This document shows positions 1 to 64,000 of a DNA stretch of 64,000 nucleotides, piece after piece. The translations under genes and the position numbers were made by a program. The notes below the pieces were generated by a model that worked only from the letters and a program-made list of their open reading frames with translations, did not search any database and was not told the DNA's origin. The stretch is from Roseateles aquatilis (GTDB lineage Bacteria > Pseudomonadota > Gammaproteobacteria > Burkholderiales > Burkholderiaceae_C): the NCBI RefSeq assembly GCF_002205645.1, contig NZ_NIOF01000011.1, positions 124,001 to 188,000 of the forward strand, read 5' to 3'. How positions within the stretch are numbered: the first letter of the stretch is position 1; each line of letters opens with the position of its first letter.

Positions 1-236
1 TCGACCGCCTGCTCTGCCAGTTGCGCCTGAGCGGCGCGCTGAACGACATCGCGGGCGTGCTGCTGGGCAGCTTCACCGACGCGGAGTCGTCGGACGACGT
101 CCTGGCCGATTACTTCGGCGAGCTCGGCGTGCCGGTCCTTGCCGGCTGGCCCAGCGGCCATACGACGCCCAACCTGCCGCTGCCGATCGGCGTGGAGGTG
201 ACGATGGACGTCGAGGCGGGGACGCTGAGCGTCTGA
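1..236 (+). CDS. LD-carboxypeptidase (peptidase family S66), C-terminal fragment
   Basis: This is the 3' end of a gene entering from the left edge, read in the frame that starts at base 3. The fragment begins DRLLCQLRLSGALNDIAGVL and carries SGHTTPNLPLPIG near the end. These match the C-terminal half of S66 muramoyl-tetrapeptide carboxypeptidases: the DRML-type helix, then the Gly-His segment that supplies the catalytic histidine. The same elements occur in the complete S66 gene at 6835-7899, so the window has two paralogues. The family removes the terminal D-Ala from muropeptide tetrapeptides or hydrolyses microcin C-like amides. The nucleophile and glutamate are outside the window, so activity cannot be judged. 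Confidence 0.85.
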   Translation, partial: DRLLCQLRLSGALNDIAGVLLGSFTDAESSDDVLADYFGELGVPVLAGWPSGHTTPNLPLPIGVEVTMDVEAGTLSV

Positions 237-617
237 TCGATCGGTCGCGGCGTCAGGTCATCGCCGCACCCAAGCGACTGCCGAGGCCGGATGCGGGTGA
301 GCGGATCGCTGCGTTTGTCGCAGGCATCGGATCGATGAGGCCGTGCGCCGGGAGCAGAGGAGCTTCGGGGCGGGGCAGATGATCCACCGGCATCTGATTG
401 GCGCTCACGGACCAGAGTCCCGTTGCGCCGGTCAGTTGGCATTCGCGCAGAAGCCACATCCACGTGCCGGTCAAGGCGTCCCGAAGCCCGAGCCTGCCCG
501 TCGATTGCAGCGTTGGCGCGTCGCCGCGCATTCCGCGTGGTGCCCAACGAAAAAAGCCCGCCGAGTCTCCCCGGCGGGCTTTCGCGAGAGGCCGCGAGTG
601 CGGCCTGTCTCGGTCGA
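237..617. other. Intergenic stretch without a convincing gene
   Basis: This stretch of about 380 bases lies between two convergent genes. Short open frames exist on both strands, but none has a Shine-Dalgarno sequence or family resemblance. The only structure I can support is the terminator hairpin at 550-582. Confidence 0.6.
550..582 (-). terminator. Rho-independent terminator of the TonB receptor gene
   Basis: A 9-bp perfect stem (AGCCCGCCG at 555-563 pairs with CGGCGGGCT at 572-580) is followed on the minus strand by a run of T. It sits about 35 bases downstream of the receptor stop codon at 618. Confidence 0.85.
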
Positions 618-3479
618 TCAGAAGAACTTGTAGTCGACGCCCAGCGTGAACGAGCGGCCACGCGGATCGGCCACGCGCGGTTCCCACGAGCTGCCTGAAC
701 CGGTGTTGGTGTCGTAGCTGTTCGCGAACGGCGGGTCCTGGTCGAAGATGTTCTTGATGCCGGCCGTGATCGTCAGGTTCTTGATGCCGCTGTACGCGAC
801 GCTGACGTGGTGCAGGTAGTACGGCTTGACCCACGGGTCGAAGGCGGGCGCCGAGGCATTGCCGTTGGCCACGCCCGGCGGGACGTAGCCGTAGTAGCCG
901 CTGCTGTACTGCTGGCGCAGCGACCAGGCCCAGTCACCATACGTGTAGGTCATGTACGCGCTGTGCTTCCAGCGGATGCCCAGCTCGCTCGAACGCGTGA
1001 ACTGACCGATCTCGCTCGGGCCGAAGGCCACGTTGTTCAGCAGCTTGGACTTCTTCTTCAGCAGGTAGGTGCCGTCCAGGCCCGCGCTCAGGCGGCCGCC
1101 GTTCATCGCAGTGCTGCCGCGCAGCGAGAACTCCAGCGCGCTCGTCTGCGTCTCACCGGTGTTCACCCAGCGGGTGTCCACCGTCTGCAGCACGCCGTTG
1201 GCGTCACGGATGAACGCCGACGGGAACAGCCGGTAGTTGTTCAGGATCTGCGTCAGCGTCAGGCTCTGGATCTGCCCCTTGCGACGGATGTCCCACAGGT
1301 CCACGCTCATGCTGTAGTCCCGCGTCGGCTGCCAGATGAAGCCGATGTTGGACATGTTGGACTCTTCCGGCTTCAGGTCGGAACGTCCGCCGAACAGCGT
1401 GTTGAAAGTCACCGCCTGGCAGCCCGGCGCATTGCTCACCACGTTGCTCGGGCAGGTCGACGGATCGGGCACGCCCGCGCCGGTGTACGGCGATTCGGTC
1501 ACGCCGTTGAACAGCTGGTTGAAGGTCGGCACGCGGAAGCCGGTGCTGTACGAGCCGCGGAACACCAGGCTGTCGAACGGCTGATAACGGATCGACGCCT
1601 TCGGGTTGGTCGTGCTGCCGAAGCCGGTGTACTTGTCGTAGCGCACCGACAGGTTCAGGTCGAGGTTCTTGAAGACCGGGATGATGGTCTCGCCGAAGAT
1701 CGCGCCGACCTTGCGCTTCACGCCGCTCAGCGCGTTCACGTTGTCGAACGGAGCGTTGAAGATCCAGGTGTTGATGTCGTTCGTGTTGACGGTGTTGTTG
1801 CCGTCGAAGCGGTACTTCTCGATCCGGTAGTCCACGCCCACCGCCGCCATCACGTCGCCGGCCGGCAGCTTGAACAGCGGGCCGGACGCGGTCGCGTCGT
1901 ACTCGTCGGTGGTGTACTTGCCGCCGTACAGCTTGGTGCCCGCGGCCGAGATCGCGTCCAGCGCCGCCAGCGCGGCCGGGGTCTGCGATTCACCGGCCAG
2001 CAGGAACGGGTTGAGCACGCCGGTGTTGATCAGGTTGGCCAGGCCGACCCAGTTCTGATAACCGCTGCCCAGCACCGAGTTGCTCTTGCTGAACGCCTGC
2101 GACGCGCCGACCTTGTAGTCCCAGTCCTTGAGGAAGGGCAGCGGGCCGTCCATGCTCAGCAGGTAGCGGCCGGTGTCGGTGGTGGTCTCGAACTCGCGCG
2201 AGCCGCATTCCATGCAGCGCCAGCGGAAGGCCAGCGGCTTGCCGGCCTGCGAGGCCAGGCTCGGGAAGGTGCCCACCAGCGCGTTCCACACGCGCTGGTA
2301 GCCGGCGCCGGTGGACGGGTAGGCCAGGCTGCGGAACGGGCTCGGCACGACGCTGCCGTTGGGCAGCGTGATCGTGGCCGTGGCGCTGCCGCTGCTGATC
2401 TGGTTGCCCGAGAAGATCTTCTGCGATTCGGACTTGCCCAGCAGCACCTCGCCGGTCAGCACATGCTCGCCCAGCTTGAGCATGCCGCGCGACACCAGGT
2501 TGGTGTTCTTGACCGGTTGCTGGATCACGGCCGCCTTGCCGCTGTCCCACGCGCAACCGAACTGGTTGGCCGGCGACGCGGCGGCGGAGTTCCACAGCTT
2601 CTCCGCGTAGGGCGCCATGTTGGGCTGCGACGCGCAGCCCGCTCCGCCCGGCAGGTCGAGGATGTTGGCGCTGGTGATGGTGGCGCCGTTGTAGGTCGGG
2701 GCCGTGATCGTGGGCGAGAAGAACACCGTCGCGAACGGCGTGCCGCGCGTGTCGGGCGACAGGCCGCGATCGGGCTGGAAGCTGTTGACGAAGTCGCGCT
2801 GCGAGCCGTTCAGCCGCTTGTTGTCCGTCAGGGACAAGGTGGCCATCACGTTGAAGCCGTCCTTGTCCAGGTTGCCGGCCCCGCCGGTCACCGACGCGCG
2901 ATAGATGTTGCCGCCGCCATGCTCGGTGACGTCGGTGAAGGCGCTGGCTTGCAGGCCCTGGTAGTCCTTGCGCAGGATGAAGTTGATGACGCCGCCGACG
3001 GCGTCGGTGCCGTAGGTCGACGAGGCGCCGTCCTTCAGCACTTCGACGCGTTCGATCGCCGCCATCGGGATCTGGTTCAGGTCGACCACGCCGCCGTTCA
3101 GGCCGTGCGCCGCGATGCGGCGGCCGTTCAGCAGGATCAGCGTCGCGTTGGCGCCCTGCAGGCGCAGGTTGGCGGAGGTCGCGCCGTTGTTGCCGCGGGA
3201 CTGGCCCGAGACCACGTCCGCATTGGAGGCCAGGTTGTCCAGGCCGTTGCCGTTGGACGTCAGGGTGGCGATCAACTGCTCGGCCGAGACGATGCCCTGG
3301 CGGTCCAGGTCCTTGCGGGAGATGGTCTGCACCGGCAGCGCGCCCTCGTCCTGGATCCGCTTGATGCTGGAGCCGGTGATCTCCACCCGCTCGATCTTCT
3401 GCACTTCCTGCGACCACGCCGCCGCATGGGCACCCAGCCCCACGACGACCAGACAACGGGCGAGTTGATTCAGTTTCAC
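618..3479 (-). CDS. TonB-dependent outer-membrane receptor
   Basis: This 953-residue outer-membrane active transporter uses TonB-ExbBD energy to import a ligand that cannot be told from sequence. A Sec signal peptide (about residues 1-23, ending AAAWSQ) is followed by a TonB-box-like KIERVEITGS, a plug domain (about 45-175, with LLNGRRI, VEVLKDGASSTYG and VGGVINFI motifs) and a 22-strand-type barrel ending in the canonical aromatic terminus DYKFF. No STN or carboxypeptidase-like N-terminal extension is present. Translation starts at a GTG preceded by AAGGAGAAGG on the minus strand. The gene diverges from the cyclodeaminase-family gene at 3701, and a strong terminator follows it. Plug sequences of this kind are common in large receptor families of Burkholderiales and Xanthomonadales. 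Its position next to peptidoglycan genes hints at an envelope-derived ligand, but that is inference. Confidence 0.95.
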   Translation of the reverse strand: MKLNQLARCLVVVGLGAHAAAWSQEVQKIERVEITGSSIKRIQDEGALPVQTISRKDLDRQGIVSAEQLIATLTSNGNGLDNLASNADVVSGQSRGNNGATSANLRLQGANATLILLNGRRIAAHGLNGGVVDLNQIPMAAIERVEVLKDGASSTYGTDAVGGVINFILRKDYQGLQASAFTDVTEHGGGNIYRASVTGGAGNLDKDGFNVMATLSLTDNKRLNGSQRDFVNSFQPDRGLSPDTRGTPFATVFFSPTITAPTYNGATITSANILDLPGGAGCASQPNMAPYAEKLWNSAAASPANQFGCAWDSGKAAVIQQPVKNTNLVSRGMLKLGEHVLTGEVLLGKSESQKIFSGNQISSGSATATITLPNGSVVPSPFRSLAYPSTGAGYQRVWNALVGTFPSLASQAGKPLAFRWRCMECGSREFETTTDTGRYLLSMDGPLPFLKDWDYKVGASQAFSKSNSVLGSGYQNWVGLANLINTGVLNPFLLAGESQTPAALAALDAISAAGTKLYGGKYTTDEYDATASGPLFKLPAGDVMAAVGVDYRIEKYRFDGNNTVNTNDINTWIFNAPFDNVNALSGVKRKVGAIFGETIIPVFKNLDLNLSVRYDKYTGFGSTTNPKASIRYQPFDSLVFRGSYSTGFRVPTFNQLFNGVTESPYTGAGVPDPSTCPSNVVSNAPGCQAVTFNTLFGGRSDLKPEESNMSNIGFIWQPTRDYSMSVDLWDIRRKGQIQSLTLTQILNNYRLFPSAFIRDANGVLQTVDTRWVNTGETQTSALEFSLRGSTAMNGGRLSAGLDGTYLLKKKSKLLNNVAFGPSEIGQFTRSSELGIRWKHSAYMTYTYGDWAWSLRQQYSSGYYGYVPPGVANGNASAPAFDPWVKPYYLHHVSVAYSGIKNLTITAGIKNIFDQDPPFANSYDTNTGSGSSWEPRVADPRGRSFTLGVDYKFF

Positions 3480-3700
3480 GACCTTCTCCTTGTTAAACGG
3501 TCCGGCGTCCCTGGAACGCCTCCAACGACTGCGGCGCGGTCCCGAGACCGCCCCCGATGCGAGCTGCGCCGATGATCAAGCACGAGTCGATTTCGCCGTC
3601 ATAGGGCCCTCACCCATTTGTTGCGTCGGGCACGATGAATGCTTGTCTCGCGCGTATAACCTGCGGGAATGCAAAGGGGTCGGGACTATACAGTCGCCCC

Positions 3701-4648
3701 ATGCGATCGATCACCGAAACGCAGGTGGCACGGCACCTGACCCCGGCCCGTCGGCCGGCCCAACTCGCGGCGTTGCGCGAGGCCTTCGAACACTTCGCCC
3801 AAGGCCGCGCGACGGTCCTGCCCCGCAGTCGCGCCGCCCTGGCGCAGGCCAGCGGCGCGCCCATGGTCAGCGCGATGGGCGCGGTGCTGCCGGACATGCT
3901 CGGCACCAAGGTCTACGCGACGCTGAACGGCAAGTTCCAGTTCGTCGTCAACCTCTTCGACACCACCACCGGGCTGCCGCTGGCCACGATGTCGGCCAAC
4001 GAGCTCACCCGGGTCCGCACTGCCGCCACCACCGCGCTGGCGGTGGATACGCTGGCCCGCGCGCAGGCGCGCGTGCTCGGCGTCTTCGGCAACGGCGTGC
4101 AGGCGCAGGCCCATGTGGAGGCGCTGCTTGGCGTACGCCGTTTCGAGCGCGTGATGCTGCACGCCCGCTCCGACGCGCCGGGCACCGCCGCACGCTGGTC
4201 GGCTGAATTCGGCCTGCCCGTCGAGGCCGTCGACGCCGCCCGTGTCGCCGCCGAGAGCGACGTCATCGTGACCTGCACGCGTGCCACCGAGCCGCTGTTC
4301 GACGGCGCCCTGGTGCGTCCCGGCACGCTGGTCTGCGCGGTGGGCTCGAGCAAGCCGGTCGCCCGCGAGCTGGACGACACGCTGTTGGCGCGCGCCGCGG
4401 CGGTCGTCGTCGAATGGAAGACGGCCGCGTTGGCCGAGGCCGGCGAGCTGGTCCGCGCCGCGCCCGGCACGATCGCGCCGGAGCGGCTGAAGGAGCTCGG
4501 CGAGCTGCTGGTCGCCGGCCATGCGCCGGCGGCGCAGGACATCGTCGTCTACAAGAGCGTCGGCATCGGGCTGGAGGACATCGCGCTGGCCGCGATGGTG
4601 CTCTGCGACGAAGCGGCGGCACAGGCCGGGTCGGAGCAGCCATCGTGA
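3701..4648 (+). CDS. Ornithine cyclodeaminase / mu-crystallin family dehydrogenase
   Basis: This 315-residue NAD(P)-dependent enzyme belongs to the family of ornithine cyclodeaminase, archaeal-type alanine dehydrogenase, ketimine reductase and mu-crystallin. Visible family features are the substrate-side segment GTKVYATLNGKFQF, the TAATTALAVDTLA stretch, a Rossmann motif GVFGNGVQAQAH (about residues 127-138), the VTCTRATEPLF strand and the C-terminal VYKSVGIGLEDIALA. An upstream ATG at 3635 would add 22 unrelated residues, so the ATG at 3701 is preferred. The stop overlaps the start of the PBP4 gene (GTGA, bases 4645-4648), which implies translational coupling. Because PBP4 enzymes liberate D-alanine, an amino-acid dehydrogenase role acting on alanine or a related product is plausible, but the substrate is not determined by sequence. 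Confidence 0.85.
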   Translation: MRSITETQVARHLTPARRPAQLAALREAFEHFAQGRATVLPRSRAALAQASGAPMVSAMGAVLPDMLGTKVYATLNGKFQFVVNLFDTTTGLPLATMSANELTRVRTAATTALAVDTLARAQARVLGVFGNGVQAQAHVEALLGVRRFERVMLHARSDAPGTAARWSAEFGLPVEAVDAARVAAESDVIVTCTRATEPLFDGALVRPGTLVCAVGSSKPVARELDDTLLARAAAVVVEWKTAALAEAGELVRAAPGTIAPERLKELGELLVAGHAPAAQDIVVYKSVGIGLEDIALAAMVLCDEAAAQAGSEQPS

Positions 4649-6078
4649 GCCGCCGCCTGACCGCCGCGCTGGGTTTCGTGGCACTGGCCGCGCTGAGCGG
4701 CTGCGCGACCGTCGGTCAACCGCCGGAGCCGGTCGAGGCCGCGTTGCGGCAGGCGGGCGTGCCGCCGACGTCGCTGGCGGTGGTGGCCTTCCCGGTCGAC
4801 GCGCCCGAGACCGGCCTGCGCCTGAATGCCGACCGGCCGATGGCGCCCGCCTCGACGATGAAGGCGATCACCGCGGTGGTCGCGCTGGACCGGCTCGGAC
4901 CCAACAGCCGGGGACAGACGCAGTTGCTCGCCGTCGGCGAGATCCGCGACGGGCGCCTGGAGGCGCCGCTGGTGCTCAAGGGCGGCGGCGACGCGGACCT
5001 CGACTGGGGCGCGTTGTGGATGATGCTGCGCGAGGTGCGCGAGCGCCACGGCGTGCGCGAACTGGCCGGCGGCATCGTCGTCGACCGCGGGTTGTTCAAT
5101 CCGGCCCGGCCCGAGATCGGCGCGCCGCGCTTCGACGAGCAGGCCGAGTTCCCCTACAACGTCATCCCCGACGCACTGCATCTCAACGGCAACTTGCTGC
5201 AGTACGACTTCGCCGCCGACGACCGCGGCCTGACGGTGCGGCCGTTCCCGCAGTTCGGCGCGCTGGCGATCGACACGAGCGAGGTACGGCTCAACGACAA
5301 GCCCTGCAAGGACTGGGACGGCGGCTGGTTGCCGTCGCGCTTCGAGGCCTTGCCCGACGGCGCCGCGCGACTGGTGCTGGCGGGCGAGTTCCCGCGCGGG
5401 TGCCAGGTCTTGCAATCGCTCAACGTGCTGGACCGGCAATGGGAAACGGCCCAGGCGCTGCGGCAGCTGTGGGGCTCGCTGGGCGGCACGCTGTCGGGCG
5501 AGATCCGCGAGGGCGTCGCGCCCGAGGGCGCCCGGGTGCTCGCGATGCATCGCGACCGGCCGCTGGCCGAGTTGCTGCGGCCGGTGATGAAGTCCTCGGA
5601 CAACGCGCTGGCGCGCTTGATCTTCCTGCGGCTCGGCGCGTCGGCGGCGCAGCCCGGCGAGGACACGCGCCTGGCCGCCGACCGCGTCGTGCGTGAATGG
5701 TTCGCCGCCCGGAAGATCGACACGACGGGCCTGGCGCTGGAGAACGGCTCGGGCTTGTCGCGCACCGAGCGCGCGACCGTGGCGCAGATGGCCGCCATGC
5801 TGGCGGCCTCGGCGCGCGGTCCGCACGGACCCGAGCTGCTGGCCACGCTGCCGGTGGCCGGCGTCGACGGCACGCTGAGCCGCCGCATGAAGGGCACTGC
5901 CGCCGAAGGCCGCGCCCGCATGAAGACCGGCACGCTGCGCGACGTCGTGGCGCTGGCCGGCTTCGTGCCGGATTCGCGCGGCAGGAACTGGATCGTGGTC
6001 GCGATCATCAATGACGATCAGGCGATGAAGGCCCGCGCGGCGATCGACGCGTTGGTGGATTGGGTGGCGCGGCGCTGA
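4645..6078 (+). CDS. dacB: D-alanyl-D-alanine carboxypeptidase/endopeptidase, PBP4 type (S13), lipoprotein
   Basis: This 477-residue class C low-molecular-mass penicillin-binding protein trims D-Ala from, and cuts cross-links between, peptidoglycan stem peptides in the periplasm. All three active-site motifs are present: S70-T-M-K73, S318-D-N320 and K427-T-G429. The long insertion between the first and second motifs is typical of S13 enzymes. The N-terminus has a short hydrophobic segment ending LSGC, a lipobox, so the protein is probably membrane-anchored, unlike the soluble E. coli enzyme. The GTG at 4645 is chosen because it overlaps the upstream stop and places the signal sequence at the N-terminus. 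The longer open frame upstream is antisense-like read-through of the preceding gene. It fits the envelope-turnover theme of the locus. Confidence 0.93.
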   Translation: MSRRLTAALGFVALAALSGCATVGQPPEPVEAALRQAGVPPTSLAVVAFPVDAPETGLRLNADRPMAPASTMKAITAVVALDRLGPNSRGQTQLLAVGEIRDGRLEAPLVLKGGGDADLDWGALWMMLREVRERHGVRELAGGIVVDRGLFNPARPEIGAPRFDEQAEFPYNVIPDALHLNGNLLQYDFAADDRGLTVRPFPQFGALAIDTSEVRLNDKPCKDWDGGWLPSRFEALPDGAARLVLAGEFPRGCQVLQSLNVLDRQWETAQALRQLWGSLGGTLSGEIREGVAPEGARVLAMHRDRPLAELLRPVMKSSDNALARLIFLRLGASAAQPGEDTRLAADRVVREWFAARKIDTTGLALENGSGLSRTERATVAQMAAMLAASARGPHGPELLATLPVAGVDGTLSRRMKGTAAEGRARMKTGTLRDVVALAGFVPDSRGRNWIVVAIINDDQAMKARAAIDALVDWVARR

Positions 6079-6091
6079 GATCGACCGGGCG

Positions 6092-6718
6092 CTAGAAGCG
6101 CCGCAGGGGCGCCGGGCTGGTGCGCTGGGCAAAGGTGTGCAGTCGGCCGAGGATCTGGTCCGCCTCTGCGGCGTTGTCGCAAACCTCCAGCGCATCCATG
6201 AGATCGTTGAACTGCGCGCGATCGGTCGGGGCCATCTTCCCCACGTGGTCGTAGGCCCCCCGGTCGTAGCGCTTGAAGAACTCGTTGCGATTGATCAGGA
6301 AGGTCGCGGCTGCCAGCATGAACGGTGTCTGGGCCACGGAGGCGATGGGCTCCGGTCCCTTGTGACCGACATGGTGCAAGAGCCGCTCATTGCCTGCCCA
6401 AATGGCCTCGAAGCGCCGGATCTGCGCGGGGAAGCGGTCCAGCTCGTTGTCACGCGCACGCTGGACCCATTGGTCGGCGATCGACTGGAGGTGCAGCCCC
6501 CAGCCGCGCAGCCCGTCCCGCACCGGTGCGGTGTAGCACTGCTTGAGCGTGTCTGCCACCCAGACGAGTCCACCCCATTTCGCTTTCCAGGCCAGCGCGT
6601 CCCGCTCTGCCGCGGCCCGGGGATCAGTGCCTGCCGTGGCATGCGATGGCGGGAAGGCCGCGGCCGCGGCCGTGGCGAATGCCGGCGAGAACGTCGAAGC
6701 AGGCGTATATCGTTCCAT
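6092..6718 (-). CDS. Hypothetical protein, last gene of the muropeptide cluster
   Basis: I do not recognise this 208-residue protein. The first 45 residues are rich in Ala, Pro, Ser and Thr, with no clear signal peptide. The rest is charged, aromatic and probably helical, with blocks such as WKAKWGGLVWVADTL, GWGLHLQSIADQWVQRARDN and FLINRNEFFKRYDRGAYDH. No transmembrane segment is evident. The ATG at 6718 is supported by GAAGGAG seven bases upstream. The gene lies 116 bases downstream of the S66 peptidase on the same strand, with its own short AT-richer leader, so it may or may not belong to that transcript. The disordered N-terminus followed by a compact helical domain also occurs in secreted effectors, but I see no specific motif to support that. 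Confidence 0.7.
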   Translation of the reverse strand: MERYTPASTFSPAFATAAAAAFPPSHATAGTDPRAAAERDALAWKAKWGGLVWVADTLKQCYTAPVRDGLRGWGLHLQSIADQWVQRARDNELDRFPAQIRRFEAIWAGNERLLHHVGHKGPEPIASVAQTPFMLAAATFLINRNEFFKRYDRGAYDHVGKMAPTDRAQFNDLMDALEVCDNAAEADQILGRLHTFAQRTSPAPLRRF

Positions 6719-6834
6719 GGGAGCTCCTTCAAAAGTGAAAGCGCTCCTTAGTCGGCAGTCCCGTTGCAGCACCCGCAACCCGATCGATGCGGGCGGCCCG
6801 CGTCGGGCGCCCGATGGCGGCAGGGCGGATGCGT

Positions 6835-7899
6835 TCAGAGCACGGCCGATGACAGCAGTCGCACCGTGCCCGCCCGAGCGTCCATCTCGGCCGGCAAACC
6901 CACCGGCACGGTGAACTTGCGCTTGATGTGGCCGATCATCGCGCCGCGGTAGACGGGAACGTTCAGGGGCAGGAAGTAGTCGTCGAAGACCTCGTCCAGC
7001 GTCAGCGTGCCGAAGTTGCCGTCGCCGGGGCCGCATTGCGTGAATTTGCCCAGTACCACGCCGGCCAGTTGGTCGAGCGCGCCGCACAGGCGCAGCGTCG
7101 AGAGCATGCGGTCGACGCGATAGATGTACTCGTTGATCTCTTCCAGGAACAGGATCGCGCCGCGCGTGTCCGGGAAGAACGCCGAGCCGGCCAGCGAGCT
7201 CAGCACCGCCAGGTTGCCGCCGATCAGCGGCCCGCGCGCGACGCCGGCGCGCAGCGTGCTGATGCGGTCCTCGCGCTGGACCAGGTGGGCGCCGCGCTCG
7301 CCCTGCGGGTTCTGCAGCAGGTCCGGCTGCGCGTCCATGACGACCGTCTTGAAGTGTTGCAGCGAGAACTCGTTCCACTCCGAGCCCGCCACCGGGCAGT
7401 GGAAGGTGACCAGGCCGGTCTGCTTCTGGATCGCGTTGACCAGGCTGGTCAGGTCCGAGAAGCCGCCGAAGAACTTGGGCTTGCGGCGGATCAGCGCGTA
7501 GTTGAGCTTGTCGACGATGCGGTTGCAGCCGGAGCCGCCGGTCAGCGCCAGGATGCCGGCGACCTCGTCGTCGGCGAAGGCGTCGTTGATGTCGGCGGCG
7601 CGTTGCGCGTCGGTGCCGCCGAACTGGCCGTAGCGGCCGCGCACGTTGGCGCCGGGCTTGACCTTGAAGCCGAGCGCCTGCAGCGTTTCGACGGCGATCT
7701 CCAGCGGCTCGCGCTCATAGGTGGCGTTGGCCGGGCTGACCAGCGCGATCGTGTCGCCGGGACGCAGGCGGCGCGGGCGCACCGTCTCCGGCGCGGCCGG
7801 GCGCGCATCGCGCGCGGGGGCGGACGTCTGCGCCTGCGCGGCGGGCAGCAGCGCGCCGGCGAGCGCGCCGGTCAGGATCTGGCGACGGGATGCGGTCAT
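6835..7899 (-). CDS. LD-carboxypeptidase (S66), exported
   Basis: This 354-residue serine peptidase removes the terminal D-residue from tetrapeptide stems, giving tripeptides. The N-terminus MTASRRQILTGALAGALLPAAQA is a twin-arginine-type signal (SRRQIL). Family elements follow in order: RLRPGDTIALVSPA, the Gly-rich strand ILALTGGSGCNRIVDKL, the nucleophile turn GGFSDLTSL (candidate Ser148), GPLIGGNLAVLSSLAGS, the acidic segment LFLEEINEYIYRVDRML holding the catalytic Glu, and GHIKRKFTVPVG with candidate His324. Length fits the family plus a signal peptide. Cytoplasmic LdcA acts in internal recycling. An exported version suggests trimming of peptides outside the cytoplasm before import. It is 76 bases downstream of the VanX-like dipeptidase gene and probably cotranscribed with it. 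Confidence 0.9.
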   Translation of the reverse strand: MTASRRQILTGALAGALLPAAQAQTSAPARDARPAAPETVRPRRLRPGDTIALVSPANATYEREPLEIAVETLQALGFKVKPGANVRGRYGQFGGTDAQRAADINDAFADDEVAGILALTGGSGCNRIVDKLNYALIRRKPKFFGGFSDLTSLVNAIQKQTGLVTFHCPVAGSEWNEFSLQHFKTVVMDAQPDLLQNPQGERGAHLVQREDRISTLRAGVARGPLIGGNLAVLSSLAGSAFFPDTRGAILFLEEINEYIYRVDRMLSTLRLCGALDQLAGVVLGKFTQCGPGDGNFGTLTLDEVFDDYFLPLNVPVYRGAMIGHIKRKFTVPVGLPAEMDARAGTVRLLSSAVL

Positions 7900-7975
7900 G
7901 GGATCTCCGAGGGGTTGCCGGCCGGACCGGGTCCGGACGTGTTCGAGCGCGCCCAGGTCATGAGCGGACGGCGGG

Positions 7976-8698
7976 TCAGAGCACCAGCGGCAGCGCGCGG
8001 CGGACCTGGTCGCGGTCGCCGAAATCGAAATGCCACCACTCGGTGCTGATCGTCTGGAAGCCGGCGTGGCGCATCGCCGCGCGCAGCCAGCCGCGGTGCG
8101 CCAGTTGGGCCGCGGTCAGGCCGCCCTGCGCGAGCTGCTCGGCTTCGAACTCCGGGTGCGAGGCCGGCGTCATCTCGTCGAAGCCGGTGCCCATGTCGAG
8201 CTCGCGGCCGTCGGCGGCCAGCAGCGTGACGTCGACCGCCATGCCGAAGGAATGGATGGACCGGCGCGCCGGGTGGGCCAGGTACTTGGTCAGCGGCGTG
8301 CCTTCGAGTTCCGCCCACAGCGCTTCCTGCACCCGTTGCGGACGCAGCGCGTCCAGCACGACCAGCGTCACGCCCGGCCGGTGGCGCGACAGCCACTCGG
8401 CCGCCCGCGCCACGGCGTCGGCGGCTTCGCGGCGCAGATAAGCGCAGTCCAGTCCGCCGTAGACGTTGCGGCCGACGAAGTTGTCCGGTGTCGCATAACG
8501 CAGGTCCACCGCGATGCCGGGGATGCTCAGCAGGGCGCGGAACTCGGGGTGCGCGGCGATCTCCTCGCAGGGGATCGCGAGGGCGCCGACGAGCGTGTCG
8601 GCGATCGCACCGGCAGGGGCGCGCGCGGGCGAGTCACCAGTCGGCGTGCCGGATGAATCGGCGGGCGAAGGGGGAAGGGCGGCGTCCGGCGTGGTCAT
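7976..8698 (-). CDS. ddpX: D-alanyl-D-alanine dipeptidase (M15D, VanX/DdpX family)
   Basis: This 240-residue zinc dipeptidase hydrolyses free D-Ala-D-Ala. Ligands are visible: SIHSFGMAVD gives His149 and Asp156, and EWWHF gives catalytic Glu220 and ligand His223. LDALRP supplies the conserved arginine at 119. The first 35 residues are Pro/Ser/Ala-rich and dispensable-looking, with no clear signal peptide, so the enzyme is probably cytoplasmic. In E. coli, DdpX sits in a D-Ala-D-Ala uptake operon with a Dpp-like transporter. The same association appears here, with a LysR gene immediately upstream and DppA/DppBCDF genes further up. This supports use of imported D-Ala-D-Ala or related dipeptides. 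Vancomycin resistance is unlikely in a Gram-negative and no vanA/vanH genes are present. Confidence 0.9.
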   Translation of the reverse strand: MTTPDAALPPSPADSSGTPTGDSPARAPAGAIADTLVGALAIPCEEIAAHPEFRALLSIPGIAVDLRYATPDNFVGRNVYGGLDCAYLRREAADAVARAAEWLSRHRPGVTLVVLDALRPQRVQEALWAELEGTPLTKYLAHPARRSIHSFGMAVDVTLLAADGRELDMGTGFDEMTPASHPEFEAEQLAQGGLTAAQLAHRGWLRAAMRHAGFQTISTEWWHFDFGDRDQVRRALPLVL

Positions 8699-8740
8699 TT
8701 CGAGAACTTCTTCAGCGGCGAGTGGCGCGCCCCGGGGATG

Positions 8741-9640
8741 TCAGCCGAGGCTTTCCAGGTTGGAGCGGGCCGCGTCCCGCAGGTAGTTGACCAGCCGCCG
8801 CGCCGCCTGCGCCAGCGGCGCGCTGGCGGAGGTCAGCAGGTAGAGCTGGATGGTCATCGCCGGTTCCAGCGGGCGGACCTTGACGCGGCTGCGGTCCGCC
8901 GACGCGGCGGTGAAGGGATCGACGACGGTCATGCCGACGCCGGCCTCGACCAGCGCGCGGGCGAGCTGGTAGGTCTGCACGGTGATGCGGCTGTCCAGGT
9001 GGCGGCCCTCGGCCTCGCTGGCGTTGTGCAGCATGTGGCCGATGGGGTCGTCCTCGGCCATCGCGATCAGCTCGGACTGGATCTCCTGCAGCGGCAGCGG
9101 GCCGGTGCCTTGCGCCTCGGCGCTGTGCAGCGGGCACAGCGCCATCAGCGTGCCGGTGGCCAGCACCTCGGCCTTGATGCCGGGATGGCGCGGGTCGTGC
9201 AGGCTGAGCGCGAGGTCGGCCTCGCCGAGCAGCAGCGCCGAGACGATCTCGCGGGTGTGGTTGGTGCTGAGCTGGCAATGGCTGCGCGGGAAGGCCTGCG
9301 CCCAGTGCGTCATCGCGGCGGGAATCACCGCCGCGCCGAGCGTGGGCGTGGCCATCAGGCGCAGGGATTCGGACTCGCCGCTGCGCAGGTTGGCCGCCAG
9401 CCGGCGGATCGCGACCAGGTCGCGGTTGAGCTTGTCGATCTCGATGAACAGCCGCTGCGCCTCCGGCGTCGGATAGAGCTTGCCGCGAACGCGGTCGAAC
9501 AGCGGCATGCCGAGCTGGAGCTCGCAGTGCTGCAACACCTTCGTCACGGCCGGCTGCGAGATGTGCAGCAACTGCGCCGCGCCGCTGATCGTGCCGGCCT
9601 GCATGATGGCGTGGAAGACTTCGATGTGCCGAAGTCTCAT
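8741..9640 (-). CDS. LysR-family transcriptional regulator
   Basis: This 299-residue regulator has the N-terminal LysR winged HTH (about residues 1-60: MRLRHIEVFHAIMQAGTISG, then AAQLLHISQPAVTKVLQHCE). A substrate-binding domain follows, including ATPTLGAAVIP and ALSLHDPRHPG segments. It lies within the minus-strand muropeptide cluster, between the peptide-binding protein and the dipeptidase genes, and is codirectional rather than divergent. A plausible role is control of the adjacent dipeptidase/LD-carboxypeptidase genes or the whole Dpp cluster in response to a peptide or amino-acid ligand. This is inferred from position. Start ATG at 9640; length is typical for the family. Confidence 0.92.
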   Translation of the reverse strand: MRLRHIEVFHAIMQAGTISGAAQLLHISQPAVTKVLQHCELQLGMPLFDRVRGKLYPTPEAQRLFIEIDKLNRDLVAIRRLAANLRSGESESLRLMATPTLGAAVIPAAMTHWAQAFPRSHCQLSTNHTREIVSALLLGEADLALSLHDPRHPGIKAEVLATGTLMALCPLHSAEAQGTGPLPLQEIQSELIAMAEDDPIGHMLHNASEAEGRHLDSRITVQTYQLARALVEAGVGMTVVDPFTAASADRSRVKVRPLEPAMTIQLYLLTSASAPLAQAARRLVNYLRDAARSNLESLG

Positions 9641-9766
9641 GTCGCGCCCCCGGTCGACAGCGACGGCTGGACTGCGGACGGGGCCCTCGGCGGAATCCTC
9701 GGCAGGATTCGGCGCGGCGGGAGGTGGTCGGGCGCTCGGACCGGCGCGCTCGCGGCGTGGACAGGC

Positions 9767-11389
9767 TTATTCACGATAGACGTTCTCGAAGACCACCCCG
9801 CCGTTCGGTTGCATCTTGAACCCGTGCAGGTCCTTGCTGGTCGGGATGTAGACCGTCGAGTGTGCCATCGTGATCCAGGGACGCTCCCGCTTGAAGATCT
9901 CCTGGGCCTTTTCATAGAGCGCGATGCGCCGGGCCGGGTCGGGCGTGGCGCGGGCGGCGTCGATGAGGTGCTCGAACTCCTGGTTGCAGAACTTGACGCC
10001 GGTCTTGTTGGTCGCGCAGCTGAGGTTGGGGGTGAGGAAGTCGTCGGCGTCGCCGCTCTCGCCGGCCCAGCCGCTCATGTAGACGGAGTGCTCGCCGGCG
10101 TTGGCACGCTTGAGGTACTCGCCCCATTCGTAGGTGCGGATCTGCGCGCGCACGCCGATGCGGGCCCAGTCCTGCTGGATCAGCTGAGCCATCAACTGGC
10201 CGTTCGGATTGGTCGGCCGCGTGACCGGCAGCGCCCAGAGGTCCAGGTCCAGGCCGTTGGGGAAGCCGGCCTGCTTCAGCAACTCCCGGGCGCGGTCCGG
10301 GTTGTATTCGTTCTTGAGCGTGCGGTTGTAGCCCGGGATGGCTGGCGGGAACGGGTTCACGGCCTGCATCGCGTCGCCGCGCGGGAACAGCGCGCGGAAG
10401 ATCGCGTCGCGGTCGATGGCGATGTCCAGCGCCTCGCGCACCAGGTGGTTGTCGGTCGGCGGCTTGCGCAGGTTGAACGACAGGTAGGAGATGTTGAGCG
10501 CCTGGATCTTCTCGAGCCGGATGCGTTCGGGATGGCGGTCCAGCGCGGCGACGTCGATGTCGCGCAGCGGGGAGGTGATCTGGCACTCGCCGGCCAGCAG
10601 CTTCTGCACGCGCACCGGGGCTTCGCGGCTGATGGTGAAGATCAGCTTGCGGGTCTTCTGCGGCTCGCCCCAGTAGTCGGGGTTGGCGTCCATGCGGACG
10701 ACGTCGTCCTTGGCATAGCTGCGGAAGAGGTAGGGCCCGGTGCCGATCGGCAGCCGGTTGATCTGCGGGGCCTTGCCCTCGCGCAGGAGCTGGGCGCCGT
10801 ACTCCGCCGACTGGATGCCGGCGAAGGCCATCGCGAACCAGGTGACGAAGGTGACGTTGGGCCGCGCCAGCGTGAAGCGGACGGTGCGGTCGTCGAGCTT
10901 CTCCATCTTCGTGATCGCCTGGGCCAGGCCCAGGTTCTGCGGATAGACGAAGTTGGCCGGGAAGGCCTTGTTGAACGGCGTGTTCCGGTCGAGGAAGCGG
11001 CCGAAGGTGAACAGCACGTCGTCGGCGTTGAGCGGGCGCGTCGGCGTGAACCAGGGGCGGGTGTGGAAGCGGACGTTCTCGCGCAGCGTGAAGGTGAACT
11101 CGCGGGCGTCGGGGCTGATGGTCCAGGAGGTCGCCAGCGCCGGCTGGATCGCGGTGCCGCCGCGCTCGAAGCGCACCAGCCCCTGGAACATCTGGTTGTT
11201 GACGTTGTTGGTCGAGGCCGAATCCCATAACCCCGGATCGAAGCCCTCCGGGCTGGCGTCCGTGCAATAGATCAGCGGCTTGGGCGCGACGGCGCCGGCC
11301 GCGCAGGCGGCGGGATTCGCGACGGCAAGCAGGGTGGCCAGCAGGACAGGGAGAACAGGGCGCATCGGGGAGGGGGAGTGCCGACGCAT
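9767..11389 (-). CDS. Peptide ABC transporter substrate-binding protein (DppA/OppA family, SBP_bac_5)
   Basis: This periplasmic peptide-binding protein of about 540 residues delivers ligand to a DppBC-type permease. A signal peptide ends near PAACAAG, and mature family motifs follow: YCTDASPEGFDPGLWDS, VRFHTRPWF, NADDVLFTFGRFLD, GTGPYLFRSY, NPDYWG, REALDIAIDRDAI and YNPDRARELLKQAG. The closest general type is the DppA dipeptide/haem/muropeptide-binding group. The start is uncertain: ATG 11389 keeps an Arg-rich n-region, ATG 11365 is possible, and neither has a strong ribosome site. The gene is separated from the dppBCDF genes by the StbDE-type toxin-antitoxin pair but lies on the same strand. 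It is most likely the cognate binding protein for tripeptides or murein peptides, as with E. coli MppA. Confidence 0.92.
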   Translation of the reverse strand: MRRHSPSPMRPVLPVLLATLLAVANPAACAAGAVAPKPLIYCTDASPEGFDPGLWDSASTNNVNNQMFQGLVRFERGGTAIQPALATSWTISPDAREFTFTLRENVRFHTRPWFTPTRPLNADDVLFTFGRFLDRNTPFNKAFPANFVYPQNLGLAQAITKMEKLDDRTVRFTLARPNVTFVTWFAMAFAGIQSAEYGAQLLREGKAPQINRLPIGTGPYLFRSYAKDDVVRMDANPDYWGEPQKTRKLIFTISREAPVRVQKLLAGECQITSPLRDIDVAALDRHPERIRLEKIQALNISYLSFNLRKPPTDNHLVREALDIAIDRDAIFRALFPRGDAMQAVNPFPPAIPGYNRTLKNEYNPDRARELLKQAGFPNGLDLDLWALPVTRPTNPNGQLMAQLIQQDWARIGVRAQIRTYEWGEYLKRANAGEHSVYMSGWAGESGDADDFLTPNLSCATNKTGVKFCNQEFEHLIDAARATPDPARRIALYEKAQEIFKRERPWITMAHSTVYIPTSKDLHGFKMQPNGGVVFENVYRE

Positions 11390-11449
11390 TGTCGAAACGC
11401 AGGAACGCCGGTCACAACTGAAATGGGCGGGTTGGACCATAACACCGGG

Positions 11450-11821
11450 TTATGCGGAAGCGGACTTCAACGCCAACCCGTTGCCTGCGGCCTTGGCCTG
11501 CTTGAGTCGAACCAGGGTGATCCGGTAGGCCAATGCGCCTTCACGCTTTCCGACGCAGAACACGATGACGACAAGCACGCCGTCGTCGACGCGGTAGGTG
11601 AGTCGAATGCCGTGGCGCAGCAGCTTGATCTTGTAGAGGCCCGCCAGTTCGTCCTTCAACGCTGATCCAGGCGCATGAGGGTGCACAAGACGCTTGATCA
11701 GCAAGGATTTGAGCGCCTTGCGTATCGAGCCATCGAGTGCTCGCCATTCGTCCCAGGCCTGGGGCAGGAAGAGCAGGCCGTAGGGGCCACGCTGAGAGGG
11801 TGTTGATTCAGAGGTCGTCAA
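11450..11821 (-). CDS. RelE/StbE-family toxin (mRNA interferase)
   Basis: This 123-residue toxin belongs to the RelE/ParE superfamily, closest in pattern to StbE. Visible motifs are YGLLFLPQAWDEWRALD, the LKDELAGLYKIKLLRHGIRLTY core and VVIVFCVGKRE. RelE toxins bind the ribosomal A site and cleave mRNA. The conserved basic residues (Lys and Arg in KIKLLRHGIR and KRE) are intact, so the protein is probably functional. It has an N-terminal extension of about 12 residues and a C-terminal tail of about 20 compared with the 90-100-residue norm. Its start overlaps the antitoxin 3' end by 14 bases. The pair sits inside the peptide transporter cluster, between the ATPase and binding-protein genes. 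Confidence 0.88.
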   Translation of the reverse strand: MTTSESTPSQRGPYGLLFLPQAWDEWRALDGSIRKALKSLLIKRLVHPHAPGSALKDELAGLYKIKLLRHGIRLTYRVDDGVLVVIVFCVGKREGALAYRITLVRLKQAKAAGNGLALKSASA

Positions 11822-12059
11822 GATCGACCTCGATCAGCGTGGATTTCTCGGCGAGGCGCTCGATGGTCTTCTTGTAGACGTCCTGATCTGCGAGGTCGTC
11901 CATGATCGCTTCGAACAGGAGCGGGTCCATCACGTAGAAGGCAGGCTTGCCGCCGCGGAGCACTGCGATCGGCCGATGATTCGCCGCTTCCAGGACAGCG
12001 TTCGTCTGTCTCTTGAACTCCGAGAGGCTGACGGTCAGTTCGTGGTCTTTGGCTTCCAT
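11808..12059 (-). CDS. StbD-type (Phd/YefM superfamily) antitoxin
   Basis: This 83-residue antitoxin matches the usual StbD length. The N-terminal Phd/YefM fold is visible: LTVSLSEFKRQTNAVLEAAN, then the hairpin RPIAVLRGGKPAFYVMDP. An acidic, flexible toxin-binding tail ends EVDLDDL. The ATG at 12059 follows AAGGAG and is preferred over in-frame starts up to 12179, which would add an unrelated Pro/Ser-rich leader. It precedes the toxin on the minus strand with overlapping reading frames. Such pairs autoregulate by binding palindromes upstream of the antitoxin. I did not find a clear palindrome between 12060 and 12150. Confidence 0.88.
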   Translation of the reverse strand: MEAKDHELTVSLSEFKRQTNAVLEAANHRPIAVLRGGKPAFYVMDPLLFEAIMDDLADQDVYKKTIERLAEKSTLIEVDLDDL

Positions 12060-12328
12060 ATCGGCTCCTTGAGGCGAGTCGACCATTGTTGGCGCGCCCG
12101 AAGGCGAAGGGAAGAAGCGGCCCTTCGCAGGCGCGAGGGACTCGGGCAGGCGGTGTGACATGGAGAAGGCTCCCAACAAAGAAGGGCAGCAATTTCACGT
12201 CGACCGCGCATCACTCGCAATGGCTTCGACCAGTCGAAATGATGAAGGGGGAAGTCAGTGCGGGCTGTCGCCTTTCAGGCGAGCATGGGAGGTTTGTCTC
12301 GACAGGCCCGGCCTGTTGAGCGCTGCGA

Positions 12329-13309
12329 TCAGATCACGTCACACGCCACCATCCGCCCCTCCATCTCCCGCAGCGCCGGCCGCACCTCCGCGCATCGCGC
12401 GATCGCCATCGGACAACGCTGATGGAACGCGCAACCGCCGGGCGGCTTGAGCGGGCTGGGCAATTCGCCGTGGATGCGGATGCGTTCGCGGCGATCGGCC
12501 GGACGCAGGGCCGGCGTGGCGCTGATCAGCGCCTGGGTATACGGATGCAGTGGCTGCGCGAAGACACGGCGCTTGTCGCCCTGCTCGACCACGCGGCCCA
12601 GGTACATCACCATCACTTCGTCCGCCACGTGCTCCACCACAGCCAGGTTGTGGGAGATGAACACGTAGCCGGTGCCGAACTCCTCCTGCAGGTCCATGAA
12701 CAGGTTCAGGATCTGCGCCTGGATCGACAGGTCCAGCGCCGAGGTCGGCTCATCGGCGACGACGATGCCCGGCTGCAGCACCATCGCCCGCGCGATCGCG
12801 ATGCGCTGGCGCTGGCCGCCGGAGAACATGTGCGGGTAGCGCTGCAGGTGCTCCTGGCGCAGGCCGACCTTCGCGGCCAGCGCCTCGACGCGCGCCTGGC
12901 GCTCGGCACGGGACAGCGTCGTGTTGATCACCAGCGGCTCCGCCAGCGTCGCGGCGATGGTCTTGCGCGGGTTCAGCGCGGCGTACGGGTTCTGGAAGAC
13001 CATCTGCACGTCGCGTCGCAGGTCCTTGCGCGCCCGCATGTCGGCGCCGTCGCGGCCCTTGATCAACAGGTGGCCGGACGTGGGGGGCTCGATCAGCGTC
13101 AGCGCGCGCGCGAGCGTGGACTTGCCGCAGCCGGACTCGCCCACCACCGCCAGCGTCCGGCCCGCCCGCAGCTCGAAGCTGACACCGTCGAGCGCGCGCA
13201 CCGTGGCCTTGGGCGCGAACCAGCCGCGGCTGACGCTGTAGTGACGCGCCAGATCGCGCGCCTGCAGCAGCGGCGCGTCGGCCGGTCGGGTGTCCTGCGC
13301 GGCGCTCAT
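12329..13309 (-). CDS. Dipeptide/oligopeptide ABC transporter ATP-binding protein (DppF type)
   Basis: This 326-residue ATPase of a peptide importer shows Walker [11 protein letters not shown]-loop [15 protein letters not shown] signature FSGGQRQR, Walker [14 protein letters not shown] and switch histidine FISHNL. The oligopeptide-type C-terminal domain ends with a four-cysteine-like segment, [10 protein letters not shown]...ARCAE...VACDV, as in OppF/DppF where it may bind an iron-sulphur cluster. Its ATG overlaps the stop of the upstream DppD gene (ATGA at 13306-13309). It is the last transporter gene before the toxin-antitoxin pair. Confidence 0.94.
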
Positions 13310-14250
13310 GCGGCCGTCTCCTCGGTCAGCGGGTAGAAGCAGCGCATGCCGTCCACGACCGCCGGCCGCTCGGCCTGGCAACGCGGCTGCGCGCGTGGGC
13401 AGCGCGGCGAGAACAGGCAGCCCGCCGGCCGGTCCAGCGCGCCGGGCACGATGCCGGGCAGTGCCTGCAGCCGGCGCGCGCCGCGGTTGTGCTCGGGGAT
13501 CGCGGCCATCAGCGCGGCGGTGTACGGATGCCGCGGCGCGGCGAAGACCTCGGGCAGCGGGCCTGTCTCCACCACCTGGCCGGCGTACATGACGGCGACG
13601 CGCTGCGCCATCTCCGCCACCACCGCCAGGTCGTGCGTGATCATCACCAGCGCCATGCCCTGCTCGCGCTGCAGGCGCAGCAGCAGGTCCATGATCTGGG
13701 CCTGGATCGTGACGTCCAGCGCCGTCGTCGGCTCGTCGGCGATCAGCAGCCTGGGGCCGCACGCGATCGCCAGCGCGATCATCACGCGCTGGTTCATGCC
13801 GCCGGAGAGCTCGTGCGGATACGCCTTCAGGCGGCTCGCCGGGTCGGGGATCTCGACCTGCTCCAGCAGTTCGAGCGCGCGTCGGCGCGCCGCGTCGCCG
13901 CGCAGGCCGAGGTGGGCGCGCAGCACTTCCTCGATCTGGTGGCCGACGGTGTAGCTGGGATTGAGGCTGGCCAGCGCGTCCTGGAACACCATCGCGATGT
14001 CCCGCCCGATCAGGCGCCGGCGCGACGCCGCGGGCATCGTCAACAGGTCCTGGCCCTGGAAGCGCAGCGCGGATGCGGTGACCTGCCCGGGCGGGTCGAT
14101 CAGGCCCATCAGCGCCATCATGCTGACCGACTTGCCGGAGCCCGACTCGCCGACGATGCCCAGCACCTCGCCGGGCGCGACGCGCAGGTCGACGCCGTCG
14201 ACCGCCGTGAACGCGCCGAAGCGCACGCGCAAGTCCTGGATCTCCAGCAT
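13306..14250 (-). CDS. Dipeptide/oligopeptide ABC transporter ATP-binding protein (DppD type)
   Basis: This 314-residue ATPase is the partner of the DppF-type subunit. Walker A is [10 protein letters not shown]-loop [13 protein letters not shown], signature LSGGMNQR (DppD-like, with Met for the usual Gln), Walker [13 protein letters not shown] and switch [15 protein letters not shown]. The C-terminal Cys-containing motif is [15 protein letters not shown]. The ATG at 14250 shares its last base with the upstream dppC stop, so the genes are translationally coupled. ATPase pairs of this type energise import of di- and tripeptides, and some also import murein peptides or haem. Confidence 0.94.
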
Positions 14251-15164
14251 CACGAGACCCTCTTCAGGCGCGGATCGAGCGCGTCGCGCAGGCCGTCGCC
14301 CATCAGGTTGACGCTCAGCACCGACAGCAGGATCGCCAGGCCCGGCAGCGTCACCACCCAGGGCGCGCGCACGATGTAGTCGCGCGCCGACGAGAGCATC
14401 GTGCCCCACTCCGCCATCGGCGCCTGCACGCCCAGGCCGAGGAAGCCCAGGCCGGCGGCCTCCAGGATCGCGGCCGAGAAGCTCAGCGACGCGTTGACGA
14501 TCAGCGGCGCCAGGCAATTGGGCAGCACCGCCGAGAACATCAGCCGCCACGTCGACGCGCCGGCGACGCGGCTGGCCGTGACGTAGTCCTTGCCCAGCTC
14601 CGCCAGCGCGGCGGCGCGGGTCAGCCGGACGTACTCCGGCAGGCTGCCGATGGCGATGGCGATGACGGTGTTCATCAGGCCAGGGCCCAGCACCGTGATG
14701 ACGCAGATCGCCAGCAGCAAGCCGGGCAGCGCCAGCATCACGTCCATCACCCGCATCACCACCGGCGCCAGCAGGCGCTGGTGGAAGGCGGCCAGCAGCC
14801 CCAGCAGCACGCCGGGGATCAGCGACAGCAGCACCGACGCCAGGCCGATGCCCAGCGACACGCGCGCGCCGTGCAGCAGGCGCGACAGCAGGTCGCGGCC
14901 GAGCTCGTCGGTGCCGAGCAGGAAGCGCGCCTGGCCGCCGTCCATCCAGATCGGCGGGGTCAGCATGTCCTGGCGGTATTGATGGATCGGATCGTGCGGC
15001 GCGATCCACGGCGCCAGCACGGCCGACAGCGCCAGCAGCACGAAGACGATCAACGCGACCAGCGCGCCGCGATTGGCGGAGAAGCCGCGCCAGAACTCCG
15101 CCCAGGGACCGGGTGGCGGCGCGGCGGGCATGGGAGGCGTGGCGGAGGCGGGCAGGGCGCTCAT
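14250..15164 (-). CDS. Peptide ABC transporter permease (DppC type)
   Basis: This 304-residue inner-membrane permease has six predicted membrane segments. The N-terminal OppC_N region is [16 protein letters not shown], then the first helix, then [14 protein letters not shown] with [20 protein letters not shown] typical of DppC. The EAA loop contacting the ATPases is present as [31 protein letters not shown]. It overlaps the next gene by one base and follows the DppB-type gene by 31 bases. Confidence 0.94.
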
Positions 15165-15195
15165 GTCGTCGGTTCTTTCAGCCGGTGCGGCCGGG

Positions 15196-16206
15196 TCAGC
15201 CCTGCTTGCGGATGCGCGGGTTGACCACGCCGTAGAGCAGGTCCACGAGCAGGTTGACCGCGATGAAGGTGCAGGCGGAGATCAGGATGCCGGCCTGCAC
15301 GACCGGGTAGTCGCGCCGCGCGATCGCGTCGATCAGCCATTTGCCGATGCCGGGCCAGCTGAAGATGGTCTCCGTCAGCACCGCGCCGGCCAGCAGGCTG
15401 CCGACCTTCAGGCCGATCACCGTGATGACGGGGATCAGCGCGTTGCGCAGCCCGTGCACGAGCACGATGCGCGCCGGCGACAGCCCGCGCGCGCGGGCGC
15501 TGCGCATGTAGTCCTCGCGCAGGACTTCCAGCAGGCTGGAGCGCGTCATGCGCGCGATCACCGCCGTCGTGCTGGTGCCCAGCACCAGCGCCGGCAGCAG
15601 CAGATGGCGCAGCGCGGACCACCAGGCGCCGGGCTCGTCGTGCAGCGCCGCGTCGATCAGCATGAAGCCGGTGACGCGCTGCACGTCGTACTCGACCGCG
15701 ATGCGGCCCGCCACCGGCGTCCAGCCCAGCCCGACCGAGAAGAACATGATCAGGATCAGGCCCCACCAGAACACCGGCATCGAGTACCCGACCGTCGCCA
15801 CGCCCATCACGCCCTGGTCCAGCAGCGAGCCGCGCCGCAGCGCCGCGCCGGTGCCCAGCGCCATGCCCAGCACGATCGCCAGCAGCAGCGCGCACAGCGC
15901 CAGCTCGGCGGTGGCGGGGAACAGCGCCAGGAACTCACGCGAGACCGGCTCGTGAGAGACCAGCGACTGGCCGAGGTCGCCGCGCAGCAGGCCGCCGACG
16001 TAGTCCGCGTACTGCCGCCACAGCGGCTGGTCCAGGCCGAGCTCGTGCATCAGCCGCGCGTGGGTGGCGTCGTCCAGGGCGCGCTCGCCCATCATGATCG
16101 CGATCGGATCACCCGGCACCAGCCGGATCAGGCCGAAGGCGACCAGCGTCACGCCGATCAGCGTCGGCAGCAGCGTGGCCAGGCGGCGGAGGAGGAAGTT
16201 CAGCAA
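15196..16206 (-). CDS. Peptide ABC transporter permease (DppB type)
   Basis: This 336-residue partner permease shows the DppB N-terminus LNFLLRRLATLLPTLIGVTLVAF, then RLVPGDPI, the first periplasmic loop with LGLDQPLWRQYADYVGGLLRGDLGQS, and an EAA loop LREDYMRSARARGLSPARIVLVHGLRNALIP. The first codon appears to be TTG at 16206; no strong ribosome site is visible, so the exact start is uncertain by a few residues. It lies 87 bases downstream of the amidase gene, the longest gap in the kinase-amidase-transporter run, which leaves room for a secondary promoter. Confidence 0.93.
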   Translation of the reverse strand: MLNFLLRRLATLLPTLIGVTLVAFGLIRLVPGDPIAIMMGERALDDATHARLMHELGLDQPLWRQYADYVGGLLRGDLGQSLVSHEPVSREFLALFPATAELALCALLLAIVLGMALGTGAALRRGSLLDQGVMGVATVGYSMPVFWWGLILIMFFSVGLGWTPVAGRIAVEYDVQRVTGFMLIDAALHDEPGAWWSALRHLLLPALVLGTSTTAVIARMTRSSLLEVLREDYMRSARARGLSPARIVLVHGLRNALIPVITVIGLKVGSLLAGAVLTETIFSWPGIGKWLIDAIARRDYPVVQAGILISACTFIAVNLLVDLLYGVVNPRIRKQG

Positions 16207-16293
16207 GGCGGGGCGGCGGCGGGGCGTCGGGACAAGGGCGGAGGGAAAGGCGTCGGCAAGGATGGAAGGCGCGGACGATGCCGCGCGGACCCG

Positions 16294-17136
16294 TCAATAG
16301 GCCGAGCGCGGCTGGCTGTCGCCCGGCAGCGGCTTCTTCATGAGCATGCCGCCGGGCGTGGTGACGATCTCCAGCAGCGCGGCGGTCTCGGCGTCCATGT
16401 CGCCGGCGATGTTGGTCGGGCGATAGCGCATCTGGAAGGTGCTGATGACCTCGCGGGTGGCGACGTCCAGCACGCCGGTGCGCGGGGTCTGGTAGCCGAC
16501 CTGGGCCAGGCGCTGCTGGAACCAGTTGACGTCGGGCACTGCGCCGGCCTGGTAGATCGCCTGCTTGATCTGCACCTGCGCGGCGTCCGGCCACGGGATC
16601 AGGCCGGCGTCGGCGAGCTGCTTCCACGGGAACGCCGGACCCGGGTCCTGCTTGCGGCCCGGCGCGATGTCGGCATGGCCGAGGATGCGGTCGGAGCGGA
16701 TGTTGTGGCGCGCGACGATCTCCTTGGTCAGCTGGATGACCTCGTCGATCTGGCGCTGCGGATAGGGCGCGTAGACGCGGCCCATCGGCGTGTCGGTGAA
16801 GCCGGGGTTGACGATCTCGATGCCGATCGAGGCCGAGTTCAGGTTGGTCGCGCCCGCCCAGTAGCTGACGCCGCCGTGCCAGGAGCGGCGGTTCTCGTCC
16901 ACCAGCTGGTAGGTCTGGACGGGGTTCTCGCGCACCAGGTAATGCGCCGAGACCTTGCCGCCGGTGGTCAGCACCTTCATCGACTTGTCGAAGTCCAGCA
17001 CCGTGTAATGGATGACCAGGAACTGCACGCGGCTGTCCTGGTTCTCGGAGACATGCGTGCGGTCGATCTGGCGCAGCGGCGTGCCGCAGGCGGCGAGCAG
17101 CACGGCGGAGGCGAGGGCGAGAAGCTTGGTCTTCAT
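16294..17136 (-). CDS. amiD: N-acetylmuramoyl-L-alanine amidase, lipoprotein (AmiD type)
   Basis: This 280-residue zinc amidase cuts the bond between MurNAc (or anhydro-MurNAc) and L-Ala, separating stem peptides from sugars. A lipobox (LLAAC at residues 13-17) predicts membrane anchoring. The Amidase_2/AmpD domain has VIHYT (first zinc His), the WHGG and IGIEIVNPG strands, and the hallmark GHADIAPGRKQDPGPAF with the second zinc ligands. A C-terminal peptidoglycan-binding domain follows (VNWFQQRLAQVGY to AALLEIV), the same layout as E. coli AmiD. Its ATG overlaps the stop of the sugar kinase gene (ATGA, 17133-17136), and the DppB gene follows. The operon therefore joins release of peptide and sugar with capture of each product. 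Confidence 0.95.
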   Translation of the reverse strand: MKTKLLALASAVLLAACGTPLRQIDRTHVSENQDSRVQFLVIHYTVLDFDKSMKVLTTGGKVSAHYLVRENPVQTYQLVDENRRSWHGGVSYWAGATNLNSASIGIEIVNPGFTDTPMGRVYAPYPQRQIDEVIQLTKEIVARHNIRSDRILGHADIAPGRKQDPGPAFPWKQLADAGLIPWPDAAQVQIKQAIYQAGAVPDVNWFQQRLAQVGYQTPRTGVLDVATREVISTFQMRYRPTNIAGDMDAETAALLEIVTTPGGMLMKKPLPGDSQPRSAY

Positions 17137-18134
17137 GGGGCGTGGACGGCGCGCCTCGCGGCGGCCAGTGCGGTGTCGGGTTGTTGAACGGTGAGGGACA
17201 GGTCTTGCGGCAGCGTGGCGCGCAGGCCCGATTCGATCGCCGGGTGCAATTGCAGCACACGACCGGCCGCGGCGACGGGACGTGGGCCGAGCCGGCGCAC
17301 CAGCGCGAGCGGCAGGCGCGCCAGCTCCCGCCCGGCGCGGTGCAGCAGGGCGAGCGCGTCGCCGTCGTCCTCGTGCGCGGCACGGGCCACGGCCAGCGCC
17401 AGGCGGCCGATCGCGCCGCGGCGCGTGGCGTTGTCGCCGCCGTACATGAAGGCGCGGGTGGTGGGCCAGTCGGCGTCGCCGAGCTCGTCGAAGAGGTGGC
17501 GCGCCAGCGTCGAATCGGTCCAGGCGCCGGGCTGCTCGTCCTCGCGGCGCCAGACCAGCGCCAGCGCCTCGCGCGCGATCCACTGGCCGCCGCCCTCGTC
17601 GCCCAGCAGCGGTCCGCGTCCGCCGGCGCGGTGCAGCGTGCCGGCCGTGTCGACGAACGCCGCGATCGCGCCGGTGCCGGCGTAGACCAGGTAGCCCTCG
17701 CCGGGTTGGAACAGCGCATGCCAGGCCTGCGCGATGTCGCTGTCGCAATGGATCTGGGCAGGCGCCAGGCCGAGCTGCTGCGCCAGCAGCGCGCGCAGCT
17801 GGCGGCCGGCGGGGCCGTCGGGTTCGCCCAGGCCGGTGACGCCGGCCTGCAGGCCGCGCAGCGCGCCCGGCGCCGCATGCGCCAGCACGGCGGCGGCGAG
17901 CGACTGCAGCGTCTGCGCCAGCACCACGCGGCCGGCGCTGCTGTCCAGCAGCAGCGCGCTGAAGCCGCCGACCTCGCCGCGGGCGACGGTCTGGCCGGCT
18001 GGGTCGGCCAGGGCCCAGCGTGTCTGCGTGCCGCCGGCATCCAGCCCCAGTCCCAGCGTCTGCGCGCCGGCGCGCGGCGCGGCCTCCGGCCTGGCGGGCA
18101 CGGTCGGGGCGGGGGCGGTGGGCGTGAGGCTCAT
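17133..18134 (-). CDS. BadF/BadG-type ATPase, amino-sugar kinase (GlcNAc/MurNAc kinase candidate)
   Basis: This protein of about 333 residues belongs to the ASKHA BadF/BadG/BcrA/BcrD family, which includes N-acetylglucosamine kinases and the MurNAc/GlcNAc kinase MurK. Phosphate-1 motif: LGLDAGGTQTRWAL. Phosphate-2/connect region: YLVYAGTGAIAAFVD. The segment GGRGPLLGDEGGGQWIAREAL is the classical GlcNAc-kinase signature (GWGxxLGDEGS-like). The start is taken at ATG 18134; the frame is open to 18170. It overlaps amiD by four bases and heads the operon. With MurQ encoded at 26867-27760, phosphorylation of MurNAc to MurNAc-6-phosphate is the attractive role. GlcNAc kinase activity is equally consistent with the sequence. 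Confidence 0.88.
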   Translation of the reverse strand: MSLTPTAPAPTVPARPEAAPRAGAQTLGLGLDAGGTQTRWALADPAGQTVARGEVGGFSALLLDSSAGRVVLAQTLQSLAAAVLAHAAPGALRGLQAGVTGLGEPDGPAGRQLRALLAQQLGLAPAQIHCDSDIAQAWHALFQPGEGYLVYAGTGAIAAFVDTAGTLHRAGGRGPLLGDEGGGQWIAREALALVWRREDEQPGAWTDSTLARHLFDELGDADWPTTRAFMYGGDNATRRGAIGRLALAVARAAHEDDGDALALLHRAGRELARLPLALVRRLGPRPVAAAGRVLQLHPAIESGLRATLPQDLSLTVQQPDTALAAARRAVHAP

Positions 18135-18322
18135 GGCGGGGTATCGGCGCGCGGAGCTTAAGGGGGGCACTGCGTGCCCGCCATTGTCAATGCGCGGGAC
18201 GGGTATGAGTCTGGCTCATGGCCGGGCCCACGGTTGGAAGTCGGGGACGGCAACGCGGCGTGGCGCTGGGGGCGACGCAGTGCCTGCACGGCTCGCGATG
18301 GCGGGCGATCCGGCGCGACCAT

Positions 18323-18349
18323 GAAAAACGGGCTCCCGAAGGAGCCCGT
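18323..18349 (-). terminator. Rho-independent terminator of the Oar-like receptor gene
   Basis: The stem CGGGCTCC (18329-18336) pairs with GGAGCCCG (18341-18348) around a CGAA (minus strand TTCG) tetraloop, and five T follow on the minus strand. It lies about 60 bases beyond the stop at 18409. Confidence 0.88.
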
Positions 18350-18408
18350 GTCGAGGGTGTGATGCGTCGCTCGCGAACCGGCCTCGCGGCCGATCCGCGG
18401 CTAGGCGA

Positions 18409-21400
18409 TCAGAACTCGTAGGCGGCCGTGACTTGCAGCGCCCACTGCGATTCGCCCTTGACCTGACGGATGTTCAGGTTGTCGTTGATGGCGTTCGTGT
18501 TGGTGCGGTAGACATAACGGCCTTGCGCGTCGATGCCGGCGAAGTTCACGAAGCTGCGACGGTTGCCACCGGCGGACTGGAACGTGACCTCGTCGATGCG
18601 ACCCCACTTCTTGTTGAGCAGGTTGCCGATGTTCAGGATGTCGAACGTGACCTTACCCTTGTGCTGCGGGAAGAAGCCGGGCACTTCCTGGCTGATGCGC
18701 AGGTCGAAGCTGTTCACGAATTGCGAGAAGCTGCTGTTGCGCGGCACCACGGCGCCCTTGTACTTCGACAGCGTCTTGTCGTTGTCGACGACGGCCCAGA
18801 AGGCGGCTTCGTCGGCCGGGGTCACGAAGGCGACCTCGTTCGAACCACGTGCCTTCGGGATGTACAGCAGGTCGTTGCCCGACACGCCGTCGCCGTTCAT
18901 GTCGTTCAGGTAGGTCCAGCTGTAGGGCTTGCCGCGACGGCCTTCCCAGAACAGACCGACGCTGGTCTTGAAGCTGCTGATGAACGCCTTCTGCCACGTC
19001 ACGTTGGCCGTGAACCGGTCGCGGATCATGTACGCCGAGTTGGCGGCCACGTTCTCGTTCGGGTTGAAGACGGCACGCGAGTTGAAGTTGGAGTTCGAGA
19101 CCGACGAGGTCAGCGGGCTCACTTCCGACGCTTCCGTGTACGTGTAGGCGGCGCCGAAGCCGAAGCCGTCGCGGGCCGGGCGGGTGAACGACAGGGTAAT
19201 GGCATTGCCGTCGCCCTTCTTCGTCTTCGAGGCCAGCAGCACGTTGTTGTAGGACGCGTTCGACAGGGCGCGTGAGCGGCCGCCGGCGCAGGCGCCAGCG
19301 GTGCTCAGGCTGCCGTTGGTGGAGGTCCAGCAACCGGTGGAGTAGCTCTGCGGCGTGTAGTACAGCGAGCGGCCGTCCGGGCCCGTCGCGGTCGGATCAC
19401 CCAGGTTCAGATGCTGGTAGTACACGCCGGTGTTGACCTTCGTGTAGATCCACTCGACACCGAAGTTCATGCCGAAGAACGGCAGCTCGGCGTCATAGGC
19501 CAGGTTCATCTTCCAGACCGACGGTTGACCCAGGCCCTTCTGGATGTAGTCCACGTTGGCGGCCGGCGTCGTGCCCGGCAGCACCGGCTGCTTGGTCGGG
19601 TCGGCGTTGAAGACGCCCGACGCGGTGCCGCTGCAGGAGTTCAGGCCCGCGGCGCCGCAACCGATGATGCGGGTGGCCATGCCGGTGTTGGAGTACGGGT
19701 TGGTCAGCCAGACGGTGGCCGCCGCGCCCTGGAACAGGCCCGCGCCGCCGCGGATCTGCTTCTTGTGGCCCTGGCGCGAATCCAGCGCGTAGTTGAAGCC
19801 GAAGCGCGGCTGGAACAGGTTCTCGCCGTCGACGGTCTGCGAGTTGTCCAGACCGAAGCCGCCGGTGCTGCGCACCACGCTGTTGGCGCCCGTGCCGCCG
19901 GGGACGACGCGGCCGGCCACCGGCGCGGCAGCCGCGGCGGCGTTGTACACCGGCTTGTCGCCGGTGGACAGCTGGTCGACGCGGAAGCCGGCGGTGATGT
20001 TCAGGTCCTTGGAGATGTTCCAGGTGTCCTGCACGAACAGGCCGGCCTGGGTCAGCGTCCAGTTGGCGATGCCGTCGTTCAGCGAGCCGCCGGCGAGCGG
20101 CTGCTGCACTTGATAGGTCGACGGACGGCCGCGCACGAAGTTCTCCAGCACGGCGGCCTGCACCTGCGCCGCGGTGGCGGTGCTGCAGTTGATGCTGCCG
20201 AAGCTGTAGGCCCACTGCGCCGGCGTGTTGCCGGTGGCGGCGACGGTGTTCTCGCAACCGAAGGTGTAGTTGCCGTTCACGTTCTGGAAGAACGCGTTGT
20301 AGATCTTGTTGCGCTGCAGGTCGGCGCCGAACTTGATCTCGTGGTCGTCCTTGATCCAGGTGCCGCCGAAGTAGGCGTCCAGGGTCTTGGTGTCGAGCAC
20401 GTTGAACTGGCGGCTCTGCTCGGTACCGAAGTTGACGAAGCGGTTGCCGGTGCTGGAGCCCGCCGGCGCGCCGTCAGGCAGGGCGCCGTTGAAGCGGATG
20501 CCGATCGCCGGCAGGTTGCTGTTGTTCTGCGGAACGCTGTTGTAGTCGCGGTTCGAGATCTTCAGCTCGGTGGAGAAGTCCGGCGTCCAGTCGGCGAACC
20601 ATTGGCCCACGACGGTGTCGATCTTCTTCTTCTGCTGCCACCACTGCGACGTCATCTGCAGGCCGGTGGCGCTGTAGCCGCCGAACGAGCCGTTGTTGGT
20701 GTCCGACTGCTCGGTGCGGGCCAGGCGCAGGCTGGCGCGGTGGTTCTGGTTGATGTTCCAGTCCAGCTTGGCCAGGTAGTCCTTGACCGTCAGCTGCGAC
20801 TGGCCGATCACGCTGCCCGTGTCGATGCCGTAGGTGTCCTTGGCGGTCTTGGTGATCGCGTCGAGCTGGGCCTGGGAGATCGCGTTGTTGGTCAGCGAGC
20901 TGCCGATGGGGCCGTACTCGGGCTGGGCGCGGTTGCTCTTGAGCTCTTCGTAGTTGACGAAGAAGAACAGCTTGTCCTTGACGATCGGGCCGCCCAGGGT
21001 GAAGCCCTTGGTGTCTTCCTTGAACTTCAGGAAGTCGGTGTAGCGATCGGTGCCGCGGTCGTAGCGTTGACCCATCATCGAGTCATCGCGGTAGACGTAA
21101 TAGACGCTGCCCTTGAACTCGTTGGTGCCCGACTTGGTGACGGCGTTGATGTTGGCGCCGGTGTAACCCTTCTGGGTCACGTCGTAGTTGGACAGGTTGA
21201 CCTGCACCGACTGGATCGCGTCGATCGAGATCGGCTGCTTGGCGGTCGGCAGGTTGTTGGCTTCCAGGCCGAAGCTGTCGTTGATCGCGACGCCGTCGAT
21301 GGTGATCGAGTTGTAGCGCGAGTTCTGGCCGCCGGCGGAGATCTCGCCGCGTTCCTTGTCGGTCTGGGCCAGACGCGGGTCGTTGCGGGCGTAGTCCTGC

Positions 21401-21882
21401 AGGTTGCGGGCGATCGACGCGTAGGCGTCCAGATCGGCGCGCGTGATCTGCGTGCCGGCACCCATCGTCGAGTTGTTGAACTTGGCGGCGGTGGAGCTGC
21501 CGGTGGTGACCACCGTGTCGAGCTGCGTCGAAGCACGGCCCAACTGGACGTCCAGGTTCAGCGTTTCCGCCAGCACCAGGTAGACGCCGTCGCTGACCTC
21601 GCGGTCGCTGCCCTTGGTCACGGTCACGCTGTAAGGACCGCCGACGCGCAGACCGCGCGCGTTGTAGCGACCTTCGTTGTCGGTGGTCTGCGTGTTCGAG
21701 GAGCCGGACTCCTTGTGCACGATCACCACCGTGGCGCCCGCGACGGGCTTGCCGTCAGCGCCGACCACGCGGCCGCCGACGGCGGACGTGGTGTTCTGTG
21801 CCATGACCGGCGCGGCGGCCACGATGGCGACCGCGACAGCTAGCGCCGTCCGTGAAAAACCCAACCAATCCTTCTGATTCAT
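18409..21882 (-). CDS. Oar-like TonB-dependent receptor with carboxypeptidase-regulatory-like domain
   Basis: This outer-membrane receptor has 1157 residues. A signal peptide (cleavage near APVMAQN, residue 29) is followed by a CarboxypepD_reg-like beta-sandwich (about residues 32-115: GGRVVGADGKPVAGATVVI...DNEGRYNARGL). A plug domain (about 125-260, with ITRADLDAYASIARNLQDYARNDP and NAVTKSGTNEFKG) leads into a very long barrel ending QVTAAYEF. This is the architecture of Oar proteins and of large receptors for polymers or proteins. The ATG follows CAGGAG. A near-palindrome at 21942-21957 lies about 60 bases upstream. It sits between the kinase-amidase-Dpp operon and the murQ-digH operon, both on the same strand, so uptake of peptidoglycan fragments is a reasonable guess. 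The ligand is unknown. Confidence 0.94.
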   Translation of the reverse strand: MNQKDWLGFSRTALAVAVAIVAAAPVMAQNTTSAVGGRVVGADGKPVAGATVVIVHKESGSSNTQTTDNEGRYNARGLRVGGPYSVTVTKGSDREVSDGVYLVLAETLNLDVQLGRASTQLDTVVTTGSSTAAKFNNSTMGAGTQITRADLDAYASIARNLQDYARNDPRLAQTDKERGEISAGGQNSRYNSITIDGVAINDSFGLEANNLPTAKQPISIDAIQSVQVNLSNYDVTQKGYTGANINAVTKSGTNEFKGSVYYVYRDDSMMGQRYDRGTDRYTDFLKFKEDTKGFTLGGPIVKDKLFFFVNYEELKSNRAQPEYGPIGSSLTNNAISQAQLDAITKTAKDTYGIDTGSVIGQSQLTVKDYLAKLDWNINQNHRASLRLARTEQSDTNNGSFGGYSATGLQMTSQWWQQKKKIDTVVGQWFADWTPDFSTELKISNRDYNSVPQNNSNLPAIGIRFNGALPDGAPAGSSTGNRFVNFGTEQSRQFNVLDTKTLDAYFGGTWIKDDHEIKFGADLQRNKIYNAFFQNVNGNYTFGCENTVAATGNTPAQWAYSFGSINCSTATAAQVQAAVLENFVRGRPSTYQVQQPLAGGSLNDGIANWTLTQAGLFVQDTWNISKDLNITAGFRVDQLSTGDKPVYNAAAAAAPVAGRVVPGGTGANSVVRSTGGFGLDNSQTVDGENLFQPRFGFNYALDSRQGHKKQIRGGAGLFQGAAATVWLTNPYSNTGMATRIIGCGAAGLNSCSGTASGVFNADPTKQPVLPGTTPAANVDYIQKGLGQPSVWKMNLAYDAELPFFGMNFGVEWIYTKVNTGVYYQHLNLGDPTATGPDGRSLYYTPQSYSTGCWTSTNGSLSTAGACAGGRSRALSNASYNNVLLASKTKKGDGNAITLSFTRPARDGFGFGAAYTYTEASEVSPLTSSVSNSNFNSRAVFNPNENVAANSAYMIRDRFTANVTWQKAFISSFKTSVGLFWEGRRGKPYSWTYLNDMNGDGVSGNDLLYIPKARGSNEVAFVTPADEAAFWAVVDNDKTLSKYKGAVVPRNSSFSQFVNSFDLRISQEVPGFFPQHKGKVTFDILNIGNLLNKKWGRIDEVTFQSAGGNRRSFVNFAGIDAQGRYVYRTNTNAINDNLNIRQVKGESQWALQVTAAYEF

Positions 21883-21941
21883 TCCTGTGCTCCTGTGCGA
21901 CGTCAGACCGAAAACTCTTCCCGGGGCCCTGCTGAAATGAT

Positions 21942-21957
21942 CCGCAAACGTTTTCCG
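21942..21957. promoter_or_regulatory. Near-palindromic operator candidate with central CG (LacI-family style)
   Basis: CCGCAAACGTTTTCCG is a 16-bp inverted repeat with 6 of 8 positions matched and a perfect 8-bp core, AAACGTTT. The central CG and flanking A/T tracts resemble LacI-family operators. It lies about 60 bases ahead of the Oar-like receptor start. No LacI-family gene is in the window, so the regulator is unidentified. Confidence 0.4.
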
Positions 21958-22063
21958 TTACCGATTCATTCCCATCGATTGCGTCTTGATGGCAGATGGC
22001 CGCCCTTTTCTCCGCTACGGCAGGCGGCTCCTGGGCGCGCCTTGTCCGTCTTATGAAGCAAAA

Positions 22064-22092
22064 AGCCTACCAGCCGAAACCTGCTGTATCAA
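22064..22092 (-). promoter_or_regulatory. Candidate sigma-70 promoter for the Oar-like receptor
   Basis: On the minus strand TTGATA (22092-22087) is followed after exactly 17 bases by TAGGCT (22069-22064). This would give a leader of about 175 bases. It is judged by eye only. Confidence 0.4.
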
Positions 22093-22466
22093 TGTGGCAA
22101 TACCGGGGTGACTTTGTTTTGCACGCCCCGTCAATGCGCCGTTCGGGCCGTTTTTCGGGGCCGTGGCGGCAGGGGTGCCAACGCGTCAGCGGCGCAGTCT
22201 GTCCAGCCAATGTTGAGGAGCTGTGACAACTGTTCACCAGCGTTTTCACGTGCTGCGCGAAAGCAACACGCGGCGGAAACATGGCGAAAAGCGCCCACTT
22301 CCCGGCCGACGCCACGGTGCTGGCCGGGCGTCGAATTGGGGTTTTCCAGGGGGATCGTTGAACGCACCGAGCGACCGTCGGCGTTGCGTGGAATCGACAG
22401 AAACCGACCGCCGCGAAGCGCCGCCCGCGCCCGCGGACCCATCCCCGGGCCGTCATCGAGGCAGGC

Positions 22467-23990
22467 TCAGACGACGAAGGCGCCGCGCGGTCCTTCCTGA
22501 TTCAGCCCGTTGACCGCGCTGGCGCTGAGGAGCCATCCCGGCTCGAGTCGGCCGAGGCGCCCGTCGGGCGGCACCACATCGAACACCCACGGCGACCCGG
22601 GCTGGTGCGCCGCGCGCTTCCATAGCGCGAAGCACCGGGCGGGTGCGCCGAGCTGCGTGGTCAGCAGCAGGCCGCCGTCCGGCTCCCGCTCCAACCGCAC
22701 CGGCCCGCAGGCAGGGCCGCTGAGCCAGGGCGTCTCGGGCGGCAATGACGGCTGGATGTAAGCGCCGGCTCGCAAGGTACTCGCGATGCCCCGGCGATTC
22801 TTCAGCAGGGCGATCATGCTGAAGTGCAGATGTCCGCCGGTGGCGGACGGCGTCCGCATCAGGTCGATCTGGGCTGGGATCTCGTCGACCGGCCAGCCGT
22901 CCGCCTCGTTCGCAGCCTTGCTGGTGAACAGCCCGGGCCAGACATGGCGCCCCTGCGGATTGAGCGACTGCCAGGCCCGCAGCAGCGGCTCGAACGCCTG
23001 CGCCTGCGGCGCGCGCTGCCAGTAGAGCTGCGGCGCCAGGTAGTCCAGCCAGCCCATCGCCAGCCAGTGCTCCACGTGCGCGTACAGCTTGTCGTACTGC
23101 GAGAAGCCCGTGATGCCCGCCGGTCGCAGATCCGGACGCGGCAGCCCGAACGGGCTGATGCCGACGCGCGCGGCGGGCCGCAGTTCGCGGACCACGTCGT
23201 ACAGGCGCCGTACCAGTTGATCGACGTTGTCCCGCCGCCAGTCGGCCCGCGCCAGCGTGCCGCCTTGGCGCAGGTAACGCTGCCAGCTCGGATCGTCGGG
23301 GAAGTCGATGTCCTGCTTGGCCGCGTCCTGGACCGGATACGGGTAGAAGTAATCGTCGATGTGCAGGCCGTCGACCTCGTAGCGGGTCAGCAGGTCGCGG
23401 CAGACGGCGAGCGTGTGCTCGGCGGCGCCCGGTTCGCCCGGATCGATCCAGAGCTGGTCGCCATAACGCTTGACCCAGTCCGGACGCGTGCGGCTCAGGT
23501 GCAGCGCCGACGGCGCCGACCGGGCGCCGCTCTGCCGCGCCCGGTACGGGTTCAGCCAGGCGTGCAGCTCGATGCCGCGCGCGTGCGCCTCGGCGATCCA
23601 CACGGCCAGCGGGTCGTAGCCCGGCCCCTGGCCCTGGACGCCGGACAGGTACTCGCTCCAGGGCTCCAGCTCGGAGCGGTACAGCGCGTCCGCGCTGGTG
23701 CGCACTTGAAGCACGATGGCGTTCAGCCGCAGCGCGCGGGCGTTGTCCAGGATCGCGCGGATCTCGGCGATCTGGGCGTCGTCGCTCAAGCCCTTGCGGC
23801 TCGGCCAATCGATGTTGGCGACGGTGGCGACCCAGGCGGCGCGGAACTCGCGCGGCGCCGGTGGCGGCTGGTCCGGACCGGCGGCGGCGGGCAGCGCCGG
23901 GACTTCCTCGGGCTTGCGCCACATCGAGCAGCCGGGCAATCCCAGCACGGGCGCGGCCAGGGCCGCGGTCATCAGCAGTCGTCGTTGCAT
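22467..23990 (-). CDS. GHL10-type glycosyl hydrolase lipoprotein (DigH/YddW family)
   Basis: This 507-residue protein has a lipobox (LGLPGCSM, Cys21) and an (alpha/beta)8 glycosidase-like GHL10 domain from about residue 47: EFRAAWVATVANIDWPSRKG, NAIVLQVRTSADALYRSE, GIELHAWLNPYRA, then the acidic DGLHIDDYFYPYP, VGISPFGLPRP and DYLAPQLYWQR. A C-terminal beta domain ends the protein. E. coli DigH (YddW), in the same family, hydrolyses denuded peptidoglycan glycans, that is strands from which amidases have removed peptides. This fits the AmiD-type amidase encoded nearby. The gene is the last of the murQ-HTH-MFS-nagX operon, 33 bases after nagX. The ATG at 23990 gives a proper lipoprotein signal. 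Confidence 0.88.
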   Translation of the reverse strand: MQRRLLMTAALAAPVLGLPGCSMWRKPEEVPALPAAAGPDQPPPAPREFRAAWVATVANIDWPSRKGLSDDAQIAEIRAILDNARALRLNAIVLQVRTSADALYRSELEPWSEYLSGVQGQGPGYDPLAVWIAEAHARGIELHAWLNPYRARQSGARSAPSALHLSRTRPDWVKRYGDQLWIDPGEPGAAEHTLAVCRDLLTRYEVDGLHIDDYFYPYPVQDAAKQDIDFPDDPSWQRYLRQGGTLARADWRRDNVDQLVRRLYDVVRELRPAARVGISPFGLPRPDLRPAGITGFSQYDKLYAHVEHWLAMGWLDYLAPQLYWQRAPQAQAFEPLLRAWQSLNPQGRHVWPGLFTSKAANEADGWPVDEIPAQIDLMRTPSATGGHLHFSMIALLKNRRGIASTLRAGAYIQPSLPPETPWLSGPACGPVRLEREPDGGLLLTTQLGAPARCFALWKRAAHQPGSPWVFDVVPPDGRLGRLEPGWLLSASAVNGLNQEGPRGAFVV

Positions 23991-24023
23991 CGAAGGCTCA
24001 CTGGCGGGCGCCGCGGGCCCCGC

Positions 24024-25175
24024 TCACACTTTCACGATCCAGCCGCGCCGCCACATGGCCCACGCGATGCCGTAGAACACCGCCACGAAGCCGGCGGCGA
24101 ACAGCAGCGACGCGAGGCGCGGGTCCACCGGCAGCGCGCGCAGCGGCGCGTACAGCCAGGCCTTGAGCGTCACGCCCTCGGCCATGTGGATCAGCCCGAG
24201 CAGCCGGGCCACCAGGCCCGACAGCGCGAACAGGAACAGCGCGTTCATGCCGAACACCACCAGCGGCCGCAGGCGACGCCCCATCGCGTCGCGCATCCGC
24301 GGCAGCGGCGCGGCATCGAGCAGCCAGTAGAACACGCCGAACACGAGTGCTCCCCAGCCGGTGCAGAGGAAAACGTAGGCGGGCGTCCAGAGATTCTTGT
24401 TGATCGGCAGGGTCCAGGCGTCGAGCACCTGCGCGATCCACAGGCAGAGCAGCCCGGCGACCATGAACCATGTCGCCTTCTCCGCCGGATCGCGGCCACG
24501 CAGCGCCAGCCAGCGGCCGGCCAGCAGCCCCGCGATCTGGCTGGCCACGGCCGGCAGCGTGCCGAGCAGGCCCTCCGGGTCCCAGGTCTTGCTGCGCACC
24601 CACAGGTGGCCGCCGAGCAGCGCCCGGTCCAGCCAGGCGCCGACGTCCTCGCCCGGCTGCAACGAGCCGCGATGCCAGATGCCTTGCGCGTCGGGCACGG
24701 CCACCAGCGTCTGCACCAGGCCGTAGACGATCAACAGGCCGGCGAACCAGGCCAACTGGGCCCGCCAGCCACACCACAGCGCGATCGGCGCGGCCAGGAT
24801 CGTGATCAGCCCGAGCCGCTGCAGCACGCCGGGGATGCGGACGGTGTCGACGTGGAAATAGGGGAACAGGTTGAGCAGCAGCCCGATCGCGATGATGGTC
24901 GCGCCGCGCCGCCAGGTGCGCAGCAGCACGGCGCCGCGGTCCGACGCCCGGCCGCGGCGGGCCAGGCTGAAGCTCATCGAGATCCCGCTGATGAAGACGA
25001 AGAACGGGAAGATCCAGTCGGTGAAGGTCCAGCCGTGCCAGGCGGCGTGCTCCAGCGGCGCGTACAGCGCGGACCAGTCGCCCGGGTTGTTGACCAGCAG
25101 CATGGCCGCGATCGCGAAGCCGCGGAACGCGTCCAGCGACAGCAGCCGGCCGTCGCCGGCGCGCGCGGTGCTCAC
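24024..25175 (-). CDS. NagX-like inner-membrane protein (DUF5009 / heparan-alpha-glucosaminide acetyltransferase-related)
   Basis: This polytopic membrane protein has 383 residues and roughly ten hydrophobic segments. The N-terminal hallmark RLLSLDAFRGFAIAAMLLVNNPG is followed by WTFTDWIFPFFVFISGISMSFSL, and further on NLFPYFHVDTVRIPGVLQRLG and the LPINKNLWTPAYVF segment. These are characteristic of the NagX/YeiB-HGSNAT-related group. NagX genes occur in N-acetylglucosamine and chitin utilisation clusters of Xanthomonas and Shewanella, where the protein is linked to amino-sugar uptake or modification. The start is a GTG at 25175 that overlaps the MFS gene stop (GTGA, 25172-25175). In-frame starts further upstream would run through the MFS gene. 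Confidence 0.88.
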   Translation of the reverse strand: MSTARAGDGRLLSLDAFRGFAIAAMLLVNNPGDWSALYAPLEHAAWHGWTFTDWIFPFFVFISGISMSFSLARRGRASDRGAVLLRTWRRGATIIAIGLLLNLFPYFHVDTVRIPGVLQRLGLITILAAPIALWCGWRAQLAWFAGLLIVYGLVQTLVAVPDAQGIWHRGSLQPGEDVGAWLDRALLGGHLWVRSKTWDPEGLLGTLPAVASQIAGLLAGRWLALRGRDPAEKATWFMVAGLLCLWIAQVLDAWTLPINKNLWTPAYVFLCTGWGALVFGVFYWLLDAAPLPRMRDAMGRRLRPLVVFGMNALFLFALSGLVARLLGLIHMAEGVTLKAWLYAPLRALPVDPRLASLLFAAGFVAVFYGIAWAMWRRGWIVKV

Positions 25176-26464
25176 CGGCGTGTCTCCGTGGCGGCGTCCT
25201 TGCGGCCGAAGCCCTCGGGCACCTTGATCAGCGCGGTCATGACCAGCGACGGCACCGTCGCCACCAGCACCCAGCCGAAGAAGTGGACGTAGCCGAGCTG
25301 GTCCTGCAGCCAGCCGCTCCACATGCCGGGCAGCATCATGCCCAGCGCCATGAAGCCGGTGCAGATCGCGTAATGCGCGGTCTTGTGCGGGCCGTCGGCG
25401 ACCAGGATCATGTACATCAGGTAGGCCGTGAAGCCCAGGCCGTAGCCGAACTGCTCGATCGCCAGCGCGCCGCTGACGATCCACAGGCTGCCCGGATGCG
25501 TCCAGGCCATCGCGAGGAACACGACGTTGGGCAGGTGCATCGCCAGCACCAGCGGCCACAGCGCCTTCTTCAAGCCGACGCGCGAGATGATCCAGCCCCC
25601 CAGCAGCCCGCCCAGCGTCAGCGCCGTCAGGCCGATGGTGCCGTAGGCCAGGCCGACTTCCTTGTTGGTCAGCGCCAGGCCGCCGGCCTCCAGCTTGTCG
25701 AGCAGGAACGGCGTGGCCAGCTTCAGCAACTGGGCTTCGGGGAAGCGGTACAGCAGCAGGAAGCCCAGGATCACCGCGAGGCCGGGCTTGCGGAAGAACG
25801 CCGCGAAGATGTGGAAGAAGGTGCGCCAGTGGCGTTCGCCGCTGGGCACGGGACCGTCGCTGTCGGGCCGCGGCAGGCGCCACAGGTGATACGCGGCCAG
25901 CAGCAGGAAAACACCGGCCAGCACCGCCATCACGCCCTGCCACGCCAGCGCCCAACTGCCGCCGCGCTCGTGCAGCTCGCCCGCCAGCCAGACCAGGCCG
26001 CCCTGTCCGCCGATGTTGGCCAGCCGGTAGAAGGTGGAGCGCACGCCGACGAAGGCGGCCTGCTCATGCTTCTCCAGCGCCAGCAGATAGAAGCCATCGG
26101 CGGCGATGTCGTGCGAGGCCGAGGCGAACGCCATCAGCCAGAGCACCGCCAGCGACAGCTGGAAGAACTTCGACGCCGGCAGCGTCAGCGCGACCATCGC
26201 CAGCGCCGCGCCGATCGCGAACTGCAGCGCGACGATCCACAGCCGCTTCGTGCCCATCAGCTCGACCAGCGGGGACCACAGCGGCTTGATCACCCAGGGC
26301 AGGTAGAGCCAGCTGGTGTAGAGCGCGATGTCGGTGTTCGAGATCTCCAGGTTCTTGTACATGATGACCGACAGCGTCATCACGACCACGTACGGAATGC
26401 CCTGGGCGAAGTACAGCGAGGGGACCCAGCCCCACGGGCTGCGAGTATCTGGAGCGGCGTGCAT
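25172..26464 (-). CDS. MFS transporter, AmpG/MurT-like (muropeptide or MurNAc permease candidate)
   Basis: This 430-residue inner-membrane permease has twelve predicted helices. Helix 1-2 carries YFAQGIPYVVVMTLSVIMYKN and SWLYLPWVIKPLWSPLVELMGTKR, the pattern of the AmpG/PAT branch of the MFS, which carries GlcNAc-anhydro-MurNAc peptides. Similar permeases accompany MurK and MurQ, as in the murTKQ operon of Tannerella forsythia. HDIAADGFYLLALEKHEQAAFVGVRSTFYR is a long conserved stretch in helices 4-5. ATG 26464 lies five bases after the stop of the small HTH gene; the open frame continues upstream to 26752, but that part is a shadow of it. With MurQ two genes upstream, uptake of MurNAc or anhydro-muropeptides is the likely task. 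Confidence 0.85.
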   Translation of the reverse strand: MHAAPDTRSPWGWVPSLYFAQGIPYVVVMTLSVIMYKNLEISNTDIALYTSWLYLPWVIKPLWSPLVELMGTKRLWIVALQFAIGAALAMVALTLPASKFFQLSLAVLWLMAFASASHDIAADGFYLLALEKHEQAAFVGVRSTFYRLANIGGQGGLVWLAGELHERGGSWALAWQGVMAVLAGVFLLLAAYHLWRLPRPDSDGPVPSGERHWRTFFHIFAAFFRKPGLAVILGFLLLYRFPEAQLLKLATPFLLDKLEAGGLALTNKEVGLAYGTIGLTALTLGGLLGGWIISRVGLKKALWPLVLAMHLPNVVFLAMAWTHPGSLWIVSGALAIEQFGYGLGFTAYLMYMILVADGPHKTAHYAICTGFMALGMMLPGMWSGWLQDQLGYVHFFGWVLVATVPSLVMTALIKVPEGFGRKDAATETRR

Positions 26465-26469
26465 GAAGC

Positions 26470-26832
26470 TCAGTGTCGGTGCAAACGGGGCAGTGGCAGC
26501 ATCGGGGAATGCAGCGCTTGCGTCCGCGGCGGCACCATCGGCTGCGGAGACGGTGGTGGCGACACGCCGTCGCGCAGCAACTGGCGGCGATGCCGACGCG
26601 CCTCCTCGGCCTGGGCGCGGGTCTGCTCCATGCGTGCGGGCGTGATGTCGGCGCCGGGCTGCTCGGCCCCGACCGGGCGACCTTCCAGCCCGGCGCGGAT
26701 CCAGTTGCGCAGCGTCTGCTCGGGCAACCCGAGCGCGCGCGCGGTCGCGCACGGGCCGTGCTCCCGCGCGCGCCGGACGGCGTCTTGCTTGAAGTCCAGC
26801 GTGTACTCGCGTCGGGGCAGGCCGCGCATCAT
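26470..26832 (-). CDS. Small HTH protein related to IS3-type transposase OrfA
   Basis: This 120-residue protein has an N-terminal helix-turn-helix (about residues 6-50: REYTLDFKQDAVRRAREHG, ATARALGLPEQTLRNWIRAGL) that clearly matches the HTH_Tnp_1 domain of IS3-family OrfA proteins. The region that should form the leucine zipper is degraded to EQTRAQAEEARRHRRQLL. The C-terminus is Pro-rich and unlike any transposase. No OrfB, no flanking inverted repeats and no frameshift window are visible. Base composition matches the host. It lies 34 bases after murQ and five bases before the MFS gene, so it is embedded in the operon. It may be a domesticated DNA-binding protein or a relic tolerated because it preserves translation. 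Confidence 0.7.
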   Translation of the reverse strand: MMRGLPRREYTLDFKQDAVRRAREHGPCATARALGLPEQTLRNWIRAGLEGRPVGAEQPGADITPARMEQTRAQAEEARRHRRQLLRDGVSPPPSPQPMVPPRTQALHSPMLPLPRLHRH

Positions 26833-26866
26833 GTCCGGGCTTTCGGCGGGTAGGCGGGGCGGCCGA

Positions 26867-27760
26867 TCAGCGCCCGGCCAGCGCGCGCCGCACGCTGCCG
26901 TCGTGGCGGCCCAGCAGCGCCAGCGCGGACGGCGCGTCGAGCTGCTTCAGCAGCATGACGACGGCCGTCTTGACGCTGAAGTCGCAACGGCCCAGCGCCT
27001 CGCGGGCGGTCGCCTCGTCGACGCCGGCGGCGCGCATCGTCAGCGCCACCGCGCGGCGCACCAGCTTGGCGTTGGTGGCCTTCATGTCCACCATCAGGTT
27101 GCCGTAGACCTTGTTGAGCCGGACCATCAACGCGCTGGAGAAACTGTTCAGCGCGATCTTCTGCGCCGTGCCGGCCTTCAGCCGGGTGCTGCCGGAGATG
27201 ATCTCGTTGCCGGTGTCCAGCAGGATCGGGTGCTCGCTCGCGGCCAGCACCGCGGCGCCGGGGTTGTTGGCCACGCCGATCGTCAGGCAGGCCGCCGTGC
27301 GGCCGGCCGCCAGCGCGCCCAGCACGTAGGGCGTGTGGCCGGATGCGGCGATGCCGATCAGCACGTCGTCGGGGCCGGGCTGCAGGACCTCGATGTCCCG
27401 GCGGCCCTGGTGCTCGTCGTCCTCGGCGCCCTCGACGGCGACGAACATCGCGCCTTCGCCGCCGGCCAGCACCGCCACCGCGCGCTCGCGCGGCCAGGAG
27501 AAGGTCGGGACCAGCTCGACGCTGTCCAGCACGCCGAGCCGGCCCGACGTGCCCGCGCCCGCGTACAGCAGCCTGCCGCCCGCGGCGATGCGCGGCAGCG
27601 CGGCGTCCACCGCGGCGGCCAGGGCCGGGGCCGCCGCGCGCACCGCCTCGACGGCGGCCCGCTGGTCGTCGACCAGCGCCTGCATCAGCCGGGCGCTGTC
27701 GTACAGGTCCAGGTCGGGGTGTTGCAGACTGGGCGTCTCGGTATTGAGGATGTTGAGCAT
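26867..27760 (-). CDS. murQ: N-acetylmuramic acid 6-phosphate etherase
   Basis: This 297-residue cytoplasmic lyase converts MurNAc-6-phosphate into GlcNAc-6-phosphate and D-lactate. It is a full-length SIS-domain protein: early region LNTETPSLQHPDLDLYDS, GGRLLYAGAGTSGRLGVLDSVELVPTF (the invariant sugar-phosphate loop), the catalytic-acid segment VAVEGAEDDEHQGRRDI, DVLIGIAASGHTPYVLGAL, then TGNEIISGSTRLKAGTAQKIALNSFSS and KVYGNLMVDMKATNAKL, all diagnostic of MurQ. It heads the murQ-HTH-MFS-nagX-glycosidase operon. MurNAc-6-phosphate could be supplied by the BadF-type kinase at 17133-18134. No MurR (RpiR) gene is adjacent. Confidence 0.97.
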   Translation of the reverse strand: MLNILNTETPSLQHPDLDLYDSARLMQALVDDQRAAVEAVRAAAPALAAAVDAALPRIAAGGRLLYAGAGTSGRLGVLDSVELVPTFSWPRERAVAVLAGGEGAMFVAVEGAEDDEHQGRRDIEVLQPGPDDVLIGIAASGHTPYVLGALAAGRTAACLTIGVANNPGAAVLAASEHPILLDTGNEIISGSTRLKAGTAQKIALNSFSSALMVRLNKVYGNLMVDMKATNAKLVRRAVALTMRAAGVDEATAREALGRCDFSVKTAVVMLLKQLDAPSALALLGRHDGSVRRALAGR

Positions 27761-28084
27761 GTCGCGAGGCCGGGACGGAAGCGGGGCGGAGAGGGCGGAG
27801 GATCAGCCCGGACCGCGACGGGCCCCAGGCTGCGGCCTACTCTAGTGGTCCCATAGTGGTGTCGCCAATGAAAGGCATCGGGAGCGCCATAACCGGCGGT
27901 AATCGCCCGATGGCCCGAACGGCGCCGCGCGGCACGCCAACAGGGACCCGGAGCACGGGCGCCGCGGAGCGGCGGGGTGCCTGCCCGCCTGCCGGACGCC
28001 TCGGCGGGGCCGGGCGGGCGACGAGGGACTGGCCTGCGCGGTCATCGTGATCGCGCCGTGCGGATTCAGCGTCGGCTCAGCGGC
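27761..28084. other. Regulatory gap upstream of murQ
   Basis: About 320 bases between murQ and the tail of the L,D-transpeptidase-like gene, both on the minus strand. It contains the promoter and direct-repeat candidate at 27839-27868. The remainder (27880-28084) shows no supported gene. A short tandem GGCTCAGC-like repeat near 28073-28086 lies at the gene end. Confidence 0.5.
27839..27868 (-). promoter_or_regulatory. Candidate murQ promoter with tandem ACCACTA repeats in the spacer
   Basis: On the minus strand TTGGCG (27868-27863) and TAGAGT (27844-27839) are separated by 18 bases. The spacer region holds two direct copies of ACCACTA (27860-27854 and 27849-27843), 11 bases apart, that is one helical turn. 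Such an arrangement is typical of an operator overlapping a promoter. No regulator is identified. Confidence 0.45.
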
Positions 28085-29482
28085 TCAGCGGCTGGCGGTC
28101 GGCGAGGTCCGCGCCTCGACGTCGAGCACCGCGCCGATGACTTCGGCCAGCGCGACCGGCGTCGGGCCCGCGTCCAGCTCGACCAGCACCATGTAGCCGC
28201 GATCGCGGCCCTGCGCCGTGAAGGCCTGCAGCAGCGCGATCTGATCGCTGTGCGCCATCGTGCCGTTGGGGGCCCAGTACTCCATCGCCACCAGGCAGCC
28301 GTCGGACGGCGTGCCGGGATAGAAGCGGTTGCCGGCGTAATAGCGCGGGTCGATGGTGCTGCCGTGCATCAGCATCTCGTCGCGCCCGGCGCGGCCGGCC
28401 AGCCAGGCTTCCTGCAGCGGCGCGTAGTCGCGCCAGGAGGCGGGCAGCAGCGCGCGGTAGCGGTCGAGCGTCCAGGGCGGCTCGTACGGGCCGGGGGCGC
28501 GTTGCTCGTATTCGGCGACGCTGGCTTCGCCCGGCACCTTGGTGTGGAGGTAAGGCGTCGGCCCGATCCAGATGTTGGTCGCCGCGCGGCCGGCGCCCTG
28601 GATGGTGAACAGCCCCTGCGGCGTGTTGCCCAGCGTGATCGTGCCGGGCAGGCCGCTGCTGGACAGCGCCAGTTGCTCGATGTTGAAGAGCCCGCCGTCG
28701 GGCCGGCGCACGAAGCGGCCGTCGGCCTGCCGCACCAGCGCCAGGCCCATCTGCTGCCGACCCGGACGCTGGAAGCTGAACACCACCGGGTAGCCCGGCC
28801 GCACCGCCAGCAGGTCGGCCAGCGGTGGGCGCGCCGGTTGCGCCACGCCTTGCGCGGCGGCGACCGCCAGGGCCAGGGCCTGCAGGCGCGGCTCGCCGCG
28901 ATCACGCTGCGCGAGCTGGGACTGGATCAGCGCCAGGTCCGCCGGCTGACGCGTCTGCATCAGGGCGTAGGCGGCGATGGCGAACTCGCGCGGCGTCGCC
29001 AGCCGGGGCAGCAGGTCGCGCAGCAGCGGCGCGGCGTCGGCCGCATACAGCGTGTAGGCGGCCGTCAGCAGCGGACGCTGGATCTCGGTCGGCTGACGGT
29101 CCAGCGCCGGCAGCGAAGCGAGCAGGGCGGGGCGGGCGATGTCGATGTCGGTCCGGTAGTGGGCGACCAGCCGCAGCGCCCGCGCCAGCTCGCCCAGCGC
29201 GGCGGCATCCTGCGGCGCGCTCGCCGCGCCGGTGACGGCGGACCGGATCTTCGCGCGGTCCTGGGTCAGGCGGTCCTGAGCCTCGGTCGAGCTGCCCACC
29301 GTCGACCGGAACTGCGCCGGTCGCAGCGCCTGCAACGCCGCCGGGCTGAACGGTCCGCCGGGCGAGGGGGCGGGCGCCGGCGCGGTCGTCGGCAGTTGGG
29401 AGCAGGCGGCCAGCAGCAAGGCGGACAGGGCCACGCCCAGGCGGCGCGGCCCGGGTGCTTCGAGGGGAGCGATCGGCAACAT
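28085..29482 (-). CDS. Lipoprotein with divergent L,D-transpeptidase-like domain
   Basis: This 465-residue protein has a lipobox near the N-terminus (SALLLAACSQ). The middle (residues about 50-230) is a helical, Ala-rich region with HEAT-like spacing. The C-terminal half looks like a remote YkuD domain: TITLGNTPQGLFTIQGAG, then LMHGST, 15 residues, and TPSDGCLVAMEYW. Canonical L,D-transpeptidases have a His-Gly step followed by SHGC. Here the second His is Asp but Gly-Cys is kept, so catalysis by the cysteine is possible but unproved. The start is taken as ATG 29482; ATG 29509 is also in frame. It is divergent from pldA and upstream of murQ. The assignment is tentative. Confidence 0.55.
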   Translation of the reverse strand: MLPIAPLEAPGPRRLGVALSALLLAACSQLPTTAPAPAPSPGGPFSPAALQALRPAQFRSTVGSSTEAQDRLTQDRAKIRSAVTGAASAPQDAAALGELARALRLVAHYRTDIDIARPALLASLPALDRQPTEIQRPLLTAAYTLYAADAAPLLRDLLPRLATPREFAIAAYALMQTRQPADLALIQSQLAQRDRGEPRLQALALAVAAAQGVAQPARPPLADLLAVRPGYPVVFSFQRPGRQQMGLALVRQADGRFVRRPDGGLFNIEQLALSSSGLPGTITLGNTPQGLFTIQGAGRAATNIWIGPTPYLHTKVPGEASVAEYEQRAPGPYEPPWTLDRYRALLPASWRDYAPLQEAWLAGRAGRDEMLMHGSTIDPRYYAGNRFYPGTPSDGCLVAMEYWAPNGTMAHSDQIALLQAFTAQGRDRGYMVLVELDAGPTPVALAEVIGAVLDVEARTSPTASR

Positions 29483-29634
29483 GCGGGCGATTCTAGGGAC
29501 GCCGCGCATGGCACCCGCGGCCTGCTCGGCCTTGTCGGACCCGCGCCGCGGCGGAGGGCGGGCACGCCGTTTGCACTCGAAGCCCTTCGCGCGAGCGCGG
29601 GGTGGTCCGGGCCGGCGGCAGAGGGAGTTCTTAC

Positions 29635-30798
29635 ATGAAGTCGATCCGAGGGATGTCTCCGGCCGTGGCGACGGTCGCGGTGGCCGCTGCCGCCGCTCTC
29701 GCCTGGCCCGGGACGGCGCGCGCGCAGATGGCCGTGACGCCGGGCGAGTCGCCGGCCGCGCGGGCGGACTGCATCGGCATCGCCGACGCGGGGGCACGTC
29801 TTGCCTGCTACGACCGCCTGCACGGTCGCGCGCCGGAGGCGGCGCCGCCGTCGGCCGCGGTCCGGATGCCAGTGCAGGCCGTGCCCGCGGCGCTGCCGGT
29901 CGCCGCCGCGGCCAGCTCGCCACGCGCCGACGATCCCTGCTCGCGCCTGCCCGAAGCGTCGGGCAGCGCGCGCAACTACCTCGGCTCGACCTTGTCCGAA
30001 CGCTGGGAGCTGTCCTGCCGGGACCAGATGCCGCGCTTCCTGCCGCGCCCCTACAAGCCGGTCTACCTGCTGCCGGTGTCTTGGGCGTCACGCACCAACC
30101 ATGCCTTGCTGGAGTCCGAGACGCCCGACAACGGCGTCGTCAGCGCGCTGGACCTGGACAAGAACGAGGCCAAGTTCCAGGTCAGCCTGAAGTCCAAGAT
30201 CTGGGCCCTGGACGATCACGGCACGCTGTCGGCCTGGGGCGCGTACACGCAGAGCTCGCGCTGGCAGGTCTACAACGGTCGCGAGTCGCGGCCGTTCCGC
30301 GAGACCAACTACGAGCCCGAGCTGATCCTGACCCACGGCACCGACATCGCGCTGCCCTTCGGCTGGAAGGCCAGCATGGTTGGCCTGAGCTTCAACCACC
30401 AGTCCAACGGCCGCGCGGCGCCGCTGTCGCGCAGCTGGAATCGCGCGATCGCCGAGCTGAGCCTGGAACGCGACGAAACCACGGTCAGCTTCCGGCCCTG
30501 GTGGCGCATCCTCAACACGGGCAGCGACGACAACCCCGGCATCCAGGACTACATCGGCCGCGGCGAGCTGCTGGTGACGCAGAAGATCGGTCGCAACGTG
30601 CTGGCGCTGACGGCGCGCCACAGCCTGCGCGGCGGCGACCGCTCGCGCGGATCCGCGCAGCTGGAGTGGGCGTTCCCGATCGGCGGCGGACTGCACGGCT
30701 ACCTGCAGCTCTTCAGCGGTTATGGGGAGAGCCTCATCGACTACAACTTCCGCGAGTCCCGCATCGGCGTGGGCGTGTCGGTGGTCGAGTGGCGATGA
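29635..30798 (+). CDS. pldA: Outer-membrane phospholipase A
   Basis: This 387-residue outer-membrane lipase hydrolyses phospholipids in the outer leaflet when asymmetry is disturbed. A signal peptide (about 1-30) is followed by a Cys-containing low-complexity spacer and a 12-strand barrel. The catalytic set is complete: NHQSNGR gives His255 and Ser257, and Asn269 follows twelve residues after the serine, matching His142, Ser144 and Asn156 of E. coli OMPLA. KPVYLLPVSW and LTHGTDIALPFGWK are further family segments. The ATG at 29635 has GAGGGAG upstream. The N-terminal spacer of about 80 residues is longer than in E. coli. It is divergent from the L,D-transpeptidase-like gene. Confidence 0.95.
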   Translation: MKSIRGMSPAVATVAVAAAAALAWPGTARAQMAVTPGESPAARADCIGIADAGARLACYDRLHGRAPEAAPPSAAVRMPVQAVPAALPVAAAASSPRADDPCSRLPEASGSARNYLGSTLSERWELSCRDQMPRFLPRPYKPVYLLPVSWASRTNHALLESETPDNGVVSALDLDKNEAKFQVSLKSKIWALDDHGTLSAWGAYTQSSRWQVYNGRESRPFRETNYEPELILTHGTDIALPFGWKASMVGLSFNHQSNGRAAPLSRSWNRAIAELSLERDETTVSFRPWWRILNTGSDDNPGIQDYIGRGELLVTQKIGRNVLALTARHSLRGGDRSRGSAQLEWAFPIGGGLHGYLQLFSGYGESLIDYNFRESRIGVGVSVVEWR

Positions 30799-31008
30799 GC
30801 GGGGCCGCGCTCCCTTCCGGATCCATCCCTGATTCATCCTTCATCCGCGCTTGATGGGGGCTTGATGGGCGCTTCACCGGCGCTTGACGCGTCGCCCCGG
30901 GCCGCGAGGCCGGCCGCGCGTGTCGGCGGGCGGCGATTCGATGAATATGGCGCATCCGGGCGGGGCGACCCCATCGCCTTGCGCGGGCGCCTCGACTAGG
31001 CTGCGCGG

Positions 31009-31272
31009 ATGGCCGGGTTCATCGATACATGCGTGATCTGGGTGGTGGGATACCGCCTGGATGGGCGCGACCGTCAGTGGGTGCGCGCGCTGCCGCCTTC
31101 GGAAGAGGCACCGGTGCGCGCGCTGCTGCTGGAGGAGCTCGACGAGCTCTATGGCGACCGCGCGGAGCTGGACGTGCTGCGCCATGCCAGCGACGAGGAG
31201 CGCCGCGCCTTCCTGGCCGGCGGCCAGCCGTTCTGCCCGGTCGCCGCGCCGGTCAGTCCAGGGACTCGTTGA
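31009..31272 (+). CDS. Small hypothetical protein
   Basis: This 87-residue, acidic, Leu/Glu/Arg-rich protein has no signal peptide and no recognised domain. The centre (PVRALLLEELDELYGDRAELDVLRHASDEER) is strongly helical. Codon use has the host-like G/C third-position bias, which argues for a real gene. No obvious ribosome site precedes the ATG. The last 20 bases overlap the 3' end of the convergent VOC gene (stop at 31253). Confidence 0.5.
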   Translation: MAGFIDTCVIWVVGYRLDGRDRQWVRALPPSEEAPVRALLLEELDELYGDRAELDVLRHASDEERRAFLAGGQPFCPVAAPVSPGTR

Positions 31273-31624
31273 GCCGCAGGCGGTTGCCGAACGGGTCGAT
31301 CAGCTGCAGCATCTTGGCGTTCCAGGGCATGTGCTCGATGCCGGGCCGCAGGTAGCGATAGTGCTTGGCGGACAACTCGGCATGCAGCGCCTCGACATCC
31401 TGGACCTGGACCAGCACCACCGATCCGGGCGTCGAATCGCCGTGGTGCTCGCTCAGGTGCAGCACCCAGTCGCCCCGCGAGATCTGCATGTAGAGCGGCG
31501 CGGTGTCGTCGAAGCGGTGTTCCCAGTCGACCTCGAAGCCGAGGTAGTCGAGGTAGAACTCGCGGGCCTTGGCGATGTCGAAGATGCGCAGGATCGGGAT
31601 CGACTGCTGGACGGTGAAGGTCAT
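31253..31624 (-). CDS. VOC-superfamily protein (glyoxalase/bleomycin-resistance type)
   Basis: This 123-residue protein has a paired beta-alpha-beta-beta-beta fold: IPILRIFDIAKAREFYLDYLGFEVDWEHRF, then LHLSEHHGDSTPGSVVLVQVQD and a C-terminal QLIDPFGNRLRLNES. The DPFGNRL and FYLDYLGF elements are typical of bleomycin-resistance-protein-like members of the glyoxalase superfamily. It could bind and sequester a drug or act as a metal-dependent enzyme; sequence alone does not say. ATG 31624. Confidence 0.9.
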   Translation of the reverse strand: MTFTVQQSIPILRIFDIAKAREFYLDYLGFEVDWEHRFDDTAPLYMQISRGDWVLHLSEHHGDSTPGSVVLVQVQDVEALHAELSAKHYRYLRPGIEHMPWNAKMLQLIDPFGNRLRLNESLD

Positions 31625-31888
31625 GGCCGGGGCTCCGGATGAGGGGAACGACGGGGACAACGACGCCAGAACGATGCGGCGATCGCGCCAGTCTAGCGGT
31701 CGGGTGGCGAGGCGTTTTGGCGTGCCGGGTGGTGCCGGCGCGACAGATCCGCGCCGCTGCATCCGCCGACGCCGTCGCTTCGACGGTTTCATCGCGGTTA
31801 CGGCCCCTGGCGCGCGGGGGCCACGAGAGAATCCCGCGCGTCGCCCCGCCGCGCTCGCGGAGCGACCCTCGCCACCTGCCGCCGCCTC

Positions 31889-33235
31889 ATGTCGTCTCCC
31901 TCCCCCCGCCTGTTCTCCCTGGCCTGGCCGCTGTTTCTGGAGCTCTGCCTGGGCATCGCCATCGGCGTGATCGGCACGATCCTGGCGGCGCGGATCTCCG
32001 ATCCCGCCGGCGCCGCCTTCGCGCTGGCGAATCAGCTGGCGGCCACGCTCTTCATCCTGTTCCGCATCATCGGCGCCGGCATCAGCGTGGTGATCACGCA
32101 GGCGCTGGGCGGCGGCCGGCGCGCGGTGGCGGACGCGACGGCCAGGGCCGCGCTCGGCGCCAGCAGCTGGCTGGGCGGCGTCACGGCGCTGCTGGCGTTG
32201 GTCTTCGCCGGCCCGCTGCTGCGCCTGATGAATGCACCGGAGGAGGTGCTGCCGCTGTCCCAGCCGTTCCTGATGGCGCTGGCGCCCGCGATGATGCTGG
32301 ACGCCTGGAACGCCTCGATGGCGAGCGTGATGCGCGCGCATCTGCGCAGCCGTGACACGCTGATGGTGCTGGTGGTGATGCAGGTCGCGCAATTGCTGCT
32401 GGCGGTGCTGCTGATGCCGCTGTTGGGGCTGCCCGGTTTCGCGGTGGCGCTGGCGATCAGCCGGGGCCTGGGCCTGGGGCTGCACGTGTGGTTGTGGCGT
32501 GCCCGGCTCGGCCTGCGGCGGAAGGCATCGGACTGGTGGCGCCTGCCGCGGGTCGAGCTGGCGGCGGTGCTGCACATCGGCCTGCCGGGCGCGGCGGAGA
32601 ACATCGCCTACCGGCTGGCCTACATGGTGAGCATCGCGGTGGCGGGTCACCTGGGCGCGTCGGCGTTGGCGGCGCACAGCTACACCTCGCAGCTGATGTA
32701 CTTCGTGCTGCTGCCGGGCCTGGCGACCGGCTTCGCGGCGGAGATCGTCGTGGGCCACCTGATCGGCGCGGGGCAACTGCACGAGGCGCATCGCCTGGTG
32801 CGCAGGGCGCTGGCGCGCGGGTTGTTGATCAGCGTCGCCGTCGCCGCGGCGGCCGCTGCGGCGTCCCCCTGGCTGCTGACGATGTTCACCCAGGACCGCG
32901 CCATCCTGGCCAGCGCCGTCGTGCTGATGTGGATCACCGTGATCCTGGAGCCGGGCCGCACCTTCAACCTGGTCGTCATCAACGCGCTGCGCGCGGCGGG
33001 CGACGCGAAGTACCCGGTGATGGTCGGCGCGGGATCGATGCTGGTGGTGCTGGCGGGCGGCAGCTGGCTGCTGGGCGAGGTGCTCGGGCTGGGCCTGGTC
33101 GGCCTGTGGATCGCCTACGCGGCGGACGAGTGGATCCGCGGCCTGCTGATGTGGCGCCGCTGGGCCCGACTGGGCTGGGTGCCGCAGGCGAGGGCGGTGC
33201 ATCGGCGGTTGAGGCGGGCGTCGCGGATCGCCTGA
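31889..33235 (+). CDS. MATE-family efflux transporter
   Basis: This 448-residue inner-membrane protein has twelve predicted helices in two MatE repeats. The first repeat begins LFSLAWPLFLELCLGIAIGVIGTIL, with VITQALGGGRR as the Gln-Ala-Gly loop. The second begins HIGLPGAAENIAYRLAYMVSIAVAGHLGASALAAHSY, typical of MATE repeat 2. Members export cationic drugs or metabolites using Na+ or H+. The Arg/Ala-rich C-terminus is cytoplasmic. The gene stands alone, with 264 bases of untranslated sequence upstream. Confidence 0.93.
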   Translation: MSSPSPRLFSLAWPLFLELCLGIAIGVIGTILAARISDPAGAAFALANQLAATLFILFRIIGAGISVVITQALGGGRRAVADATARAALGASSWLGGVTALLALVFAGPLLRLMNAPEEVLPLSQPFLMALAPAMMLDAWNASMASVMRAHLRSRDTLMVLVVMQVAQLLLAVLLMPLLGLPGFAVALAISRGLGLGLHVWLWRARLGLRRKASDWWRLPRVELAAVLHIGLPGAAENIAYRLAYMVSIAVAGHLGASALAAHSYTSQLMYFVLLPGLATGFAAEIVVGHLIGAGQLHEAHRLVRRALARGLLISVAVAAAAAAASPWLLTMFTQDRAILASAVVLMWITVILEPGRTFNLVVINALRAAGDAKYPVMVGAGSMLVVLAGGSWLLGEVLGLGLVGLWIAYAADEWIRGLLMWRRWARLGWVPQARAVHRRLRRASRIA

Positions 33236-33251
33236 GGCGAGCGGCTGCCCT

Positions 33252-33602
33252 TCAATCGCGCCAGAGCGGCAGTGTTTCCCAATCACTCGGGAAACCTGCG
33301 GCGTGAATCGACAGCGTCGGTGTCCGTGGGAAGGAGGACATCAACGCCTTCAGTTGGCGGTGCCAGTCGAGTTCACTCGCAATGGCCCGGAGCAGCGTCC
33401 GCATGCAACACAGTACGCCGAACAAGCGCTTCCTGGCATGCTCATCAACGTGCAGGAAGGCCAGATCCCCGCTTGCCGCGAGAGGCGGAAGCAACGGTGC
33501 TCGGGTATTCGTTCGATTCCAGAGTCGGGCGTGATGGGCCGCTCGATTTCTCGTCACATTGAATGCGTGCATCCACGATGTGAGGACAGCCGGATGATTC
33601 AC
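33252..33602 (-). pseudogene. C-terminal remnant of an Abi-family (AbiD/AbiF-like) protein
   Basis: The reading frame encodes the end of an Abi_2-type protein: LTSWMHAFNVTRNRAAHHARLWNR is the hallmark RNxxxHHxRxWNR motif, and FPSDWETLPLWRD is the usual C-terminus. Complete Abi_2 proteins have about 300 residues; here only about 115 are recognisable. The frame stays open for another 33 codons upstream (LGV precedes NHPAV) but reaches a stop at 33702, with no start and no family resemblance. The intact protein would mediate abortive infection or act as an HEPN-type RNase. This copy is 5'-truncated and probably dead. Confidence 0.75.
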
Positions 33603-33795
33603 GCCGAGCTGTGCCGCCGCGGACGGAGCGTCCGATGCGCACGAGCGGATCCATCGGTGCGCCGATCCTGTCCTGGGAGGATGACAGGCGAAGCCGGCCG
33701 CTCACGGACTGCCAGGCGCATGGCGCGCCGGCCATGGCGCATCGCCGGCCGGCGCGCCCGCGCGCGCAGCCGGGTCCCGCGGGCCGGGAGGCCGA

Positions 33796-34485
33796 TCAGG
33801 CGCGCCGCGCGGACGGCGTGCGCCGGGTCAGGCCGGCCGCGAGCGCGCCGATGGCGATCAGCGCCAGAACGTTGGGCTCCGGCACGGTGGTCCCGCCGGT
33901 CGTGGCGCCGCCGCAGCCGTCCTGCCCCTGGATGCAGCCGGCGAACTCGAACGATTGGCCGGTTCTGCCCACGTCCTGGAACTTGATGCCGTAGGGGCTG
34001 GCGAAGGTGATGCCCTGCAGGAAGTTGCCGCTGGTGGTCAGCAGGAGGTTGAAGCTGGCCGAAGCGCCTTCACCCAGGCCGTCGTTGATGTTGCCGCCGG
34101 AGCAGTTGTTGCTGTCCCAGATGCACAGGTCCACTTTCTGGAAGCTGGGCAGCGTGGCGTTGATGCCGGCGCTCCAGGCGGGGGAACTGGTCGACGCGCC
34201 GGTCAGCGTGGGCGTCACCGTGTCGATGCCGAAAGACATCAACGTGTTGCCGCCCGCGCCGGACGAGCTGTTGGTGACGACGGTGGCGAAGGTCGCGGAC
34301 GTGGCCGTCCAGCTGGTGAGGGTGAACTTGACGGTGGCGTTCAGGGTGGCGCCGTCCTGGCTGGCGCTGAACAGGAGCGTGTCGCTCTGGTTCAGCGCCG
34401 AGAACACGACGGGGCTGGCGCCGGCCTGCGCGGCGAAGGCGCAGGTAGCCGCGGCGACGGCGGCCCAACGGATCATTGGCTTCAT
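33796..34485 (-). CDS. PEP-CTERM sorting-domain protein
   Basis: This 229-residue exported protein has a signal peptide (about 1-25, AAQAGAS) and a Ser/Thr/Gly-rich beta-type body with four cysteines (DLCIWDSNNC and GCIQGQDGC). A canonical PEP-CTERM tail follows: VPEPNVLALIAIGALAAGL, then RRTPSARR. Such tails are processed by exosortase EpsH/XrtA systems that export extracellular-matrix proteins in exopolysaccharide-producing Proteobacteria. No exosortase gene is in the window. The ATG at 34485 has GAAGGAT upstream and is preferred over a TTG six bases earlier. The 180-base upstream gap is AT-richer than the neighbourhood and probably holds its promoter. Confidence 0.9.
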   Translation of the reverse strand: MKPMIRWAAVAAATCAFAAQAGASPVVFSALNQSDTLLFSASQDGATLNATVKFTLTSWTATSATFATVVTNSSSGAGGNTLMSFGIDTVTPTLTGASTSSPAWSAGINATLPSFQKVDLCIWDSNNCSGGNINDGLGEGASASFNLLLTTSGNFLQGITFASPYGIKFQDVGRTGQSFEFAGCIQGQDGCGGATTGGTTVPEPNVLALIAIGALAAGLTRRTPSARRA

Positions 34486-34673
34486 GATCAATCCTTCTTC
34501 GGATGATGCACGTGGCTATGGACTCCCTGCCCACCCCGCACGCATGAATCGAGCCATGCTGGTAAACCCTTGATTCGCAACGAAATCTGATAAATGCGGC
34601 AATGGATGTGTAAAAAACGGCGACACCGGCGGGCCGGTTCGGCGCCGAGGCGCCCCCCTATGATCCGGCCGCG

Positions 34674-35636
34674 ATGACCTACCTCCTCAAGCGCCTGGGC
34701 GTGCTGCTGTTGACGCTGCTGGCCGCGTCGGCGCTGATCTTCGGCGCGCTCGACTGGCTGCCCGGCAACGCCGCCCAATTGATCATGGGACCCGAGGCGC
34801 CTCCCGAAGCCGTCGATGCGCTCGCCCGCCAGCTGGGCCTGGACCAACCGGCATGGCATCGCTATCTGGACTGGCTCGCGGGCCTGGCGCGCGGCGACCT
34901 CGGCCTGTCCTATTCCTATGGCGCGCCGGTCGCCGATCTGCTGCGCGAGCGCCTCGCGCTCACCTTGCCGCTCGCGTTGCTGGCCATGGCGTTGACCGTC
35001 GTGCTGGCGCTGGCTGCGGGCTGGTGGGCCGCGAGCCACCAGGGCCGCGTCGGCGATCACCTCGTGATGGGCCTGACGCAGCTCGGGCTGGCGGTGCCCA
35101 GCTTCTGGCTGGGCATGTTGCTGGTGATGGCCTTCGCGGTGAAGCTGCGGTGGGTCGACGCCGGCGGTTTCCCCGGCTGGAGCGAGGACCTCGGCGGCGG
35201 GGTGTGGCCCGGCCTGCGCGCGCTGCTGCTGCCCGCCATCGCGCTGGCGCTGGTGCAGGCCGCGATCCTGGCGCGCATCGCGCGCTCGGCGCTGCTCGAC
35301 ATCGCCCGCGAGGACTTCATGCGCAGCGCCCGCGCCAAGGGCCTGAGCCGCCGCGCGGCGCTCTGGCGCCACGGGCTGCGCCATGCCGCGATCCCGTTGC
35401 TGACGCTCGGCGGGCTGCAGTTCGCCAACCTGCTGGCCGGCACCATCGTCATCGAGAACGTCTTCACGCTGCCCGGCCTCGGCCGCCTGATGGCGCAGGC
35501 GATCGCCAACCGCGACCTGATCGTCGTGCGCAACGGCGTGATGCTGCTCGCCGCGCTGGTGCTGCTGATCAACTTCGCCGTGGACCTGCTGCACGGCTGG
35601 ATCGACCCGCGCCTGCGCGCGCGGACCGAGGCATGA
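34674..35636 (+). CDS. Peptide/nickel-type ABC transporter permease (DppB family), second operon
   Basis: This 320-residue inner-membrane permease is the first gene of a second complete peptide-type importer. It has the DppB N-terminus TYLLKRLGVLLLTLLAASALIF, the LGLDQPAWHRYLDWLAGLARGDLG loop and the EAA loop IAREDFMRSARAKGLSRRAALWRHGLRHAAIP. The next gene starts inside its stop (ATGA). Ligand type (dipeptide, nickel or other) is not evident. Confidence 0.94.
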   Translation: MTYLLKRLGVLLLTLLAASALIFGALDWLPGNAAQLIMGPEAPPEAVDALARQLGLDQPAWHRYLDWLAGLARGDLGLSYSYGAPVADLLRERLALTLPLALLAMALTVVLALAAGWWAASHQGRVGDHLVMGLTQLGLAVPSFWLGMLLVMAFAVKLRWVDAGGFPGWSEDLGGGVWPGLRALLLPAIALALVQAAILARIARSALLDIAREDFMRSARAKGLSRRAALWRHGLRHAAIPLLTLGGLQFANLLAGTIVIENVFTLPGLGRLMAQAIANRDLIVVRNGVMLLAALVLLINFAVDLLHGWIDPRLRARTEA

Positions 35637-36442
35637 AGCGCGCCGCCTTCGTCCTGGGCGCCGCGCTGACGGTCCTGCTGCTGCTGGTCGCGCTGCTGTC
35701 GCTGGCCTGGACGCCGTGGCCGCCGGAGCAGATCGACATGGCGCGGCGGCTCGCGCCCGCCAGCGGCGCGCATTGGCTGGGCTGCGACCAGCTCGGCCGC
35801 GACGTGTTGAGTCGCCTGATGGCCGGGGCGCGCAGCGCCTGGCTGGTGGGCGTGGTGGCGGTCGGGCTCGGGCTGATCGGCGGCACCGCGCTGGGCCTGC
35901 TGGCCGCCGCGCGTCGCGGCTGGGTCGAGGCGCTGATCCTGCGCGGCGCGGACCTGGGCTACGCCTTCCCCGCGTTGCTGCTGGCGATCCTGCTGGCCGC
36001 GGCGCTGGGGCCCGGCATGACCATCGCGATGGTGGCCATCGGCCTGCACGCGGTGCCGTCCTTCGCACGGCTGGTCAACGGCAGCGCGAAGAGCTGGTGG
36101 ACGCGGGACTTCGTACTCGCCGCGCGCGTCGCCGGCCGGGGCAAGGTGGCGATCACCCTGCGCCACGTGCTGCCGCAGTTGCTGCCGCTGCTGATCGTGC
36201 AGGGCACGACCAGCTTCGCGCTGGCGATCCTGGCGGAGGCCGGGCTCTCCTACCTCGGCCTGGGCACGCAGCCGCCGCAAGCCAGCTGGGGCCGCTTGCT
36301 GGCCGAGGCGCAGACGCTGATGTTCGAGGCCCCCCAGCTCGCCATCGCGCCCGGCGTCGCGATCACGCTGGCGGTGCTGGGCCTGAACCTGCTCGGGGAT
36401 GGTCTGCGCGACCGGCTCGATCCGAAGGAGCAGCCGCGATGA
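35633..36442 (+). CDS. Peptide-type ABC transporter permease (DppC family), second operon
   Basis: This 269-residue permease shows APASGAHWLGCDQLGRDVLSRLMAGAR, the DppC signature, and the EAA loop FVLAARVAGRGKVAITLRHVLPQ. It lacks the usual N-terminal OppC_N extension, beginning directly with the first helix, so it is about 30 residues shorter than the DppC at 14250-15164. It is coupled to both neighbours by four-base ATGA overlaps. Confidence 0.94.
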   Translation: MKRAAFVLGAALTVLLLLVALLSLAWTPWPPEQIDMARRLAPASGAHWLGCDQLGRDVLSRLMAGARSAWLVGVVAVGLGLIGGTALGLLAAARRGWVEALILRGADLGYAFPALLLAILLAAALGPGMTIAMVAIGLHAVPSFARLVNGSAKSWWTRDFVLAARVAGRGKVAITLRHVLPQLLPLLIVQGTTSFALAILAEAGLSYLGLGTQPPQASWGRLLAEAQTLMFEAPQLAIAPGVAITLAVLGLNLLGDGLRDRLDPKEQPR

Positions 36443-37419
36443 GCGCCACCGCCACCGGCCGCGCGGCGGCCCCCCCGCTGCTGGAGGTCCGCGACCTGCA
36501 GGTGTGGCTGCCCGGGCGGGGCGGTGCGCGGCTGCACGCGCTGCGTGGGCTCGACCTGACCGTCGAGCGTGGCGAGCGCCTCGCGCTGATCGGCGAATCC
36601 GGCAGCGGCAAGACGCTGACGGCGCTGGCGATCATGGGCCTGTTGCCCGAGGGCGCCGAGGTCCGCGGCCATGTGGCGCTCGACGGCCGCGCGCTGCTGA
36701 CGCTCGATGAAGACGGCTGGTGCGGGCTGCGGGGCCGTCGTGTCGCGATGGTGTTCCAGGAACCGCTCACGGCGCTCAATCCGCTGCAGCGCGTGGTGGC
36801 CCAGGTGATGGAGCCGATCCGGCTGCATGGCCTGGCGCCGGACCGCGACGCGGCCAGGGCGCGCGCGATGGCATTGCTGGACCGGGTGGGGCTGGACGAG
36901 CGCCAGGCGAGCGCCTATCCGCATGAACTGTCGGGCGGTCAGCGCCAGCGCGCGCTGATCGCGATGGCGCTCGCGGCGGCGCCCGACCTGTTGATCGCCG
37001 ACGAGCCCACCACCGCGCTCGACGCGCGGCTGCGCGTGCAGGTGCTGGACCTGCTGCGCGAGCTGGTCGCCGAGCGCGGCATGGGGTTGCTGCTCATCTC
37101 CCACGACCTGGCGCTGACCGCGCGTCGCGTGGACCGCATCGCGATCCTCTACGGCGGCCGGGTGATGGAGCAGGGCGCGGCATCGGCGCTGCTCGACCAT
37201 CCGCGGCACCCGTACACGCAGGCGCTGTGGGCGGCGCGACCGAGGCTGGGCGGCGGGCGCGACCAGACGCTGCATCCGCTCAGGGGCAACGTGCCGGCGC
37301 TGGCGCAGCTCGGCGACGGCTGCCCGTTCTCGTCGCGCTGTCCGCTGGCGACCGCGCGCTGCGCCGTCGATCCGCCATCCTTCGACGGCCGTCTCGCCTG
37401 CTGGGAGGTGGCGTCATGA
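36439..37419 (+). CDS. Peptide-type ABC transporter ATP-binding protein (DppD family), second operon
   Basis: This 326-residue ATPase has Walker A GESGSGKTL, Q-loop VFQEPLTALNPLQ, signature LSGGQRQR, Walker [13 protein letters not shown] and switch LISHDLALTARRVD. The oligopeptide-transporter C-terminus has the cysteines GCPFSSRCPLATARC. ATG at 36439 overlaps the permease stop by four bases, and its own stop overlaps the next ATPase start. Confidence 0.94.
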   Translation: MSATATGRAAAPPLLEVRDLQVWLPGRGGARLHALRGLDLTVERGERLALIGESGSGKTLTALAIMGLLPEGAEVRGHVALDGRALLTLDEDGWCGLRGRRVAMVFQEPLTALNPLQRVVAQVMEPIRLHGLAPDRDAARARAMALLDRVGLDERQASAYPHELSGGQRQRALIAMALAAAPDLLIADEPTTALDARLRVQVLDLLRELVAERGMGLLLISHDLALTARRVDRIAILYGGRVMEQGAASALLDHPRHPYTQALWAARPRLGGGRDQTLHPLRGNVPALAQLGDGCPFSSRCPLATARCAVDPPSFDGRLACWEVAS

Positions 37420-38162
37420 CCGCGCCCTTGCTGGAGGTCCGCGGCCTGGGCCAGCGGTATGGCGGGCGCCAGGTCCTGCGCGACATCGCCTTCACGCTGC
37501 CGGCGGGCGAATCGCTGGGCGTGATCGGCGAGTCCGGCGCGGGCAAGAGCACGCTCGCGCGTTTGCTGATGGCGCTGGAGCGCCCGCGGGACGGCCGGGT
37601 GCTCTGGTCCGGCGAGGATGTCAACGCCCTGCCGGCAGCGGCCCGGCGTGCGTTGCGGTCGCGGGTGCAGATGGTGTTCCAGGATCCCTACGGGTCGCTG
37701 GATCCGCGTTGGCGCGTGGGCCGCAGCGTGATGGAGCCGTTGGCGTCGCGCGCGATGACCGAGGCGCAACGCCTCGCGCGGGTGGCGGAGGTGCTGATCG
37801 CGGTCGGGCTGGAGCCTGACGCCGCGCTGCGTTTCCCGCATCAGTTCTCCGGCGGCCAGCGCCAGCGGCTGGCGATCGCGCGGGCGCTGTCGACGCAGCC
37901 CCGGCTGATCGTCGCGGACGAGCCGCTGTCGGCGCTGGACGTGTCGGTGCAGGCGCAGATCCTCGAACTGCTGCGCGACCTGCAGCGGCGCGAGCGCATC
38001 AGCCTGGTGCTGGTGAGCCACGACCTGGCCGCCGTCGAGGTGCTGTGCGATCACGCGCTGGTGCTGCGCGGCGGCGAGGCCGTCGAGCAGGGCACGGCCG
38101 CGCAGGTGCTGGGCGAACCGCGACATCCGTACACACGGGATCTGCTGGCCGCTTTGGCATGA
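37416..38162 (+). CDS. Peptide-type ABC transporter ATP-binding protein (DppF family, short), second operon
   Basis: This 248-residue ATPase has Walker A GESGAGKST, Q-loop VFQDPYGSLDPRW, signature FSGGQRQR, Walker B LIVADEPLSALD and switch LVSHDL. It ends soon after the HPYTRDLLAAL element and lacks the C-terminal cysteine domain of the DppF at 12329-13309, as in NikE-like subunits. ATGA overlaps occur at both ends. Confidence 0.93.
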   Translation: MTAPLLEVRGLGQRYGGRQVLRDIAFTLPAGESLGVIGESGAGKSTLARLLMALERPRDGRVLWSGEDVNALPAAARRALRSRVQMVFQDPYGSLDPRWRVGRSVMEPLASRAMTEAQRLARVAEVLIAVGLEPDAALRFPHQFSGGQRQRLAIARALSTQPRLIVADEPLSALDVSVQAQILELLRDLQRRERISLVLVSHDLAAVEVLCDHALVLRGGEAVEQGTAAQVLGEPRHPYTRDLLAALA

Positions 38163-39676
38163 TCCGCGCCATGGACCGACGCCGATTCAACAGCCTGACC
38201 CTGGGCGCCGCGAGCACCGCGCTCGGCGCCGCGATGAGCCTGCCCGCCCGGGCCCAGGGCAACGCCGCCCGGGCGCTGGTGCTGGGCATGACGCTGGAGC
38301 CGCCGGGCCTGGACCCGACCGCCGGCGCCGCCGCCGCGATCGGCGAGGTGGTGCTCTACAACGTGCTGGAGCCGTTGACCAGGATCGCCGAGGACGGCAC
38401 CGCGCGGCCGATGCTGGCGCTGAGCTGGCGTGTCTCGCCCGACCAGCGGACCTGGACCTTCGTGTTGCGGCCCAACGTCCGCTTCCACAACGGCGCGGCG
38501 TTCGATGCGGCCGCGGTGCGGTTCAGCTTCGAGCGCGCGGGCGCGGCGGACAGCGTCAACAAGGATCGTCGCGTCTTCGAGAACTTCGCCGCGATCGCCA
38601 CGCCCGATCCGATGACCGTCGTGCTGACGCTGAAGGTGCCGGAGCCGGCGCTGCCCGAGCTGCTCGGCCAGTCGACCGCGGTGATCGTCGAGCCGAAAAG
38701 CGCCGCAGGCAACGCGCAAAGCCCGGTCGGCACCGGCCCGTACCGCGTCGCCCAGTGGCAGCGTGGCGCCAGCCTGACGCTGGCCGCCTGGCCCGGCTTC
38801 CGCGACGCGGCGGCGATCCGCATCCCGCGCGCGCAGTTCCGCTTCATCGGCGAGCCCGCCGCGCAGGTGGCGGCGCTGCTGGCGGGGGATGTCGACGTCT
38901 TCCCGCGTGTCGCCGCCGCCCGCGCGCTGTCGCAGTTCAAGGCGCAGCCCGGGCGTTTCCAGGTCATCTCCGCGTCGTCGCGGGCCAAGACGATCCTGGC
39001 GATCAACCATCAGCGCGCGCCGCTCGGCGACGTGCGCGTGCGCCGCGCCATCGCGATGGCCATCGACCGCAAGGCGGTCATCCAGGCCAGCGCCGACGGC
39101 TACGGCGTGCCCATCGGCAGCTTCGTCACGCCGGACACGCCCGGCTATGTCGACTGCACCGCGATCAACGCCTACGACCCGGCCGCGGCCAAGGCGTTGC
39201 TGGCGCAGGCCGGGGCGACCGGCCTGCGCCTGTCGTTGAAGCTGCCGCCAGTGCCCTATGCGCGCCAGGGCGGCGAACTGATCGCGGCGCAGTTGGCCGC
39301 TGTCGGCATCGCCGTCAGGATCGAGAACATCGAGTGGGCACAGTGGCTCTCCAGCGTCTACGGCAACAAGGCCTACGACCTGACGCTGATCTCGCACGTG
39401 GAGCCCTACGACTTCGGCAACTTCGCCCGGCCCGGCTACTACTGGGGCTATCGCAGCACCGCGTTCAACGCGCTGTACGAGCGCATGCTGGCCAGCGCCG
39501 ATCCGGCGCAACGCGCCCGGCTGTTCGCCGACGCGCAGCGGCTCGTGGCGCAGGACGCGGTCGCCGCGTTCCTGTACCAGCCGCAATGGATCACCGTGGC
39601 GCGCGCCGGCCTGAAGGGCTTGTGGACACGCACCCCGCTGTTCGTGAACGACCTGTCGGCATTGAGCTGGACCTGA
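38159..39676 (+). CDS. Peptide-type ABC transporter substrate-binding protein, Tat signal, second operon
   Basis: This 505-residue SBP_bac_5 protein closes the operon. An N-terminal DRRRFNSLTLGAASTALGAAMSLPARA is a twin-arginine-type signal, so the protein may be exported folded. Mature motifs are LEPPGLDPT, VLYNVLEPLTRIAEDG, VRFHNGAAFDAAAVRFSFER, GTGPYRVAQW, AIAMAIDRKAV and YDPAAAKALLAQAG. The start at 38159 overlaps the ATPase stop (ATGA); ATG 38171 is also possible. Placing the binding protein last in the operon is less common. No cytoplasmic enzyme is linked, so the ligand cannot be inferred. Confidence 0.93.
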   Translation: MIRAMDRRRFNSLTLGAASTALGAAMSLPARAQGNAARALVLGMTLEPPGLDPTAGAAAAIGEVVLYNVLEPLTRIAEDGTARPMLALSWRVSPDQRTWTFVLRPNVRFHNGAAFDAAAVRFSFERAGAADSVNKDRRVFENFAAIATPDPMTVVLTLKVPEPALPELLGQSTAVIVEPKSAAGNAQSPVGTGPYRVAQWQRGASLTLAAWPGFRDAAAIRIPRAQFRFIGEPAAQVAALLAGDVDVFPRVAAARALSQFKAQPGRFQVISASSRAKTILAINHQRAPLGDVRVRRAIAMAIDRKAVIQASADGYGVPIGSFVTPDTPGYVDCTAINAYDPAAAKALLAQAGATGLRLSLKLPPVPYARQGGELIAAQLAAVGIAVRIENIEWAQWLSSVYGNKAYDLTLISHVEPYDFGNFARPGYYWGYRSTAFNALYERMLASADPAQRARLFADAQRLVAQDAVAAFLYQPQWITVARAGLKGLWTRTPLFVNDLSALSWT

Positions 39677-39892
39677 GCCGGAACAGAACAGGAACAAGGC
39701 GGCCCGGCCCGGCCCGGTCGCGGCGCGTGGGAACGAAGGCCGCGCCGTGGCGCGCCAACGTCAACGGCGGCCTGAACGTCGTTTGCTCGTCGGGCGTCAT
39801 GCACCGGCCATCAAGTGAGAGGGCTTTTCCTCTACAGTGGCTCCCCCGGGCGGTGTAGCGTGCCCGGTCCGGAGGAGGAGTCGGAGTGCCGC

Positions 39893-40516
39893 ATGCCGTT
39901 TGATTTGCCCGAGACCCTGCAGCCGTTTCTGCTGCCCCTGCTGATCGCCGTCCCGCTGGCCATCGTGATCATCATCATCACGGTGCGCCGCGGCGACCAT
40001 CGCGACGTCGGCGTGCCGCCGCCCGCGCCCCGGCCGATGTCCGGCCCGGAGCGGGCGCCGTCGGCCGCCGAGTCGCGCACGCCCCCGGTGCCGGCCGCGC
40101 CCGTTCCCCCCGTCGCGGCGCCCGCGCCGGCGGAGCGTCTACCCATCCTGGTGGTGGACGACTCCGCCGTCGTGCGCGCCAAGCTGCTGAAGCTGTTCAG
40201 CGAGGCCGGCCATGCGGTGGTCGCCGCGCGCGACGGCGTCGAGGCGCTGGAGCTGCTGGGCCAGACCCGCTTCGGCGTGCTGGTCACCGACCTGGAGATG
40301 CCCAACATGGACGGCTTCGGGCTGATCAAGGCGGTGCAGGGCGCGCTGGAGACCGAGGACATGCCCATCATCGCCATCAGCGGCCACGAGGAACTGCACG
40401 CCCGGCTGCACCAGATCCAGGGCCTGTACGGCATGTTCCAGAAGCCCTGGAACGATCGCGAGCTGCTCAAGCGCGTCGAGGCGCTCGCCCAACTGCGGCA
40501 ACCGGCCCGCTCATGA
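39893..40516 (+). CDS. Membrane-anchored single-domain response regulator receiver
   Basis: This 207-residue protein has a hydrophobic helix at residues about 12-32 (FLLPLLIAVPLAIVIIIITV, then RR), a Pro/Ala-rich linker (about 40-80) and a CheY-like receiver domain (about 84-200). Acidic pocket Asp89-Asp90, phospho-acceptor Asp133 in LVTDLEMPNMDG, Ser163 and Lys184 in FQKPW are all present, so it should be phosphorylatable. No output domain follows. The ATG at 39893 has GGAG six bases upstream. It precedes the S45 acylase gene by 16 bases and looks cotranscribed with it. A receiver tethered to the membrane by its own N-terminus is unusual. Confidence 0.85.
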   Translation: MPFDLPETLQPFLLPLLIAVPLAIVIIIITVRRGDHRDVGVPPPAPRPMSGPERAPSAAESRTPPVPAAPVPPVAAPAPAERLPILVVDDSAVVRAKLLKLFSEAGHAVVAARDGVEALELLGQTRFGVLVTDLEMPNMDGFGLIKAVQGALETEDMPIIAISGHEELHARLHQIQGLYGMFQKPWNDRELLKRVEALAQLRQPARS

Positions 40517-40532
40517 CCCCCGGGACGCTGCC

Positions 40533-42956
40533 ATGAGCGTCGGCCGCTGGCTCAAGCGCGGCGCGATCGCGTTGACGGTGCTGGTCGCGCTGGGCGCGGC
40601 CGGCCTGACCTGGCATGTGCGGGCCAAGCTGCCGCAGCGCGATGGCGAGCTGCGGCTCGCCGGCCTGAGCGCTCCGGTGCAGGTCCTCTACGACGAATGG
40701 GGCGTGCCCCACATCGACGCCCGCAACGAGGCCGACCTCTACCGCGCGCTGGGCTACCTGCATGCGCAGGACCGGCTGTTCCAGATGGAGATGCTGCGGC
40801 GCCTGGCCCGCGGCGAACTGGCCGAGGTGCTCGGCCCCAAGCTGGTGGAGACCGACCGCCTGTTCCGCACCCTCGGCATCCGCGAGCGGGCCGACACGCT
40901 GGCCGCGCAGGCGGCCGCTGCCGCGGCCCAGGCCGACGCCCAAGCCGGTTCGCAGGGGGCGGCCTACCGCGCGCTGCAGGCCTACCTCGACGGCGTCAAC
41001 CAGTACCAGGCGACGCGTCCGGCGCCGCTGGAGTTCGAGATCCTCGGCATCCCCAAGCGGCCGTTCACCCCCGCCGACACGCTCAGCGTGGCCGGCTACC
41101 TGGCCTACAGCTTCGCCGCCGCGTTCCGCACCGAGCCGGCGCTGACGGCCATCCGCGACCAGCTCGGTCCCGACTACCTGCGCATCTTCGACCTCGACTG
41201 GAAGCCGCAGGGTGTGCTGGAGCCGCAGGCGCTGAACAGCCTGGGCAAGGCCGCGCCCCTGCTGCTGCGGCTGGCCGCCGCCGGGGACCGCGCCGCGGAG
41301 CTGGCCGGGCTGCCGCAGTTCGAGGGCAGCAATGCCTGGGTGGTCTCGGGCACGCGCACCGCCAGCGGCAAGCCGCTGCTGGCCGGTGATCCGCACATCG
41401 CGTACTCGGCGCCCGCCGTCTGGTGGGAGGCCCACCTGCGCACGCCGCAGTTCGAGCTCTACGGCCATCACCTCGCGCTCAATCCGATGGCGCTGCTGGG
41501 ACACAACCAGCGCTTCGGGTGGAGCCTGACGATGTTCCAGAACGACGACGTCGACCTGATCGCCGAGAAGATCAACCCGGCCAATCCGAACGAGGTCTGG
41601 GTCCACGACCGCTGGGTGCCGATGACGGCGCGGCAGGAGGTCCTCAAGGTCAAGGGCCAGCCGGACCAGATCCTGACGCTGCGCCGCTCGCCCCACGGGC
41701 CGATCATCAACGACGCCGTCCCGGGCGACCGGGGCGAGCGTCCGATCGCGCTGTGGTGGGCCTTCCTGGAGACCGAGAACCCGGTGCTCGACGCGTTCTA
41801 TCAGCTGGGCCGCGCCGACACGCTGGACAAGGCGCGCGAGGCGGCCAGCCTGATCCACGCGCCGGGTCTGAACATCGTCTGGGCCAATGCCGCGGGCGAC
41901 ATCGGCTGGTGGGCGGCCGCCAAACTGCCGATCCGGCCCGAGGGCGTGAACCCGACCTTCATCCTCGACGGCGCGACGGCGGAGGCCGACAAGCTCGGCT
42001 TCCTGCCGTTCTCCGCCAATCCGCAGGAGGAGAACCCGGCGCGCGGCTACATCGTGTCGGCCAACTTCCAGCCGCATTCGACGACGCCGGTGCCCGGTTA
42101 CTACAACCTGCCGGAGCGGGGACGTCGCCTCGACGGGCTGCTCAACCAGGGCAAGCGCTGGGACACGCAGAACAGCCAGGCGCTGCAGCTCGACGTGCAG
42201 ACCGACTACGGCCCGCGCGTGCTGCGGCCGCTGGTCCCGCTGCTGCGCGGCGCGGCGTCGGTGGAGGAGCAGCCGCTGGTGGAGGCGCTGGTGCGCTGGA
42301 ACGGCGCGTATCGCGCCGATGCGCTGGCGCCGGTGCTGTTCCAGCAATTCACCGCCGAGCTGTTGCGCGCCGCGATGAAGGACGAACTCGGCGAGGCGCA
42401 GTTCGAGAACCTGCGCCGCACCCGCGCGCTCGACCAGGCGCTGCCTCGGCTGACGGCCGACGCGGACTCGCCCTGGTGGGACAACCGCTCGACGCCGCAG
42501 CGCGAGACCCAGGCCGACATCGTGCGGCAGGCGTGGAAGTCCGCGCTGGCCCATCTGCAGCGGACGATGGGACCCGATAGCGCGCAGTGGCGCTGGGACA
42601 AGGTGCACACGCTGACCCACGAGCATCCGCTCGGCAAGCAGAAACCGCTGGACCGGATCTTCAACGTCGGCCCCTTCCCGGTGCCCGGCGGTCACGAGGT
42701 GCCCAACAACCTCGCGCAGCGCAACGGCGACGGGCCGTGGCCGGTGACCTACGGGCCATCGACGCGCCGCCTGATCGACTTCGCGAAGCCGCAGGAGGCG
42801 CTGGGCGTCAATCCGGTCGGGCAGAGCGGCGTCTGGCCCGATCCGCATTACGACGATCAGGCCCCGCTGCTCGCGAAGGGGCAGTACCGGCGCGAGTGGC
42901 TGACGGAGGCCGACGTGCAGGCGCATGCGCGCGGGCACCTGGTGCTGAAGCCATGA
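40533..42956 (+). CDS. Penicillin acylase family (S45) N-terminal nucleophile hydrolase
   Basis: This 807-residue pro-enzyme has an N-terminal membrane segment or signal (about residues 9-28) that puts it in the periplasm. The alpha-subunit begins VQVLYDEWGVPHI, a typical S45 opening. The precursor should self-cleave ahead of Ser266 in FEGSNAWVVSG, which becomes the catalytic N-terminal serine of the beta-subunit. GDPHIAYSAPAVWWEAHL, GWSLTMFQNDDVDLI and the NIVWANAAGDIGWW segment are conserved. Family members hydrolyse penicillins, glutaryl-cephalosporins or acyl-homoserine lactones. The last is a common role in Burkholderiales but is not demonstrated here. The stop overlaps the cytochrome gene start (ATGA). 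Confidence 0.93.
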   Translation: MSVGRWLKRGAIALTVLVALGAAGLTWHVRAKLPQRDGELRLAGLSAPVQVLYDEWGVPHIDARNEADLYRALGYLHAQDRLFQMEMLRRLARGELAEVLGPKLVETDRLFRTLGIRERADTLAAQAAAAAAQADAQAGSQGAAYRALQAYLDGVNQYQATRPAPLEFEILGIPKRPFTPADTLSVAGYLAYSFAAAFRTEPALTAIRDQLGPDYLRIFDLDWKPQGVLEPQALNSLGKAAPLLLRLAAAGDRAAELAGLPQFEGSNAWVVSGTRTASGKPLLAGDPHIAYSAPAVWWEAHLRTPQFELYGHHLALNPMALLGHNQRFGWSLTMFQNDDVDLIAEKINPANPNEVWVHDRWVPMTARQEVLKVKGQPDQILTLRRSPHGPIINDAVPGDRGERPIALWWAFLETENPVLDAFYQLGRADTLDKAREAASLIHAPGLNIVWANAAGDIGWWAAAKLPIRPEGVNPTFILDGATAEADKLGFLPFSANPQEENPARGYIVSANFQPHSTTPVPGYYNLPERGRRLDGLLNQGKRWDTQNSQALQLDVQTDYGPRVLRPLVPLLRGAASVEEQPLVEALVRWNGAYRADALAPVLFQQFTAELLRAAMKDELGEAQFENLRRTRALDQALPRLTADADSPWWDNRSTPQRETQADIVRQAWKSALAHLQRTMGPDSAQWRWDKVHTLTHEHPLGKQKPLDRIFNVGPFPVPGGHEVPNNLAQRNGDGPWPVTYGPSTRRLIDFAKPQEALGVNPVGQSGVWPDPHYDDQAPLLAKGQYRREWLTEADVQAHARGHLVLKP

Positions 42957-43945
42957 CGGTGGGGCGGGCCGGGCGGCACTTGCGGGCCGCGTCGGTCGCG
43001 GTCGTCGGCGCGATGGCGTCGGTGGCCGTGATGGCCGCCTCGAGTCCGATCACGTCGACTGCCAAGAGCGCCTCGCCGGTGGCGACCGGTACGCCCGCCG
43101 TTTCGGCCGTACCCTCCGCGGCATCGGCATCGGCATCGGCATCGGCATCGGCATCGACATCGACATCGACATCGGTCGCGCCGAGGGACTTGCCTCCATC
43201 GGCGGCCCTGCGCGCGCCCTTGGGTGACAAGCCAGGCCTGGCGCCGCTGACCGTCACCGTGCTGGAGCCTCATCTGGCGCGCGACGGCCGCATGCCCGAG
43301 GTCCGCTACGTCGGCTTCGAGGCCGGCGCCGTGCTGACGCGCGTGCTGGGCGCGGGTTGGCGCGCGCCGGGGCAGGAGCTGGAGTTCAGGGCTCTCGACG
43401 GTTTCGTGTCGCGCATTCCGGTCGAGCGTTTCGCCCAGCACCGCGCCTGGCTGGTGACGGCGCGCGCGGACGGGCGTGCGTTCGAGGTGGACAACCACCT
43501 GCAGGGCGAGCGGCAGGTGCCGCTGGGCCCGTATTACCTCGTGTGGGACAACCGCGCGTCGAAGGCGCTGCAGGCCGAAGGCGGCGCGTTGTGGCCCTAC
43601 CAGGTGACGACGGTCCGTGTGGGACCGTCGTCGATGCGCGCGCTGTTGCCTGGCGACCTGGCGGCGACCTATGCGGGCGCCGCCGATCTCGCGCGCACGC
43701 ATTGCCTGAGCTGCCACCGCGTCCGCGGCTACGGCGGCGACAAGATGCCGCTGGATCTCGACGTCGTCGTGAAGGGCTACGACGCGGCGACCTGGCGGCG
43801 CTGGCTGCTGGAGCCGGCCGCGGTGCGGCCCGGCACTACGATGCCGGCGTTGGCCGAGGGCATGCCCGCCGCGGAGCGGGCCGCGATCGCGCAGCGTCTG
43901 TACGACTATCTGCGCGCGTTGCCGCCGGGGACGCCGGCGCGCTAG
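42953..43945 (+). CDS. Exported c-type cytochrome with N-terminal non-haem domain
   Basis: This 330-residue periplasmic protein has a signal peptide (about 1-29) followed by a low-complexity Ala-Ser/Thr-Ser repeat encoded by a hexanucleotide tract (43121-43174). A beta-rich domain of unknown function follows (about 95-230, including GQELEFRALDGFVSRIPVERF and YYLVWDN), which resembles domains attached to molybdopterin oxidoreductases. A C-terminal cytochrome domain has the haem motif C251-L-S-C-H255 and distal ligand Met297 in GTTMPAL. It overlaps the S45 acylase stop by four bases. The redox partner is unknown. Confidence 0.85.
   Translation: MTVGRAGRHLRAASVAVVGAMASVAVMAASSPITSTAKSASPVATGTPAVSAVPSAASASASASASASTSTSTSVAPRDLPPSAALRAPLGDKPGLAPLTVTVLEPHLARDGRMPEVRYVGFEAGAVLTRVLGAGWRAPGQELEFRALDGFVSRIPVERFAQHRAWLVTARADGRAFEVDNHLQGERQVPLGPYYLVWDNRASKALQAEGGALWPYQVTTVRVGPSSMRALLPGDLAATYAGAADLARTHCLSCHRVRGYGGDKMPLDLDVVVKGYDAATWRRWLLEPAAVRPGTTMPALAEGMPAAERAAIAQRLYDYLRALPPGTPAR
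43121..43174 (+). repeat. Hexanucleotide tandem repeat, 9 copies
   Basis: Six perfect copies of GCATCG are followed by three of ACATCG, in frame inside the cytochrome gene, coding Ala-Ser then Thr-Ser pairs. Changes by whole units would alter linker length without a frameshift. Confidence 0.95.
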
Positions 43946-43946
43946 G

Positions 43947-44624
43947 TCAGTACCAGGGCTGCGGCAGGGCCTCGCTCGCCATCGTGCGCAGCAGCGCGGG
44001 GCGCTCCGCCATGCGCGCGAGGAATGCCGCCAACGCGGGTCGACCGCGCGCCGGATCGGCGAAGTTGCGAGTCCACCGGCACAGCATGAAGGCGAACGGG
44101 TCCAGCACCGAGTAGCGCTCGCCCAGCAGCCACGGACCGCCGTGGCGGTCGAACTCCGCCGCCAGCAGGTCGAGCTGCGCGCTGGCGCGGACCTGCGCCT
44201 GCTGCTTGACCTCGGCGCTGCCGGCGGTGTTGCCGGGCGCGACGAAACGGTCGGGGTAGTAGTAGCTGATGATGGTCGGCTGCAGCGTGTTGGTCAGCCA
44301 CATCAGCCACTTGTAGGCCTGCGCGCGGGCGGCGGTGCCCAGCGGCGGCATCAGGCCGGCGTCGGGATGCGTGTCGGCCAGGTGCAGCAGGATCGCGGCG
44401 GTCTCGAAGAAGACCAGGTCGCCCTGGCCGTCACCCGCGACGGCGTCGCGCGTGTCGCGCAGCGCGGGCAGCAGGCCGTTGGGATTGATCGCCAGGAACT
44501 CGGGCGCCTTGTGCTCGCCCTTGTCGCGGTCGACCAGCCGCAGCTGGAACGGCACGCCCAACTCGTTCAGGACCACGTGGGGCGCGAAGCTGGCGTTGCT
44601 GGGGAAGTAGTAGAGCTCGATCAT
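43947..44624 (-). CDS. Glutathione S-transferase
   Basis: This 225-residue cytoplasmic protein has an N-terminal thioredoxin-like domain: IELYYFPSNASFAPHVVLNELGVPFQL, then EFLAINPNGLLPAL with the cis-Pro, and VFFETAAILLHLADTHPD, the Glu-Thr/Ser glutathione-gamma-Glu site. An alpha-helical C-terminal domain has the N-capping-box-like segment YSVLDPFAFMLCRW. Ser9 or Ser12 is the likely activating residue. It ends one base after the convergent cytochrome gene, so the two genes share their 3' boundary. It acts in detoxification or an unknown conjugation; the class is uncertain. Confidence 0.92.
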   Translation of the reverse strand: MIELYYFPSNASFAPHVVLNELGVPFQLRLVDRDKGEHKAPEFLAINPNGLLPALRDTRDAVAGDGQGDLVFFETAAILLHLADTHPDAGLMPPLGTAARAQAYKWLMWLTNTLQPTIISYYYPDRFVAPGNTAGSAEVKQQAQVRASAQLDLLAAEFDRHGGPWLLGERYSVLDPFAFMLCRWTRNFADPARGRPALAAFLARMAERPALLRTMASEALPQPWY

Positions 44625-44921
44625 GGTGGCGAGGCGTCGGGGGAGGACTCGATGGAAAAAGCCGCAGCGGGCGATGAGGCCGAGGGCGTCGTGACGGCGG
44701 CGTGAGCCCGTCGTGAAGACGTCGTCGATGCGCGGCCGGTCGCCGCGACGGCGCGCATCATCGCCGATCCGCGCGGGCGCAGGAATGCCGCGCGCGGCGG
44801 GGTGGGGCGCCGTGAGCAATGGATCTTTACCGCTGCGAAACCGCCCCCCGTAGACGGTCCGGAGCGGGCCGGCGTTGAATACCCACCTGAACTCACGCGC
44901 GCGCTGTCCGGCGCTTCCATC
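44625..44921. other. Divergent intergenic region
   Basis: About 300 bases between the divergently transcribed GST and DUF6515-like genes. Open frames cross it in both directions but lack ribosome sites. I see no convincing promoter boxes or hairpins. Confidence 0.4.
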
Positions 44922-45539
44922 ATGAACAAGCTTCGTTGGCTGATTCCCGTCGTGCTGGCCCTGGGCTCGGGGCTGGCGTCCGCCCAGCATCACGGGGGCC
45001 CCGGTCCGCGGGCCGAGATCGGCCTGCACTTCGATGCCCGGTATCACCACGACCACTACTACCCGTCGCCGGGCTATGTCTCGCGCGGCCTGCCGTCTGG
45101 CGCGATGTTCGTCGGCAACCGCTACTGGTATCACGGTGGGGTCTGGTACCAGCCGTGGGGCCCGAGCTACCGCGTCATCCTGCCGCCGATCGGATTCGTG
45201 GTGCCCATCCTGCCGTCGGCCTACGTGTCGCTGCGCATCGGCGGCCTGCCCTACTACTACGCCAACGGCGCGTACTACGCGGTGGCGTCGCCCGGCCCGG
45301 GCTACGTCGTCGTCGCCCCGCCCCCCGGCGCCGATGCCGCGCAACCGGCACCGGTCGCGCCGCCGCGGCCCGATCCGATCATCTATCCGCGCAATGGTCA
45401 GAGCCCGGAGCAGACCGAGGCCGACCGCCAGACCTGCAACCGCTGGGCCACCACGCAGCCGTCGGCGATGAACGACGCCGGCATCTTCAATCGCGCGGTC
45501 GAGGCCTGCATGGATGGGCGTGGGTACAGCATGCGGTGA
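44922..45539 (+). CDS. Exported DUF6515-like protein
   Basis: This 205-residue protein has a clear signal peptide (NKLRWLIPVVLALGSGLASA). A His-rich mature start (HHGG, HHDHYY) is followed by the repeated Tyr/Gly/Pro-rich core GNRYWYHGGVWYQPWGPSYRVILPPIGFVVPILP, then YYYANGAYYAV, the pattern of DUF6515-type envelope proteins. A Pro-rich linker follows. The C-terminal module ADRQTCNRWATTQPSAMND, with EACMDGRGYSMR, resembles the tail found on many small outer-envelope proteins. Function is unknown; the His cluster could bind metal. The ATG at 44922 is preferred to an upstream in-frame start at 44802, which would not give a signal peptide. Confidence 0.8.
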   Translation: MNKLRWLIPVVLALGSGLASAQHHGGPGPRAEIGLHFDARYHHDHYYPSPGYVSRGLPSGAMFVGNRYWYHGGVWYQPWGPSYRVILPPIGFVVPILPSAYVSLRIGGLPYYYANGAYYAVASPGPGYVVVAPPPGADAAQPAPVAPPRPDPIIYPRNGQSPEQTEADRQTCNRWATTQPSAMNDAGIFNRAVEACMDGRGYSMR

Positions 45540-45545
45540 GGGCGC

Positions 45546-46553
45546 TCACACCACGCACCCCGCCTCCGCCCCGCCCGTCGGCACCGCGCTGCTGCTGACC
45601 TGCACGCCGTAGCGTTCCGCCGTCATGTGGGCCAGGATCGCCAGCGCGATCTCGGGGGGCGTGCGGGCGCCGATGTGCAGGCCGACCGGTCCATGCAGCC
45701 GGTCCAGCTGCGCGTCGCTGAGGTCGAAGTGCTCCTTCAACCGCGCGCGGCGCTTGGCCTGATTGACGCGCGAGCCGATCGCGCCGACGTAGAACGCCGG
45801 GCTGCGCAGCGCCTCCATCAGCGCCAGGTCGTCGAGCTTGGGATCATGGGTCAGCGCCACGATCGCCGTGTGTCCGTCGGGGTCGAGGCGCTGGACCACG
45901 TCGTCCGGCATGTCCCGCGTCAGCGGCGCCGCCAGCAGGGTCCATGGATAGTCGTCGCGCGGGTCGCAGACCTGCACCTGGTAGTCGAGCGCCAGCGCCA
46001 TCTGCGCCAGGTACTGGCTCATCTGTCCGGCGCCGATGATCAGCAGTCGCCATTGCGGCCCATGGTGCGTGACCATCCGCGTCCCGCTCAGCACCAGCCG
46101 GTCCGCGCCGTCGCGTGAATGGGCGGGCGGCTCGGTCAGCGTCACCACGCCCGTGGTCAGGTCCAGCGTCCGCAGCACCCGCTCGCCGCGAGAGAGCCGC
46201 TCCAGCAGCGCCGCGATCGAGGAGCCCGCGCCGACCGGCTCCAGCATCAGCTCCAACGTGCCGCCGCACGGCAGGCCGAAGCGCTGCGCCGCCTCCGCGC
46301 CGACGCCGTAGCGGATCAGCTCGGGCGCCTTGAGCGTCAGCGCGCCCTCGCGGATCCTGGCCACCAGGTCGTCCTCGATGCAGCCGCCGGAGACCGAGCC
46401 GGCGATCATCCCGTCCGATCGCACGGCGACGATCGATCCGACCGGACGCGGCGCGGAGCCCCAGGTCCGCGTGATCGTGCCCAGCACGACGCGATGATCG
46501 GCGTCGTGCCATTGCTGCACCTGACGCAGCACCTGCAGGTCCATGTTGTCCAT
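45546..46553 (-). CDS. XdhC/CoxI-family protein (molybdenum cofactor maturation)
   Basis: This 335-residue protein has an N-terminal XdhC/CoxI domain (VVLGTITRTWGSAPRPVGSIVAV, GSVSGGCIEDDLVARI and GLPCGGTLELMLEP with its conserved Cys) and a C-terminal Rossmann domain (LLIIGAGQMSQYLAQMA, GAIGSR and the GLHIGARTPPEIALAILA signature). XdhC proteins bind molybdenum cofactor, drive its sulfuration and insert it into xanthine dehydrogenase-type hydroxylases. No hydroxylase structural gene is present. Its divergent neighbour is a CoxG-like gene, a frequent associate of such enzymes. ATG 46553, with ATG 46544 also in frame. Confidence 0.92.
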   Translation of the reverse strand: MDNMDLQVLRQVQQWHDADHRVVLGTITRTWGSAPRPVGSIVAVRSDGMIAGSVSGGCIEDDLVARIREGALTLKAPELIRYGVGAEAAQRFGLPCGGTLELMLEPVGAGSSIAALLERLSRGERVLRTLDLTTGVVTLTEPPAHSRDGADRLVLSGTRMVTHHGPQWRLLIIGAGQMSQYLAQMALALDYQVQVCDPRDDYPWTLLAAPLTRDMPDDVVQRLDPDGHTAIVALTHDPKLDDLALMEALRSPAFYVGAIGSRVNQAKRRARLKEHFDLSDAQLDRLHGPVGLHIGARTPPEIALAILAHMTAERYGVQVSSSAVPTGGAEAGCVV

Positions 46554-46604
46554 GCGCGCACCATAGCGAATTCCGTTCCCGCCTGCCGGGCGGACAATCC
46601 GCCC

Positions 46605-47174
46605 ATGCCCACCCTTGCCCTGAATGCCGACCTCGTCCTGCCCGTGTCGCAGGCGACCGCCTGGAACGCGCTGCACGATCTGACGCTGCTCGTCGACAGC
46701 CTGCCCGCCGACGCGCGCCTGGCTGCTGGCGACGCGGCCCATTCGTTCGCGCTGGCGCTGCCCGGCTTCGAGGGCCGCGTGCTGCTGCTCGACATCGAGC
46801 GCCCGAGCCGGCTCCGCCTGAGCTTCGAGGGGCAGGGCCCGCGCACCGGCGGAGCGACCGGGCAGGCGCAGTTCCGGCTGGAGTCGCTCGGCGCCTACCG
46901 CACGCTGGTGCATGTCGCCCTGGTGATCCAGGCCGAGCGCCAGGTGCCGTCCAAGATCGTCGGCCTCGACCTGCTCCGGGCCCGCCTGGCGGCCTTCGAA
47001 GCGGCGGTCGATCGCCGCCATCCGGCCGATCGTCCCAAGCCGGTGACGCCGCCGCCCAAGCCCTGGCCGCAGCGGTTGCTGGACTGGTACCTGGGCTGGT
47101 TCGCGGGCATGTTCAACGGGACGCTGTTCCCACCGCCGAAGCCGCGCCAACGGCGTCCGCGCGCGAGGCGATGA
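46605..47174 (+). CDS. CoxG/SRPBCC-like protein
   Basis: This 189-residue protein has a START/SRPBCC-type fold in residues about 5-140: LVLPVSQATAWNALHDLTLLVDSLP corresponds to the CoxG opening, and RLRLSFEGQGPRTGGATGQAQFRLES to the later strands. A Pro/Lys-rich region leads to a hydrophobic C-terminal helix (DWYLGWFAGMFNGTLF), which probably anchors it to the membrane as in CoxG. CoxG recruits CO-dehydrogenase-type molybdenum hydroxylases to the membrane. Only XdhC is adjacent here, so the partner enzyme must be elsewhere. A terminator follows at 47298-47324. Confidence 0.75.
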   Translation: MPTLALNADLVLPVSQATAWNALHDLTLLVDSLPADARLAAGDAAHSFALALPGFEGRVLLLDIERPSRLRLSFEGQGPRTGGATGQAQFRLESLGAYRTLVHVALVIQAERQVPSKIVGLDLLRARLAAFEAAVDRRHPADRPKPVTPPPKPWPQRLLDWYLGWFAGMFNGTLFPPPKPRQRRPRARR

Positions 47175-47297
47175 GCGCCGCCACGCCGCCACGACCGCCG
47201 CCGGCCCACCGTGGCGCCGGGGCGCCATGCGGCGGCCGAGGCGGACGTTCCGGGACGTAACTCCTTGATTCGCCACTAGAATCCGCCCCGTCCTGAC

Positions 47298-47324
47298 GGC
47301 CACCTCGCGGTGGCCTTTGTTTTT
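47298..47324 (+). terminator. Rho-independent terminator just ahead of the acyltransferase gene
   Basis: GGCCACC (47298-47304) pairs with GGTGGCC (47309-47315) around TCGC, followed by TTTGTTTTT. It ends transcripts from the CoxG-like gene. It finishes only 14 bases before the next ATG, so it may also attenuate that gene. Confidence 0.85.
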
Positions 47325-47338
47325 CCCGCCTGCTCCCG

Positions 47339-48421
47339 ATGGCCTCACGCCTCCTCCCGCTCGATGCACTGCGCGCGCTTGCCGCGCAACTGATCGTGCT
47401 GCACCACCTGTCCGTCTATGGCCCGATCGCGGAGGCGATGCACGGGCTGTTTCCGCTGTTGTCGGGCTGGTTCCACGACTACGGCCGGATGGCGGTGCAG
47501 ATCTTCCTGGTGCTGGGCGGCTACCTGAGCGCGCGGGCGTTGTCGGCGCAGGAGGCGCAACTGCGCCAGTCCGCGCCGGCCCTGCTGGCACAGCGCTACT
47601 GGCGGCTGGTGCCGCCGTTCATGGCGGCGGTGGGCCTGACGCTGGCGGTGTCCTGGCTGGTGGCGCCGCTGCTGCCGGAGCTGGTGCCGACGCAGGTCCA
47701 CTTCACCCAGGTCCTGGCCCATGCGTTGCTGCTGCACGACCTGGTGGAGGTCGAGGCGCTGACGGTCGGCGCCTGGTACGTGGCCATCGACTTCCAGCTC
47801 TTCGCGCTGCTGCTGGCGGTGATGTGGGGCCTGCGCTGGCTGCCGCTGAAGCGCGCGACGCGGCAATGGCTCGCGCCCGCCGTGGTGGGCGTGCTCTGCG
47901 CCGCCTCGTTGCTGAAGTTCAACCGGATGGCCGCCCTGGATGCCTACGCGATCTATTTCTTCGGCGCCTACGGCCTGGGCGCGCTGCTCTGGTGGTGCCG
48001 GGGCTGGCCGACGCCCGCCCGGCGCGTCGGCCTGATCGCCCTGGGCCTGCTGATGGCGGCGGCGCTGGCGCTTCAGTTCCGCGAGCGGCTGGTGGTGGCC
48101 ACGCTGACCGCCGCCGTGATCGTGCTGTGGCGCCGCGGCGCCGGCCCGGCCTGGGTCCAGCAGCACCTGCAGACGCTGGCGCGCCATGCGTATGCGCTGT
48201 TCCTGGTCCACTTCCCGGTCTGCCTGCTGGTCAACGCCGTCTACGAGCACCGCGCCGAAAGCCCCGCCCCGATGCTGGACGCGCTCGCCCCGCTGGCGCT
48301 GCTGGCCGCCTGGCTGCTGAGCAACATGGCCGCCGTGCCCTTCCATCGCTGGATCGAGGCGCCGCTGTTGCGCTGGCGGCCACGCGCCGCCGCGCTGCCG
48401 GCGCCGATCGCGACCCGCTGA
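47339..48421 (+). CDS. Acyltransferase family 3 membrane protein
   Basis: This 360-residue inner-membrane protein has about ten predicted helices. It begins RLLPLDALRALAAQLIVLHHL, the AT3 motif in which RxxAALxVvxxH carries the conserved Arg and His. It continues RMAVQIFLVLGGYLSARAL and AQRYWRLVPPFMAAVG, both typical. Members transfer acetyl or other acyl groups to exported polysaccharides, peptidoglycan, lipids or antibiotics. The acceptor is unknown, and no glycan-synthesis genes are adjacent. Confidence 0.9.
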   Translation: MASRLLPLDALRALAAQLIVLHHLSVYGPIAEAMHGLFPLLSGWFHDYGRMAVQIFLVLGGYLSARALSAQEAQLRQSAPALLAQRYWRLVPPFMAAVGLTLAVSWLVAPLLPELVPTQVHFTQVLAHALLLHDLVEVEALTVGAWYVAIDFQLFALLLAVMWGLRWLPLKRATRQWLAPAVVGVLCAASLLKFNRMAALDAYAIYFFGAYGLGALLWWCRGWPTPARRVGLIALGLLMAAALALQFRERLVVATLTAAVIVLWRRGAGPAWVQQHLQTLARHAYALFLVHFPVCLLVNAVYEHRAESPAPMLDALAPLALLAAWLLSNMAAVPFHRWIEAPLLRWRPRAAALPAPIATR

Positions 48422-48546
48422 GCGGCGCCGCCTCGTGCGGTCCTTCCTGCCACGATGTGCCGGCGACGCTTCGGTGTTCCCGCCAGCGCCTCGCGCCGCC
48501 TCGTGACCCAGCCTCGCGCCGGGTGCCCGGGTCCCGGCGTCTTCCC

Positions 48547-49239
48547 TCAGGCCCAGTTCTCGCGCGCGCTCTCGTGGCGCTGCAGGTCGGCCAGCGTCTT
48601 GCCGGGCTCGTCGCGGAAGCGCTCCTCGGTCAGTTCCAGCTGCTGCACGCGGTCGACGCGGAAGCTGCGGAAGTCCTCGCGCAACTCGCACCAGGCCGAG
48701 AAGGTCCACACCGGGCCCCAGAAGAAACACGCCAGCGGTCGCACGAGGCGGGTGCTGGTCTGGTCGTTCAGGTCCAGGTAATGCAGGCGCAGCTTGGTGC
48801 GGGACTCCGTGGCCAGGCGCAACTGGGTCAGGCGCTCGCGGGTCGCGTCGTCCAGGCCGCGTTGCGGCGCGTAGACGGTCAGGCTCTCGGCCGCGGCGCG
48901 CGCGGTGCCGGGCAGCACCGCGAAGATCTTGCTGAGCGCCTCCTCGGCGCGCTGGCCGAGCACCGCGTCCAGCTGCGGCTGCGCCAGCCGCACCGCGGCG
49001 ACCAGCGACTGGGCCTCCTCCGCGCTGAACATCAGCGGCGGCAGCTCGAAACCCACGCGCATGCGGTAGCCCACGCCCGCCTCGCCGTCGATCGGCACGC
49101 CCTGCTGCTGCAGCGCGGCCACGTCCCGGTAGACGGTGCGGATCGAGACCTCCAGCCGCTGGGACAGGAACTCGGCGGTGGTGAGGCGGCGTCCACGGAT
49201 CAGTTGGACGATCTGGAACAAGCGGTCGGCGCGGCGCAT
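48547..49239 (-). CDS. WYL-domain transcriptional regulator (YafY/DeoR-type HTH)
   Basis: This 230-residue regulator has an N-terminal winged HTH (RRADRLFQIVQLIRGRRLTTAEFLSQRLEVSIRTVYRDVAAL) followed by the GVPIDGEAGVGYRMR hinge and a WYL-type ligand domain (LRLHYLDLNDQTSTRLVRPLACFFWGPVWTFSAWCELREDFRSFRVDRV). Such proteins bind oligonucleotides or other ligands and often repress divergent genes. The divergent neighbour is the NDH-2-like gene at 49302, with about 60 bases between them, making it the probable target. ATG 49239 is taken; the in-frame ATG at 49263 would add eight residues. Confidence 0.92.
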   Translation of the reverse strand: MRRADRLFQIVQLIRGRRLTTAEFLSQRLEVSIRTVYRDVAALQQQGVPIDGEAGVGYRMRVGFELPPLMFSAEEAQSLVAAVRLAQPQLDAVLGQRAEEALSKIFAVLPGTARAAAESLTVYAPQRGLDDATRERLTQLRLATESRTKLRLHYLDLNDQTSTRLVRPLACFFWGPVWTFSAWCELREDFRSFRVDRVQQLELTEERFRDEPGKTLADLQRHESARENWA

Positions 49240-49301
49240 CCGGCGATTGTCAGCCAAGGGCATGACGGGTACGGGTCGTCATCCCCGCTAGGATGTGTCG
49301 C

Positions 49302-50624
49302 ATGGATGCCCACACCGCCAAGCCTTCCCCGGAACTGCCCCATGTCGTCATCGTCGGTTGCGGTTTCGGCGGCCTGGAGGCGACCAAGGTCTTCGAGGGC
49401 GCGCCGGTGCGGGTGACGCTGCTGGACCGCAGCAACCACCACCTGTTCCAGCCGCTGCTGTACCAGGTCGCGACCGCCGGCCTGTCCGCGCCGGCGATCG
49501 CGGCGCCGATCCGGCACATGCGCCGGCACCAACGCAACCTGACGGTGCTGATGGCCGACGTCGTGGCGATCGACAAGGCGCGCCGCGAGGTCCGCCTCGC
49601 CGACGGCCAGGCCATTCCCTACGACCAGCTCATCGTCGCCGCGGGCGCGACCCACAGCTATTTCGGCAACGACCAGTGGCAGGAGCACGCGCCCGGGCTG
49701 AAGACCCTGGCCGACGCCTTCACGCTGCGCGCGCGGCTGCTCAGCGCCTTCGAGCGCGCCGAGACCCTGCCCGACGACGCCAGCCGGGCGCCCTGGTTGA
49801 ACTTCGTCGTCATCGGCGGCGGCCCGACCGGTGTCGAAATGGCCGGCACGCTGGCCGAGATCGCCCGTCACACGCTGCGTGACGAGTTCCGCCGCATCGA
49901 CCCCGGCCGCGCGCAGGTGCTGCTGGTGGAAGGCTCGGAGCGGATCCTGGCGGCGTTCAAGCCGGAGCAGTCCGCGCAGGCGAAGGCGCAGCTGGAGCGG
50001 CTCGGGGTGCAGGTGCGGGTCGGCTGCCGGGTCGTGGGCATCGACGAGGCGGGCGTGGACCTGCAGACCGCCGACGGCGGCCGGGAGCGCATCGCCGCGC
50101 GGACCAAGGTCTGGGCCGCGGGCGTGGCCGCGTCGCCGCTGGCGCGCACGCTGGACGTGCCGCTGGACCGCGCCGGGCGGGTGATCGTCGACGAGCACAT
50201 GAACATCCCTGGGCACGCCGAGGTCTACGTCGTCGGCGACATGGCCGCCGCGACCAGCCTGGAGAAGGACGGCACCCGCAAGCCGGTGCCCGGCGTCAGC
50301 CCCGGCGCCAAGCAGGCCGGCCGGCACGCGGCGCGGCAGATCCTGGCGCGCATGAACGGGCGTGCGGAGCCGCCGTTCCGCTACCGCGACTACGGCAACC
50401 TCGCGACCATCGGCCGCAAGGCCGCGGTCGCCGATCTGGGCTCGATCCAGTTCAGCGGCTTCGCGGCATGGCTGTTCTGGCTCTTCGTCCACGTGTACTT
50501 CCTGATCGGTTTCCGCAACCGGGTCCGGGTCTTCGCCGACTGGGCCTGGGCCTACTTCACCTTCCAGCGCCACGCGCGCATCGTCGTGGAGCCCAAGGGG
50601 GGCCTGAGGCAGGACGAGGCCTGA
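49302..50624 (+). CDS. ndh: Type II NADH dehydrogenase-like FAD oxidoreductase
   Basis: This 440-residue flavoprotein has an FAD-binding Rossmann motif VVIVGCGFGGLEATKVFEG near the N-terminus, the LLDRSNHHLFQPLLYQVATAGLS segment characteristic of NDH-2, an NAD-binding motif FVVIGGGPTGVEMAGTLAEIA, and the second FAD contact VYVVGDMAAATS. The C-terminal SGFAAWLFWLFVHVYFLIGF and FTFQRHAR is the membrane-association region. It oxidises NADH and reduces quinone without pumping protons. It is divergent from the WYL regulator. Confidence 0.93.
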   Translation: MDAHTAKPSPELPHVVIVGCGFGGLEATKVFEGAPVRVTLLDRSNHHLFQPLLYQVATAGLSAPAIAAPIRHMRRHQRNLTVLMADVVAIDKARREVRLADGQAIPYDQLIVAAGATHSYFGNDQWQEHAPGLKTLADAFTLRARLLSAFERAETLPDDASRAPWLNFVVIGGGPTGVEMAGTLAEIARHTLRDEFRRIDPGRAQVLLVEGSERILAAFKPEQSAQAKAQLERLGVQVRVGCRVVGIDEAGVDLQTADGGRERIAARTKVWAAGVAASPLARTLDVPLDRAGRVIVDEHMNIPGHAEVYVVGDMAAATSLEKDGTRKPVPGVSPGAKQAGRHAARQILARMNGRAEPPFRYRDYGNLATIGRKAAVADLGSIQFSGFAAWLFWLFVHVYFLIGFRNRVRVFADWAWAYFTFQRHARIVVEPKGGLRQDEA

Positions 50625-50691
50625 GGTTCGATCGGGCGCGAGGGCGGTGGCCCCGCGGCATGCCCGGTCGCGAGGGCGGGCGGACGCCCGC

Positions 50692-51075
50692 TCAGATCGG
50701 CGTGCAGATCTCGACCAGCGTGCCGTCGGGGCAGCGCACATAGGCCACCACCTGCCCCCAGGGCTTGGTCGTCGGCGGGGTCAGGCCTTGCGCCCCGGCA
50801 CCCAGCGCGCGGGCGTAGGCGGCCGGCACGTCGGTGGTGGACAGGCCGATCTCCATGCCCAGCGGCGCGCCGTCGTCGGCGCGGCGGTAGTCCTGGCCGA
50901 GGTTGCCGCGGGCGATGTCGTGGCGGGCGAAGGACAGCGTCGTGGCGCCGGTCTCCAGTTCGCCGTAGGCGCCCGATTCATGCAGGAAGCGCCGCGTCAG
51001 GCCGAAGGCCTGCTCGAAGAAGCTCAGCGAGGCCGGCACCTCCGCGACGTAGACGATGGTGTAGGCGAAGTTCAT
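50692..51075 (-). CDS. VOC-family protein (glyoxalase-like)
   Basis: This 127-residue protein has the VOC fold: TIVYVAEVPASLSFFEQAFGLTRRFLHES in the first half, and DVPAAYARALGAGAQGLTPPTTKPWGQVVAYVRCPDGTLVEICTP in the second, ending with the metal-ligand glutamate in VEIC. It could be a lactoylglutathione lyase-like enzyme or a binding protein; the substrate is unknown. ATG 51075. Confidence 0.92.
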   Translation of the reverse strand: MNFAYTIVYVAEVPASLSFFEQAFGLTRRFLHESGAYGELETGATTLSFARHDIARGNLGQDYRRADDGAPLGMEIGLSTTDVPAAYARALGAGAQGLTPPTTKPWGQVVAYVRCPDGTLVEICTPI

Positions 51076-51237
51076 GGCGGGGTTCCCGGGCGTTGATCGT
51101 GGACAGTGGCGCGGGGGACGGCTGTCCCTCGTGGGCGGGGCATCGTCTCCTGCTGGCCGCATTCGGTCGTAGGACGATGTCGCGCCGATGATGCGGACCG
51201 GCTGCTGACAGCGGAATGGCAGCTATGCTGCCGCCTC

Positions 51238-52569
51238 ATGAGTTCTCCCGCCCTCGAGCCGCAGCGACTCCCGAACGGCCTGCTCTGGCTGGCACGGCCG
51301 GCGGCGGGCGCGCAGGCCGCGGTGCGCATTGTCTACCGCTGCGGCGGGCGCGACGATCCGACCGGCCGCAGCGGCCTGTCGCACTTGACGCTGCGCCTGG
51401 TGGCCGGCGCCAGCCGCTATCTGGAGCCCGGCCAGTTCCAGCGGCTGATCGCGTCGGCGGGCGGGCGCTCGCGCATCGAGATCGACGAGGATTTCGCCGC
51501 GTTGCAGACCGTCGTCCCGGCGCATCAGCTCGAACGCGTGCTCTGGGCCGAGGCCGAGCGGATGAGCAATCCGCGACTGGATCCCGACACGCTGGCCAGC
51601 GCGCGGCTTCAATTGCGCCAGGCGGTGCAGGAGCCGCAGTTGAATCCCTATGCGCGACTGGACCTAGCGGTGCAGCGGCACGGCTACCTGACGCATCCCT
51701 ATCAACGCGGCGCGCTCGGCGACCCCGAGCAACTGCGCGATGTCGACATCGACACGGTGCGCGCCTTTCACGCCGCCAACTTCCGTTGCGACCGGGCGAT
51801 GTTGATCGTGACCGGGGCCTTCGACGAGGCGACGGTGGCGCGCTGGGTGCTGCACTACTTCGGCTCGATCCGGCCGCCGTTGCCGCCGGCCTCGGCGCCG
51901 GTGGTGTCCAGCGCCGCGACACTGCCGCAGCAGTGGCCCGCCGCCTCCGGCGCCTCGGCCCCCGAGCTGCGAGAAAGCCGTCGCCCGCAGAGCCAGACCT
52001 TGAAGCTCGCGCTCTCGCAGGCGCCGCTGCCGGCGGCCGCGCTGGTCTGGCAGGCGCCGCGCGCCGACGATCCCTCCACCCCGACCTGGCAAGTGGCGCA
52101 GGCGCTGCTGGGGCTGGGCCGGTCCGGTCGCTTGATCGACACGCTGGTCGACGAGAAGGCGCTCGCGCACCAGCTCAGCCTGAGGCTGGTCCAGCATCGG
52201 GAGGCGGGCCTGCTCGTCGCCCAGGCGCTGGCGGCGCATGGGCAGACGGCGGCGCCCGTGGCGCAGGCCCTGCAGCAGGAAGTGCTGCGATTGGCCGACG
52301 AGCCGGTCACCGATGAGGAGCTCGACAAGGCCAAGGCCCTGCTGAGCCGCGACACGCAGTCCGCGGAATGTACCGCGGACCGGCTCGCGCGGGCGCTCGG
52401 CGAAGCCTGGGCGGTGCGCGGCGATGTCAACGCCGAGGCCAAGGACGCAGCGCTTCGCGCGAAGCTGGTCGCGGCCGATGTGCAGCAGTTGTGGCGCAAG
52501 CAGGTGGTGCAGGCGCCGGTGCTGACGCTGCTGGCGGACATCGGCGCCGCCGCGGGAGTCGCGGCATGA
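51238..52569 (+). CDS. M16-family (insulinase/pitrilysin) homologue, zinc motif lost
   Basis: This 443-residue protein has the two-domain M16 fold: the N-terminal PNGLLWLARP, VYRCGGRDDPTGRSGLSHLTLRLV and LIASAGGRSRIEIDEDFAALQTVVP, later AFHAANFRCDRAMLIVTGAF, and a C-terminal M16_C-like half. The inverted HxxEH zinc motif should lie in SHLTLRL, but Glu and the second His are replaced (H49-L-T-L-R53), so it is probably catalytically inactive. No signal peptide is seen. Its stop overlaps the second M16 gene (ATGA, 52566-52569). In characterised two-subunit M16 systems one partner is inactive and the other active. Confidence 0.88.
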   Translation: MSSPALEPQRLPNGLLWLARPAAGAQAAVRIVYRCGGRDDPTGRSGLSHLTLRLVAGASRYLEPGQFQRLIASAGGRSRIEIDEDFAALQTVVPAHQLERVLWAEAERMSNPRLDPDTLASARLQLRQAVQEPQLNPYARLDLAVQRHGYLTHPYQRGALGDPEQLRDVDIDTVRAFHAANFRCDRAMLIVTGAFDEATVARWVLHYFGSIRPPLPPASAPVVSSAATLPQQWPAASGASAPELRESRRPQSQTLKLALSQAPLPAAALVWQAPRADDPSTPTWQVAQALLGLGRSGRLIDTLVDEKALAHQLSLRLVQHREAGLLVAQALAAHGQTAAPVAQALQQEVLRLADEPVTDEELDKAKALLSRDTQSAECTADRLARALGEAWAVRGDVNAEAKDAALRAKLVAADVQQLWRKQVVQAPVLTLLADIGAAAGVAA

Positions 52570-54023
52570 GTCCCATCGGCGGCATGAACGAAACGAAACA
52601 GGACCGCGGCGGCATCAAGCGGCGCGACTGGTTGCTCGGCGCGACGCTCGTGTCGGGCTCGGCGGTGGTGCCGGTCCTGGCGCAGGACGGCTTCGAGCAG
52701 CCGCCGGAAGCACCGCCCGCGCCCCAGCCGGCGCCGCTCGCCATCCAGCAGACGAAGCTGCCGAACGGGCTGCGCATCGTCGTGCTGCCGCGACCCGGCG
52801 CGACGCGCACGGCGATCCGTCTGATCGGCGACGGCGGTTGGCTGCGAGATCCGGCCGGCAAGGAAGGGCTGGCCGAGGTGGCGCTGGCGATGCTTGCGCA
52901 GGGCGCGAAACGCGATGGCGAGCTGATGGAGTCCGCCGACATCGCCTATGCCGGCGATCTCCTGGGTCTGCCGCTGCGCCTGGAGCTGACGCCCGGCGGC
53001 GCGGAGCTGGTGCTGGAGGCGCTGCCGGACCAATGCGACGACGCCGTCAATCTGATGGCGGACCTGACGCAGCGGCCGACGCTGGCGTTCGAGTCGCTGG
53101 AGCACATGCGCAGCCGCGCGCAGGACGCGCTGGTGCTGCGCCGCGCCGATGCGCTGCTGCTGGCGCCGTGGGTGGCACGGCGGGCGTTCTGGGGCCGGTC
53201 GCAACCGGTGCAGACGTCGGCGAGCCTGAAGCGGCTCAAGCGCGAGGACGTGCTCGCCTTCCACCGCCAGTACTGGCGACCGGAGCGCACCGTGCTGCTG
53301 TTCGCCGGCGACCTGTCGCTGGAGACGGCGCGCGGGCTGGCGGACGACTTCATGGCGGACTGGCGCGTGCCGAAGGCGCCGCCGCCGACGACGACACCGG
53401 CCGTCGCGCTCGCGTCGACCACGCCGCCCGGGGCGACCACGCCGACCGCGCAGTTCCTGCAACTGCCGCAAGGGCAGGGCTGCCGGCTGATCGTGCAGAC
53501 GGCGGTGCCGCGCGGCACGCCGCCGGTGCTGCGGGCGCTGGCGCGCGAGCTGATGCATCAGCGGCTGGCCTCGCGCCTGCCGTGGCCGTGGGACAGCGAG
53601 ATCGAATCACTGGGCGGCACCTTCTGCTGGCGGATGAGCGTGACGCTGCCCGTGTCCGCGGTGGCCGAGCAACTGGCGCTGCTGCGCGAGCAACTGCCGA
53701 TGATCGCGGCCGAGGCGGTCTCGCCGGAGGATCTGGCGATGGCGCAGGCATTGGCGCTCGGCGACTGGCAGGCGCGTCTGGCCGAGGCGCCGGATGAGCT
53801 GCTGGCGCGGGCGATCGCGGCCGGGGAGCTCGAGGACTGCCAGCAATGGCCGCAACGCGTGCGGGCCGTCAGCGCGCCGGTGCTGCAGTTGCTGATGAGC
53901 GCCAGTTGGCGCGACAACCGCACACAGCTGCTGCTGATTGGCGACGCCGGGCCGCCGGAGCCGGCGCAGCGCGCCTGGCCGGGACTGAGCCTGGCTACAA
54001 TGCGCGCTGTCATTGGGGAGTAG
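52566..54023 (+). CDS. M16-family homologue with Tat-type signal, zinc motif lost
   Basis: This 485-residue partner has an N-terminal KRRDWLLGATLVSGSAVVPVLAQ, which resembles a twin-arginine signal. The M16 domain starts with TKLPNGLRIVVLPRPGATRTAIRLIGDGGWLRDPAGKEGLAEVALAML. The zinc motif position reads A103-E-V-A-L107, so both histidines are gone. FHRQYWRPERTVLLFAGDL is the usual end of the first M16 domain. A Pro/Thr-rich linker separates the halves. Neither this nor the overlapping upstream partner retains HxxEH, so the pair is unlikely to be a classical peptidase. The last codons carry the promoter -10 candidate and the first conserved bases of the downstream manganese riboswitch. Confidence 0.87.
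   Translation: MSPIGGMNETKQDRGGIKRRDWLLGATLVSGSAVVPVLAQDGFEQPPEAPPAPQPAPLAIQQTKLPNGLRIVVLPRPGATRTAIRLIGDGGWLRDPAGKEGLAEVALAMLAQGAKRDGELMESADIAYAGDLLGLPLRLELTPGGAELVLEALPDQCDDAVNLMADLTQRPTLAFESLEHMRSRAQDALVLRRADALLLAPWVARRAFWGRSQPVQTSASLKRLKREDVLAFHRQYWRPERTVLLFAGDLSLETARGLADDFMADWRVPKAPPPTTTPAVALASTTPPGATTPTAQFLQLPQGQGCRLIVQTAVPRGTPPVLRALARELMHQRLASRLPWPWDSEIESLGGTFCWRMSVTLPVSAVAEQLALLREQLPMIAAEAVSPEDLAMAQALALGDWQARLAEAPDELLARAIAAGELEDCQQWPQRVRAVSAPVLQLLMSASWRDNRTQLLLIGDAGPPEPAQRAWPGLSLATMRAVIGE
53996..54001 (+). promoter_or_regulatory. Candidate -10 box for the manganese riboswitch transcript
   Basis: TACAAT matches the sigma-70 -10 consensus at five of six positions and lies inside the 3' end of the second M16 gene. 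Transcription would begin near 54008, a few bases ahead of the riboswitch. The -35 region is weak. Confidence 0.45.
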
Positions 54024-54200
54024 CCGCTGCACCCCGCCCGTCGCCCGACGGGCTTACTCAGCAGACCCGCGTCAACAGACTTGAGCTTGTGCTCATGGCG
54101 CGAGGTAGCCAGGAACCGTCGTGTTCCCAGCCTGGCGAGACCTTTGACCATGCTCCCGGGTTGCGGCCGGCGGAGGCGTGGTCATTGGTACGTCTCGGCC
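54012..54200 (+). ncRNA. yybP-ykoY manganese riboswitch
   Basis: The conserved 5' element GGGGAGTAGCC (54015-54025) and the distant 3' element ACCTTTG (54140-54146, in GGCGAGACCTTTGACC) form the two Mn2+-binding loops of the yybP-ykoY class (RF00080). A perfect hairpin at 54037-54052 (CCCGTCG with CGACGGG) lies between them, in a long variable arm. The ATG of a GDT1-type manganese exporter gene follows at 54215, the classical target. The TAG in GGGGAGTAG is also the stop codon of the upstream M16 gene. The expression platform (about 54150-54214) lacks a strong T-run, so control is probably translational. Confidence 0.85.
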
Positions 54201-54214
54201 GCTGAGCGTTTTTC

Positions 54215-54793
54215 ATGGAAGCCTTCCTCATTTCCACCGGCCTGGTGGCCCTCGCCGAGATCGGCGACAAGACCCAATTGCTGGCCTTCATCCTGGCCGC
54301 GAGATTCCGGCGCCCCGGCCCGATCGTGCTGGGCATCCTGATCGCGACGCTGGTGAATCACGCCTGTGCCGGCGCGGTCGGCAGCTGGATCACGACGCAG
54401 GTGTCGCCGCAGACGTTGCGCTGGGTGCTGGGCGTGGGCTTCATCGCGATGGCGGTGTGGACGCTGATCCCGGACAAGATCGACGAGGCGGAGACGGGCG
54501 GCCGATTCCGTCTGGGCGTGCTGGGCACGACGATCGTGGCGTTCTTCCTGGCCGAGATGGGCGACAAGACGCAGATCGCGACGGTCGCGCTGGCCGCGCG
54601 CTTCAACGACCTGTGGCCGGTGGTGGCGGGCACGACCTTCGGCATGATGATCGCCAACGTGCCGGCGGTGCTGGTGGGCGACAAGCTCGCGCACAAGCTG
54701 CCCGTGCGGCTGGTTCACGGCATCGCGGCCGTGATCTTCGCGGTGTTGGGGGTGCTGACGCTGCTGGGCGCGGGGGAGTCGTTGGGGCTTTGA
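54215..54793 (+). CDS. mntX: TMEM165/GDT1-family manganese exporter
   Basis: This 192-residue inner-membrane protein has six predicted helices in two repeats, each carrying the family signature E-x-G-D-K-T: E15-I-G-D-K-T20 and E114-M-G-D-K-T119. Members such as MneA/MntX and human TMEM165 export Mn2+ (or exchange Ca2+/Mn2+ for H+). The upstream manganese riboswitch agrees with induction by excess manganese. The last 79 bases overlap the antisense 3' end of the PIN toxin gene, whose stop is at 54715. Confidence 0.93.
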   Translation: MEAFLISTGLVALAEIGDKTQLLAFILAARFRRPGPIVLGILIATLVNHACAGAVGSWITTQVSPQTLRWVLGVGFIAMAVWTLIPDKIDEAETGGRFRLGVLGTTIVAFFLAEMGDKTQIATVALAARFNDLWPVVAGTTFGMMIANVPAVLVGDKLAHKLPVRLVHGIAAVIFAVLGVLTLLGAGESLGL

Positions 54794-55197
54794 CCGCCAC
54801 GAACCGGCAGCAGCGTCATGCCGGCGCATGACGCTGCGTCGCGGTCGAAGGTCATCGTGCGTGTGCACCCGCCCAAACGGCACATCCGCTCGATCAGGTA
54901 GTCCGCGAAGTCGGCGCGACTGGTCTGGAATCGTGCAATGGCATCGGCCACATGCTCGACGCGGTCGAAGACCAGTCCGCCGTCGCGCAACAGCTTCAGC
55001 ACGATGCGCACGACTTCATCGCGCTTGACCTTGTAGCGCTTGTGCAAGACCCAGACCAGCTCCACGACGGTCGGAATGCTGATGAATCCCGGCTCCTCCT
55101 GCGAGAAACCCTCCAGCAGGGCGCACGCCGCCTCGTACTCGCGCGGTGTGTCGGGAGAAAAGTAGCGCACCAGGATGTTGGTGTCGACGCCGGTCAT
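54715..55197 (-). CDS. vapC: VapC-like PIN-domain toxin
   Basis: This 160-residue RNase-type toxin has N-terminal MTGVDTNILVRYF with the first catalytic Asp, IPTVVELVWVLHKRYKV with the conserved Glu, and ADFADYLIERM and MTFDRDAA with the later acidic residues, so the PIN active site looks complete. PIN toxins cleave tRNA, rRNA or mRNA. The natural family C-terminus would be near GMTLLPV. The last 25 or so residues here are low-complexity because the frame runs antisense into the end of the manganese exporter gene. Its start overlaps the AbrB-type antitoxin stop by four bases. Confidence 0.92.
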   Translation of the reverse strand: MTGVDTNILVRYFSPDTPREYEAACALLEGFSQEEPGFISIPTVVELVWVLHKRYKVKRDEVVRIVLKLLRDGGLVFDRVEHVADAIARFQTSRADFADYLIERMCRLGGCTRTMTFDRDAASCAGMTLLPVRGGQSPNDSPAPSSVSTPNTAKITAAMP

Positions 55198-55490
55198 TTC
55201 TTGTCCTTTCCCTTGCGTGCCTTGCGACGCTCCCGGTCCATGGACGCGAAGGTGTGGCTCATCTCGTCGATCGTCACTGGGCGGCGCACGCGCTTCGGAA
55301 GAATGCCCGCGCCCGGCAAGGGCCGCGTGGCGACGTAGAACAGGAACTCCTCGGGCGCGACATGGAAGAACTCCACCTTGTCGCCGGGACCGATGCGAAG
55401 CGCTTCCAGCACCTTCTCGGGAATCGTGATCTGGCGACCATCGTCGATGGTGGCAACGGGGCCGACGGAACGGACGCAGTGGGATGCCAT
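55194..55490 (-). CDS. vapB: AbrB/SpoVT-type antitoxin (VapB)
   Basis: This 98-residue protein has a swapped-hairpin AbrB domain near the N-terminus (VATIDDGRQITIPEKVLEALRIGPGDKVEFFHV). A Lys/Arg-rich C-terminal tail (DRERRKARKGKDKK) contains the toxin-binding segment TIDEMSHTFASMDRERR. It precedes and overlaps vapC (ATGA-type junction at 55194-55197). It is clearly paralogous to the antitoxin at 55819-56112 along its whole length. Confidence 0.9.
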   Translation of the reverse strand: MASHCVRSVGPVATIDDGRQITIPEKVLEALRIGPGDKVEFFHVAPEEFLFYVATRPLPGAGILPKRVRRPVTIDEMSHTFASMDRERRKARKGKDKK

Positions 55491-55550
55491 GACGGCGCTC
55501 TCTTCGTTTCAGTGAAAGAAGCCGGTGACTCTATGGACCTCACCCACGCT

Positions 55551-55570
55551 CCGCACTTCCTCAAATCAGT
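55551..55570. repeat. Duplicated flank of the vapBC unit, copy 1
   Basis: CCGCACTTCCTCAAATCAGT matches copy 2 at 56173-56192 at 19 of 20 bases and lies in the same position upstream of each antitoxin gene. It marks the boundary of a tandem duplication with a period of 622 bases. Confidence 0.8.
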
Positions 55571-55626
55571 TGTGGGAGGGGGATAGACCTGACCCTCCGA
55601 TGGGGGTTCCGCGAGGAAGACCGCTG

Positions 55627-55822
55627 TCAGGAATCAGCGCGCCGAGGCCACTCTCGCGATATCGGCACACGCGCGTGGTCACTTGCGCAAGCTGCGATCA
55701 AGGCATCGCGGGATCGCTCGGTGAAGCTGTCGAGCAGCCGCGTGGCGGCGGGCGACTGGCGACTGGCGGGGATCATCCGCCATGACGTGACGCACCAGCA
55801 CGTTGGTGTCGAGGCCCGTCAT
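55627..55822 (-). pseudogene. vapC pseudogene (7-bp tandem duplication, then truncation)
   Basis: From ATG 55822 (overlapping the antitoxin stop by four bases) the frame begins MTGLDTNVLVRHVMADDPRQ, a PIN toxin start with its catalytic Asp. CGACTGG is then tandemly duplicated on the plus strand (55753-55759 and 55760-55766), shifting the frame and giving a 47-codon product. Removing one copy restores SPAATRLLDSFT, as in real VapC proteins, but that frame still ends after 62 residues. About 100 residues with the remaining active-site acids are missing. The toxin is therefore inactive. Confidence 0.88.
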
Positions 55823-56112
55823 TTCCTGCTCCGCTTGCCCTTGTCGGTCCTGCGCTTCTCCCGCTCCATGGAGGCGTAGGTGTGGGTCATGTCGAAGATG
55901 CTTTGTCGCCGACGCTTTTGCCTTGGAAGAATCCCGGCGAGCGCCAAGGGGCGGGTCGAGACGTAGAACAGGTATTCGCCCGGTGCGTGGGGGAAGAACC
56001 CCACCTTATCGCCAGGACCGATGCTCAACGCGGCGCAGATCTCTGCTGGCAATGTGATCTGGTGCGCTTTCGTGAGCTCGGCCGTCGGGCCGACGACGCG
56101 TGCAAGGGTCAT
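55819..56112 (-). CDS. AbrB/SpoVT-type antitoxin, orphan second copy
   Basis: This 97-residue protein resembles the 55194-55490 antitoxin throughout: VVGPTAELTKAHQITLPAEI, SIGPGDKVGFFPHAPGEYLFYVSTRPL, AGILPRQKRRRQSIFDMTHTYASMEREKR. Its own toxin gene is destroyed, but this frame is intact, so it might still neutralise or cross-regulate the neighbouring VapC. ATG 56112 aligns with the paralogue; the frame is open to 56151. Confidence 0.85.
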   Translation of the reverse strand: MTLARVVGPTAELTKAHQITLPAEICAALSIGPGDKVGFFPHAPGEYLFYVSTRPLALAGILPRQKRRRQSIFDMTHTYASMEREKRRTDKGKRSRK

Positions 56113-56172
56113 CTGGCACGCCTCTTTTCGATGGAAAGGGAAGTCCGTCACTCTAGAGACGACGTCGTCTCA

Positions 56173-56192
56173 CCGCACTTCCCCAAATCAGT
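56173..56192. repeat. Duplicated flank of the vapBC unit, copy 2
   Basis: CCGCACTTCCCCAAATCAGT differs from copy 1 (55551-55570) at one base. In both copies a GACCTG-CCC--ATGGGG-like sequence follows within about 40 bases, so the similarity extends beyond the 20 bases. Confidence 0.8.
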
Positions 56193-56228
56193 CAACACCA
56201 AGGCAAGACCTGGCCCCCTGAATGGGGA

Positions 56229-57722
56229 TCAACGCGCCGACGATTGCCTGACCGCCCGCTCCCACTGCCCCATCAACTCCTCCGCCCGATCCCGCGACAT
56301 CGTCGGCCGGAACACCCGCTCCGTCTGCCAGTTGCGGCCGATGTCGTCGAGGTTGCCGTACACGCCGGCCGTGAGGCCCGCCAGGTACGCGGCGCCGAGC
56401 GCGGTGGTCTCGATCACCTTCGGCCGCACGACCGGGATGCCGAGCAGGTCGGCCTGGAATTGCATCAGCAGGTCGTTCACGCAGGCGCCGCCGTCGACGC
56501 GCAACTCGCTCACCGGCGCGCCGCCGGCGTCGACGGCGTCGCGGCTCATCGCCTGCAGCAGCGCGGCGCTCTGGAACGCGATGCTCTCCAGCGCCGCGCG
56601 CGCGATGTGCGCCACCGTCGAGCCGCGCGTCAGGCCCACGATCGCGCCGCGCGCCTCCGCGTCCCAGTACGGCGCGCCCAGTCCGGTGAACGCCGGTACG
56701 AACATCACGCCCCCCGCGTCCGGCACGCTCTGCGCCAGGCCCTGCACCTCGCCGCTGGCCTTGATGGCGTTGAGTCCGTCGCGCAGCCACTGCACCACCG
56801 CGCCGCCGATGAAGACGCTGCCCTCCAGCGCATACCGCGGCGCCGCGTCGATCTGCGCCGCGCTGGTCGTGATGAGCCCGTTGCCGCTGACCTGGAAACG
56901 CTCGCCCATGTGCATCAGCATGAAGCAACCGGTGCCGTAGGTGTTCTTGGCCATGCCGGCGTCGAAGCAGGCCTGCCCGAAGAGCGCGCTCTGCTGGTCC
57001 CCGGCGATGCCGCCGATGGTCAACGCGCCGCCCAGGTGCTCCGGCGCCGAGCGACCGAAGTCATGCGCCGACGGCTTCACCGCCGGCAGCACCGACGCGG
57101 GGATGTTCAGCAGCGCCAGCAGTTCCTCGTCCCAGCGGTTCTCGCGGACGTTGAACAGCATCGTGCGCGACGCATTGCTGACGTCGGTGACGTGGACCTC
57201 GCCGTTGGTGAGCTTCCAGATCAGCCAGCTGTCGATGGTGCCGAAGGCGAGCTCGCCGCGCGCCGCCTGGTCGCGCGCGCCGGGCACGTGATCGAGGATC
57301 CATTGCAGCTTCGTGCCCGAGAAGTACGCATCGACCACCAGGCCCGTCTTGCGCAGGATCAACGCCGCATGACCCTGCTCGCGCAGCGCTGCGCATTGCG
57401 GCTCGGCGCGCCGGTCCTGCCAGACGATCGCGTGGTGGACGGGGTGGCCGGTCTTGCGGTTCCAGACCAGCGTGGTCTCGCGCTGGTTGGTGATGCCCAG
57501 CGCCTTCACGTCGGCGGCACTGAGATTCGCCTTGGCCAGCACCTCGCGCGCGGTCGCGAGCTGGCTGTCCCAGATCTCGATCGCGTCGTGCTCGACCCAG
57601 CCCGGCCGCGGGTAGATCTGGCGGAACTCGCGCTGCGCCATCGCCACGATGCGCCCCTGCGCGTCGAAGACGATGGAGCGGGAACTCGAGGTGCCCTGGT
57701 CCAGGGCCAGCAGGTAGGTCAT
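56229..57722 (-). CDS. glpK: Glycerol kinase
   Basis: This 497-residue cytoplasmic FGGY kinase phosphorylates glycerol to glycerol-3-phosphate. It begins [18 protein letters not shown] (phosphate loop), with [28 protein letters not shown] (glycerol contacts), the FGGY signature [14 protein letters not shown] and the C-terminal signature [26 protein letters not shown]. All key elements and the length are normal. It lies downstream of glpR on the same strand, divergent from glpD-glpSTPQ, and forms the capture step after glycerol import. Confidence 0.97.
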
Positions 57723-57752
57723 GGTGTGTCTCGCTCCTGTCGTTCTGTCATC

Positions 57753-58517
57753 TCAGCGCGCCACCACCAGCTCCACGCCCGCGTCGGCCACCAGCGCGGG
57801 GAAGGGCTCGGGCGGCGCCTCGTCGGTGAACAGCGCGTCGATCTGCGGCAAGCGGGCGACCTCGGCCATCGCGGGGCGATTGAATTTCGTCGCGTCCGCG
57901 GCGACCCAGACCTGGCGTGAATGCTCGACGATGGTCCGTGCCACCATTACCTCGCGGTAATCGAAGTCGCGCAGGCTGCCGTCGGCCTCGATGCCGGAGA
58001 TGCCGATCAGGCCGATGTCCACCTTGAACTGGCGGATGAAATCGACCGCCGCCTCGCCGACGACGCCGCGGTCGCGATGCCGCACCGTGCCGCCGACCAT
58101 CACCAGCTCGCAGTCGGGGTTGTCGCTCAGGATGGTCGCGACGTTCAGGTTGTTGGTGATGACGCGCAGTCCCTGGTGGCTGAGCAGCGCATGCGCGACC
58201 GCCTCGGTCGTCGTGCCCAGGTTGAGGATCAGCGAGCTGCCGGCGGGGATGCGCGCCGCGATGGCGCGCGCGATGCGCGCCTTGCCGTCGGCCTGCATCG
58301 CCTGGCGCTGGCGGTAGGCGATGTTCTCGGTGGTGGAGGCGGGCACGCGCACGCCGCCGTGGAAGCGCGCCACCAGGCCGGCCTCGGCCAGCCGCTGCAC
58401 GTCGCGGCGCACCGTCTGCAGCGTCACGCCGAATTTCTCGGCCAGCGTCTCGACGCTGACCGAGCCGCGCGCGCGCACCTCCTGCAGCAGATCGTTCTGG
58501 CGGGGGTTGGGGTTCAT
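57753..58517 (-). CDS. glpR: DeoR-family glycerol-3-phosphate regulon repressor
   Basis: This 254-residue repressor has an N-terminal DeoR HTH (NPRQNDLLQEVRARGSVSVETLAEKFGVTLQTVRRDVQRL, followed by ARFHGGV). The sugar-phosphate-sensing domain contains SSLILNLGTTTEAVAHAL and VMVGGTVRHRDRGVVGEAAVDFI. Glycerol-3-phosphate is the usual inducer. It sits between glpK (30 bases downstream) and the divergent glpD, the expected place for a regulator of both transcripts. Confidence 0.94.
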   Translation of the reverse strand: MNPNPRQNDLLQEVRARGSVSVETLAEKFGVTLQTVRRDVQRLAEAGLVARFHGGVRVPASTTENIAYRQRQAMQADGKARIARAIAARIPAGSSLILNLGTTTEAVAHALLSHQGLRVITNNLNVATILSDNPDCELVMVGGTVRHRDRGVVGEAAVDFIRQFKVDIGLIGISGIEADGSLRDFDYREVMVARTIVEHSRQVWVAADATKFNRPAMAEVARLPQIDALFTDEAPPEPFPALVADAGVELVVAR

Positions 58518-58536
58518 GGCGCGCAGGCTAAAGCAA

Positions 58537-58550
58537 CCGAAACGAACAAC
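58537..58550. promoter_or_regulatory. Possible GlpR operator half-site
   Basis: CCGAAACGAACAAC in the glpR-glpD intergenic region resembles the AACGAACA half of known GlpR operators. The partner half is not clear, so this is only a candidate. Confidence 0.35.
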
Positions 58551-58686
58551 TGATCGGGTTATCCCCGAGATGAAACGCGCCCAATCGCGCTAAAAAGAAA
58601 AGAGAAGAACAGAATTGCGAACTTTCAGACGTGCCGGCGCCCCGCGTTCCGATCCTGACCGAGTCGCTCCCAAGGAGAGCCCACCC

Positions 58687-60366
58687 TTGAATTCCGCTTC
58701 GCTTCCACCGCCGTCCGCCACGACGGCCGCGACGGGCGCCGGCGCCACGGCGCTCGCCACCGATGGCTCGGCGCCCGGCGTGTGCGACGTGCTCGTCGTC
58801 GGCGGCGGCATCAACGGCGCCGGCATCGCGCGCGACCTGGCCGGGCGTGGCTGGAAGGTGGTGCTGGCGGAGGCGTCGGACTTCGCGGCGCATACCTCGT
58901 CCTCGTCGACCAAGCTGATCCACGGCGGGCTGCGTTACCTGGAGTACTACGAGTTCTCGCTCGTGCGCAAGGCGCTGCAGGAACGCGAAGTGCTGCTGCG
59001 CAGCGCGCCGCACATCATGTGGCCGCTGCGCTTCGTGATGCCCCACGACGCGGCCATGCGGCCGGCTTGGATGATCCGCATCGGCCTGTTCCTCTACGAC
59101 CATCTGGCGCGGCGCGAGGTGCTGCCCGCCTCCGAGGGCGTCGACCTGCGCAACTCCGACAAGGGCCGCCCGCTGGGCGCGCCGCTGAAGCCGCGGTACA
59201 CGAAGGGCTTCCTCTATTCCGACGGTTGGGTCGATGACGCGCGGCTGGTGCTGCTGAACGCGCTCGACGCGCGTGAGCACGGGGCCGTACTGCACACCCG
59301 CACGACGGTGACCGCCGCGCAACGCCATGCCGACCACTGGATCGCGACCCTGCGCTGCGCCGACGGCGACCGCACGCTGCGTGCCCGCGCGCTGGTCAAC
59401 GCCGCCGGGCCATGGGCCGAGGGCTTCCTGCGCGAGGTCGCGTCGCCCGCCGCCGGCGAGGCGCTCGCGACCAAGAGCCTGCGCCTGGTCAAGGGCAGCC
59501 ACATCGTCGTGCGGCGTCGCTTCGAGCACGACCACGCCTACATCTTCCAGAACCCCGACAAGCGCATCATCTTCGCCATCCCCTACGAAGACGACTTCAC
59601 GCTGATCGGCACCACCGACGTGGAGTTGCCCGTCGAGGCGCTGGCCGGTTTCGGCAAGGCCCGCATCGACGAGCAGGAGATCGCCTACCTCTGCGAGCAG
59701 GCCAGCCGCTACTTCGAAGCGCCCGTGACGCCGGCCGACGTGGTCTGGACCTATGCCGGCGTGCGCCCGCTGCTGGACGACGCGTCCGGCGATCCGTCCG
59801 CCGTTACGCGGGACTACCTGTTGGAGACGCATGCCCACGGCGGCGCACCGCTGCTGAGCGTCTGGGGCGGCAAGATCACCACCTTCCGCAAGCTGGCGGA
59901 GGACGCCGCCGATCTGCTCGGCGATCTGCTCGGCGAGCGTCGCCGCGCCTGGACCGAAAACGCCCACCTGCCCGGCGGCGACCTGCGCGGCTGGATCGGC
60001 GCGCCGCAGCGGCCCGACACCGATTTCCAGCGCCTGCTGTCCGCGCTCGGTCAGCGCCATCCCTGGCTGCCGCCGTCGCTGGCGCGGCGGCTCGCGCGGG
60101 CCTACGGCGCCCGCGTCGACCGCGTGCTGCACGGCGCGGAGCGACTGGCCGACCTGGGGCCGGAGATCGGGCCCGGGCTGCACCAGGCGGAACTCGAGTA
60201 CCTGGTCCGCGAGGAGTGGGCCCGCGCCGCCGACGACGTGTTGTGGCGGCGCTCCAAGCTGGGCCTGCATTACACCGAGGCGCAGCGCATGGCCGTGGTC
60301 CAGTGGTTCGCCGAGCGCGAGCACCTGTGGTCACGGCCCCATGCCGGCAACGACGACAAGACATGA
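58687..60366 (+). CDS. glpD: Aerobic glycerol-3-phosphate dehydrogenase
   Basis: This 559-residue membrane-associated flavoenzyme oxidises glycerol-3-phosphate to dihydroxyacetone phosphate and reduces quinone. It has FAD-binding DVLVVGGGINGAGIARDLAGRGWKVVLAEASDFAAHTSSSSTKLIHGGLRYLEYYEF, the most diagnostic part of the family, and VWTYAGVRPLLDD and LSVWGGKITTFRKLAEDAAD later. A TTG start is chosen at 58687 because AAGGAG (58672-58677) precedes it and because the first 25 codons of the longer frame from 58615 have no family support. A disordered Ala/Pro-rich N-terminus of about 30 residues precedes the FAD domain. It heads the glpD-glpSTPQ run. Confidence 0.95.
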   Translation: MNSASLPPPSATTAATGAGATALATDGSAPGVCDVLVVGGGINGAGIARDLAGRGWKVVLAEASDFAAHTSSSSTKLIHGGLRYLEYYEFSLVRKALQEREVLLRSAPHIMWPLRFVMPHDAAMRPAWMIRIGLFLYDHLARREVLPASEGVDLRNSDKGRPLGAPLKPRYTKGFLYSDGWVDDARLVLLNALDAREHGAVLHTRTTVTAAQRHADHWIATLRCADGDRTLRARALVNAAGPWAEGFLREVASPAAGEALATKSLRLVKGSHIVVRRRFEHDHAYIFQNPDKRIIFAIPYEDDFTLIGTTDVELPVEALAGFGKARIDEQEIAYLCEQASRYFEAPVTPADVVWTYAGVRPLLDDASGDPSAVTRDYLLETHAHGGAPLLSVWGGKITTFRKLAEDAADLLGDLLGERRRAWTENAHLPGGDLRGWIGAPQRPDTDFQRLLSALGQRHPWLPPSLARRLARAYGARVDRVLHGAERLADLGPEIGPGLHQAELEYLVREEWARAADDVLWRRSKLGLHYTEAQRMAVVQWFAEREHLWSRPHAGNDDKT

Positions 60367-60397
60367 CGAGCGATCACGACATGCGGAGAGACCCCTC

Positions 60398-61468
60398 ATG
60401 GAGCTGAGCCTACGAGGCGTGAGCCATCGCGTCGGCGCGCAGCAGTTCCTGTATCCGATGGACCTGCGCCTGGCGCCGAACGCGGTGACGGTCCTGCTGG
60501 GCGCGACGCAGGCCGGCAAGACGACGTTGATGCGCCTGATGGCGGGCCTGGACAGGCCCAGCGAGGGCCAGGTCGGCGTGGACGGCACCGACGTGACCGG
60601 ATGGCCGGTGCGCAAGCGCGATGTCGCGATGGTCTACCAGCAGTTCATCAACTATCCGTCGATGACGGTGCGGGACAACATCGCCTCGCCGCTCAAGCTG
60701 CGTGGCCGTCTTGACCGCGACGCGATCGACCGGCGCGTGCGGCAGCTCGCGGACAAGCTGCACATCGACATGCATCTGGACAAGCTGCCGGCGCAGCTGT
60801 CCGGCGGGCAGCAGCAGCGCGTCGCGCTGGCGCGGGCAATGGCCAAGCAGGCGCCGCTGATGCTGCTGGACGAGCCGCTGGTGAACCTCGACTACAAGCT
60901 GCGCGAGGAACTGCGCGAGGAGCTCGGCCTGCTCTTCGCGGCCGGCGAGTCGACCGTCGTCTACGCCACCACCGAGCCGGCCGAGGCGCTGCAACTCGGC
61001 GGGCACACCGCGGTGATGGACGCCGGCGAGCTGCTGCAGTACGGCCCGACCGCCGAGGTCTTCCACCGCCCCGCCTCGCTGCGCGTGGCGCGCGCCTTCA
61101 GCGATCCGCCGATGAACCTGCTGATCGCGCAAGGCCTGGGCGACCGGCTGCAACTGCGCCCGGGCCTGGAGCTGGCGCTGCCGGGGCAGGGCGGCGTCAC
61201 CGTCGGCGTGCGGGCCGGCGCGCTGCGCGTCGAGCCGCGGCCCGGCGACATCGCGATCCGTGGCGAGGTCGAGCTGGCGGAGATCTCCGGCTCCGACACC
61301 TTCGTCCATGCGCGCACCGAGCTGGGCGAGCTCGTCGCGCAGTTGACCGGCGTGCACGACTTCCAGCTCGGCGCGCCGCTGACGCTGCACCTGAACGCGG
61401 CCCATGTCCACGTCTTCGACGCGGCCGGCCTGCTGACGCGCGCGCCCGAGCGCCGGGGAGACCGCTGA
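60398..61468 (+). CDS. glpS: Glycerol ABC transporter ATP-binding protein GlpS
   Basis: This 356-residue ATPase belongs to the GlpSTPQV glycerol importer first described in Rhizobium. Walker A is GATQAGKTT (a permitted variant), Q-loop MVYQQFINYPSMTVRDNIASPL, signature LSGGQQQR, and Walker B LMLLDEPLVNLD. The expected switch His position reads YATTEPAEAL, with Thr instead of His, so it may have weak or no hydrolysis at that site. A C-terminal TOBE/MalK-like regulatory domain follows. The next gene begins at its final base. Confidence 0.92.
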   Translation: MELSLRGVSHRVGAQQFLYPMDLRLAPNAVTVLLGATQAGKTTLMRLMAGLDRPSEGQVGVDGTDVTGWPVRKRDVAMVYQQFINYPSMTVRDNIASPLKLRGRLDRDAIDRRVRQLADKLHIDMHLDKLPAQLSGGQQQRVALARAMAKQAPLMLLDEPLVNLDYKLREELREELGLLFAAGESTVVYATTEPAEALQLGGHTAVMDAGELLQYGPTAEVFHRPASLRVARAFSDPPMNLLIAQGLGDRLQLRPGLELALPGQGGVTVGVRAGALRVEPRPGDIAIRGEVELAEISGSDTFVHARTELGELVAQLTGVHDFQLGAPLTLHLNAAHVHVFDAAGLLTRAPERRGDR

Positions 61469-62654
61469 TGGCGCGCATCGACCTGGACCTGGCCCATGCC
61501 TATCGCCCCGATCCGAAGGAGGACAGCGACTACGCGCTGCTGCCGCTGACGATGAGCTTCGAGGACGGCGGCGCGTATGCGCTGCTCGGGCCCTCGGGCT
61601 GCGGCAAGACGACGCTGCTGAACATCGTCTCCGGCCTGCTGCGGCCCTCTCAAGGCGGCGTGCGTTTCGACGGGCGCGACGTGACCGCGCTGACGCCGCA
61701 GCAGCGCAACATCGCGCAGGTGTTCCAGTTCCCCGTCATCTACGACACGATGACCGTGGCCGAGAACCTGGCTTTCCCGCTTCGCAACCGCGGCGTGGCG
61801 AAGGAGCGGATCCGGGCGCGCGTCGGCAGGATCGCCGAGATGCTGGAGCTCAGCGACCAACTGGACCGGCGCGCGTCGGGCCTGACGGCGGATGCGAAGC
61901 AGAAGATATCGCTCGGCCGCGGACTGGTGCGGGAGGACGTCTCGGCGGTGCTGTTCGACGAGCCGCTGACCGTCATCGATCCGCATCTGAAGTGGCAACT
62001 GCGACGCAAGCTCAAGCAGATCCACCACGAGCTCAAGCTGACGCTGATCTACGTCACGCACGACCAGGTGGAGGCGCTGACCTTCGCCGACCGCATCGTC
62101 GTGATGACGCGTGGCCGCGCGGTGCAGGTCGGCTCGGCGGGCGAGCTGTTCGAGCGACCCAGCCACCGTTTCGTCGGCCACTTCATCGGCTCGCCCGGCA
62201 TGAATTTCCTGCGCGCGGCAACGGACGCGTCCGGCGCGCTGACGCTGGCGGGCCGGCCCATCCCCGGCCAGGCCGACGGCGACGTGCCGGGGTGGCGCCC
62301 CGACGGCCGATTGCCGCCGGGCGCGGCGCTGTCGCTGGGCATCCGGCCGGAGTACGTCGAGGTCCACGCGCTGGCCGACGGCGGACCGCTGCCGGACGGC
62401 TGCGTCGCCGGTCAGGTGGAGCGCGTGCAGGACATCGGCACCTATTGGCTGCTGACCGCCGCGATCGGCGGCGAGACGCTGAAGGCGCGGCTGTCCGCGC
62501 AGTCGCACCCGCCGGCCGTCGGCGCGCGCGTGGCGCTGCGCGTGCTGGGCCCGCACACCTGCATCTACGGCGCGGACGACGCGCTGATCGCCACGGCGGC
62601 GCCGGGACGCGAGGAGCGCCCGGACCGCACGCGCCGCGACGCGGAGGACCTGCG

Positions 62655-62658
<4 letters not shown>
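61468..62658 (+). CDS. glpT: Glycerol ABC transporter ATP-binding protein GlpT
   Basis: This 396-residue ATPase is the partner of GlpS. Walker A GPSGCGKTT, Q-loop VFQFPVIYDTMTVAENLAFPL, Walker B AVLFDEPLTVIDP and switch VTHDQVEAL are all canonical. The ABC signature is not: LTADAKQKISLGRG replaces LSGGQQQR. With GlpS lacking the switch His and GlpT lacking the signature, the heterodimer probably has one active composite site. It has a C-terminal TOBE domain. It starts on the last base of glpS and overlaps glpP by four bases. The symbol here means the ABC subunit, not the GlpT antiporter. Confidence 0.92.
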
Positions 62659-63531
<873 letters not shown>

Positions 63532-63539
<8 letters not shown>

Positions 63540-64000
63540 GGGCCAAGGCCCGCGCGGCCGCTTCCGCAAGCGCTCGATCTTCCTGATCCTGTACCTGGTC
63601 TTCGCGCTGCTGCCCATCTACTGGATGGTCAACATGAGCTTCAGGACCAACGAGGAGATCCTGTCCAGCTTCAGCCTCTGGCCGCGGCACTTCTCGCTGG
63701 CCAGCTACCGGACCATCTTCACCGATCCGTCCTGGTACGGCGGCTACATCAACAGCCTGATCTACGTCGCGATCAACACGGTGATCTCGATCACGGTGGC
63801 GCTGCCGGCGGCGTATGCGTTCAGTCGCTACTCGTTCCTCGGCGACAAGCATGTCTTCTTCTGGCTGCTGACCAACCGGATGACGCCGCCGGCGGTCTTC
63901 CTGCTGCCGTTCTTCCAGCTCTACACGACGCTGGGGCTGATGGACACGCACCTGGCGGTCGCGCTGGCGCATCTGCTGTTCAACGTGCCGCTGGCGGTGT
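63532..64000 (+). CDS. glpQ: Glycerol ABC transporter permease GlpQ, truncated by the window edge
   Basis: The first 156 codons of the second permease are present. It starts MDEGQGPRGRFRKRSIFLIL, then continues FALLPIYWMVNMSFRTNEEILS and SLWPRHFSLASYRTIFTDPSWYGGYINSLIYVAINT, the MalG-like pattern of the family. The ATG at 63532 lies inside the glpP 3' end (eight-base overlap). The C-terminal half with the EAA loop, and the expected glycerol-binding protein gene glpV, lie beyond base 64000. Confidence 0.92.

Follow-up and report, generated by a model that had tools for sequence, protein, structure and literature searches.

A block of about 20 genes in Roseateles aquatilis and its relatives encodes protein families for the uptake and digestion of murein, as indicated by family searches and neighbourhood comparison. 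We consider it likely that the locus is one murein-utilisation regulon, catabolic rather than serving housekeeping recycling. To the fuller description, a LysR-controlled locus with its own receptor and with sugar and D-amino-acid branches, patchy in Burkholderiales and standing beside anabolic MurU recycling, we give about even chances. If this is true, these cells feed on murein by one route and repair their own wall by another. Dead bacteria leave murein as a potential nutrient in many places; among the literature matches listed, the scavenging operon described for a Gram-negative is that of one oral anaerobe.

The analysed stretch, hereafter the window, comprises 64,000 nt of contig NZ_NIOF01000011.1 (positions 124,001-188,000). 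All of the families named in the initial annotation were present close to where it had placed them. The features of the window are as follows.

618-3479, minus strand: TonB-dependent receptor TBDR0 (Pfam TonB_dep_Rec, 1.5e-37, and Plug)
3633-3670, minus strand: regulatory box 1, one mismatch, upstream of TBDR0, between TBDR0 and the divergent OCD and PBP4 genes
3635-4648, plus strand: ornithine cyclodeaminase/mu-crystallin (OCD; Pfam 3.9e-46), start probably further in
4645-6078, plus strand: PBP4-type DD-carboxypeptidase/endopeptidase, open frame from 4414, presumed start codon, lipoprotein-like N-terminus
6835-7899, minus strand: LD-carboxypeptidase (S66, LdcA), S66 N and C domains
7976-8698, minus strand: D-Ala-D-Ala dipeptidase (DdpX/VanX-like), Peptidase_M15, motifs SxHxxGxAxD and EWWH
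8741-9640, minus strand: LysR-family regulator (family search)
9767-11440, minus strand: DppA-type solute-binding protein, true start probably near 11365-11389
11416-11453, minus strand: regulatory box 2, three mismatches, upstream of dppA
11450-11821, minus strand: RelE/ParE-like toxin gene
11808-12179, minus strand: Phd/YefM-like antitoxin gene
12329-13309, minus strand: DppF-type ATPase (family search)
13306-14255, minus strand: DppD-type ATPase (family search)
14250-15164, minus strand: DppC permease (family search)
15196-16206, minus strand: DppB permease (family search)
16294-17139, minus strand: AmiD-like N-acetylmuramoyl-L-alanine amidase, Amidase_2 and PG_binding_1, lipobox LAAC
17133-18134, minus strand: BadF/NagK/MurK-fold amino-sugar kinase (Pfam BadF), proposed MurNAc kinase
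18409-21882, minus strand: Oar-like outer-membrane receptor, barrel PF25183 and CarboxypepD_reg, variable slot
22467-23990, minus strand: DigH-like GHL10 glycosidase (GHL10 Pfam), lipobox LPGC
24024-25170, minus strand: NagX-like membrane acetyltransferase (HGSNAT_cat)
25172-26452, minus strand: AmpG-family MFS permease
26867-27760, minus strand: MurQ, MurNAc-6-phosphate etherase, SIS family
27866-27903, minus strand: regulatory box 3, no mismatches, upstream of murQ

The description of these genes as lying nearly all on one strand holds for most of them; PBP4 is on the plus strand, divergent from the rest. To call the system complete in one 24-kb stretch was too strong, since another contig encodes NagA together with a second kinase, a GntR regulator and a NagZ-like GH3 enzyme. 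The interval 4645-27760 does contain the families assigned to it but omits the TonB receptor and genes upstream of the window, where the unit extends to dadA, a serine hydrolase and a second ldcA. The proposed division into a sugar branch and a peptide branch is consistent with the families. We note that matches to the NCBIfam models for AmpG, NagX, NagK, DdpX, LdcA and the AmpD type fall below the curated cut-offs. PBP4 matches Peptidase_S13 (1.8e-77) and TIGR00666 (202 bits, cut-off 108), and its SxxK, SxN and KTG motifs are all found. MurQ scores 359 bits against NF003915 (cut-off 168) and 292 bits against TIGR00274, slightly below the cut-off of 302; both segments that mark a MurQ pathway in sequence, GTSGRLGxxDxxE and VEGAEDD, are found, and their glutamates have a role. 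The AmiD-like amidase contains the IHYT and GHADIAPGRKQDPG segments, and Cwp19 is the sole solved relative found for the DigH-like protein. LdcA is probably exported, given its twin-arginine-like leader MTASRRQILTG; a signal peptide is not evident in the sequence of the DdpX/VanX-like protein. A changed LdcA nucleophile at GGSGC was considered and rejected: LdcA retains the serine that aligns with GFSD, and in one solved copy of a relative this position is Ala.

The core of the set is kept together in relatives. We counted genes within 10 kb of the BadF-fold kinase in 80 named loci, 49 of which are Massilia/Duganella and kin by record title. AmiD was found in 76 of them, AmpG in 75, MurQ in 73 and DigH in 72, followed by DdpX (59), LysR (49) and NagX (39). 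Flanking genes were seldom kept (YkuD-like 8, RelBE 3, PLA1 1, OCD 1), and this difference from the 72-76 loci retaining the core suggests clustering beyond chance. The genes are also clustered in the 23 other genomes with the kinase (DigH 23, MurQ 22, AmiD 22, AmpG 21, DdpX 21, LysR 20), with a shuffled order in four (G036, G042, G052 and G127); NagX is absent from 7 of these loci and DppBCDF from 8. An absence of co-conservation, which the initial annotation named as counting against its proposal, was thus tested in both sets, and the genes proved co-conserved. The Oar-type receptor does not belong to the set as had been proposed, being present in only 4 of the 80 named loci; among the 23 loci of relatives it occurs in 5, and in 10 its slot holds an unrelated TonB receptor. 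At least one genome of Acidobacteriota, Geothrix oryzisoli, carries the locus core. The combination was not found for Burkholderiales in open-licence PMC titles and abstract starts, among the matches listed, which is weak evidence of absence.

Of 149 genomes, 24 encode the kinase. All 24 are among the 31 MurQ genomes, and none of the 118 genomes without MurQ has it. Seven MurQ genomes have no kinase at 1e-20, one of which (G013) has its locus at a contig end; as for a substitute kinase in such genomes, the single gap frame examined (G049) had no Pfam match, and the candidate was dropped. The kinase was also sought outside the order: class-wide, with up to six candidates scored per genome, it was found at 1e-40 in 1 of 369 genomes, our own. 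Broad or GlcNAc kinases (S. tokodaii hexokinase, human NagK) match it better than MurK does; MurNAc specificity therefore rests on co-occurrence with MurQ. According to an excerpt of PMC10465942, MurK is marked by the lack of a bulky Glu/His at positions 133-136 and by a small residue at T94. Our kinase has G171-G172-R173-G174 and S132 at those sites (HMMER alignment to K1058, 8oqk), and, in the same excerpt, human NagK likewise fits (PMC10465942), so that the residue test is not decisive.

The operon heads have a site in common. The pattern ATNACC-N3-GGTTATR-N15-TTCATYG, with up to three mismatches, has four matches in the 6.39-Mb genome, every one of them within the locus, where they precede murQ, the TonB receptor, dppA and dadA; it was drawn up after examples of all four sites had been seen, so this genome scan and the homologue counts are only partly independent. 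The reversed pattern gave no match in the genome scan. At the same threshold, the box precedes 29 of 32 TBDR0 homologues (at least 40% identity), 39 of 47 DadA homologues, 14 of 20 DppA homologues and only 26 of 88 murQ homologues, and it precedes no AmiD, DigH, AmpG, NagX, DdpX or DppB homologue. In two genomes (G028 and G045), the receptor/dadA unit lies apart from murQ and has its own box sites. Six stray matches were found in four genus genomes; one has a single mismatch (G011) and resembles a stray in G012. Absence of co-regulation had been named as a second outcome against the proposal; at the sequence level, separate operons with a common upstream site, found nowhere else in the genome at up to three mismatches, instead point to predicted co-regulation.

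The LysR protein at 8741-9640 probably reads these boxes. LysR-type sites follow the rule of a T-N11-A dyad, and ATTACC-N3-GGTTAT contains T-N11-A in a locus with a LysR gene, as expected of a LysR regulon. The presence of the box before DadA is not discriminated by LysR (34 of 40 with LysR in the stretch vs 5 of 7 without). Among solved LysR proteins, it matched 8sbf, AdmX, BenM and a Rubisco-operon regulator, and AmpR was rejected as the regulator on these matches. At murQ, the box is found in 2 of 42 cases where the stretch includes a GntR gene vs 24 of 46 where it does not, so that lineages differ in regulation. With an operator, a regulator and a receptor predicted, the question of which bacteria eat cell wall, and by what means, is open to direct tests in Roseateles and Massilia, which can be cultured.

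TBDR0 is the candidate outer-membrane receptor of the regulon and is better conserved than the Oar-like receptor. Solved receptors align to it around the plug only, and their comparison matched no receptor to a murein ligand. In the proposed pathway, TBDR0 and the changeable receptor of the 18409-21882 slot would carry murein fragments across the outer membrane. Judging by their families, and if they are exported, PBP4 would cut cross-links, the AmiD-like lipoprotein would strip stem peptides, LdcA would trim terminal D-Ala, and the DigH-like lipoprotein would cut the denuded glycan. The AmpG-like permease may import sugars and Dpp peptides. Inside the cell, genes are present for each sugar step, through which flux would run as follows: MurNAc is released by a NagZ-type hexosaminidase and phosphorylated to MurNAc-6-P by the BadF-fold kinase; MurQ then yields D-lactate and GlcNAc-6-P, from which the NagA encoded in the separate nag locus takes over. 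DdpX, the second LdcA and DadA would consume the D-amino-acid end, and the murQ, receptor, dppA and dadA operon heads would be bound at their common LysR-type box.

It is unlikely, in our view, that the genes reclaim only the cell's own murein turnover products, with external murein irrelevant. In E. coli, AmpG, AmiD and LdcA act on the cell's own murein. DigH does so too, as described in an excerpt of PMC12288456, and the locus yielded no hydrolase dedicated to foreign sacculi. Against this, the genome also has AnmK, MurU and an AmgK-like gene, two further AmpG paralogues and, elsewhere, two NagZ-type GH3 enzymes. The distribution of MurQ is patchy, with 31 of 149 genomes encoding it, while AnmK, in 137, is nearly universal; the box, moreover, frequently precedes TonB receptor homologues. 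AnmK is present in 30 of the 31 MurQ genomes and MurU (at least 200 bits) in 27. The outward-facing, possibly predatory role put forward in the initial annotation would draw its support from this patchy catabolic route in genomes that also encode AnmK and, in most cases, MurU. An excerpt of PMC5371407 states that proteobacteria, particularly beta- and gamma-, have either MurQ or AmgK-MurU, a rule used there for phylogenetic profiling of recycling genes; MurQ and MurU in the same genomes go against it.

Still less probable is a system primarily for GlcNAc or chitin fragments, with the BadF protein a GlcNAc kinase and murQ incidental. The resemblance of the kinase to NagK and the presence of NagX speak for it, as do a GntR gene within 500 bp of murQ in 41 of the 80 named loci and the 67% identity of one such GntR protein to the regulator of our own nag locus. 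This nag locus (L194), on the other contig, is itself a counterargument: it has a NagK-type kinase, NagA, a NagZ-like GH3 enzyme, a permease, a NagX-like protein and a receptor-like gene. Moreover, the kinase never occurs without MurQ in the 149 genomes, and the substrates of AmiD, DdpX, LdcA, PBP4 and DadA are peptides or D-Ala rather than chitin.

A murein-utilisation regulon has partial counterparts elsewhere. The Bacillus subtilis cluster murQ-murR-murP-amiE-nagZ-namZ, in a Gram-positive, takes up its substrate by PTS with phosphorylation by MurP; it likewise couples an amidase to MurNAc catabolism by MurQ but, unlike the Roseateles locus, is not known to have a TonB receptor, AmpG, DigH or a D-Ala branch. 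The Pseudomonas AnmK-MupP-AmgK-MurU route handles the same sugar, and AnmK, MurU and AmgK-like genes are shared with Roseateles; that anabolic route yields UDP-MurNAc, whereas the MurQ route yields GlcNAc-6-P. A TonB receptor co-regulated with degradative genes is a trait of polysaccharide-utilisation-like loci, and the box common to the TonB receptor gene, murQ, dppA and dadA may reflect such a trait. Xanthomonas also has GlcNAc utilisation loci with TonB receptors. The Caulobacter GlcNAc locus has the receptor, permease and NagA logic of our nag locus, and the genes described in an excerpt of PMC13046382 include no MurQ, AmiD, DigH, LdcA, DdpX or Dpp. In Tannerella forsythia, a MurNAc auxotroph, an AmpG-type permease, MurK and MurQ form one transcription unit that scavenges environmental MurNAc and muropeptides (PMC5388701, in part), and ampG, the candidate MurNAc kinase gene and murQ are clustered here too. 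A figure legend of that paper places xanthan lyase, two glycosyltransferases, lytB, ampG and ybbC before murT-murK-murQ (PMC5388701); the legend names no DigH, AmiD, LdcA, DdpX, Dpp, PBP4, DadA or TonB receptor, all present here. No ybbC (NamZ) Pfam match was found among the scanned locus proteins, and the regulator given for T. forsythia in the available text is GppX, a hybrid two-component protein, in contrast to LysR here.

Several genes of the window appear to be outside the conserved set. The OCD gene is near the kinase in one named locus, and the toxin and antitoxin genes between dppF and dppA are passengers. The frame at 28085-29500 was rejected as YkuD-like, with no Pfam family and a predicted model of mean pLDDT 46. 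None of eight NagR/DasR-type palindrome patterns matched the window or the nag locus exactly. A TGGT-N7-TGGT direct repeat is enriched before murQ, in 28 of 102 records, duplicates and the window included (background 0.9% of tiles); for 20 of these 28, the stretch also includes a GntR gene. The murQ upstream region of the window also has this repeat, resembling GntR-type loci.

The proposed murein-utilisation gene set is arranged in the window and in the stretch upstream of it (L082) as follows.

Minus strand, from 27760 downward: murQ, AmpG-like permease, NagX-like protein, DigH-like GHL10 protein, Oar-like receptor (18409-21882), BadF-fold kinase, AmiD-like amidase
Minus strand, after the AmiD-like amidase: DppB, DppC, DppD, DppF, RelE/YefM-type pair, DppA, LysR protein (8741-9640), DdpX-like dipeptidase, LdcA
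Plus strand: PBP4, adjoining an ornithine-cyclodeaminase-family gene and divergent from a TonB receptor (618-3479, TBDR0)
Plus strand, L082: aromatic aminotransferase
Plus strand, L082: D-amino-acid dehydrogenase (DadA; NF001933, 404 bits, cut-off 383)
Plus strand, L082: class-A-like serine hydrolase
Plus strand, from L082 to inside the window: second LdcA, leaderless

The kinase is the most diagnostic member of the set and was used as the anchor for neighbourhood counts. At 1e-20 it was found in 24 of the 149 genomes compared, including the 6.39-Mb genome studied here, and its identity to the window's kinase is 63-89% in 14 of the 15 other same-genus genomes; G013, of the same genus, gave no kinase match. 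Within 20 kb of the kinase in the 23 other kinase genomes, where the contig permits, we found DigH (23), MurQ and AmiD (22 each), AmpG, DdpX and LdcA-type proteins (21 each), LysR, PBP4 and TBDR0-like receptors (20 each, some of the receptors merely 36-40% identical), NagX (16), high-identity DppBCDF and DadA (15 each), and Oar (5). The gene order is shuffled in four genomes (G036, G042, G052, G127), yet the set remains clustered; in G111 the kinase is accompanied by DigH and NagX alone. A scan of named genomes gave 329 stretches with a kinase relative. Within 10 kb of the kinase, the best 80 of these 329 loci contain AmiD (76), AmpG (75), MurQ (73), DigH (72), DdpX (59), LysR (49), PBP4 (47), NagX (39) and DadA (30), and rarely Oar (4), RelBE (3), PLA1 (1) or OCD (1); they do not represent 80 independent cases, since 15 appear to repeat genomes already counted and 49 are, by title, from Massilia, Duganella and other Oxalobacteraceae. 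The initial annotation had read these genes as one peptidoglycan scavenging system, and their co-conservation across relatives is borne out by these counts; its inclusion of the Oar-like receptor is not. When the seven MurQ genomes without a kinase match and G111, where murQ is distant from the kinase, were read from murQ instead, almost the whole set was retained in G049, parts of it in G043, G045, G028 and G013, and little in G076, G081 and G111.

Strong MurQ matches (1e-79 or better) were found in 31 of the 149 genomes; just 7 genomes pass the TIGR00274 cut-off (302 bits), most of the 31 being slightly below it. Weaker matches resemble other SIS-domain proteins, and a partial match in G130 (89 bits) was excluded. 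The kinase is present in 24 of the 31 MurQ genomes and in 0 of the 118 others (Fisher p 8e-22), and outside the genus in 9 of 15 versus 0 of 118 (p 2e-10); these p-values are optimistic because the genomes are related. AnmK is found in 137 of the 149 genomes and in 30 of the 31 MurQ genomes, being absent from G007. MurU (NF045761) reaches at least 200 bits in 27 of the 31: 15 exceed the curated cut-off of 250 bits, and the other 12 score 208-249. No match of at least 200 bits was found in G045, G049, G051 and G076. AmgK was searched in the own genome, where the best family for a partial translation is NF045759, at 206 bits against a cut-off of 550. This genome also encodes two GH3 enzymes, both above the beta-N-acetylhexosaminidase cut-off, and three AmpG-family permeases, all under the TIGR00901 cut-off. 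According to an excerpt of a previous report (PMC5371407), proteobacteria possess one or the other of MurQ and AmgK-MurU, the beta- and gammaproteobacteria in particular; in contrast to this excerpt, the own genome encodes both, with the AmgK match below cut-off. Judged by gene content, the locus is accessory rather than housekeeping.

The AlphaFold model of the kinase (mean pLDDT 83) best matches S. tokodaii hexokinase and human NagK, followed by C. acetobutylicum MurK and then T. forsythia MurK/K1058. Aligned to the criteria for space at the lactyl group, as given in an excerpt of PMC10465942, the kinase has small residues S132, G171 and G172, plus R173. These predicted positions permit MurNAc as a substrate without proving a MurNAc kinase. 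The locus may have a predatory role, which we keep as a candidate reading.

From a conserved block in murQ upstream regions we derived a box, ATNACCNNNGGTTATR-N15-TTCATYG, with up to three mismatches allowed. The own genome has four matches, ahead of murQ (0 mismatches), the receptor gene at 618-3479 (1), dadA (3; ~3.3 kb upstream of the window) and dppA (3), and no match to the reversed-pattern control. Across the 149 genomes there are 100 matches versus 4 for the control in the 31 MurQ genomes and 96 versus 52 in the 118 others; within the same family, the numbers are 94 versus 4 in 28 MurQ genomes and 24 versus 9 in 62 others. Match positions were covered in full for same-genus genomes, and elsewhere among the matches listed. 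Of the 16 same-genus genomes, 13 have four matches no more than ~30 kb from the kinase, with fewer in G006 (three; no dpp), G010 (three; contig edge) and G013 (one; contig stops after DigH). Six matches in the genus lie outside the locus (in G007, G009, G011 and G012). The box may serve outside the locus, since the single-mismatch stray G011:C20:42933-42970 resembles G012:C1:4017586-4017623 (3 mismatches); no set gene was found near the three strays read (G007, G011 and G012, with 14-15 kb around the latter two). The G011 and G012 boxes could mark an additional gene of the regulon, or they may be unrelated to it.

An upstream census, from which 15 named loci and one record were dropped as duplicates, covered 330 bp on the sense strand ahead of homologues of at least 40% identity. 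The box was found upstream of TBDR0 (29/32), DadA (39/47), DppA (14/20) and MurQ (26/88), counts that describe the pattern rather than test it because it was designed after examples of all four. It was also found upstream of Kin, the kinase (10/89), LysR (1/61), SpmAB (1/42) and GntR (2/42), and never upstream of AmiD (87), AmpG (85), DigH (73), PBP4 (57), NagX (48), DdpX (39), LdcA (27), DppB (27), LdcA2 (17), bLacA (13), the unrelated receptor TBDRalt (10), AAT (8) or Oar (6). Mononucleotide shuffles gave 0 matches. In previously unread stretches of G028 and G045, boxes precede DadA and a homologue of TBDR0, whose identity is 37% in G028 and 59% in G045; this unit is ~127 kb from murQ on the same contig in G028 and on another contig in G045. 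We consider these two genomes the nearest approach to an independent test of the pattern.

The box half-sites show the T-N11-A spacing that is the rule for LysR-type sites, and the LysR protein encoded in the locus is a candidate regulator. In 41 of the best 80 named loci, murQ has a gene for a GntR/UTRA regulator no more than 500 bp away. The murQ box is present in 2 of 42 cases with a GntR gene versus 24 of 46 without, and the GntR-accompanied lineage therefore seems to be under other control. The window's murQ upstream region holds both the box and a direct repeat typical of GntR-type loci, so both controls may act there. Contig 20 carries a nag locus, apart from the present one, that encodes a NagK-type kinase, a GntR regulator, NagA, GH3, a permease, a NagX-like protein and a receptor-like gene; thus MurQ-made GlcNAc-6-P has an onward route, and a GlcNAc kinase candidate is already present. 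The GntR/UTRA protein of one named locus (L104:5089-5832) is 67% identical to the own nag-locus regulator (L194:5473-6201), linking murQ to GlcNAc control in the GntR-accompanied lineage.

In Geothrix oryzisoli (Acidobacteriota, L146), MurQ-AmpG-NagX-DigH-Kin-AmiD occur in unchanged order at 52-62% identity, suggesting that this core moved between lineages as a module. Between the kinase and DigH, 6 of 24 genomes, the window's among them, have a gene for an Oar-like receptor, and 10 have one for an unrelated TonB receptor. By this comparison of neighbourhoods, position 18409-21882 is a receptor-swapping slot.

Of the best 80 named loci, 41 (L104-L163, e.g. L156:15969-17207) encode a protein that has two stretches of the Gate (nucleoside recognition) family and that we take to be SpmA/SpmB-like; in 38 of these 41 it is within 500 bp of PBP4. 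The Bacillus subtilis arrangement is dacB-spmA-spmB, hinting by analogy that Gate proteins may cooperate with DD-carboxypeptidases, perhaps on released D-Ala. The RelE/ParE-like toxin and Phd/YefM-like antitoxin pair (11450-12179) lies between dppF and dppA, as in G003, G004 and G005; the remaining genus members read showed no such pair at this place (G007 has a 33% antitoxin-like match), and it is probably a recent insertion into a conserved operon. The gene adjoining murQ (28085-29500) is kept within the genus; it matches no Pfam family and its structure model is poor, and its HG...SDGC motif is similar to that of L,D-transpeptidases. A second Dpp/Opp-type transporter set (34674-39676, plus strand) is close to the locus here, as it is in many other members of the genus.
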